A stretch of 64,000 bases of DNA from Asterochloris sp. CNOR1 (Eukaryota; Chlorophyta; Trebouxiophyceae; Trebouxiales; Trebouxiaceae), in assembly GCA_963969365.1 (NCBI GenBank), contig OZ017752.1:2418001-2482000 (forward strand), written 5' to 3'. Shown piece by piece: positions 1-64,000 of this stretch (its first letter is position 1; every line of letters begins with the position of its first letter). The notes beneath the pieces were generated by a model. It was not told the origin of the DNA. It ran no database searches and saw only the letters and a program-made list of their open reading frames with translations. The translations under genes were made by a program, and so were the position numbers.

Positions 1-745
1 GGCTGAGCCAAGGTAGAGCTGGCTGGCTGCCTGCAGGGGCTCACTTACAGGTCCGAGGGTGGGGCACTTGCCAGCGAGTCTATGGGGGGCCAGAGGGTCA
101 CTAGCCTGCCTCATGAGCTCAAGGCTGTCGCAAGTTTGGCGATCCACCAAGCTGACTGCATAAAAGGTCCAGCTCAGATATGGCAGGCACGCATGCGCTG
201 TGGACCCGCGCCACCATACATCAGGGTGGGGCTCGCCAAGAGGGTGGGGATGGGGCCGCCAGATTGAGGGTGGGGGCGGTCCACCAGGCCTGATGCAGTT
301 CCAGCTGTGGGGTTGCATCTCATGCATTAGAGGGTGGTCACCAGGCTGGCCGCTGAGCAGCCTGAGATATAATGGGCTGGCGCTTTTAGGTTGGAGTGTG
401 GGCAAGAGGCCACCAGGGGCAAGGGTGTGGGCAGGGCTCACAGGCTGAATGATGAGGAGGCGAGGTTTGGATAAGGTGGGGCCAGCTGAGCTCAGGTTGT
501 CTGCTGGGATGCTATGGAAGTGCAGGCAATCCCTGAAGGTCTACTGCATGTTCAGGTCTGCTTCAGTGAGGTTTGCATCTCGCTGCTGGCTTTGCTGCCG
601 CCTCTGGAAGCGGCAGCCTGCATAGGGGCCCACCTCTTGCATGCGCAGATGTTCTGCCGGCGAGTGGCCAGCTGGCCTAATTGCCCTGCCCGTTTGCGGC
701 ACCTTGGACATGAGTGCTGCTGCAAAGCAAAAGCCCTGCTTGCAG
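1..745. other. Left edge: G-rich degenerate repeats, no confident gene
   Basis: I find no convincing exon here. Between about 50 and 450 a motif of the form GAGGGTGGGG followed by CCACCAGG or CACAGG recurs, for example near 55, 222, 263, 326, 393 and 421. It looks like a decayed short repeat with runs of G. The stretch could be intron or 5' flank of the coiled-coil gene that becomes readable at about 746. The translations available are Trp/Gly/Pro-rich and look like shadows. Confidence 0.4.
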
Positions 746-3700
746 CAGAGGAAATCTTGCTCAAGCGAATAGCAACCTATGACGTCTCTGCCTGCGTGCA
801 GCCTGCAGGAGGAGGTGACCAGCCTGCGGGAGCAGCTGGCTGAGGAGAGGGACCATGTGCGCCAGCTCCAGGCCACCAGCGACAGCCTCTTCCAAGGGGC
901 TGAACGCATCAAGGAGGTCCATGTGCACACCAGCAGGGACCTGCGGGCTGCCCTGGATGAGGTACATGCCAATCATGCATGTGTGGAGGTCCACTCAGAC
1001 ATTGCAGGGGCCTGCACGTTGCCCTCTGATGAGGTCTGAGCCAGCAGGCACGCTTGCGTGTCCAAGGAGGGTGCAGCAGGTCTGCCAGTCAGCTGAAGCT
1101 ATGCAAGGCCTGTGAAGGCTTGGAGTGAATGCTAAGTGCAGCAGGATCTGACAGCGATGTTGCTGCATGCTGTCAATCCCCAGGCAGCTTCGAGCATGTC
1201 GTTCTGGCATGGTGTGCTGGCGGCCTAGCTCCTGATTCAAGCGCATACCCCTAGTCCAGGCTGAGCAGCTGCCAGTGCACCTGGGCACCTCTCACCACAT
1301 CATCAGCTTGAGTGCTGTGCAACCTCTGGTGTTGTGCAGCTGTGAGGCTTGCCGACCCGCTTTGCACCGTGGTTCCAGCCAGCCCCTGGTGCAGGCTGAG
1401 CAGCTGCGGGGGCACCTGGGCACCTCCAACCAGACCATCAGTGGCTTGAAGGGCCAGATTGATGATCTGCATGCCCAGCTGCGGAAACGGAAGGATGAGC
1501 TGGAGCAGCAGGCTCAGGAGCACTTGCACCAGATTGGGCAGCTGCAGAGGCAGCTGGACGCTGCATGGGAGGATTCGGCAGCCCCCTCCTTCATGGCAAC
1601 CACCCGCCTGGTGCGCTGGCTGCCCAGTGGCCGACGCTTCAGTGTGAGCATTACCCAAGCGCACAGCGATCCCCCACCTGATGTGTGGTTGCCCACTGGC
1701 TGCGTCATGACTGTGTGTGTCCACCACCCTGCCCACATGGCCGTTCAGGCCGCAGGGAGCACAACACACCGCACCTTCTCTGGCTAGGCAGTGTCGGGTG
1801 CCATTCCCCAGCTCTGATGTTGGCCTCTCAGTTCAGTGGCTGCGTCAATCAACTCTGTCATGCTGACAGTGCCGACTTCTGGGTTTTGGCTTGTCCTGGG
1901 CTGATGTGTCTGCCTCCCAATCAGTCTGGCCTCCACTTACTTCGAGCACCACTAGCACAGTGCGTGACAGCAACATCACCCTGTGCCTGCAGCATTACCT
2001 GGCTGCCCCAACAATGCGCAGCGCCTATCCCATGCCTGCTGAGACCATGCGCAGGGCCCTCCCCTGCCTGGCACGACCATGTGTGAAGCCTCCCCTCGCC
2101 CCATGCTGCCGTGTTTTCCCCACCATGGTTCCACCCCTCCCCTTGTTCACAAGAGCCAGTGCGTACAGCCACAGCTCATCTTGGTGCTTGTATCTTGGCC
2201 TGCAGAATTACCTGGCCACCATGTGCAATGCTCCCCCCCCCCCCGAACAAGCTACAGTTAGTTCGAGGCAGCACAATATAATATGGTTGCAGAGTCCGCC
2301 TGGCGGTCACCAGGCTTAGTGCCCCTCCCTGGCCTGCCCTAAGCATGCGCTTCGGCCACAGTACAGTGTGAGCAGCTCGTTCTTGCCTGCAGGACTGCAT
2401 GGCAACCACCCATTGGCATCACCATTGACATGCTGCCCTTGCCTTGGCCTGCAGAACCGCCTGGCTGCCACCATGCGCAACGCCTCCCCGCGGCGCACAA
2501 CCAGCAGCATTGCAGAGGAGGCAGCGCTGTCGGCCGAGCGTGCAGCAGCCACAGGAGTCCTGCCAGACGACGAGCGCGCCACGCAGGTGCACAGGCTGAT
2601 GCTGGAGGTGGAGTTCCTGCGCCATGCGCTGGAGCAGGCGCAGTCGGAATGTGGTGCGCTGGAGGTGAGCTTCTGGGGATGTGTGTGGTTTGCTGATAGT
2701 TCGGATTCTTCCCTTCAGTGCGCAACGGCTCCGGACTGCTTAGCGCAAGACTGGGTCTGGTGCTGACATAGCCTGTCCATGGCTGCAAGCGACCTGGTGT
2801 CGGGAGTTGAGATGGCAGGGCTGCGCCCCAGGACTGTCTGGTGGTGCATTACTGAAAGCTAACAGTGTGACATTACCACTAGCTAATTGCCTTGTGCTGC
2901 AGGCTAAGACGGCAGAGCTGGGCACCAGCACTGTTGGATGCTGCACTGCGTCAATTCAGTCTGATGGCACATGCTTCATATCATCTCTCGGCCTGTGCTG
3001 CGGGCTAAGATGGCAGAGCTGTGCCCTGCCTTCCTGCACAACAGCATTGCCTGACAGTCATTCGGCGTTGCAGCTACACTGCCTGTTGCTGTAGGCTGAC
3101 AAGAGAGAGCCGTGGACTGCCAGCTGTGGGCTGACAAAGACAGAGCTATGGACTGCCCAGCTGCAGGCCAGCATTGTAGATGGCAGAGCTGCGCGCCAGC
3201 AATGTCTGGTGTGCCACTGCCTGGAGAGAGCCCAATCTAACGACAATCATCGCACCACAGCATCAATGTGCTGCAGGCTGAGATGGCTGAGCTGCGCACT
3301 GCCCTGCTGGAGGCTGACGCCCGCCTGGCAGACATGACAGCGCAGATGCTCCCCCGCACAGTGTCGGGCATGCCCCGGCCATCCCAGCGCGGCCTGCAGA
3401 GTCAAGGTGTGTGCTGGCAGCCAGCTACCTGCCTTGTGTGCCAGCCTGCCTCAAGCATCCACAGGGTCGAGCAGCTGGGTGCACGATGGAAAGTGGACGA
3501 AGGACTCACAGGCTGTCCCTCCAGAACATGCCCGAGTGCCTCAGCTGGCCCAGCTTGTAAGGGCTTTAGCCTCCTCTCTGCTGCTCAACCTAATGACTGG
3601 GTGCTGTGCAGCCTCGCTTGGAGCAGCTGCCGCTATGAGACTACTGAAGGAACGCGCCGACAAGGCCAATGCTCGCACAACGGCCTCTGTGAGGGAGCTG

Positions 3701-4549
3701 GCCAGGGTCAAGGACCAGCTGCAGGTGGGGCAGGCTGCACAGGCTGGACTGCAGTATGACATCGCTGCTATTAATTAGGAAGGTGCCAAGCTTGACTTGA
3801 CCAGTTTCTTCAGGCAGCCCTCAGCCTGTGTCCTGCATCACCTGCAGCAGCAGAAGTCCGCTGCATCACAGTGCAAGCAGGCCTTGAGACAGCACTAAAT
3901 CAGCATCAGCAACAGTCTCGACAGGAAGCATTGCTGCCTCTGCTGTCCTGCAGTTGCTGCATGAGAGGAGCAGCAAGCACACTGGGAGGCTGCGCACTGA
4001 GCTGCTGCAGTCAAATAAGGAGCGATCCGCCTTGGAATCCGACCTTCAGACAGCCCTCGACAGGCTAGCAAAATACAAGAGAAAGTAAGACTGCCACGGC
4101 TGCATCACCTGTATGCACACCAGGCAGCTGCATGACCTCTGTCTGCTCCAGCATCATCAAACGCCTGCTGAGGGTCGGAGCGGAAGGCTGGCATGCGCTG
4201 AAAGTCATGCTGATCACCACATCTCACTCAAGCTGGGTGCTGGCTGTGTAGGTGTATAGCGCTGGAGGGGCAGGCGGCTGACACGCAGGCAATGTCCGAC
4301 AGGGCGACCCTGGTGCTTCAGAACACACTGGGCCACTCCCGCACCACATCTGCCTGGCCTTCAGCCCTGGGGGCTACCCAGCAGCTGTCGCCGACAGCGG
4401 GCAGCCCATTGCGGCGGGGCCCAGCCCAGCCTGCCAGCCCCCAGCCGGCACGAGCTGCACAGGGCACTGCCGATGCCGGAGAGGGGGCTGAGCTGCAGGG
4501 TGAGGGAGTAGATGGTACAGGGCACAAATCATTGCGTGCAGCTGCCTAG
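746..4549 (+). CDS. Coiled-coil protein (5' end unresolved)
   Basis: Inferred exons: 746-783 (weak), 809-961, 1395-1610, 2455-2664, 3277-3406, 3627-3724, 3954-4084 and 4252-4549 (TAG). From 1395 onward every junction keeps phase. The product is strongly heptad-like and rich in E, Q, L, R and A: exon 809 reads EEVTSLREQLAEERDHVRQL, exon 1395 contains LHAQLRKRKDELEQQAQEH, and exon 3954 contains LESDLQTALDRLAKYKRK. The last exon changes to a Pro/Ala/Ser-rich tail (SPTAGSPLRRGPAQPASPQP). Proteins of this kind are often cytoskeletal, centrosomal or Golgi scaffolds, but I recognise no family-specific motif and assign no function. The true start may lie left of the window or in an exon I could not see. 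The introns before exons 1395, 2455 and 3277 hold decayed copies of the next exon's start, annotated separately. Confidence 0.65.
907..1040 (+). repeat. Exon-end echo: end of exon 809-961 copied downstream
   Basis: The last part of the exon and its donor (907-966: AAGGAGGTCCATGTGCACAC to GATGAGGTACATG) is followed at about 983-1040 by a diverged copy that keeps GGAGGTCCA, CTGC..TGCCCT and GATGAGGT in the same order. The copy lies in the next intron, about 76 bp downstream. Confidence 0.5.
1260..1448 (+). repeat. Duplicated exon start (acceptor side), two copies
   Basis: The exon beginning at 1395 (GCTGAGCAGCTGCGGGGGCA) has an upstream relative at 1260-1314 (GCTGAGCAGCTGCCAGTGCA). Both continue with CCTGGGCACCTC, then ATCATCAG or ACCATCAG, and both are preceded by CAG. 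The copy is 135 bp upstream and soon loses coding potential, so I treat it as an intronic echo rather than an exon. Confidence 0.7.
1993..2490 (+). repeat. Three serial copies of an acceptor and exon start
   Basis: The exon starting at 2455 (AACCGCCTGGCTGCCACCAT, then GCGCAACGCC) is preceded by similar segments at 1993 (CATTACCTGGCTGCCCCAAC, then AATGCGCAGCGCC) and 2206 (AATTACCTGGCCACCATGTG, then CAATGCT). All three follow a CCTGCAG acceptor; copies 2206 and 2455 also share CTTGGCCTGCAG. Only the last copy leads into a long coiled-coil exon. Confidence 0.7.
2903..3310 (+). repeat. Array of five decayed exon-start echoes plus the real exon
   Basis: Upstream of the exon at 3277 (GCTGAGATGGCTGAGCTGCG) the intron holds relatives at 2903 (GCTAAGACGGCAGAGCTGGG), 3004 (GCTAAGATGGCAGAGCTGTG), 3095 (GCTGACAAGAGAGAGCCGTG), 3130 (GCTGACAAAGACAGAGCTAT) and 3167 (GCCAGCATTG, then TAGATGGCAGAGCTGCGCGC). 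Several are preceded by CTGCAG, CTGCGG or CTGTAG, as the acceptor is. Confidence 0.75.
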
Positions 4550-5962
4550 CTCTTTGCCGCACTTGATGACTTCTGTTGGCAGCTCCTGGCCCTGCTGGCA
4601 CCACATACTTACAGGGGAAAACATCCTGCAGTTCCTGTCAAGTCTGAGTCGATGCCTGGGCTGCACTTGACACTTTGTACGTTATCTGCTGCAGCTTTGA
4701 CTCAGCGCCTGCAGCTCCTGGCAGCGCCAGATGGCCTCGATAAGTAGCACAGCAGGGGCTAAGACAGGCAACAATGTTGTTTCAACCCTAGAAACCTTGC
4801 GCGGCAGCTCAGCAACATGCCATGTTGTAGGCAGCATAGACGCCTGCGACCTGGCTCATCTATGCTTCAGTCTTGTGAAACAGTAATAGTGGGTCGGATA
4901 CGCCTGAGTTATTGTGAATGAACCTCCTTCACCAGCCAGCAAGTGTCAAGTCTGAAACAGCGTAGCTCAATCTCAGCTCCCAGGCCAGATGGTTGCCAAA
5001 CAATTCCAATTCTGCGGCCCTTGACAAATTGTCTTAGCCATAAATGAGACGAGTCTGAGAGGGTGGCAGCTGGTGATGGTGGAGCGCTGCGAAATGCCTG
5101 CACCACAGGCAGCTACTAAACCCATGTTATGGTGCATCCTTCAGCAACAGCAATGGCTGCCTGTGCCGCCCCCTGGCATCCAATGAGATCCAGCGTGCAG
5201 GCCTGCTTTTTGCATTTCCCCTGAGCCATGGCTGCAACCTTCTGACAAGCGTTTCAACCGGCTTGGATGTGGCTACTGCCACATCACTGCCAAGCGCACC
5301 ACTGAGCGCTCTATTTTGTGATGAGTGTAACGCAATCTACCTGCCAAGTTCAACCAACAATAGCTCGCTAGGCCTACAGGCGCATGCAGTGTGCAAAAGT
5401 CACAGAGCTGCCACTGCTTCTGGATCACGTTCTCTGCGATGGCCTCTGCACATCCGCTGCTGCTGGGGATTGCCACATGAGGTCACATGTCATTTCTATT
5501 TTTGCCCCACAATGATGCCCCAAGCACTGGTGGCGGGGGCGCACGTTCCCTCTTGCAGGGCAGCAGTGCACCATCACCTAAGGTGAGCTGCCTCATGTCC
5601 ACACAAGCAGCACCATCCACTTCTGTATTGAACCTCAGGACCTGGTCCAGGTTGAGGCCACAAGCATGGGCTGTCTTCAAACTGCCTGTCAGGCCAAGGC
5701 ACCAGCATACACAGAGGCAGACATGCTGCTCGCTAAGACTGGACAACAGGGAGCTGCTTGTAGGAGATGTCCTGAGCCTCACCTGCTTCTGCCTTTATAA
5801 ACAGGTAAGCACACTAGTGACCACTTCCAGCGGCAACCAGGAGCTCACTCGCCCCAATGCAGATCACAGCGCTCATTTTGATGCCTAGCTTTCCTGGGTG
5901 GCTGGCGCCACTCAACTTCAGCCTCCTCAGATTTGAGGAATTCCTTTCCTTCCTCCTGACAG
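4550..5962. other. Intergenic or unresolved 5' part of the next gene
   Basis: No exon chain could be closed here. Two stretches look weakly coding on the plus strand: 5487-5582 (STGGGGARSLLQGSSAPSPK before a GTGAGC donor) and about 5600-5790 (IHFCIEPQDLVQVEATSMG in one frame). They could be upstream exons of the gene that is clear from 5963, but I could not link them in phase. A CTGCAGCTCCTGGC motif occurs near both 4580 and 4707, another local duplication. Confidence 0.3.
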
Positions 5963-7044
5963 GCAAGCAGATGCTGAGTATGCATCCTTCAGTCCTGCTG
6001 CACTTGCTGCACTGAATAGCCAGCACATCAGAGCTACTGTAAGCAGTGTGGTCCTTTATGCCTCCAGTGTGTGGCACCTGGGTGGCTGCGTCAGCGCTCT
6101 CTGGCGGATACAAGTACAACTCCACCTCAGGTGGGCATGCACCGCATGACCATCACCTGTCAGACCTGAGCAGGCAATCTGCACTGCACTGCGGCCCTGC
6201 CTTGTGCCGAAAGGACATCAGCACATGCACCCTGTTCTGCACTGGGGCGTTGCAGGACAAGGATCAGGCAGCTGCACGGCTTTGCAGCCTGATGGCATTT
6301 GCATCAGCCAAGCTGCCTGCTGTGATGCAGTTCAGGGCCTCCTGTTTGGGCAGCAGCAGCAGTGTCCTGGTCCCCCTTGCGGCAGGCAAACATACCTACC
6401 CGCAGGGCAACACCTCTGCAAACTGCACTGAGCCCTGCAATACATCCTGCCATCAGGAATCCCCTGTGCCCACGTGCAGATCTGCCCACGGTGCTCACAC
6501 GGGTCAGCATGGCCTGGCTGGTGAGCCAGCCTGTTGCTGCAGCCCAGCTGGTGCTGGTCACGGCTGCTGAGGGCAAGTCCCTGGTGCCGGCCTTTGGGGA
6601 CTTCTCATTTGCAGCTCACATGCCGCTGGCGGCTTCAGGCAAGTGCGGCCAGGCTGGGCAACATTTGAGCATCGCTGCATTGCAGCATGGCTGTCATGCC
6701 GTGCCTGCTGTAGGTCAAGGGCCAAGTGTGTACCGACTTGAGTGCCCGTGCGCGTGTCTGCAGGTCCTGGTGAGCCCTTTGTGTCAGCAGCTGGAATCCT
6801 CGGGCTGATGGCTTGTTGGCGAGCCTTCTACTGCACGTACCTAGATGTGTGGAACTACAATTCATGGTCTGGGGGCAGGCTTGACAGAATATCAGACATG
6901 CTCCATTTTCGTGAATCGTTGCGGTCAGCCTTGTTTGTCAGCATTGCCTTCTGCATTGTCGTCCAATTTCTTGGATCCAGCATAGGAGAGGAGAACATTG
7001 AGATAGCTGTCAGTGGCTTGCTGCAACGCCTCACCCATTTCTAG
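5963..7044 (+). CDS. Unidentified protein, 3' part, with two GC-AG introns
   Basis: Exons 5963-6113, 6256-6385, 6480-6638 and 6764-7044 (TAG) join in phase and give about 240 residues; the 5' exons are not resolved. Readable segments include VVLYASSVWHLGGCVSALWR, LCSLMAFASAKLPAVM, VLTRVSMAWLVSQPVAAAQL, LVPAFGDFSFAAHMPL and PFVSAAGILGLMACWRAFY. The product is fairly hydrophobic with several possible membrane-associated stretches. I do not recognise the family. Two of the three introns require a GC donor (GCAAAC after 6385, GCAAGT after 6638), which is unusual. The stop lies 265 bp from the convergent stop of the RNA polymerase I gene. Confidence 0.45.
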
Positions 7045-7308
7045 TTTGCCTCCCATTTCCAGTTGCAGCTTGTGACTTGCGCAGGATGATGTTGCAGTCA
7101 TTCAAGTTTTGCTACAGTCAGTGCACCCCGTTGGCAGAGCCGGCAGTGATGAAGCAGCTGAGCATCAATGAATCAAATTTTGAATTGCAACTGCATGCCT
7201 GTATCAATGTCTTCTGGCCTAGTAGCGCTGAAAATCTGTGGGGGGAAAGGGGTGGGCAGCTACAATTTGCTAGCTCTAGAAGGCCTTCAGCGCCTGCTTT
7301 GTGTCTGC

Positions 7309-25045
<17,737 letters not shown>

Positions 25046-25293
25046 GGCAGCAGGTCTGCTTTCAAGCTTTGCTATGAAGCAGCTAGTTGATCAGCTTAAT
25101 ACGCACTGATGGATCAGCCGGCTGAACACCATCAGCCATGATGGTCAGGCTGCTACACCGCTAGCACGCATGCAGCTGCTGGTGCGGTCAGATCTGTGAC
25201 CTACGTCATGGCGGTGGCTGATGTGGTGGCCTAAGTCATGCATTTCGGGGGAAGCACAACCACCTACTCCACTCATCTATTGACTTGGCCCCC
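25046..25293. promoter_or_regulatory. Divergent promoter region, RPA1 / embryogenesis-like gene
   Basis: Only 248 bp separate the two divergent start codons (25045 minus, 25294 plus), so both 5' UTRs and core promoters must lie here. The segment is less GC-rich than the exons and contains near-repeats such as GGTCAGATCTGTGACCTACGTCATGG and GTGGCCTAAGTCATGCATTT. I see no TATA box that I would defend. Confidence 0.5.
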
Positions 25294-26326
25294 ATGCAGA
25301 GATTGGCAGCTTCATTCTCAAGGGGTCAAGTAGCCAGATCAGCTTGGGCTGCACAAGCACTCCAGGACCAGCTCAGCAGAAGATTTGCCACTCTCCAGGA
25401 GCTGCGGGAGCAGGTCTGCTGGCTGCATTCATCTTAATATGCTGGGCACAATGGCAACACTGAGCACTTGCCCGTTCTGCAGGAGGGGGCTGTGAATGAT
25501 CTATTCACAGAAGCCAGATATGACCTTGAAGATGCAAGAGTGAGTTCTTGCAGCCGGCGTCAGGCGATTGATCAGCTGCGTTTTTCATCTCAAATGAGGC
25601 TCCGCAAATCAACAGTACAGCCATGATCTTTGGCACCCTGCCGCCAGCCAGAGAAGCCAAAGTGGCCATGGACCAGCATGGCAGCTGCAACAGAAGGGTT
25701 CCTGCCAAGCACTTCTCCACTGCAAGCTGCCTGCTTGAGCTTGCCATCCTGACTGCACCAGAGACAGACAGTCCTGCTGCCCAGGCTGTCCTGCAGGGAG
25801 ATGCAGTGAAACTGCTCTTGACGAGCTGCCACACTGCTGGTACAGCAAGCAGAGACAAAGCGCACCGACTGCTGCACATAACATGCTGCAGGAGGATGCA
25901 GAGACAGTGCGATTCAATGAGTCTGCCAAGGCGGCTCAGGACTCTGTAAACAAAGTGTTGGAGTCTTATGGAGCCTTGGCACAGCAGCTTGATGAAGAAG
26001 AGAGGGGCAAGCTCCAACGCAGCATGGGCATGAAAATGGAGCAGCTCAAAGTGAGAGCCCTGATGAGCAGCACTTCAGCTAGCTTGATGTGTTGACATCG
26101 CACAGTGCCTTTAGCCATTCCAGCACCGCAACTTCACTCAGCAGCTTGCCAGCTGGACCTCCATGCTGCCAGCAACAAGCTGACAGCCAGCACGAGCAAT
26201 CCATGTGGGGAAGTCAGACTTGCCAAGTCCTGCACAAGCTCCAGCCTGTCTGCAGCAGCTGACAGCAGTCTTTGCACTGCTGCTGTGCAGGAGGAGTTGA
26301 AGCAACTTGACACGCTCCATACATGA
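25294..26326 (+). CDS. Small plant-type 'embryogenesis-like' protein
   Basis: Four exons in phase: 25294-25413, 25483-25539, 25892-26050, 26291-26326 (TGA), giving 123 aa. The N-terminus MQRLAASFSRGQVARSAW is Arg/Ser/Ala-rich without acidic residues, resembling a mitochondrial presequence (inference). The remainder is helical: EGAVNDLFTEARYDLEDAR, then NESAKAAQDSVNKVLESYG and LQRSMGMKMEQLK ending in EELKQLDTL. The pattern of a VN(E/D)LF motif, ...AVxxVL..., and LQRSMG(L/M)K(M/I)EQLK matches my memory of the small plant proteins annotated 'embryogenesis-like', whose biochemical role I do not know. The gene is compact and divergent from RPA1. The family call rests on memory of a short motif, but the gene model is strong. 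Confidence 0.75.
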
Positions 26327-27685
26327 CCAGCTACCCCAGCATATTGGCTTGTGGGTTCTGCCAGTAACCTTGCCAGACTGGAAGGAAGCGCGCCTTAAAG
26401 ACATGATGAAAGCCAGAGCAGCTTCAAAGCGTGAAGTCGATACTTGCAGAAGGCACTGATACTCAATGCATGAAGGCAGCACAAGATCGACTGGTGGTCT
26501 TCTCTAAGGCGCAGCAGATACACATAAGCAGGATGTACACTTGAACAGCAGACACACCAGCACACGTCTTCGGTGTACACGGGCGCCACGCACTGCGCCA
26601 GCAATGACGGTACACTGGGGGCATGCGAGGTGGCATTTGGTGTCAGGTCGAGAAATCAAATGAGCGGCCTAGCGCATAGCGAGCTACCGCCTGCCAAAAT
26701 TTTGCCTGGAGCCACCAGCGTATGCTGTCCTCTGATATGTGTGTATGTGCTGGAACGGAGTGTAGCCACCTAAGGGGGGCATGCCACTGCTGGCAGTCCG
26801 GTCGCCCAACCCGCACTGCTGCTGAAAGCTGGGGAAGTAAGCTGAGTGCCGCGGTGTCGCCGCTGGCGATGAGGCGCTCCGTACAGGACTGCAGGGGGAG
26901 ACAGGGCTGCTCAGAGTGGCCGGCCAGCAGCGGGCAGGGTGCAGGGCACCATAGGAAGAGCAGGGTGGCATGAGCCGACGTGCCCAAGGTGACAGCAGCA
27001 TAGACAGCTGTTATGAAAACAGCTCAAGCGCAAAGATGATGCCCGTGAGAGTACAGGGTGCCTGATTGAGAGCAGGGTGGTCCTGGGGGCGCCAAAACAT
27101 GGATGAACATGGATGAAGCTCCCCCGATGTGCAGGCAGCCTTCCCTCTGAAGAAGTGGGCAGGCTGTGCAACGTGCACAACCACCAGACAGATGACGGAG
27201 TGCTGTGCTGCCTATCATGTAGGCAACGGCCACCCTGAAGCTCTGGCCCTCAACGAGCGCCCAGACCTCTCAGACTTCCCAGCCCACCTTGTCAAGGGTG
27301 ATTCTGTGCTAGCTGCCGGCGAAAGGGTCAGCTTCTGCTGTCTGTCTGCTTTCCAGCCTTTGGAGAAGCAAGCTCCCCCACAATACCCCTTTCCACTGGT
27401 GACACAGCACATGGTGGCTGTTGTGCCGCACTGGCAGCATTCCTGTCCGCTGTGCTCGCTGGGCGGGCGTGGCATTGTATCTCAACGGTGCCGTGATCGT
27501 GTGTAGCAGGGCGATAGCGGGTGCTGAACACACATTTACACGTTGCCCCAGCCGATTTTTGCCCCGAAAGCCGGACACTCGAGTTTTCGAAGTACATTTG
27601 GTCTGAGCCCATACAGTTTGCAAGGAGGGATCTTGGAATGGGCACAACAAGAGCAAACCGAATGGGGAGTGATGAGGCACTTGTT
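26327..27685. other. Convergent intergenic region, no gene recognised
   Basis: This lies between the stop of the small plus-strand gene and the stop of the RWA gene. Several open frames cross 26.6-27.5 kb on both strands, but their composition is mixed and I could not chain any with splice signals. The part near RWA carries its presumed 3' UTR. Confidence 0.4.
27536..27540 (-). promoter_or_regulatory. TGTAA polyadenylation signal for the RWA gene
   Basis: Minus-strand TGTAA (plus TTACA) lies about 146 bp downstream of the RWA stop codon. TGTAA is the usual polyadenylation signal in green algae. Confidence 0.45.
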
Positions 27686-30600
27686 TCAAAGAAATGAGGC
27701 AGAGCTGGTGAGAGATACGCAAGCCAGACCACCCAAATAAAGGATGCCCGAGGTCAAGGAGAGAATGGCCAGGTTGCGCCACATTGGCCCAGCAGCCTTA
27801 GAGGAGGGAATCACCACAGACTTTAGTGTGTTGGTCAGCAGGAACAGGCGGTAGGAGAGGTAGACGTAGACTGCAGGCAGCGCACGCATCAGTGGCGAGA
27901 GCACAAGCCGGGCATGCTTATGACGTGCAGCGCCATGCCTGCTGCTGCCAGATCAGCGCGCAGCATGGCATCAGCGTGCAGTAGAACTGAGGCTAGCAGA
28001 GCTGGTGTCAGGTATGTGCTATGCGCACGCCGCTCCTGCAGCGCAGTTCCGTGCAGCAAGCCTCACCAGCAGTGGTGCCTGCAAAGTTGAGCAGGGGATA
28101 CTCCGCGGGGAAGAAGGCCAGCAGCAGCTTGGGCTGGCCATCAGGGATGCCAGTGGACAGCCAGGTATGGAACTGGCTGATGTAAGTTTCGAGGGTGATG
28201 CACCCCAGCCAGCCATACAGCGCCAGAGAGTAGTGCCGCATGGAGCCAGTCAGATTGCGCAGGATCACCCAAAGGGTGATGGGGATCCAGGAGGTGTAGG
28301 GGTGCACTGCATTGTACTCCCACTTGGGCAGCACATAGACGGCCTTGTACCACCATGTGAAGGCCGCGCAGACAGCTGCAGGTCGGGGCGAGGTAGCAGG
28401 TCAGACAGTGTCAAGGGGACAGCAAGCGCTGACTGCCGGCCAGGTGCAGCATGCAAAGGGGCAGGTGCATGATGATACCAGGTGGAGGCAACACAGACAG
28501 CATCGTCCAACACAAGGCCAGGCTTCCTGTCAGAAGCATCTGCATGTGTTTGAGGTGAGCAGCCACCGCTGGAAGGCTTGTAAGGTGGCAGACACAGCTG
28601 CTAGCAGGGCAGAGGCTTGGCCCGTTGCATGGGCTCGTGGGCACGCCGCCGCCTGCCTGGCCGACAGGTGGCAGGGTGCGCTGCGCCGGCCTTGCTCACA
28701 TGGCAGGAAGTGCCTCACCTGCCACAATGACCGTCTTGACCAGCAGGCGGGTCTGCAGGTTGAGCTTGTCGATCCTCTGCAGCATGCGCTCCCCCCAGGG
28801 GTGCAGGAAGGCACACAGCATGCCGTGAATCCAGACATATCTGTCGAGGGACGACCTGAAGTACCACTCTGCACACCAGACAGGCACCAGCTGTACAGGG
28901 TGATCACCCCAGGTAGCAGGGGGGAGCTCAGCCTGCAGAGCTGTTGTATCACTGAATGCCTTTGCTGCTGCGTTGCTGCCCTTGACCAGGGACACAAGCA
29001 TGCAGACCTTCTGCAGCCAAGAGTAATAGTCCAAGCAGACAGCAGGAGCAAGTGGAAACCAGACAGACATCACGAAAGGGTGGGCCGTGCTCATGCAGCA
29101 GCTCACCATGCAGCACATCGTCGGTCGGCTTCCTGGGGTCGACATAGCCCATGCACCACTTGAATGGCCACCACACGGTGTAGAACACCGCCTTGACATC
29201 CCAGCAGATGAAGACCACTGCTACACAGGCCAGCAACCTGCACAAGAGGCCCTTGTAAGAGCAAGGGAGGCTACTGGCTGGACTGTGGTAGCTCAGCCAA
29301 GCCATGGCGCAGTGGATGGCCACCAGGAGGTCAGCCGCTGCTGCCATGTCCCAGCATGCGCAGCCTCAGACTGCAGGCAAAGCCCAGTGCAGGCCAGCAC
29401 CCTCAAATCCTCCCTTGTCAGCAGCAGATGCCGGCCTGCAGCCCTCATCTCAGCAAGCAGTGCGTGCTGTACAGTCCCTGCAGGTGACCTTGGTGCAGGC
29501 AAGCTCGCGCTCAACAGTAGCAATGCCATTAAGGGTGGGCAGCCACTGCGAAACACTCATCTCATGCAAGGAGAGGGTGAGCCCACTGATGGCCTGTCCC
29601 ATCAGCAGCAGTGGCCCCTGTGCAGCACCAGCCTGCCCACACATCAGCAGCAATGGGCTGATTGCAGCGGTGGTCTGCCCCTCCTGTCTACAGCAGTGAC
29701 CCGCTTGCAGCAGGGACATGCCCCTCACATCTGCAGCATGGCCTGTATGCAGCCATCTTACCTGAGGAGCAGGTGTGCCCATACACGCTTGCGGCCCCAT
29801 GTGTCAGCACCATTGAGTTGCGTGCACGCTGCCTGCCAATGAGCAAGCACAAGCTGCAGCTGCTTGCTCAGGAATATTCATACACTCCTCTCACTTGAAC
29901 AGGATGAAGGCGTTGGACTTGTTCAGGTGGTTCCCCGCGGCCAGGGCGAGGTACACCATCACAGTGAACAGGGTGTGCATGGGGCAGATGTAGTACAGCA
30001 TGTAGCTGTTGTTGACCACGATGCAGACAAGGATCACAAGGAAGTTGAGGCGCCACATCATCTGACAGAACCTGCAGGGGCCAAGGTCACGCCTTCAGAA
30101 AAATCACTTTTCGGGCCGCAGGGAGGAGGCTAAGCAGCCTGCTGCCAGAACTTGACCTGACTGAGCTTCACAGGGGAGACATGCAGCAAGTGCAGCAATG
30201 GCTGAGTGCTCAGCCATAACACAAGCCCTACCCTGCAGCCGCAGCAGCGCAGCCATTGGTTGCATCTCTGAAGGTGCGCTGTTCCAATGGCGAGGCAGAA
30301 ATCCGGCAGACCAGACTGCCTGCCAACAGCAACCCCATCAATTGCGCCTGCCCACCTGCCTATGCTGAAATCGTTGGACCTGTAGTAGTAGCTAAAGTTG
30401 CCGTATCCTGTCAGCCAAACATAGCCGGCAATGAATACTCTGATGGCATTGTACACTTCTTTGGCGTCAAAGTAATGGTACAAGAGGAACAGCACCTGCA
30501 GGGGAGGCAGCAGCACCCTCATTCAGCAGTGCAGAACCTTCTTTCCCAGGGTCTGAGAGCATGCAGCCACACAGCAGGCGGTGCCTGCAACCAACCTCTG

Positions 30601-32344
30601 CTGCCTAGAAGATGCGACAGTACAAGATAAGCCATCATACTGCTGTCAAAAGATGAAGCAGATGACAAGCATTGGCAGCTTGCTGCGGGCACACAAGCAA
30701 AGCTTGCCTGCATCCAGCCCTTCCACTCCTCTGTCTGCTGCCGATTCAGCAACATGGGCGTCCTGCAGGGCTTCAAGGAGGTCCACCCAGCCACCAGTGT
30801 GAGCGCCAGAAAGATGAACCCCAGCACGTCGCGGCTGTAGCTCTTGGAGTTGCGAGGGAAGACTGTTGTGCGGTCTGCTATATAGTACCACAGCATGATG
30901 GTCCCCAGCTCCACGCTGCAGGCAGGCAGATGTATGAGTCCCCCTTGCATGCGCTTTGATGCATGCGCAGCTCCTCACAGGCATGCAGGCTGGCAGTGAG
31001 CAAGCCAAAGCAGATAGGCCCCAACAGTGGGCTTCATGCTGCTGTCAAGCAGGGCTGCAGCCTGAACAAAGTTGTGGCCTGTTCACCAGCTGCAGTGTGG
31101 GGGTCACCTACCTCCTCAGCTGCTCTAATGCAGATATGCATGATGCTGCTCTGATGCAAAGTGGCATGCATGGCAACCTTGGCAGCAAGACACATCTCAC
31201 TGTTCAACTCACATAGCTCTCAGCGTCTGTCGCGACTGGTAGACTGCGTCAGGATGCAGCCAACCCCATCTGCAGCCAGCAGCGCCGCTTGTGACCATTG
31301 AAGGCGGATACGAGGGGTATGGTGTGGGCCTGCACCTACAGCCTGCAATGCAGCCTGTGGACCACAGACTAGAGCAGCAGATGAATATGTGAATATCCCC
31401 TCAGTGCAGCAGCAACACTGCTCCTGAAGCAGACACTGACAACGCCGACAGTTGCGCAGCAGGTGCCGAACACAGCTGTGAGCATGCCATCGATGCAGAC
31501 ACAAGGGGCAGGCAAGCAGGATAGGCGAAAATTTGTTGCAAGACAAGCAGCAAGAACAAGGGCAGAGGGTTGCAGGGATGCACACCGTTTGTGCGCAGCC
31601 TGCGAGCGCGTCTGCTTGACAGGGCTTGAACTGGAAAAGGCCGTCCGCTGCGATGCAGGCCGCAAGGTGGGTGAGGCTGACCTACTGCTAGCGATCAGGG
31701 GGTGCAGCTCGCTGTTGGCATGAACGTTGACCTGGGGGTTGCCGGCAGCAAGCCTGTCATCTGACTGCTTGCCGCCATTGGCATGCTCGAGATCGAGCTC
31801 TGCCGCTTCTGTCCCCCTGCACGCACAGGGAGCAAGGGAGTTTGCAAATGCGAGCGCAACTCATCATCAAACATGCCGTCCTGGCAGTGGTGTTGCAAGT
31901 CTTCTGTGGCAACCCCCAGGGGCACACAGCTGTGGTTGCTGCGGTGCATGGCTCTGTGCTCGGCACACATTGCAGCACAGCTGAACCAAGACAAGCCCCT
32001 GGCCAGGCGGCCTACCTTCTGCTGTATGCCAGGACCTCTGCGTAGGCCCACAGGGCAAGGCTGGCACCATACGCTAGTGCGCATGCGACCTGCAACAGAA
32101 ATGATGCAAGCAGTGTCAGCTCCTCCAACAATCTGCCTCATCCAGGGTGCGGCAGGCCGACAAAAGCGGCAGCAATGTTAATAATATCGGAGATGGAGGC
32201 AGAGAAGGGCTCCAAGCCTGGCCTAGGCTAGCGCATGGTTGATGCAGGGCAGAGAACTCTTACCTGACCACCTGTCACCCTCCCTGCAGTATCATCTGAT
32301 CTAAGCAGAGGGTCAAGGAGGCCATGGTCGTCTGTGGAGTCCAT
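27686..32344 (-). CDS. RWA: RWA/CAS1-domain polysaccharide O-acetylation protein
   Basis: Multi-pass Golgi-type membrane protein of the REDUCED WALL ACETYLATION/CASD1 family, which in plants is needed for O-acetylation of wall polysaccharides. Exons in phase: 32344-32264, 32089-32016, 31816-31686, 31243-31213 (31 nt), 30915-30708, 30495-30356, 30071-29895, 29237-29107, 28868-28719, 28375-28067, 27870-27686 (TGA). The total is 538 aa, close to Arabidopsis RWA2 as I recall it (568 aa). Family blocks seen: [125 protein letters not shown] and [13 protein letters not shown]. The acidic N-terminal loop ends in HPLIAS, matching the plant THSPLI region. The start [14 protein letters not shown] is the only ATG leading into the conserved first membrane segment. 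The intron after WKGWMQ has a GC donor (GCAAGC). Confidence 0.93.
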
Positions 32345-32834
32345 CAGCCCCTGACGATGAAGTGGTGGTTAGGCTGCCGGGGGCAAGATGGTCGCGGGCA
32401 GTTTGAACGCCCTTGACTTCAAAGCATGTGACCCGGCAGTGGCCTGCTGCCACAAGCTTGATGGCTGGATGCAATGGACAATCAGCCGTTGCAAGGAAAT
32501 TGATGATAGGGATCTGCGCCCTGCTGTGCTAGTCTGCCCTGTGCTGCATCATTTGCAGTCAAATGTGCCCCAGCTTTGCAGACAAAGCTCAAAGTGTCAG
32601 GTATGCTTCGCAACTCTTTGACCAGAGATGTGCGCAGCCAAGTAACAGGTACAATCTGGAACTGTCTTGCCCTGCTGAAGCTGATGCAGTGCAGGTTACA
32701 ACCTTCACTTGACGCTGCAGGTGTGCTTGGGCTCACCCTGAGTCCCTTAGTCCCTTCGCATCCGACCACACGGAGCCTGGTAGACCAATTGAGCAACAAG
32801 CATTTCAACCTGGTCAGAGACTGCATCGTGCAGC
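32345..32834. promoter_or_regulatory. Divergent promoter region, RWA / acidic protein gene
   Basis: 490 bp lie between divergent start codons at 32344 (minus) and 32835 (plus). If the plus-strand gene has further 5' exons (open frames run from 32388), the true shared promoter is shorter. No specific regulatory motif could be assigned. Confidence 0.35.
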
Positions 32835-35828
32835 ATGGGGAGGCCATTTGTCCTGGATCCCACCAAGGAGGGCTCCTCATACAGTCACCAGTGCAGGTGA
32901 GAACAGCAGCTGATGTATATTGTTCATTTGAGGCACATGCACCCCTGAACACACATTAACCCCCAGTGCAGCAGCAGCCCTACCAGCACCGACGCGATGT
33001 TGCCATGGTGCTGCATGCCAGCTGCTGCCAGGCTGAAAGGCAGGCAGGAACGATAACTGCTGAAGCAGCGGCACCACAGGCTTGCACTGTCTGCAGGGGA
33101 CCTGCTAGGGCCCCGCTCCTCCTGTTCCAGCGCACCGCAGACGGCAGTCAGCAGCGCAGCGAGGTGCAGCCTGCTGCAGAGGGGCACGTGCCTGCCTATG
33201 GCTTCCCAGCTCGCAGCTACCGGGAAGACCTGGCAGCCTGGCCTGGGGACTCCTCAGACTCTGGTAGGGCACTGCTTGTGCTGCAAGCGGTTTGGCTACA
33301 AGCTGCAGCACTGATGCGTGTGGTACTTGCTGTTCTGCGCATGATGTGGCAGCCTGGCCTGAGAAGTTCTAGTCTCTGTTGAGGTACCTCTATTGGGATG
33401 GGTGCTGGGGTTGATATGAAAGCTCTATTGAAAACTCAATAGAGCTTTTATACTTGAACACTGGTACCTGTGGTACTTTGGGCTGCTGTAATGTAGCTGC
33501 TCATCAAAGGAGTGCCATAGCACAGCGTCTGGTTGTGTTTGTGCTGTGCTGATCCGGCAGCACAAGAGCAGCTCCTACAGACCTTCTGTGGCTCTGCAGC
33601 CAACAGCTTTGAGAAAAGCAAGTCCAGTTGATAATCTGTACCGCCTGAACTTCTAGCTTATGTGGGCCTTGCACATGGCTTGCCTCTTGTGTGCAGGGGC
33701 CATGACTGCTTGCACATATCTCCTGAGTTGCGGTGTCATGACCTGGTCCATGTGTGTCTGAAACAGCGTGTACTTAGAGCACTGGCCTATCTGCTGCAGA
33801 TGAGGAGCTGCCAGAGCTCATAGACAGCGACGAGGAGCTGCAGGTAGGCCACTTGTGGAGGCTGAACCCCTGCAGACCCATGCTTAAACCTTTTCAGTAT
33901 TGAGACTGCATGCCCCTTGACGCAATGAAGCTGCAAATCGGTTACCAGCTGCATCCAGCTGTGGATTTCTTTTGCTTGACCTACAAGCTGCCCTTGCAGT
34001 TGTGGCCTCATGTGGCGCCAGCGGGCTCCAGCCCAGGGGCCTGCTCCTGAGTTGTCAAAGGACAACTGGGCAGCTTGGGGACTGCATGGCAGCAGAGCCT
34101 GCCGCCCAGGGGCTGCTGCATTGCTGCAGTCGTGTCAATTGCAAGGGTACCTGCTCCTCTCATACCCTGATTTCTCATCTTTGCAGAGGCGACGGGCCCA
34201 TGACCATTTGACACAGTCGCCCACGGGGGGGGAGCGGGTCATGGACCTCAACCCCTTTTCCTGGGATCAGAGGCAGCGCATGGCGCAGGGCGCCGCCGAG
34301 GAACGAGTGCAGCGCGTAGCTGCAACAGCGCTGCAGTTTGCCTGGGATCCCATGGCGCGCGATGGCGCTCAGCCACAGGGTGGCTCTGGCCGGCCTGATC
34401 CTCGGCGCTTCCGCGACATCGGGCGCTTTATGAGGCAGAACGTCGACAGCACCACCCGCCAGAGGTGCACAACATCAGGGGGTCCAGGCCTTTGCACAAG
34501 CCTTGCTTAGCTGCTGTATGAGGCACAAACTCGAGGCACCACATGCAGTGCTGGTGCCCTTGATGAGGCAGCATGCTGAGGCACCACTTGCCAGTAATGC
34601 GCTGCTGGAATTGCGGCACCATCTGCTGTGGGCTCGCCCTGGTTCACGCTGTTTGCAGCTGTTGCCGGAGGAACCCTTCACCACCCCTGCCGTTGCTGGT
34701 AAGAGCCAGCGCCAGCATACCAGCTGCTACAATAAATTTTTGGTCGGACTCTTCCTAAGAAAGTTCCATGTGCCTGCAGGGGCTATGGCAGTATTGTTGC
34801 ACAACTGCGGGCCATGCGCGAAAATCACCTCAGAGACGGCAGCTCAAGACACAGTGAGCCCCAAGATGTGCTCTGGTGGTGCCCTTGGTCCCTGCACTGT
34901 CAGGCAACATGCTTTCACTGCTGCTGAGACCGTGCAGCAAGAGCAATGCACCCTGACAGTGGCTGCTTCCAGCCATCTTTACAGAGCAAGTAACGTTGCT
35001 GCTGCTGGAGTCCCTGCTGCTGGAGTCGAAGCAGCCTGGCTGCAAGCTGGCACGGCTGTCTAAGTTGTGCAGCAGGGCTTCCGCTCTGGCTGCATGAGCA
35101 TGTGGGACACCACAAGAGTCTGGCAGACTTCTATGCCCAGAAACGCTGTTTGTGACTTGTCTCACTCTACCTAGCCACATTGACAGCTGTTGACTGGCTG
35201 AAGTGAGTGGCTGCAGGAAGCTGGCAGCGGGAGTCAGCAGTGAATGGACGGGGCAGGCGCAGTGCAGAGGTTGACCCTGAGCTTCCAGGAGCCACCACGC
35301 AGCCTGCTTGGCGTGACAATGCTCGCCGTGTTGCCCTGGAGGTGCGGCAATGTCTCTGCAGGCCCAGTTGTGCTGCAGATGCCCTGCACCCGACACCCAT
35401 GTCACTGGCGTCAGGCTCATTGTCACACCACAGGTGGTCGACTGGTGCCGCCCTATACTTGTGCAGACCGGCATGAGCGCTGTGCCTCACCCTGCCTGTC
35501 AACAGGAAGCTGCAATGCAGCTCTGAATATGGCTCTGAGTGCTTGATGCAAAATGTTCCGCACTTGGCATGAAAGCTGCTGCGGCGTGCTTCACCTTGCC
35601 TGGTGCTGGAATCTGCAATGATACTGGGTGCGGCTGTGCACAGGTGATGGAGCAGATGGCAGGGCGGGCGGCGCCTGCAGCCCAGCAAGAGCAGCCGCAG
35701 GAGCCTCAGTTGCAGTTCCAGCACATCGTCCCTGTTCAGGAGCTGCTGCGCCACTAGTTGTTCAAGAAGCGCAAGACAGTGAAGTTGGGGTTTTGATTAG
35801 CAGAGTTGTTCAGCAAAGATGCAGATGA
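32835..35828 (+). CDS. Unidentified hydrophilic protein with acidic patch
   Basis: Exons 32835-32896, 33097-33263, 33800-33843, 34187-34464, 34780-34853 and 35644-35828 (TGA) join in phase and total 269 aa. The start MGRPFVLDPTKEGSSYSHQC follows an AG in the sequence, so an upstream non-coding exon is possible. Features: an acidic Ser/Asp stretch assembled over an intron (GDSSDSDEELPELIDSDEEL, about residues 70-90), then a basic/aromatic region (ERVMDLNPFSWDQRQRMAQG, FRDIGRFMRQNVDS), then YGSIVAQLRAMRENHLRDGS and an Ala-rich C-terminus. I recognise no family. The S/D-E patches resemble casein kinase 2 sites (inference). An alternative frame of the last exon would stop at 35757 but breaks phase. 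Confidence 0.5.
33414..33453. repeat. Perfect 13-bp inverted repeat (AT-rich hairpin)
   Basis: AAAGCTCTATTGA (33419-33431), loop AAAC, then TCAATAGAGCTTT (33436-33448). The two arms are exactly complementary, and the stem extends outward by four further pairs, one of them G-T. It lies in the intron 33264-33799 of the acidic-protein gene. It stands out as AT-rich against its surroundings. Confidence 0.85.
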
Positions 35829-35833
35829 GGTTG

Positions 35834-38800
35834 TCAGGGGGAACGCATGCTTCTCAGATACTCGTGCCAGTGTCTATCTTGAGCGCTCTTGCGCACCCCC
35901 TCATCAGCAGATGCAGCTGGCGAGACATTCCTGACAATGCCGCCCGTGCCTGCACAGTAGCATGACGTCTCAGTTGATTTTCAGCGGCTTGAAGCCCATG
36001 ACAACATCGCTTTGAAAGTGAGTGCTCACCTCTAAATGCCAGCTCCTCATTGAGCATGAGCTGTTCCAGGCGAGCTGCACTGTACTGGGATGAGGGCGTG
36101 GCTGGTATGGAAGTGGCAGAGACAGCCTGCTGCATCTCCGCCTGTGGCGGCTGACCCTGTGGCGCCTCCACCTGCCCCACCTCTGCCTGAGCTGGAGGCC
36201 TGCAACACAAGAGCAAGAGCAAGCTAAGGCTGCAGCTGCCCCACACAGCAAGCACCATGGGGGGGGGGGCAGCTGCACAGCAGCTGTCCACATTGTGCTA
36301 CCAGATGTGGAGCACGAACCACCCACCCTGCATGACTTCTGCGCCAGGAGGCAGCGCCCACTGCCTTTTTGGCTGAGCCAAGCGCCCTGTTCAGGGCGCC
36401 CGCCATGCCCGACCCCCTGCTGCCCAGGGGCGAGGCCTTGCTGGCCCCCGCAATCTGGGCAGCAGCCTGCGCTACAGTGGCGGCATTGCTGACCTGCTGC
36501 ACGTCGCTGCTGCCGTCAGTCCTGGAATGCAAGTCAGCACTCTCAGCGTAGATGACTGTGTCTCTGTCTGCAAGCGCCCGGACGTGCTGGGGCCAATGCA
36601 AGTATTGTGCAAAGGGGCACCGTTGCAGTCACTGGAAGGCGTAGCCAGGCGTGTTATGTCCTGCATCTTGCCAAGCCACCCACCTTGAGCCAGGCAGCAC
36701 AGTGCTGACGCCCCTTGCTCCACCAAAGAATCCACTCCTGGATGACGGCTGCCTCAACCTGGAACCAGGGCCTGCCTGCGCCTGCACACGCCAAGGGCCT
36801 GCTGTTACAAAGTGTGAGCATTCTCCCTGGTTCACAGGCACTGACACTCTTGCCCAACTGCGCACCTCAACCCAACTGCTGAGAGACAGTCACCCGGCAT
36901 GCCCAGGGCCGCCTGCTGAGACTGGGGCTGTAGCAACGTTTGCGGCCTCACAGGGTGCATGCTAGGCAGGCCTTGCAGCAGCCTGTGTTACCTGAACAGG
37001 CCCCTGGGAGGTCGAGGCCGCTGCAGCGCATGGCAGGGCCTGCTGCTTGGGTGGCGGGGAGTGTTGCACCTTTGGCCTAGTGCTGGAGCCTGCCAGAGGC
37101 ACCGGGCTGCCAAAGGCAACCCCAGCAGCCAACGGCGAGAAGCTGGGATCCGATTGCAGCACCTGCCGCGGCGGGGCCCCATGCAAGGCGCTGCCTGCAA
37201 GCCTGGCCTTGGCGGGCGGCGTGTCCACCGAGCTGGCCACCTTGTGGCTGCTGAAGCAGGCGTCTGCGCGTGCAGGAGCCCCTGCTGCAGCTGCGCCCTG
37301 GCTGGGCGACATTGTCCCAAGGCCCCGAGCAATGCCGCTGCCTGCCCGACTGCGTGCAGTCCCCGCTTGCTGGCCCCTACTCTGAGCTGCACAGCCTGCA
37401 GCATGTAGGCACAGCTGGGACAGCAGCTGCTGGCGTCCTCAGTTGGCAGCCCCAGCTAGTGTGTCAGCCATACAGGAGCCAGAAAGGCATGCTGACAACC
37501 CAGTGCTTGCTGGCGGGCTTCCATCAGCTGCTGTGGACCAAACAAGCCCCATAGAAGGGTGGTCATGCTGGGCAGCAAGCGGCAGTGTGAACGTCAACAA
37601 CAGGCCATGCCTTGTGCCCATTTTCTCATAAAGAACCGCTTGCTCCCCAATGAAAGCACAGAGGACAGTCATGTGGGGCAAAACAGCGCCGCTCCCTGTC
37701 GACACTTGGCACCTCGTGCGCTGCGTGCAGCAGTCCTGTGTCATGAGCTCGGCAGGTTGGTTCGGACTCAGGGTGCATGGGGCTGTTTGGCACCTTGCAG
37801 ACCCCTGTCAAGGCCCTGCCCTCATGCAGTGCCCATGGCAGCCCCATTCAGAACATGCAGCAGGATGCTCACGAGAGACAACAATGAACCCAGCAGCGCA
37901 GCGCACCTTGCAGACCCCTCCTGACACCTGACACCTCGTGCGAGGCGTGCATGCGGGGCTGAGCCAGCCCTCCCGCCGGCGCCTGACTCCCTGCCGCGTG
38001 CCCGGCCAGCTGCCTGCCCCGTAGGCCAGGCTGGCTCTTGGAGGCCCCCGCCCGGCGGTGCCCCGTCACGCCTGCCCTCGGCCGGTGCACGGGGCTGACG
38101 CTGGGTAGACAGGTGGGTGCTGCCTCGCCTTGGCCTGCCCGCCGAGCAGGGTCTCCTCCAGCCTGCTGGCTCCCTGCCCCTGGCTGGTGCATATGGCTGG
38201 CAGTGGGCAGACAGGTGGACGCTGCCTCCCCAATGCCTGCCTGCACAGCAGGCTCGTTACCTGTGAGCGCATCAGCAGGATTGGCTGCTGCTGCGGCCGG
38301 CGCGCTGGGGTGGCTGTGATCGCCAGCAGATGCAGCCGGCAGCCGCCCTGCACTGGCCTCAGTCGCCACACCAGAGGCAACAATTTGGGGCTGCTCCATG
38401 ATGCGGTGAGAGCATGCACCGGCAGCTGCAGGGTGCACCTGCCCACGGCTGCATAAGGCCTCCAGCTGTCCACAGTGCTGATTCAGCCCAGCCTCACAGA
38501 CTTCTGATCTGTCAGGCGTCTCAGCAGCTCTCTGAGCCGCTGCCCCCACTGCAGGTGAGCAACTGCCAGCCCAGGCTGCTTGGGGCGCCTGGCTGCTCTC
38601 TGCTGGCTGCACAGATGTCCCAGCATGGGAAATTGAGCTGTTGGGCGTCTCAGCTGCAGCCTTCTGAGCCGGCACACCTCCCTGGTCCAACCCTGCACCC
38701 GCTGCAGCTGACCAGCCGCCTGCCTGAGCTGCCTGCTGATGCTGGCAGTCCTCCTGCTGCACAAATGCCTCTGTGGCAGCCGCAGCCTGCTGAGCCCTGC

Positions 38801-41655
38801 TGGCCGGCGAGCTCGGGGGCTGCTGACCCCTGCCTGCCTTCAAGCTGCGCGTTGGATGAGCTCTGCCAGCCGAGGAAGTTGACACCTGCTCAGCCAGGCC
38901 CTGCTTCAGCGGGGGGGTCTCTGATCCCTCCCAGCCCTCAGCAATAGAGGGCAGGGCCTGCAAGTCCACCTGCTGCTCCTTGAGCAGCTGCACAGGCAGA
39001 GAAGAGGCCTGTGTCAGGTGCCAGGGAGTCATGCCAGGCATACACTTAGCTTGAGGCATATGGCAGCACAATGCCAGCACATATAAGGGGGCATCTTATG
39101 AGCTGGCGCAGACGAGCTGACTACAGTGACTCACACCAGTCATGCAGCAAATGGCAAGCAAGGACCCTGCCCAGGCAAGGTGCTTCCCTCCTTGGGCTTG
39201 CGTCAAGAGTGCTGTCGCACCCTGTTGATGATTCAGCGCCGTTCTTCAGCGGACAATCGTCTCGCGTTGCAGGAGCAGGCTCTTGCAGTGGTGCGAACTG
39301 CTGCGTCAGGCTCTCCATTTGCCGCAGCACCTGGCCATGAACGCTTGCTCCCAACCCTTGTGCAGCAGCAACATCTACTGCCCGCAAGTCAACTTACCTG
39401 CAACACCTCCTCTGGGTCAAACCCATTTTCCCCGCTTGCGGCCCCCTCCAGCTGCAGGAAGAGGCGCATGCTCTCCCTGAGGCCCTCAGGCGCTTGTCCC
39501 TGCGGCTGGCCCCTCTGCTGCTGCGCCCGCAAGAAGTCCAGGCTGCGCTGCAAGGCAGCCCTGCTCAGCCGCTGCTGCTGCGCCCTGGTGCCGCTTGCCG
39601 ACCGCTGGGTGGCGGCAGACTGCCGGCCGGGGTCTGCAGGGGCGCCAGCCTGCTCTGCCCTGCCAATGGCAGCCAGCTCCCGCTTCACTGCAGCCTGGAT
39701 GACCTGTGAGGCAGGGTGCAGCAAAGTCAGGGGGCTGCATGCTGCTCTAGCAGGTGGCTGCCGGCTACATGGCCTGCAGGGCGACGTACAGCGCTGTCAG
39801 CAAGCATGTCATGCACCTTCATTGCAGCATAGATGACCTGCAGGGGGGAGAGGGCAGCGGAGTCAGGGGCATCAGCAACATGAAGCTCCGATGCAAGATG
39901 GCTGCCGTGTCTGACTGACCTGCAGGGCGGGAAGCAGCGGTGTCAGCAAACTTTGAACACCTTGGATGAACTACAGCAGAGGGAGAGCTGCAGTGAGGTG
40001 GGTGCGCATCAGGTGGATGAGAACTGCTGGCCAGCTCCAGCTGCAGTCCAGCCTCGGGGCGGGGTGCCCTGCTGTGCATGCATGGTGGCTGCAGCCTGCA
40101 AGACCTACTAGTGGTTGAGTATCAGAGTGAAAGCCTGCTTGGCACTCTGTGTCTTGGGTTGCGGATCAATCCCAGCCTTGACGAGCAATCAGCAGGGCGG
40201 TCTGCACAGCAGAGCTTGCTGCTGCTGCATCTGGGCTGTCGTGTGGACCTCACTCAAGAAGCACCCATCAGGGGCTCGCTGCCTGTAGCTGCCGCCCAGA
40301 CATGGCCCCTCAGCGCCGAGCTACCTCACCTGGAGGCTGTTAAAGGCATCCCCTGCCTTTGCAGGCTGGTCCGGCCATGTGGCGCCATTGGGCTCTCCAG
40401 CAGAAGCTGTGATGGCAGAGCTGCTGCCGAGAGCCGCTGCAGGCTGTTCTGCTTCCTCAGGCAGGCCATCCCATCGCGTTTTATCAGTCCCACGGGACAG
40501 CATGGCTGCTGGAGGCACGCCCTGCAGCTGTCTTCGCTCGGCTCCCAGGAACAGGCTGGCTGCCTGGCCTGCTGAGGGTGCCGTCGCAGCCTTGGTGCGG
40601 GTACTGCGAGCCATGTCCTCCAACGCCAGCCGGCTAGGGCTGACAGCTGCCTCGGCGTGCGGGCATCTGTCCTCAGCACAAGGGCCGGCTGCCTGTCGTG
40701 CACGTCCCATGGCTGGGGCTTGTGCCTCAGTGCCAGGGCTGCAGGCAAAGTCCTCCATCGCCAGCCGGCCAGGGCCGTTGCCCGCCTGGGCATGTAGGCC
40801 TCCCTCCTCAGCATACAGGAACAGACTGCTTGCCTGGCTAGCAGTCTCCGTGGCTGACACTGACACTGATGACTCAGCAGGGTGAGTGTGATCCAGGTCC
40901 TCCATTGCCAGCAGGCCGGGGCAGTTGGCTGCCCTGGCAAAACCGGCAAACAGTGCGGAACTCTCCCTGCGCGACAGGGTGGCACGGCTGCGCCCCTGTG
41001 CCTGGTAGGCTCCCAGGGGCAGCAGGTCATCGCCGTCGAGGCCCCTGCTGCTGGTGCTGCACACCCCAGATGACCGCACTGCAGCTGCTTGAGCTCCAGG
41101 CGGTACCTGCCGTAGCAGTGATGTACACATCAGCACCCATTGCAGCCTTTAGCTAGCATACAGCTTGTGTGCATGGCCACCCCAACCGGCGCAAAGCACA
41201 CAGCAGCTGGAGCAGCTGCACAGGCAAGACAGCAGCAAGCACTGTGCCTCAACAGCACTACGCTGCGGCCTGAGACACTGTTGACGAAGATGTGGTGAAG
41301 GCGCTGTGCAGTGGCAGAACATGCTAAGAGGAAGCCAACACATTGCGGAGGCGCTTGCCTGAGCGTCCCTGTCTGCATGTTGCAGCACCCGGATATCACT
41401 TGCATCAGCTCGCAGGCTGCCAAGCAGATTGTCCAGGGAGCTCAGTGGTGAGTGCTGGTCATGGCAGGCATGAGCTGATGTCAACTTGCTCCTTAGGTGG
41501 GTAGAGCAAGCCTGCAGAGGAGACAGCTCCAGGCTCGTGTCCAGAAGGCTGCCTTCGGCCCAATCTCCTTTCAAAGATAGCAGAGAGGTGGGGTCATTGT
41601 CGAGGCTGAGGCAGTCAGAGGTGGTCAGATGCCTGAAAGCCCTCTGTCTCGCCAT
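35834..41655 (-). CDS. Large Ala/Ser/Gln/Pro-rich protein with internal repeats
   Basis: Exons in phase: 41655-41359, 41106-40330, optional 21-nt exon 39837-39817, 39703-39398, 38987-37907, 37341-36992, 36586-36327, 36199-36030, 35949-35834 (TGA). The total is about 1,118 aa (1,125 with the microexon). It starts MARQRAFRHLTTSDCLSL. Exon 2 has three copies of a unit with LLAMEDLDHTH, RLAMEDFACSP and RLALEDMARST, spaced 49 and 45 aa and alternating with QASSLFLYAEE and QAASLFLGAER. Exon 39703 is a likely helix (KRELAAIGRAEQ, QQQRLSRAALQRSLDFLRAQ). Exon 38987 is disordered and contains a further 34-aa duplication. The C-terminus is more ordered (SAARLEQLMLNEELAFRG, SAQDRHWHEYLRSM). The first intron needs a GC donor (GCAAGC). 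The family is unknown; it looks like a scaffold or disordered regulatory protein. Confidence 0.6.
38040..38250 (-). repeat. 102-bp coding tandem duplication
   Basis: Minus-strand peptides EAASTCLPTASHMHQPGAG and EAAPTCLPSVSPVHRPRAG are encoded by two copies 102 bp (34 codons) apart; for example GACAGGTGG recurs at 38108 and 38210. The copies are in frame within the large exon, so the duplication is tolerated as protein. Confidence 0.75.
39690..39990 (-). repeat. Echoes of an acceptor/exon start, one perhaps a microexon
   Basis: The acceptor of exon 39703-39398 (minus CTCACAG|GTCATCCAGGCTGC) is echoed upstream in the gene at 39817-39839 (CTGCAG|GTCATCTATGCTGC), about 39925-39940 (CTGCAG|GTCAGTCAG) and about 39961-39972 (CTGTAG|TTCATCCAAG). 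The 39837-39817 copy has its own donor (AAG|GTGCAT) and is 21 nt, phase-neutral, encoding VIYAAMK next to VIQAAVK, so it may be a real duplicated microexon. Confidence 0.55.
40530..40930 (-). repeat. Three-copy coding repeat (L-A-[ML]-E-D units)
   Basis: TCCTCCA followed by CGCCAGC or TGCCAGC recurs at plus-strand 40616, 40751 and 40898, that is 135 and 147 bp apart (45 and 49 codons). It encodes RLALEDM, RLAMEDF and LLAMEDL on the minus strand. Spacer segments also match each other (SLFLYAEE, SLFLGAER). Confidence 0.8.
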
Positions 41656-41758
41656 GCCACCCCTGGGACAGAAGGTCCAGGGCACCTTGTGCTTGACCCA
41701 GAACAGAGAGGTCTGGTCAATCAGTGAACTTTTCTTCTTGGCTTAAGGATCAGGCAGT
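41656..41758. promoter_or_regulatory. Very short divergent promoter, Ala-rich gene / FBPase
   Basis: 103 bp separate the start codons at 41655 (minus) and 41759 (plus). Transcription start sites must therefore be close together or overlap unless the FBPase start is further downstream. Pyrimidine-rich TTTTCTTCTTGG lies at about 41730-41741 just before the FBPase ATG. Confidence 0.5.
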
Positions 41759-44700
41759 ATGGCTCCCAGCATGCAGCAAATGAGGTGCAACTGCCAGACC
41801 TCCGTCGTCAGGAATGTAGTGCCACATGCTGCTCGGCTGAGCCGCAGCAGCACCACACAGGTCGCCTGCTCGACCTGTTTTGCCTTTCCAGGTGCGGCTC
41901 GCTCGATGACATCTCTGGCTACCTCTGCAGGCGCTTCGACTGCAGCAGAGAGGAGAGAGGCAGTCCCATGGCCTGCAGAAAGTCTGCGCCCAGGTCAGCT
42001 ATGTGCTGAAGCATCAGTAGGTGCACCAGCCATCTGCTTGATCTGCATCTTGGCACCTGATGCGATACCCATGGTGTCACCTACATGACATGCAGGCTGC
42101 TGCCACCACCGAGAAGCCTCAGACCAAGCCAAGCCAGTATGAGCTGCAGACACTCACAACTTGGCTACTCAAGGTAAGGTTTCAAAGCCACAGCAAGCCT
42201 TTGGCTGGCCAAGCCAGCAGCAATAAGAATTTCTAAGGACTTCAGCCAAGCTCTGTTCCTTCACCTGCTTGCTGCACTTGCCCCTCTGCTGTCAGCTGCC
42301 CCTGGCTGCAGACCTGGAAATGGGATTCCGTGGCATGGCTGCTGTGTAGCTCATAGATCTGGTCAGAGCAGATGCACTCTACTCTGTGCGGGACTGGTAC
42401 TCCACAGTCCTTTGCAGCAAGATGGTGAACCTGTTGCGCTGCGCTGCAGCTGCTCGCCTTGCAGCCCTGCAGGAGGCCAGCCTTCCTGTCCAGATCCCTC
42501 CTGCAAGCAGGGCTGCTGTGTCTCAAGGTGCCTGCTGCACCGTTCATTTTGCTGCTGTGCAGGAGGAGCAAAAAGGTCGCGTCTCCAATGAGCTGGCCAC
42601 CGTGCTGTCCCAGATCTCTGTGGCCTGCAAGCAGATTGCCTCTCTTGTGTGCCGCGCCGGCATTGCCGACATGACTGGCGTAGCTGGCCTTCAGAACATC
42701 TCTGGGGAGGACCAGAAGAAGCTGGACGTGATCTCCAACGAGGTCTTCAGCAACTGCCTGCGCTCCTCAGGCCGCACGGTGAGGCCCCGCGGCAGCTCCA
42801 GCAGCGTGCATCCTGTGATAGGTCAGGCCTCACTGCACTGTGCCTGTGGGGCGACCTACCTGTTCTTTGGGTGATCTCTCATGTCACGACAAGTGTGGGC
42901 CCTGCAAGAGCCTACTGAACTTCATGGTGGGTGCTCAGTGCCTGCTGGCAGCCCCTGCTGCATTAGGTCTGCAGGTGCCAGCAAAAGTGTGCTGCTGACT
43001 TGTTTCTACAGTGGCCCTCAAAACAGCTTTTCAGCCTGCTTTTAAACCATAGAATTGCCTTCCCAGGCTGTGAGGACAGGCAGTAGACTTGCAGACTTTG
43101 CAAAACCAGCTCAGTCCCCCTAGCTGCAAACTTGAGTGTTCTGCTGATCAGCGCAAGTCCCCCTTGGTCACGGCAAGTGACCAACCAGCTCCTGGCTGCA
43201 GGGCATCATTGCCTCTGAGGAAGAGGATGAGCCTGTGGCTGTGGAAGAGACCTTTTCTGGTGACTACATCGTCGTGTTTGACCCCTTGGACGGCTCCTCC
43301 AACCTGGATGCCAATATCAGTACAGGCAGCATCTTTGGCATCTATGAGCCCAGCGAGGAGTGCAGGGTGGACGAGGATCCCGCCAAGATGGTCGAGAGCT
43401 GCATCGTTAACGTGTGCCAACCAGGTGCGCTGGGCTAAGGGTGCTGCAGCCAGACAGGATGCAAGTGCGTCTGGTACAGCCTGCGGCAGTCTCCTGGCGC
43501 AAGCCTGCAGCTCATACACCTCCATACTGAGTAGTCAGGAGAGCTGCCTGTGCAGAGAGACACAAGCAGCTGGGGCCTGCCACCGCTGCCGGGACCCTTC
43601 GATAGTGACGCGAAACTGAGCTGCCTTGGGGACTCTGCAGCTTGTGCCCATGTTTGTGTGTCTGTGTTGGCAACCAGAGGAGGCGCCTTTGTGACAAGGG
43701 AGTCGCAGCTGGGGCCCAGTGATGCCGTCAAGACCTTTCAAGGGGTTTTGGTTGGCCGTTGCTTATTCAGGGGAGCTTCCCCTGCAGCAAGATACATGCA
43801 GCTGGGGCCTCCCACTGCTGCTGAGACCCTCAAAGATGGTTGAGACTGGATTGTCAATGCCTGCTACCGCGATGGGCTCCATCGCCAGCAACTGCCAGCC
43901 CTCAGCCTGCATCACGGGCCTGTGCCATTCAGAAGCTTTGCACTCTACCCCGCTGTAGGGCGTTTGCTGTCCAAGTTGTTGGGTGACTTGCTGACGTGCG
44001 AGGTCTGATTTATCACTGAGCTGCCTCACTGGCTGCCAATGTAGGCTCCGCTCTGCAGGCTGCTGGGTACTGCCTATACAGCAGCTCCACAGTGTTCGTG
44101 CTGACCCTTGGGCACGGCGTGTACGGCTTCACACTGGACCCCTCTGTGGGCGAGTTCATCTTGTCCAATGAGGCCATCCAGTGCCCACAGGAGGGCAAGA
44201 TCTATGCCTTCAATGAGGGCAACTACCAGGTGGGGTCCGGGGGCACAGCCTTGTTGCTTGACTTGAAGCTGTGCTGTCAAGGTGCCTACGCTGCAGGCTG
44301 GCTTGCATGCCGCCTGCAGTGCTGAGCTGGCTGACAGGGAGGGGAGGGAAACGACAGGAAACACAACTATTGTTGTGCATCTGAGCTGCCTGCAGTACAG
44401 ACTGCCTGGCTTCGCCTTTGCCTTTGTTCAGGCAGTGTCTGCATGCCAGGTCCCCTCACAAAGGCAGGCTGTGTGCATCTGCGTCATGTTGCAGAGCCAG
44501 CTGCACATCAGGCTGCCCAGCTGGTGTGGAAGCTCGTGCTAAGCATTGTTCTCAAGTGCCCACTCCATGCTGGTGCTGAGCAGCACCTGCCATGTGCAGG
44601 GCTGGACCCAGGGGCTGAAGACCTATATTGACAGCCTCAAGGATGCCAGCAAGTGGGGTGGCACGCCTTACTCAGCCAGGTGAGGTGCAGGTGGTAGGTA

Positions 44701-45677
44701 ACACTTTACAGCCACTGGCACGGCCTGCAGGGACTTGCCCATCTTTCCCTTCTGAAGGCATCCCTTCAGGGCTAGGCCCCAAATTCGGGCAAAGCAATCC
44801 TTCGGAGCAGATGTCGCACACAGGCATCTCAGGGTCAAATGGGCGTGAAGCGCACTGCTCAGCCTGTTCAAGCCGGCTAATATATTGCTGCTGGCAAGGG
44901 CGGCAAGATGTTTGTGGCACCCCCTGGCACCCTCCATCCACAAGCAGGTTCCTTCCAAGTCTGACGACCACACTCTGGCAAGGCTGTCCCCCAGCATGCA
45001 CACCCTTTTCGACCCCGCATGCAAGTTGTGCCAGCTCTGCCTTCAACTGCACACCCTTGTGCTGCGCAGGTACATTGGCTCCCTGGTTGGTGACTTCCAC
45101 CGTACCCTGCTGTATGGAGGGATCTACGGGTACCCAGGCGACAAGAAGAACAAGACCGGGAAGCTCAGGCTGCTGTACGAGTGTGCCCCCATGAGCTTCA
45201 TCATGGAGCAGGTGAGGTGGCTGGGAGGGGGCCTGCCTGACCTGACTGCTGTGAGGACGAGCAAGCACTGCATCAGTGTGCTGCTCAAATTCCTTTTGCC
45301 AGGCAATGCAAAGCCGGTGTCTTCTTCATGAAGCAGAGCGAACTGTCATTTGCCAAAGCCCGGCCACAAACACATGAGCTTGTGGATTGGCAAGGGGCAA
45401 GTGAGCTGAATGAGTAGCCAGAGACACCATCAGCTAACCCATCAAGTGAATGAGGCACTGCACCTGCGAGTCTGGCCAGAGGCAGCAAAGCAGTGCAGGC
45501 AGGGGGCGCACTGATGATGCCGGCGAGCCATGCAATTCATGCTTGCAGGCCGGCGGCTCAGGCTCCACAGGAGATGGCCGTGTGCTGGACGTCTGCCCTG
45601 AGAAGGTCCACCAGCGGGTGCCACTCTTTGTGGGCAGCAAAAAGGAAGTTGAGTACCTTGAGAAGTGCTTCGAGTAA
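41759..45677 (+). CDS. FBP1: Chloroplast fructose-1,6-bisphosphatase
   Basis: Calvin-cycle enzyme hydrolysing fructose-1,6-bisphosphate in the stroma. Exons in phase: 41759-41860, 41931-41993 (uncertain), 42096-42173, 42563-42778, 43202-43424, 44045-44229, 44600-44679, 45070-45211, 45549-45677 (TAA). The total is about 405 aa (384 without exon 2). The N-terminus [19 protein letters not shown] is Ser/Arg-rich like a transit peptide. Conserved blocks: [26 protein letters not shown], metal-binding [14 protein letters not shown] and [40 protein letters not shown] and [17 protein letters not shown]. The redox loop keeps three cysteines (EEC, ESC, NVCQPG), the set known to be thioredoxin-regulated in plastid FBPases, so light regulation is likely (inference from family knowledge). 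TGTAA at 45915 may end the transcript. PsbQ follows on the same strand 287 bp later. Confidence 0.96.
43555..43845 (+). repeat. Three-unit degenerate intron repeat
   Basis: In the FBPase intron 43425-44044 the core GCAGCTGGGGCC recurs at 43566, 43705 and 43798. It is embedded in longer similarity: preceded by ACA or AGT, followed by a run ending in GACCCTTC, GACCTTTC or GACCCTCA. Each unit ends in an AG-containing segment. I could not match it to an exon edge, so this may be an old echo or a simple tandem duplication. Confidence 0.6.
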
Positions 45678-45964
45678 GCACAACCCTGCAAGCCTGCCAG
45701 ATTGCCACTTCGTCCACTTCAACACACAGCTTCAGCCCCACCAGTGAAGTGAAAGCCACTGTCTGCACCCTTTCGAGACCACTGAACATTGAGACCCCTG
45801 AACATTCAGTTCCCAGTCACCAGTGACCCACCCACTTTGTCAATCACTCTGTTTTGCCTCTCATGTGGGGCAGAATATAAACCAGATTTACAAGATAAGG
45901 CCCTTTTCTCCCTTGTAACACAGCCGTCCTGCACCGTTGCACCGGCAGCTTCCTTCACAACAGC

Positions 45965-48900
45965 ATGCAGACCGCCCTGATGCAGAGCATGGCGTCCCAG
46001 AAGTAGGTCGTGAGATGGGCAGCACGGCTGCTCTGTGCTGTGAGGTCTCGTGCAGGCGCCTCTGTTGCTCAAAGTGGCGCCTCATGCTGCAGGACCAGCG
46101 TGGTTGGCAACGCTGTGCGTCCAGCTGCAGGTAAGGGGTGGATCTCAGGCTGTCCTGGATCTGCCAGATCATGCTCAATTGCTGCTGGGCCAATCAAGCA
46201 GGTGCCCATGCCAATCTGGCACTGCTGCCCTGCAGGACTGGCAGCTACCCCTCGCAGGTGGGTTTTGCGGAGAGCCGCAGGCATCAACTGGAATACTGCT
46301 GCATGTAGCTTCCTTCAGCTCACCCCGGCCCAATCGAGGCTTAGCTGTGCTGTGCTGGAACCAGGCTGACAGTCAAGTTTTGCCTGGGCATCATGCACAT
46401 GCTGGGCTGCAGACCTCTGACCTGCCAACTTTTGCCCTGTAGTCGGACGATGGTGGTGGCACGTGCATCCGTAGAGGACAGGCGGTCACAGGTGTGAAGC
46501 GCCCTGATGACACACTGCTGCACACTGCTGGGCTGGTTTACAGGGTGCTGCGGTAGGAGCAGCTGGGGAGCGCTCAGCTGTCCATTGTCTTTAAAAGTTT
46601 GCGCCGGCAGCATTAGCTGGAGAGCGCACTGCTGTCTGACTGTCCCTGGAGGGGGTTGCGATAGCACCAGCTAGATGACATGGCAATGAAAGTCGCACCT
46701 GACAGCTGCTGGTGGCTGCTGTGCAGGTGCTGGGTGGTGTGCTGGCCGGGCTAGTGGGCCTCAGCACAGCCATGAGCGCGCATGCCATGGATCTGAGGGA
46801 CGACAGGTGCGCAGCAAGGGAAGACAGGCCGCTGGCGTGCTGTGAGGCTGAAGGCTGGTGTCTGCATGCCTGGGGCAGATGAGAGGCCACCCTGTTGGTC
46901 GGCTCGTGCTGCGTTGTCTAGGCATAGGGAATAGCGGCATTGCTGCCGGCTCAAGGCGGTCAGCGGCTCAGAGATTTCTGCTCAACGCCTTCTGTGGCTG
47001 GGAAATGTTGCTGCTGAGTGGTACACCGTCTAAAGTGTACACGTTGGATGGGCTGCTTGTCACTTGTCTTGCATTGAGCTCTCATTCTAGGAGCTGGAGG
47101 CAGTCAAACAGCCCCAAGCCTCTGCATAGCACTCGGGCTTGCCCTGCGTGAGGGCCTGCCTGGGGTCCCTTGTTTGTGTGAGCAATACAGCTTACAACGC
47201 GCCCATGCCTGGCCTGTACGGCAGAGGCATCTGATGCAACCTGTCCAGGCGGCCCTCAGCTGAGCAAGCTTGCTGTCCATGCACAAGCCAGAGGGGGCTT
47301 TGATCATCATGTGGGGCACACTGGCGGTCCCTCCTGTAAATTTCAGCTCTTGTGCCCTTACACAGTCTGCCTTGGGCTGCCAGAGGGGAATTTAAGATCA
47401 CCTTGGTGTGCGCGCACAACACTCTGGCTGCTTTCTATTCCAATTTAATGTGTGCCTCACCTTACGTAGGGAGGTGCGCCAGAGGGGTTTTGACATCATT
47501 TACGAGGCGCGTGACCTGGACCTGGACCAGTCCGAGCGCGATGGTTTGACACAGTACCGCACCAACATTGACTCCACCAAGAAGCGCATCAAGGAGAGTG
47601 AGAAGCGCATCGACAACGTCCTGCCCGGCAAGATCCAGAAGAAGTATTGGTGAGCTGCTGCTCCCGCGTGTAAGGGGGAAGCCCCCCAGACCGTGGAGGC
47701 AGGGGTGGTGGTGCCAATGCATGTGATGCTGATGGAGCCAGGGCGGCAGGGTGGCTTGACAGGTGTGGCTGCTCATTTTCTCACCAGGGTGGCTGCTAGT
47801 GTGATGAGAGTCAGGAGAGGCACTGATTGGCTGGCTACGCGCTTTAGTGCAGTGCAGGGTTGGGGCCAGGATTCCACTGGCTGCAGGTGCTGCAGCATGC
47901 CAGCTAAGGCTCTGCAGGGACGGCCTGGTAGAGCAGGGTGCAGCGTCCACTGTGTCAGATGGTGTGGGTATCTCCACCAGCATGCTTGAGGAGCACATGA
48001 CTACAGGAGGGTCTTGTGCAGATGCTCTATGCTGCAGGACTGATGCCTGCAAGGGTGCCCAGGTGGCAGTGCCACAAGGCTGGTTGGCTGGAACTGCGGT
48101 GTCCTGTGCTGTGCAACAGTTTCTTGCTCAGCTGCCCTGAGCTGGAACGGTGGCTGCCTGCAAGTGCTTGCAGCGTTGTGTGACAGGTCTCTGCTGGCCT
48201 GAATGCAAAGCGGTTGCTCCCCAAGGGCAGCTGCCTGAACATTAGTGATGTGCTGCAGGGGCCTGCTGATTACTGCACAGTCTTGTACTAGCTGGCTCAC
48301 TTCTACTGTGACTGTGCTGCCCTCTGTGCTGCAGGCCAGGTGCCTCCTGCCCTGACAACATTCAAACCCCACCACAGACGGCTGGCTAAGCATGTGAATT
48401 GTCACCTGCACGACAGATGCCTGCTGGCCAGACCCAGTATGTTGTTGTCATCATCAGGCTCACCGTTTCTGCATGTGTGCTGCCCTCTGTGCTGCAGGAC
48501 AGAAGCCCGCGAGGAGCTGCGCAACCAGGTCGGCAACCTGCGATTTGACCTGAACACCGTCATTGAGACCAGCAGCAAGAGCAAGGCCGACAAGAAGGAC
48601 GCCCAGTTCAAGAAGAAGGAGTTCCTGGCCAAGGTGGGCTGGGATGCCACAACTCTTTCGTCAAGAAACAGTCATGGTGCATGGAGACCAGCTTTTGAGA
48701 CAGTGCGAGGTGCTGCGATGTTGCTGTGGCATTTGAGTCGCCTGAGCCAGCTGGGGGCAGGTACTAGCCCAGATGGCAACCTGCTATTTGTCCATGCTGA
48801 CACATGCCCTTTGCACTGCGGTGTGTCAGCCAGGCCAGCACTTGTGAGCAAAGGGAGCCTGCTGCTGGCAGCTTCAAACTGCATGTACCGGTGTGTGTAA

Positions 48901-49204
48901 ACGGAGTGCCTGCCAATACTGGGTGCAGCATTGTCTGCTGCCGGCCATGCTGAAGGGTGGCCTTCCATGCCACCATCCACTTCACATGCTTCTGACTCTG
49001 CACTTAGGCCAAGCCTGGGATATTGGGTTAGAGCCTGAATGTTTTTGTGATGAGCAATGGGCATGCTGATCGCTTCCTTGTCCCATTCAGGTGGATGACC
49101 TTGACTACGCAATTCGCAAGAAGGACCCCAGCAAGGCTGACGAGGCCCTGAAGGACGCACTTGCAGCCCTGGACACCGTGCTGCAGTCTCTGTCTCTGGC
49201 ATAA
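45965..49204 (+). CDS. PsbQ: Photosystem II oxygen-evolving enhancer protein 3
   Basis: Extrinsic subunit on the lumenal side of photosystem II that stabilises the Mn cluster. Exons in phase: 45965-46002, 46056-46130, 46443-46491, 46727-46806, 47470-47649, 48498-48633, 49091-49204 (TAA), giving 223 aa. The bipartite targeting peptide is visible: stromal part [12 protein letters not shown]...VVARASVE, then a twin-arginine signal [20 protein letters not shown] ending SAHA before MDLRDD (likely lumenal cleavage). The mature region is PsbQ-like and helical: [38 protein letters not shown] and [20 protein letters not shown]. The RR motif suggests Tat transport, as reported for other PsbQ proteins. 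The first three exons are the least certain. TGTAA at 49422-49426 is a likely polyadenylation signal. Confidence 0.92.
48313..48498 (+). repeat. Exact 23-bp duplicate of a splice acceptor
   Basis: The acceptor of the exon at 48498 (TGTGCTGCCCTCTGTGCTGC followed by AGG, 48476-48498) occurs identically at 48313-48335, 163 bp upstream in the same intron. The following bases are CCAGG upstream and ACAGAAG at the true exon. Only the downstream copy leads into conserved PsbQ sequence. Confidence 0.9.
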
Positions 49205-50463
49205 ACTGCCCACATGTTGTGTGACCCGACGTGATATGTTTCTCTGGCTCTGCACCTGTTTAGCTTGAGGATCTGGCGCCGAAGGGGTCTGTTTTGGCAC
49301 CCAAACATGTCGCGTGCCACTCTCACCCCTTCTGGCTTGGACTTCTGCTAGAAAGCTGTGGCCATCAGCCCCTTTTGGCCTTCCCATTCCTGAGACGCCT
49401 ATTTAAGAAGTCACACCCTTGTGTAACACTGCTGCAATGTGTAGATTGGCGTGTGCTGCAGCAGTGGTGCAGGCACAATAAAAGGCTAGAATGCAGTTAG
49501 GCTCCTCTGCAACAATTCCACCGGCTTGACTGGTGTGCAGGGCTGTCTGCTGCAGGGAACAGAAGACCTGTATGGCAGCATCTCTGGCGGCCTGTATCTG
49601 CAGAATTGGAGCAAGCTTCAGTGTCCCTTTGTCAGTCAGCCACAGTGTACAGCAAGCAGGAATTGTGTCCAGGCCAACTTATTGAACTGTGTCCAGGTCA
49701 ACTCTCAAAATTAACTGTGGCGGAAAGTCCTGGAGTGGGCGTTACATGCCATTGGCAGACACACTCAGGTTCATTGAGCGCTGGGAGTTCCAAGATGGAC
49801 AGCACAAGGCCCCAATCTGGCAGGGGCACATGTGTGCACAAATCAAGAATGCGCAAAATCAGCAATTGAGCTGAGTCAAGCTGTTGGGACAGCTTCAAGA
49901 GGCATCAGTTCAAGGAAGCAAGGTGGGGAGAAGACAGACTGCGCACTCAAGCTCTGAGAGAAGAGCAGATCAATGCAGAAATGCCAAGACAGGTGCAGGG
50001 GGGACGCTTGCTCAGGTTTCAAACAAAAGCGGGCAGCACTTGGTGTTCAGCAGGAGGCTCAAAGTCAACAAAGAGCAGGAGGCTCACGTCAGCAAAGAGA
50101 CAACAAAGCAAGAGAAATGAGGGTGGTGAACAGAACAGAACTTGCAGCAAGCACTCCCTTGCAAGGGTGTGCAATTGGCAGCAACTCTGGCTTTGGCAGG
50201 CCAGTTGACTATTGAGACTGTGGCCAGGGTAGGCGCCAAATAAGTTGTGTACAGAAGGTGGAAAGACTACTGTCAAGCTAGCCAACAGCTCAGGCCACGA
50301 GCAGCACTTGCAAGGCCTGGCCAGCTACGCGCTACTGGAGTATATAACATTCGGAGAGCCATTGATGTGCAGGGCTGGGCGGCTCAGGCAGGACCCAACC
50401 CAAGGAGGGCAAAACTACACAGGAGGGCCAGCGGACACTGTAGTCTCGTGTGGTGGGGCTGGC
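49205..50463. other. Convergent intergenic region
   Basis: This is the 3' flank of PsbQ and of the secreted-protein gene. It contains TGTAA at 49422-49426, a short tandem repeat at about 49665-49700 (GTGTCCAGGCCAACTT, then GTGTCCAGGTCAACTC), and a doubled GCAGGAGGCTCA at 50047 and 50085. It is A-richer than the genes. I see no exon chain. Confidence 0.5.
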
Positions 50464-53288
50464 TCATCTCCTGGGGGCTGTCATGTTGGCGTTGAGGGCC
50501 AGCTGCCCACTGCCGAAGCGGAAGCCGCCTGTGAACACCTTGGTGCCGGCAGGGGCCTCATAGACCCACTCTTCCAGCAGGCTGCGCCTGTTCCTGCAGC
50601 CGGGAACAGAGCACACTAGGTCAGAGGAACATGTCGTGTCGAGGGGTGCTGCATGGAGAAGTTAAGCACCACGAAAAGCAACAGGCTCAGGAATCGGTGC
50701 TCTACCTCAGGCGCACATGCTCAAGGCAGGCGGAAGGGGAGGGCAGGACAGGCACTACAGCAAAGGCTGGTGTCACCCAGGGAGGCATCGACATCACACC
50801 ACACAAGCTCCACGTGCAGAACAAGCTCCAGGCCAGAGCAGGCAGCAGAGAGGATGGCTGACCTGCGCAGCAGCCTCTTCTTGCCGCAAGAGCCCAGGTG
50901 CCAGTTGATGTCCCACCGGCCATCACCGCTGGAGGCCACGTCCACACCATTGTAGCCGCAGCACTCTGGGCAGGCGTTGTTGATGGCTGCAGCGCAGGGG
51001 AGGGCAGAGTCAGCTCGATCGCGTTGGATTTCAGAACTCTGGCTAAGCATGAGTATCAGTGCTGCTGTGAGGTAGCCCAACCACACGTGCTTGCCTGCCA
51101 GGGTCCACTGAGCAGATTGCTGAGCCATGCATGGCCAGGAGATTCACGGTGACTACATGAAAGCACAGAACCAGGGCAGTGAATGACAGCCCACAAGGAG
51201 GCGAGCTCACTGTAGGTGACAGGGCTTGTCGAAGGAGGGGTGCCACCAAGGCCAGAGCCAGTGCCCATGACGCAGGCCTGGGCCCCACAGTTGGCCGGCA
51301 GGAGGGCTGTGCAGACAGCGATGGTGTCGGTGCCAAAGATTTGGAGGCCGGCATTGCCCTTGCAGTAGGAGCCGCTGTCGGCGCCAGCTCCATAGTAGGT
51401 CAGCTGCAGGCAGGGCATGCGGGCTGTCGGCACGGGGGCTGTCGGAACACTACAGGGTCGTGCGCTGGAGAGGCTCAGATCCACAAAGCGCCCGAGACGC
51501 ACCAGCACAAACACCCTCTGCAGCTTGCCAGTCTGCAGCAAGCAGAGGCGCAGCTGTGCAGCGCAGGTAGCCAATAGAGGTGGTGCACGCAGGAGGTTGT
51601 CAGGCTCACCTGGCCATTCGCTGCAGCACTGCTGCTGGCGCTAGAGCTGGAGCTGGAGCTGGAGCTGGCGCTGGAGCTGGCGCTGGAGCTGGCGCTGGAG
51701 CTGGAGTCGGAGCTGCTGGCCTGTGTCGGTGGTGGTGGGGTGGGCGCTGGGCTGGTTGGCGAAGGTGGAGGCGGGCTGGGCGGAGGCGAGCTGCCATCTG
51801 AGCTGCTGGTGGGTGTCGTCGAGGCGGCCCTGAAGCTTGCAGTGGAGGTGCCGTCTGGGGTGCTAAATGGTGTTGTTGAAGTTGTGGGGCTGCCGCTGCC
51901 CTCTGGGGTGCCGGGGCTTGGTGGTGAGGCGGTGCCTGCAGGTAGGAGGGGTTGGGTTAGAACGTATGGGACGCCCAACTCTGATGGGCGCATGTGTCTG
52001 CAGACTGAAGGTCTGGTGCAGGCCTGGCACTACTACATGTACTGCCAAGTTGGCAGCATTCCTGTGATAGTGATGCAGGCCAGGCAGGTGCAGACGGTCA
52101 GGTAGCAATTGCACCTGTGGCAGGAGTGTCAGAGCTGCTGGGCGGTGGAGGCGGTGTCACACTTGTAGTGGTCACAGGGGTGGCTGCAGCGGAGGAGGTA
52201 TCAGGGGTGGCTGCAGCTGTAGTGGTCGCAGGCACATCCGCAGGGGTGGTGGCTGCTGTGATGGGGGCGCTCTGCTGCACAGCCGCGATGGTGTTGGCAG
52301 TGCCAGTGGTGTCGGAGAAGGTGGCAGCAACACCTGCAGGGCAGAGAGCGGGCAGAATCTGAGGTCATGCACAAAGTCAGACATGCGACAGTCAGTTGGA
52401 GGTTTGGGCCAGTTGCGCTCCGCATGGGGCGCAACCTGAAGATTTATGCAAGACCAGCCCCATGGGGCCCAAGCAACAGCAAGGAGGGCCGTCGTATTGT
52501 GAAGTGCAGAGCAATGGGCAGGAGCAGGCATGAAACTGAGGCAACTCACCCCCTGTGGCCTGTGTGGGGCATGTAACAAAAGACCAGCCGGCTGTGAGGG
52601 CGTAGGTGGCAGTGGAGGTTGCCAAGAGGTCACCAGGGCTGATGGCAGAGCCATCGAGCTGCTGTCCAGCAACACCAATGACCAGAGCAGTCACGTTCAC
52701 GCCGTAGGGCACAGGCTGGATGCCGGTGGCAGCCACCTGGGCGGCGGCCGTCTGGTTGTCTGCCTCCCAGGTGATGCACTGGCCACAGACAGCTGAGCTG
52801 TTGAAGGCTGCGCTGGACAGGAGGGCCATGCCGGCCACTGGAGGGGAGGGGTTGGGCATGGCAGACACATAGTCCTGGCAGGTCTCCTGGCTGCTGTCCA
52901 CGCCTGGGCTCATCCAGGTCTGCAGCAGGGGCGGCCTGGATGAGGGAGCTGAGGGCAGTGCCAGATGGTGATCAGCACGTGTTTTGAATCTGAACTCGCA
53001 TGACTGACCCACATGGAGTGGGCCTCAGCAGTCATCTGGGCTCTACTGAAGTCAGATTGTGCATGCAGTGCAAGGTTGTGTGCCCCAAGGTCATGAGCAC
53101 TGAGCAGGAGACTCAGTTGTTGGAGTCAAAACATCCGAACACAAGATCAAACTCACTGTGCCATAGAAGCTGTTGCCGGGGGCGACGGGCGTGTCGCCGT
53201 CGCTTTGGAGGGGCAGGTAGGCTGCCTGGTTGAGCTGTGCGCGAGCACCTTGCACCGCCGCAAGGGCGAGGAGAAGGAGGGCAGCCAT
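50464..53288 (-). CDS. Secreted Cys-rich protein with Pro/Ser hinge, expansin-like modules
   Basis: Exons in phase: 53288-53157, 52919-52550, 52333-52115, 51935-51610, 51403-51247, 50986-50863, 50593-50464 (TGA). The total is 485 aa. The signal peptide MAALLLLALAAVQGARA precedes QLNQ; an upstream in-frame ATG at 53321 would add 11 residues. Module 1 (about residues 45-165) has CGQCITW, VNVTALVIGVAGQQLDGSA and WSFVTCP. A long Ser/Thr/Pro linker follows (SPPPSPPPPSPTSPAPTPPP and poly-Ser). Module 2 has LTYYGAGADSGSYCKGNAG, CTALLPANCGAQAC, NNACPECCGYNGVDVASSGD and RWDINWHLGSCG. The spacing of Cys, the TYYG and WDI(N)W elements recalls the double-psi beta-barrel of expansins and barwin (inference). 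The Pro-rich hinge is typical of algal wall glycoproteins. An extracellular or cell-wall role is likely; the exact enzyme or structural class is unknown. Confidence 0.72.
51638..51712. repeat. Hexanucleotide microsatellite encoding poly-Ser
   Basis: GCTGGA/GCTGGC hexamers repeat about twelve times on the plus strand. On the minus strand they read AGCTCC/AGCGCC, encoding the Ser/Ala run in the hinge of the secreted protein. The unit is in frame, so copy-number change would lengthen or shorten the hinge without a frameshift. Confidence 0.9.
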
Positions 53289-55238
53289 GGCACGAGGGTT
53301 TCGAAAGAGCCTGCATCGCATCATAGAGCAGAGTGAGGGGCAGCACTGCTCAGAGGTGAATGCCCCACAGCCATGTTTGACTGGGGCATGGCGGCCAGCA
53401 GAGCACTCCAATTGACCTCAAGGGAAGCAGGATGGAGGTGCTAGGCTTGCAGGAGGTGGGCTTGGGTCAGATGCCTGGTCAAGGGGGGCAGGGGCCTTGT
53501 GCCCACGAGTCAACTGCAATAAGCTGTGGGTTCGGTGTGCTGCTGCAAGCAGCGAGCTGTGCGAGCAGGCAGGCTGCCGGTAGGCACAGACCCGCTGAAA
53601 GGAGGTAATTGGCCATCTCCATCCTGTCTTCACTCACCTGTGTGGGCTGCTGGCAGGTCGCTGTGTGAACGCGCAGACCTGAGCGTATATCTCCGAGAAT
53701 AGCGGAGCTCGTATCGACGTTCTGGAAGTAAAGGACTTAGGTTTGAGCTCTGAGTTGCCGCCTTGACTCAAGTGAGACTGGGGGCCTTTTTCGTTCTTCG
53801 CTCGATAAGCCTTAGCCTCAATCTGTGGAATCGGTCATGCACATCATGCCACTTACCCTGTAGCGCCCATAGACTTGCACGACCTGGTGTGTCCAGCAGG
53901 TGTCAGTGGTGTGTATCAGCAGATCAAAGATCCCAACTGACCAAAGGTTGAAGGTGGGCAGTCAACCAGCTTCAGTGGGCAGTTCTGAAAACCTGCACAG
54001 CTGGGCTGAGCAGGGCGCATTCATTGTTCGCATCCACTGTCATTCTTTAGCCCACTGAAAGAGGGCCCATTCACAGCCCCAAGCAAAGTTGTTCAGTGCT
54101 GCTGGAGATGCCAGCATGCACATGAGATGCAGACACAGCATACTATCCGGGGCACGGCATTGATGTCTCACTTGCTGCGGGTTTACAGGCTTGCCCACTG
54201 ATGCACGACCACATAGACCTGCAGGCAACTGTTCCCCATGGTTCCAGACCCTGGGTCATTGGTGCATGTCTGGATAGTGCGGGCAGAGGCTTGCTCAAAG
54301 ATTACAGGACTAGAGAGTGTGGCTGGTGAGGCCAAGGCCAGCAGCAGCTACGCTTCTCCTCTGGCCGTGAGGGGCTGCAACGCAGGGCCAGGCATTCCAG
54401 CCTGTCACTGAACTGCTTACGCTGCTAAGTGCATGACTGGCAGCTGCAGATCGTTCTGGGAGCCCGACATCTTTGCAACAGCAGTGATGCTGGGCTCCAG
54501 CCTTCCACTGCTGTGCCTGTGCTATGTGCTGTGCAAGGCTTTGAGCATCATCTTCCTCCTGCACAGGGTCTATCATGCTGTAGCTGCCAGGACTCACACC
54601 CCTCAAAGTCCCTGCTGTCCTTAGCAATGCTTGCACACAAGGCCTCCGTTGTTTGCTGGCCCAGTGCTCATGGCGCAGCAGCCAGAAGTGACAAGCCTGG
54701 CAGGGGCTGACTCTGTGCAGGTGCTGATCAGCTCGAGAGGAGTGCACAGCTGCAGGCAGTGTGAACACGCCTACTTGGCGCCTGCATTGTGAAATGCTGT
54801 GCATAGGCCGTCTTGTTCTGGATGCCACAAGGGAAGAGAACATCCATGCCAGCAGGCCACATGTCAATGCAGCATTCAAAGGAGCAGAGTATGCTGCGTC
54901 CATGTACACACACAGCCTGAAGGCAGGGTGGTCCCAACAAACTGGCCTTCAGCCTGCCGGCCATTCGGGCCACATAGAGTTGGTGGCTTTGCACATCTGC
55001 GGCCTTCTGCTTTCAGAGCCATCATGCAGGCGCGGGTTCTGCCCAAATCTGAATCCAAGTAGGCGAGTCAAACTTCCTGCAGCTGCCCTCGCTCTCTCAT
55101 TCCCCCTGCGATACTGCCTCCGTCCTGCTTGTACCGCTGCTGTGTTGAGGCCAAACTTGCTTGGTGACCGTTCTTTGCACACGGTGTCAAGACTTCACTT
55201 TGTGAGGAAGCTAGGGACCTGCCATCATTTCAGGGGGC
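53289..55238. other. Divergent intergenic region, no gene recognised
   Basis: 1,950 bp lie between the starts of the secreted-protein gene (minus) and the BAR gene (plus). A 199-codon minus frame at 54310-54909 has Cys/His/Ser/Ala-rich composition without domain features, and I could not support it with splice sites or homology. The promoters of both flanking genes must lie here. Confidence 0.45.
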
Positions 55239-57928
55239 ATGGGAGCTGGCTGGCGAAGGTTTCAGGAGCAGGTGTGCCTTTGCTGAATTGCTGCTCCTCC
55301 ATGGCGCCTGCCTGGCAGATCCTCTGCGCTGCCCTGTCTCAGACTGCACCCAGCAGAACTGCAACAATCTGAGCTGGTCAATCACTGGACTGCAGGCACG
55401 CCAGAAATGGCACTTGGCTCCCGCAAAGGCTGGCTTTTCCAATACCAGCAATGCCAGGAATGAGCTCATGCTGCGGGAGGCTGGAGACTTTGCGGGCCAT
55501 CTGAAGCGATGCGAGAAGGACATCAGGAACCTCAAGAATGCCACAGAAGGTGCGTTGGTCCTCACAGCAAGGCAGAGGCAGCCAGGCTGTCAACTGCCAC
55601 TGCCTGCCAAGGCGCTACCTCGTCTGCTGAGCTACTCAGGGTAGCCAGGGGCTGAACAGACAGGCAGCAGTCAGTCATGGCAGCAGTCAGGCAGGACTGA
55701 GACTGCCTATGCTGCTGCCCTGCAGGACTCCTGAACACCACAAAGATTGTCATGTCCGCACCACTGCCCAAGGTGTATGAGGATGCAGGGAATGGCTCCG
55801 CCCAGCCTGCCCCTGTGCAGACCCCAGGCGCCATTGGGCCCATTGGGGGGGACTTCAAGGTCGATGAGCTGCAGCGCGTCGCCAAGGAGACGGTGAGACC
55901 TGCTGCTGGCACCACCCTGCACTGCTCTGCAGCAGTATGGTGCCAAGCAGACAGCCTGAGCCCAGCATTTGCCGTCATCATGAATGAATGTGGTCTTGAC
56001 GGCGCCATTAGGTTTGTCTGTGACATGCGAGGCCATGGCACAATGGGACTACCTGCTGGCTTGCAGCTGTTATTGCAGCGCAATTTGGCTTTTACAATGA
56101 CATTTAAGGTCTTTACATGATCAGGGTTGGTCCCTGTGCTGCACAGTCTAAGCACAGTTTTCCTGCCACCTGTCAAGCCACAGAGCTGAGTGGCTGCCCT
56201 CAGCAGGCATCTGGCTGGCCACCCACCTCAGCAGCCCAACTCCCCTCAGCTGCAGATGCTGGCTGCGTTGCAGGCCAAAAAGCTGGAGGCCGAGGTGCTG
56301 GCCCCCATGCAGCGGTGGACAACAGCCTACAACACAGTCCAGACGCGCATGACAAAGCTGGAGGGGCTGCGACTGGAGGTGGACTCACGCAGGTCGGGCT
56401 TGAACTTGGGGAGACATGCACCTGCACCGGCAGCTGGCTGCATGACGCCTGGCTTGCTCAACAAGGCAGCCAATCCAGGGCCTGCGTGGGACCTGGCTCA
56501 TTGCTTGTGTTGTGATGCAGTCGGCATATCTCATCAGACCGGGTAGGAGGCGACATGCTGCTGCCCGTCACATGCTGCACAGGCTGAGACTGGGGCTTGG
56601 CAGGCCGGTGGCACATGCCAGTAGCTGCAGCAAGAACCACAGCACAGCCAAGGATGAGGTGGTAAGGCACCCCGCCACCAGGGCTGTGTCGTTGCCGCAG
56701 GTGCCAGCTGTTGCTAGCCTGCTCAGGTCTTGCTGTGCTGCTGCAGGCGCACAGTGGCTGACCTTGGGCAGCGCATCGACAAGCAGCGTGCGCGGCTGCC
56801 GCAGACTCGCAACAAGGGAGAGTTTGAGATGGAGCAGACCATCAAGAAGATGCAGCACAAGGAGAACAAGCTGGCAGGTGGGCTGTAGAGGTCGACCTGA
56901 ATGTGCTGTGGTCAGCCAGGGCAAAGCAGGGTGTCCACAGCTGGAGCTCAGCAACATCACGCAATATGCCAAGCTGACAGTCAGACTGCTAAGGTGTTTT
57001 GCTGCTTGGCCTGTAGCTGCCCGGCAGTCCTTCAAGGAGCAGGAAGCCATGGTCTACCAACAGCTGGCGCAGCTGATCAGGGACGCAGTGTGGCTCAAGA
57101 GCTACATAGCAGCAGGTGAGCAGGCTGTGCGCTTCCCTGGAATGGTAGCAGAGCCTGCTGTGTCTGGTTCTGGGCGCACGCAAGCTTTGCCTATCCTGTG
57201 CCAGCAAATCCTGCTGTGGAGTGTCTGCTATGGGCCTCTGATGCCTGCTTGGACTTCGCTGAGCTGGCTACCCACCTAACCCGGACCTGTGCAGTCAGGC
57301 TGCTCTGCCTGTTGCAGTCATGCGCTTGGAGCAGGAGGCCTTTTCCAGCGCGTACAACTCGCTGGGCCCGCAGAAGGGGGGCATGGACGTGATGGTGCCC
57401 GTGCAGGGGGCCCTGCCAGGCCCCTCTGAGCTGCCCAGTGGGCCAGGCCCGATGCCCATTGCAGGCAGGCCGCTGGATGGAGCGCCCCAACAGGTACAAT
57501 GCCTGAGCATACATCGCTGCAGTGCGCCCTGACCCTGGTCAGCACCTGTCAGAGGCCGAGCGACCGACTTAGGTTGGTGCAGTGCACCTTTGGTCTGGCC
57601 AGCACACTGTTCCACTCGTAACAGTTGCACAGAGACGGATTGCAAACATGGAAAGTCCCTTCAAACCCCCCTGAGCAGCCTGTCCCCTGCTGCGCAGAAT
57701 GGGACAGGACTGATGCGTGCTGTGAGCAGTAAGGTCCGGCGGCAGCCCAGCGGCAAAGAAAATGGGGCCATGCTTCCGGGGAGCAAGAGCGAGTATGGCA
57801 TGGAGACAGGGGCAGCCCCCCCACAGCGCATCACACGGGCCCCCTCTGCTACCAGCGGCTACGTGGACCGATATGGCGACCAGCCCACAAGCTATGGACA
57901 GCAGCAGCAGCAGCAGTGGGCTGCATGA
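55239..57928 (+). CDS. BAR-domain protein
   Basis: Likely membrane-curvature sensor or shaper acting in endocytic or vacuolar trafficking. Exons in phase: 55239-55271, 55396-55549, 55726-55892, 56250 (or 56256)-56392, 56747-56877, 57017-57115, 57318-57493, 57698-57928 (TGA); 377 or 375 aa. BAR-type helices fill about residues 1-250: MGAGWRRFQEQARQKWHLAP, HLKRCEKDIRNLKNATEGLL, KVYEDAGNGS, APMQRWTTAYNTVQTRMTKL, LRLEVDSRRRTVADLGQRID, EMEQTIKKMQHKENKLA and QEAMVYQQLAQLIRDAVWLK. The C-terminal tail is disordered (GSKSEYGMETG, poly-Gln from a CAG run at 57900-57914) with no SH3 domain seen. The short first exon was chosen because it is the nearest ATG giving the right phase and an amphipathic start. 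The family call is from pattern; the subfamily is unknown. Confidence 0.82.
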
Positions 57929-58162
57929 GAAAGTGGCACAGCTTTCTGTAGAATGCCAATGAGAGGGCAGGCTGCAGAGTCTGCATCACCAAGGTACCCC
58001 CTAATGCATGAATGGTTTGACACAGCGATTGGTCAAGTGTTGACGGGCAACACAGCCTCTCAATTGCATTGAACTGTGATGCTGACTGACTCACATCACT
58101 TTGCACCCTTTCATTATCGTCTTTCATTTTGACTGCTGTAAGCTATGCAGGCAGGCACTGCA

Positions 58163-59511
58163 TCATCTTTCTAGCAGGCTCTGAAATTCAGCAAAGTCAA
58201 TGCCACCCGTGCCTTCCTTGTCCATGTCCGCAAGCATTGTCTCTAAGTCAATTGTCAGCTCAAATTCCTGCACAGGTGGTGGCGCCAGTATCAGGGAGCC
58301 TCAAACCAGTAGTGGGGCAGTAAATGCCTCAAAGCACCAGCTGGGCAGGCGCTGCAGCTCGCACCTTGACAGTAGCCCTCAACTTCTCTAACAAGACCTT
58401 GCCACTCTTGTCTGCCTGCAGCAGTGGTACTTCCATATCAGCTCACAGATGTACACACAGCAGAGACTGCAGCCTGAGTCTGTTTAGCAGCAACGAGTCT
58501 GCTGAGCAGTGCAGCCAGGCCATGAAATAACCTCCACCAGAAAGGGAAAGGCTGGTGCCGAGCAGACCTGTGCAGCCGTGAGGGCGGAATCAAGCTGTTT
58601 TGCTTAAACTTGATTGCTGATTGATTGATTGGCACCACTGATGCATCAGAAAATGCAGCCTGCAAGTTGCACTGGCAGCTGTTGTGTCACAAGAGTGTCC
58701 CCCCGCCCATCCGGCTAACCCAATGCCCACCTTGCCCCCCAGCGCCACAAAAGCCTCCACAGTGTCCCCATTGTCCGGCCTGGCCTGCGCCTGCTTCTGC
58801 CTCTCTGCCAGGCGCAGGAACTCTGGAAACTCGATTTCCCCGCTTTTGTCCTCATCCACCTGCGCATGCAGCACCAATGGAGCAGCCTCAGGGCTCCTGC
58901 AGATTATAGGGCTGTGCCATTGTAGCACCAGGGGATCAGCAGCGGAGCAACGGCATCGGCAGCCTCACGCCCATCTTTACAAATGAGAACCTGCAGCAAG
59001 CAGCTGCAGCAGGGGCTTTCTGCTGCATTGAACTCGCCACCACTCTGCACATGTTGTCAATCTGCTCCAGACTGCAAGGACGGAGTCGAGCTGTTGCCTG
59101 CCAAGTTGGCTGCACATTGCTGTCAGTCCACCAGAACTAGCGTGACAGGCTGCGCTGCTGAGCTGGCTGCTGCAGGCTGGCAGACGGGTGTCTTGTGGCA
59201 GAGCCTGAGGTAGAGGGACGCACCTGCATTTTGATGCTGCTGCTCTGCACATGCTGGCTCCGCACCTCATTCAGCATAGCAGTCAGTTCTGCATCTGAGC
59301 AATGCTGCCCAACAGCCTCCATGACAGTCTTGAGCTCCTTGACGTCAACAGTGCCACTCCCTGCAGACACCAGAACTTACTGACAATGCAGCTGTGTGGT
59401 GTCCCCTAAATTCTGAGGCCATCAGTACTCATCCTGACCGTCATTGTCGAAACTGTTGAATGCTTTTCTGCACATGTCTATCTCTTGTTGCGTCAAGGTA
59501 GGGCTCTTCAT
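58163..59511 (-). CDS. Calmodulin-like EF-hand calcium-binding protein
   Basis: Exons in phase: 59511-59439, 59360-59266, 58859-58731, 58415-58365, 58267-58163 (TGA), giving 150 aa, calmodulin length. It starts MKSPTLTQQEIDMCRKAFN. EF1 loop DNDGSGTVDVKE is canonical and assembled across intron 1. EF2 loop DEDKSGEIEFPE is canonical and follows MLNE, exactly as in calmodulin. EF3 is degenerate: KADKSGKVLLEK lacks the first Asp and the final Glu. EF4 loop DKEGTGGIDFAE matches the DKEGTG type of centrin EF2. So three sites probably bind calcium. A later donor in exon 2 (after 59224) would insert 14 residues between EF1 and EF2 and is less likely. The centrin-like signature suggests a flagellar, centrosomal or mRNA-export relative, but it is not a canonical centrin. 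Confidence 0.85.
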
Positions 59512-59729
59512 GTCTGCTGCGGAGTTTGTCTACCAGGTGGGGCCTGCAGCAGAGATGCCTCTTCACCCTGCAGCAAGAGTCAGGTAGGACGAAGCAGACC
59601 TTGCACACTTGGCCAGTGTCGAGATGCCTGTAGCTGTGGGGGAGGAGTTCATCAGCAACAGGGCCCTCCAGACGTTGAGGGCTTGCCACCTGCAGAGCAC
59701 CATGCCGGGTGTGTGCCCCGCCAATTTGA
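59512..59729. promoter_or_regulatory. Divergent promoter region, EF-hand / Ala-rich hypothetical
   Basis: 218 bp separate the start codons at 59511 (minus) and 59730 (plus). No core element identified. Confidence 0.4.
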
Positions 59730-62700
59730 ATGCCGTCTGCTGGCACACAAGCCAGTCGTGTGAAGTGGCGTCTAGATGACACCTCAGACGATAAATTGCC
59801 TCCTGCTGCAGGCTACAACCAGGGACTGACTGTGTCAGCGGAGAAGCCTCACAAGGCGGCCCTCAACAGAAGCACCAGCCTGCCTGTTCAATTTGGGGAG
59901 GAGGCTGGCCCAGCCCTGCATGGGCGGTCTGCAGCTGGCAATAAGCAGCTGCAGCGTCCGCGCAGCAGTGGAGGCCTGGGGCTCCATGCTCGCACCAGCT
60001 CGTGAGTTAAGGCTGAAGAATTCTGAGACCCAGTCGCAGCCAACATTTGGGCTTGTGGGTCTTGTGGGCAGGCAACTAAGGCAGCTTGGTCGCAGCTAAC
60101 TGCCTCACTGCTCACATCCAAGGTAATGGCGTCCAATGCAGCCCTGCTTGTTGTGTAGCCTGCCACAGAGCTATCCTGCAGCAACCTGCTGCAGGGAGCC
60201 GCCTTCTGGTAGCCCACCTTCGCTTTCAACTGTCATCGAGGGGTTCTATGCTTGCACACAGGGACTTATGTGGCTGGCGGCTGCTCCAAGTGGCCTGCAT
60301 TTTGCTGAGAGAGACTGTTGCTGTGCCTGCCTGTAGCCCTGGGCCAGCACAAGCCCATGAGGAGACACTGCTACATCTTTCTTCGCGTCGGTTGCAGCCC
60401 TAGCGCTGCACTCCCCCTCAGCGTGCACGTCTCTTCCACCTCAGCTTCCTGTGACTGTGACCTGCCTGCAGCCCTGGAGCTGTCAGGTCTGCAGCAGCTG
60501 ACATCCGGCTGTACGTGTCAAGCAGCTGAGGGCCTCAGTCAGCACAGGGAGCTACTGAGCACAAACCTACCTCAGCACGTACTCTGCTCAGCACATGTGT
60601 GCCCTGCCTGCAGCCCTGGAGCCGCCCCATCAGCAGCCGCGGACATCGGCCTGCACGTATCAGCAGCCGTGGTCACGCAGCGCCACCGCCCCCAATCGGC
60701 CCGAGCACGCCTGCAGACGGGCGTCCTGCAGCCACAGGCAGAGCCCAACAGCCAGCAGCGCTTGGCGCCTGCAGCTGGCACCAGCACTTCAGCACCGGCT
60801 GCAGGCGGCAGCGCAACCGCTGCCGCGGACAGCGCTGCAGGTGTGACCTCTGCCTGTGCTGTGCGCAGTAATAAGGCCCTCATGGAGGTGGCCACTCAAC
60901 CCCCAGCCAGGATCAGGGTGACCAGCTGCAGACGGGCAGAGCTTCAGCACCTGCATCAGCAGCAAAATCAAAGCTCAAAGCTGAGCAGTTCGTGCCGGCG
61001 TGTCAGTCCATGATACGCATTGATTGCGAAAAGATAGAGCTGGAGGTTGAGGCCTTCATTAAGTGCTCAATATGTTGAGGCACTGCTTCTCATGCATGCT
61101 TCTGTTATCTCAACCAGCTCTGCTGATCCCCTGAAAATGGTGTTGGCCACGCCTTGCGCAGGCAGCAGTTTGTCAGGCAGCCAGGCTGGCAGCCCCCCTG
61201 CAGCTGCTGGTGGCAAGGCCTCTGCAGCCAAGGCTGGCTCTAAGGCGCGGGACTCAGTGCCCTCCTACATGATGGGGACCGGGCACTTGAGGGGGGATGC
61301 CACCTCACGAGTGAAGCTCCACTTCAGGGGAGGCAGCCCAGGCAGCAGCGAACAGAGCAGCCCTCTGCCTGGGGCCCCTCGCAGGCTGGTGCACAGTTCC
61401 TCAGGTGCGAAGTGCACAGTGTCCTGCATGAAAGCAGGACGGGCTCTGACTGAAAGCTTTGGGGATGGGGGCAGCTGATCTGGGGTGACGCAGGCAGGCA
61501 CTGCAGCATCTTGCTGATCTGGGGCCAAGTGATTGGCAAGCAGAGCAGCTTGCTGCCTGTGTCGGCCCTCAGGTGGTGTATAGAGGCACAGGTAAGCCCT
61601 GCGTATCTCTCTGCAAGGGCCTTGCAGGGCTATAGCATTTGCTGCCGGCTCCTCCCACCCTTTGGCCTAGCTGGTGCAGATGTGCAGCAAACGACCTGGC
61701 TTCCCACATGCTTGATCTACAGATCACGGGAGTGCAGACGCCTGGAAATCATGTTTGGGGCAGCTACAATGTGCATTGTTTTAGACTTGGCGGCAAGGCA
61801 CCGCACTACAGCCCTGGGCTGCCGGACTCCACTTAGCAGCCTGACCCAAGGTCTGGCTCTGCAGTGGGCGAGGTGGCTGCAGTGGGGCGTGCCCAGCAGG
61901 CAGCGGCTGCCTCAGGACAGTCGCAGGCTGGCAGTGAGACTGGCAAGCTGGGTAGGCGGGCTGCAGAGCAGACAGCGCCCGGCGCCAAGGAGGGGCTCAT
62001 CCCGGCCAAGCGCGTGCTGGAGGGTGCAGGTAGGCCAGTGTGGGTGCTGGTGATCATCCATAGCTGCAGCTGCTGCCCTGTGCAGGGTGGGTGCTTCTGT
62101 GGCACAGCCAGTCCCCATGCACAGCATGGAAGTTCCCAACTAACAGGGTCATGGTTCCACACTTCATCCTCAAAAAGTTCTTATGCACAGCAAATGCCAC
62201 GCACAGCATCGTGCACTCTGGCCGCCTCTTGTAAAGTCCCTCACAGCCTGGGCACAGTGGGTGATGCCATGTATGGCTACTACAGTTGGTATCAGTCTCA
62301 CACCTGCCATGACCCGCCTGCCCGCAGGCAGCGCTGCTGCCCAGCGGCCAGGGACCCCTGTGCTGGGCGGCAAGCAGAGGGAGTCCAGGAGCCGGCCAGC
62401 GGTGCAGGCAGCGCCTGCGCCTCCCTCTGTGGTGGCGGCCGCCCGCAGCCTGGCTGCAGCTGAGCACCAGTCTGCCCAGAGCACTCCACAGCCATCTCCT
62501 GCCAGCCTTAACCGCTCCCTTCTGCAGCTGGAAGGCAGCACCCAGCCTGCAGCTGCCTCGCCCTCTGAGTTGCAGAGCAGGCTGTTGGCAGCTCCTGCTC
62601 CGCCAGATGGTAATGAGACTGGCAAGCTGGCTCAGGGCATGAAGCTGACTGGCTCCCGACAGAGACTGAAGCAGTCACCAGCCCACACCATTGTGGCCCT

Positions 62701-62959
62701 GCAGCACAGCACTGACACAGCAGACAGCAGTGAGACAGTCCCAAAGCTGCAGCTCCAGGCTGTGACGCCCACTGCACAGGTGCAGTCAGACGGCGGGGCA
62801 GTGACGCTGGTGCCAGAGGGCAATGCCTGGGCTGAGCTGCAGTGGGAGTGCAGCAACCTGGCCACCATGTTTGGCATCACCAGCTCGTGGCTGGAGGAGC
62901 AGCTCCGCGATGAGCGCCTGGTGCACCACATGTACAGTGACACCTGCAAGACCTCCTGA
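59730..62959 (+). CDS. Ala/Ser/Pro/Gln-rich hypothetical protein
   Basis: Exons in phase: 59730-60001, 60614-60840, 61162-61404, 61865-62029, 62328-62959 (TGA), giving 512 aa. The start MPSAGTQASRVKWRLDDTSD is the first ATG of the open exon and divergent to the EF-hand gene. Most of the protein is low complexity and basic, e.g. KASAAKAGSKARDSVPSYMM, QPSPASLNRSLLQLEGS and LTGSRQRLKQSPAHTIV. Only the C-terminus looks folded: NAWAELQWECSNLATMFGIT then SWLEEQLRDERLVHHMYSD. I do not recognise it. GSETGKLGRRA and GNETGKLAQGM are related internal segments. Intron 1 carries echoes of the start of exon 2. Confidence 0.6.
60327..60680 (+). repeat. Four copies of an acceptor and exon start
   Basis: The acceptor and start of exon 60614 (CCCTGCCTGCAGCCCTGGAG, then CCGCC... 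and GGCCTGCACGTATCAGCAGC) are preceded by copies at 60464 (CCTGCCTGCAGCCCTGGAGC, then GGCTGTACGTGTCAAGCAGC), 60390 (GTTGCAGCCCTAGCGCTGCA, then GCGTGCACGTCTCTTCC) and 60327 (TGCCTGCCTGTAGCCCTGGG). The last interval is 138 bp. Confidence 0.75.
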
Positions 62960-63255
62960 CCTGCCGCTCTGCCTCCCCTTGTGATGTACCTCTGCCTGCT
63001 TTCCACTCGCCCATTTCGTTGCTATTATGCTCCTCCAGACCACTCTCACTTTAGATGACTTTGTATTTACCAGCACCAAACCCTTTCAGTGATCTGTAAG
63101 CTGCTTCCACAGCCAGTTGTTGGAGTGTTTTGAGATGTGACCAAGCCATGTGGCACAGCTTCACGCGCTGCCTGATCTGGGAGGGTGGAACCAGCATCAA
63201 TCTGGGTTAGAGGCCTGTCATGGGGAAGTTTGGTCAGATCTCCACAGCTGTGGTT
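62960..63255. other. Convergent intergenic region
   Basis: 3' flank of the plus-strand hypothetical gene and of the possible minus-strand gene at the right edge. Nothing else recognised. Confidence 0.4.
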
Positions 63256-64000
63256 CTAAGCTGCCCTCCTCATGAAGTAACCATCAGATTGGAGGAAGTG
63301 AAGCAAACTTGAGACCAGCCGCCCACTGAGGAGGTGCCAAACTCCACTGGTGCTGCCAAGTTCATGCATGAGGTACCTGCTGCCAAAATTGTACAAGAGG
63401 CTCACCCATGCCGCTACACTAGGCAAGGCCAAGCATCTGCGGCAGAGCAGTAGAACCCCAGGCAAGCACGGCCGCCTGATGCAGCAGTCATTGAGGATCT
63501 TTCCTGCCGCAGCACAGCTGCAAAACACCTGCTGCACAACACCTGCTGCACAATACCTGCTGTGTTCGCAGGCAGCACAGAGGAGCAGCCTGACCCCAAC
63601 ATCAGCAGACTGGCTCCGCACCTGCAACAGGAATGGGACCACGCGGCCAACGCCCCTCCTGGGCAGCATCATCATCGCACCCCAGAGCAGCAGGAAGGCC
63701 TGGTGGATTAGCGGCATGTGCAAGACCGGGCGGCAAACGCAAGTGGCAAGCGCAAATTGTAGCTTGCACAAAGGGCGCTGGATGCCCCTAAATGCTGGCA
63801 GAGCAGCCTGCCCCTGCAACGACCTGGCCCACAATCACCCAGAGGTGGAAGCCTCAGAGGGATGGGACCAGGAGGCCAACAAGGAAAGGACACCAGAGAT
63901 CATGCCTGCCGCCATATGGCGGCAGGCAGCGGCATCAAGGCAGCCTGGAGGTGCGGCCTCTGTGGGCACAGCTGGTGCGCCCATGTTTGCAAAAGAACAA
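63256..64000 (-). CDS. Possible 3' part of a gene running off the right edge
   Basis: A minus-strand frame ends at 63256 and contains more protein-like stretches than its surroundings: LMHELGSTSGVWHLLSGRLV then SSLLHFLQSDGYF at the C-terminus, and PLIHQAFLLLWGAMMMLPRR further up. Plausible internal donor (CTGTTGCAG|GTGCGG at about 63620) and acceptors exist, so it may be two or three exons rather than one frame. The composition suggests a membrane or helical protein. No family recognised; it could be spurious. Confidence 0.25.
63521..63562 (-). repeat. Three tandem near-copies of a 14-bp acceptor-like unit
   Basis: On the plus strand CACCTGCTGCACAA occurs twice, flanked by AAACACCTGC and ATACCTGCTG. 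On the minus strand this gives three successive TTGTGCAG or TTTTGCAG acceptor-like sites 14 bp apart (GCAGCAGGTGTTGTGCAGCA pattern). It is a miniature version of the acceptor duplication seen elsewhere. Confidence 0.7.

Follow-up and report, generated by a model that had tools for sequence, protein, structure and literature searches.

Decayed copies of exon edges in introns of the green alga Asterochloris and their probable origin in past tandem duplications

Tandem duplication across a splice junction is already known from single cases (PMC4974935), as is short tandem duplication as a class of mutation (PMC8355091). In the RdRp gene of potato, according to Ma et al. (2016, PMC4974935), the duplication spans an acceptor junction and carries with it the branch site, polypyrimidine tract and AG, and the same gene also has an 83-bp duplication wholly within an intron. 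The same paper outlines the tandem-genomic-duplication model of Rogers, in which an exonic AGGT segment is duplicated and the length of the new intron roughly equals the period (PMC4974935). The account of Bap170 in D. pseudoobscura describes a novel intron resembling a tandem duplication, one case of intron gain among several without an identified source (PMC2809761); imperfect direct repeats adjoin that intron, as they do the introns described here, but serial junction copies do not feature in that account. Small tandem duplications are ascribed to fill-in and end-joining at staggered breaks, with hints from humans and plants, by Schimmel et al. (2021, PMC8355091).

Here we analyse a window of 64,000 nucleotides of Asterochloris sp. 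CNOR1 (bases 2,418,001-2,482,000 of contig 7; 56.4-Mb genome, 21 contigs), in which a preliminary description had noted diverged copies of exon edges within the neighbouring introns (henceforth referred to as echoes), together with further sequence of the same genome. Genes were modelled with a self-trained, splice-aware gene finder (264 kb of training sequence); the stricter version was used, and a looser first version over-split exons into tiny pieces. The gene finder recovers CAG/GTGAG-like donors and CTGCAG/G-like acceptors, and Pol I RPA1, FBPase and PsbQ served to check its models. Of the 1,438 residues submitted for the RPA1 model, at least 11-117 and 330-1420 aligned with S. pombe Pol I rpa1 and 118-329 did not; the C-terminal part of the model aligned over residues 63-248 of 252. 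PsbQ aligned with photosystem II structures, and FBPase with the pea enzyme; the best match of FBPase in a protein search was a protein model of Asterochloris (93%, with 89% of the query covered). Two errors of the gene finder are known: FBPase exon 43202 was ended about 20 codons early and PsbQ exon 47468-47650 was missed. FBPase and PsbQ lie head to tail at 41654-49204, and one public Asterochloris protein model fuses them, matching the FBPase and PsbQ exons of the window nearly letter for letter; the fused model looks like an annotation artefact. The window also holds a gene with a Cas1p-type 10-TM acyltransferase domain (PF07779; 27686-32344), a BAR-domain gene (PF03114; 55239-57928) and a gene for a small EF-hand protein (PF00036; 58163-59322). 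No relatives of the coiled-coil protein discussed below were found at E<=0.001 among 7,998 scored candidates.

Copies of exon edges in adjacent introns

To count echoes, we retained 151 introns out of approximately 399 predicted, with both flanking exons scoring above 8 for coding and a median length of 363 bp, and aligned the 60 exon bases at each edge to the adjacent intron, counting scores of at least 102 as matches. Such probes consist of exon bases only and are thus free of intronic splice consensus. Across the 264 kb, 35 of 296 edges (11.8%, or about one sampled edge in eight) matched their own intron, 19/148 on the donor side and 16/148 on the acceptor side. These matches came from 19 of the 37 genes; outside the contig-7 stretch, testable introns were available at 11 loci, 7 of which contributed matches. 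The same probes rarely matched elsewhere: 22/17,760 comparisons with other genes (0.1%), 1/2,248 with other introns of the same gene (0.04%, 14 strict hold-out introns included) and 1/296 when reverse-complemented (0.3%). The junction copies that the preliminary description had reported from the window are real and extend beyond it. It had also held that equal matching of exon interiors would count against the idea; exon bases 61-120, used as a probe, matched their own intron in only 2/251 cases (0.8%), and this low figure, with the single match in other introns of the gene (among them the one on the exon's far side), means that copying of whole exons was not seen. Probes from intron interiors matched elsewhere in the same intron in 82/1,787 cases (4.6%), which gives the enrichment of junctions over interiors that the preliminary description had named as its check (2.58-fold; gene bootstrap 1.58-5.00).

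A further 50 kb served as a hold-out, for which the gene model was not retrained. The strict cut-off (coding score >8) left only 14 introns, with 1/28 edges and 3/109 interior probes matching, and the cut-off was therefore relaxed: at a score above 0, edges matched in 4/96 cases, compared to 5/3,840 controls and 1/65 for exon bases 61-120, and at a cut-off of 3 edges matched in 3/68. The hold-out gave a lower rate than the training sequence, partly because the gene models are weaker there and perhaps in part truly so. The preliminary description had further reported that offsets cluster, and here we differ from it: the offsets of the nearest copies (n=35) span 70-328 with no clear clustering by eye, although 124 and 135 each occur twice (medians 161.5 for acceptors and 115 for donors).

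The coiled-coil gene (forward strand) carries the echoes originally ascribed to it. The edge of a real exon of the gene model at 1395-1449 is matched by an acceptor echo at 1260-1311 (offset 135, 82% identical, score 177). Upstream of the exon at 2455-2664, likewise real in the gene model, lie four acceptor echoes between 1998 and 2333 (1998-2030, 2034-2079, 2215-2258 and 2296-2333; scores 94, 112, 100 and 91), and the exon of the gene model at 3277-3406 has the longest array, five serial acceptor echoes between 2806 and 3229 (2806-2844, 2903-2943, 3004-3061, 3130-3168 and 3178-3229; scores 89, 116, 122, 97 and 96). Within this last array the gene finder made a weak exon call at 3167-3208 (score -2).

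RPA1 (reverse strand) has echoes scoring at least 102 in 6 of its 21 high-confidence introns. Its real exon at 8678-8798, which is part of the gene model and of the alignment with S. pombe rpa1, has its donor end at 8678 and three donor echoes between 8268 and 8581 (8268-8314, 8405-8458 and 8517-8581). The exon at 14891-15128 is echoed on both sides, by a donor copy at 14773-14828 (offset 118) and an acceptor copy at 15259-15319 (score 110), as is the exon at 18276-18500, which has two donor echoes between 18026 and 18208 (18026-18084 and 18163-18208) and an acceptor echo at 18669-18720 (score 134). The exon starting at 16541 has a donor echo at 16471-16529 (offset 70, score 112). Two donor echoes of the exon at 23348-23537, between 23055 and 23284 (23055-23105 and 23226-23284; scores 127 and 157), lie in an intron that is outside the 151 because the neighbouring exon is weak.

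Elsewhere on the forward strand, donor echoes follow the exons ending at 33263 (33326-33378, score 109), 61404 (61536-61591, score 115) and 34464 (two between 34513 and 34594, at 34513-34546 and 34552-34594; scores 95 and 104), the intron of the last being outside the 151 because the next exon is weak. Two donor echoes fell just short of the threshold, that of the reverse-strand exon 37928-38987 at 37707-37743 (score 101) and that of the forward-strand FBPase exon ending at 43424 at 43827-43868, which was left uncounted because it scored 99. Three further genes named by the preliminary description fared less uniformly. In the 59.7-kb gene (forward strand), the acceptor of exon 60614 is echoed at 60472-60531 (offset 142, score 157), but the upstream exon is a weak call and the intron is outside the 151. 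In PsbQ (forward strand), the exon-only probe fails (59), and what is copied at 48290-48344 (offset 163) is mainly the intronic side of the acceptor with approximately 10 exon bases (junction-spanning probe 158). In the Ala-rich gene (reverse strand), the exon-only probe scores 90, below threshold, whereas a junction-spanning probe (153) picks up a 134-bp tandem duplication that crosses acceptor 39703 at 39683-39949 (133 matched columns, 21 exon bases included); this is one clean case of tandem duplication. The same gene has exon-internal tandem repeats at 40589-40939 and 38071-38255, with periods of 135 and 102, both divisible by 3.

Origin of the copies

Several observations support the proposal of the preliminary description that the junction itself was tandemly duplicated and that the exon-side copy stayed in use. 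Local repeats no more than 3 kb apart in the 314 kb read were almost exclusively direct (24 direct, several of them from one array, and 0 inverted at a score of at least 60; 46 and 1, respectively, at a score of at least 50). The intronic half inside the predicted unit resembled its counterpart (mean 62.6 vs 46.7, p=1.6e-4; 32 of 35 cases testable), and beyond the predicted unit no significant similarity was detected (53.9 vs 49.4, p=0.19). An earlier version of this test, with a looser measure of exonic reach that gave some values larger than the offset, covered 27/35 cases and yielded p=0.002 within the unit and p=0.28 beyond it; taken singly, only 16/47 echoes extended into the intron above control at p<=0.05. 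Introns with echoes were also longer than those without (median 524 bp, n=33, vs 348.5 bp, n=118; +175.5 bp, p=1.6e-5). In the cases listed, intron starts did not resemble the start of the downstream exon, the offset being well below intron length (for example 135 in 361, 118 in 342). The strongest local repeat is an array at approximately 8300-9090 of another locus, L026, spaced at about 132-138 bp and 80-86% identical.

The copies are old. Echo identity ranges from 0.63 to 0.87 (n=47) with worn breakpoints, first-echo identities are centred on 73%, and the noncoding pairs among the 60 best local pairs do not exceed about 92% identity, save for one 27-base match at 96%. Echo offsets are spread over the three remainders modulo 3 (17/17/13, n=47). 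In every exon-exon repeat among the local pairs listed (9 rows, 7 places) the period is a multiple of 3, the pattern expected under selection on the protein.

Taken together, the sequence comparisons make it likely that echoes are decayed tandem duplications, mostly of about 70-200 bp, which arose locally at random, for the most part during a phase that came to a close about 0.2 neutral substitutions per site before the present. Ordinary local tandem duplication would have struck at many random places, concentrated in the past; fill-in and end-joining at staggered breaks, by extension from other organisms, may have been its mutational source. Where a duplication crossed an acceptor or a donor, two junctions would result, of which only the one adjoining the rest of the exon preserves the protein, and use of this exon-side junction would lengthen the intron by one unit and leave the protein unchanged. 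A duplication would thus be tolerated as long as splicing still worked at the copy attached to the exon, the other copy merely joining the intron. Such a choice of the exon-side site is what exon definition, as described in PMC3488318, would give if it applies in this alga. The exon copy being constrained, it would mainly be the intronic copy that decays, and the pair would stay recognisable for longer; junction copies are accordingly expected to outlast interior copies since one member of the pair is exon sequence and slow to change.

Excess at junctions and alternative explanations

The enrichment at junctions was compared with simulations of random duplication. Under steady-state duplication the ratio of edge to interior frequency was 0.49-0.96 (0.58 in one run), below the bootstrap interval (1.58-5.00), and one edge echo in ten should be at least 97% identical, compared to a highest observed value of 87% (n=47); this scenario was rejected. 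A pulse of duplication that has ended, simulated with one-sided decay (slow change on the exon side) and a 110-bp unit, gave an edge frequency of 0.118, an interior frequency of 0.045 and a ratio of 2.60, compared to observed values of 0.118, 0.046 and 2.58. Rate and age were fitted to these two frequencies; the spread of identity was not fitted, and its 10, 50 and 90% points (0.68/0.74/0.81) are close to those observed (0.68/0.73/0.82). The end of the fitted pulse lies about 0.22 neutral substitutions per site back, and the fitted simulations contain about one duplication per 200-260 bp. With an 85-bp unit and no added rule, the frequencies were fitted about as well and exonic reach better: the 110-bp simulation overshot the observed reach (KS p=0.028 and 0.0045), and no significant difference from the 85-bp simulation was seen (0.18 and 0.096). 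Some misfits persist. Exon bases 61-120 matched in 2/251 cases, compared to a simulated 4.5-4.6% (110-bp unit) or 1.9% (85-bp unit); junctions with several copies (3/16 and 5/19) exceed the simulated 5-15%; and simulated introns are shorter than real ones (median 315 vs 363).

The intronic share of the unit (unit minus exonic part) is larger at acceptors, with a median of 106 bp, than at donors, where it is 55 bp (p=0.016; n=16 and 19), and total offsets differ likewise (p=0.024); the samples are small, and the offsets may be inflated by middle copies that escaped detection. Such a difference would be expected if a copied acceptor had to bring its branch point and pyrimidine tract along. A simulation with a branch-point and pyrimidine-tract rule, however, fitted no better: with this rule, or with exon reach limited to 80, the simulated ratio fell to 0.97-1.89, of which the value of 1.89 lies inside the bootstrap interval, so that such a rule is neither shown nor excluded.

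The alternative that survives best is that duplication is itself raised at junctions over intron interiors by R-loops, stalled transcription or splicing-linked breaks. The junction rate of 2.6 times the interior rate, the ratio below 1 predicted by steady random duplication and the exonic reach below that of the 110-bp simulation all speak for it. We nevertheless consider it unlikely, since old random duplications with one-sided decay give the same ratio and the same spread of identity with no preference for junctions, and since interior duplications are plentiful (82/1,787 probes). The preliminary description is thus borne out as to tandem duplication across junctions, by the direct orientation of the pairs, the similarity within units and the longer introns, but its junction echoing as a special mode of intron growth is unneeded: a pulse that has ended, followed by one-sided decay, reproduces both 11.8% and 4.6% and makes a junction-seeking mechanism unnecessary.

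Less probable still is that echoes are retained as alternative or decoy splice sites or as unproductive exons. An AG or GT lies within 4 nt of the expected place in 14/21 acceptor and 20/25 donor echoes, 16/46 echo sites outscore the lowest quarter of real sites and 10/46 score at least as high as their own real site. By a rough estimate, however, an AG or GT within nine positions is often expected by chance, and the strict dinucleotide is kept in 11/21 acceptor echoes (12.0 expected from divergence) and 16/25 donor echoes (12.8 expected), or 27/46 combined compared to 24.8, one of the 47 echoes being left out as its match does not reach the edge. Retention of splice dinucleotides in the 46 echoes is therefore not above neutral and, since offsets ignore the reading frame as well, no function is indicated; the suggestion that echoes supply alternative splice sites gains no support from conservation. 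Some echoes whose sequence scores like real sites may occasionally be spliced. Finally, chance similarity through shared splice consensus and biased composition can be set aside with near certainty. The window is indeed rich in CTGCAG-like words and control scores of edge probes reach 115-117, but the probes are exon bases only and the other-gene, same-gene, inverted and exon-interior control rates lie far under 11.8%.

Comparison with described systems

Under the reading that echoes are decayed random duplications, introns have a measurable route for growth with proteins unchanged, and enrichment of duplications at exon edges can, as a warning, arise purely through preservation of the exon copy. 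Fossil copies could also date duplication activity and reveal which layouts of splice signals are tolerated. More tentatively, and with the odds somewhat against it, a genome-wide pulse of short tandem duplication may have swept an Asterochloris ancestor and then stopped, having added a large share of present intron length. Were this so, the surviving echoes, with more intronic sequence kept at acceptors than at donors, would record which splice signals need copying for the exon-side site to win, and exon definition would have been put to a natural experiment in a unicellular alga.

None of the titles listed by our literature searches, made in a collection with few subscription papers, was a survey of such copies at intron junctions. 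Within these searches, the count of fossil junction copies in one genome, the serial arrays and the account of their enrichment by one-sided decay appear to be new. Schimmel et al. (2021, PMC8355091) likewise treat short tandem copies in direct orientation, as a kind of mutation; the insertions of which they speak are below 100 bp and overlap only the lower part of the offsets found here. As in tandem exon duplication (PMC9013439), the adjacent intron repeats exon sequence, but here mostly edges and not whole exons are copied. The Rogers model, as presented in PMC4974935, likewise has tandem duplication feeding intron sequence; here, by contrast, offsets are smaller than intron length and echoes are found at copies of the same kind of junction. 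The potato RdRp gene resembles the echoes in that a tandem duplication crosses an acceptor junction (PMC4974935). There, however, a new intron was gained and both junction copies are spliced, whereas in Asterochloris the gene model uses one junction and the intron grows, and the copies are old and many per genome.
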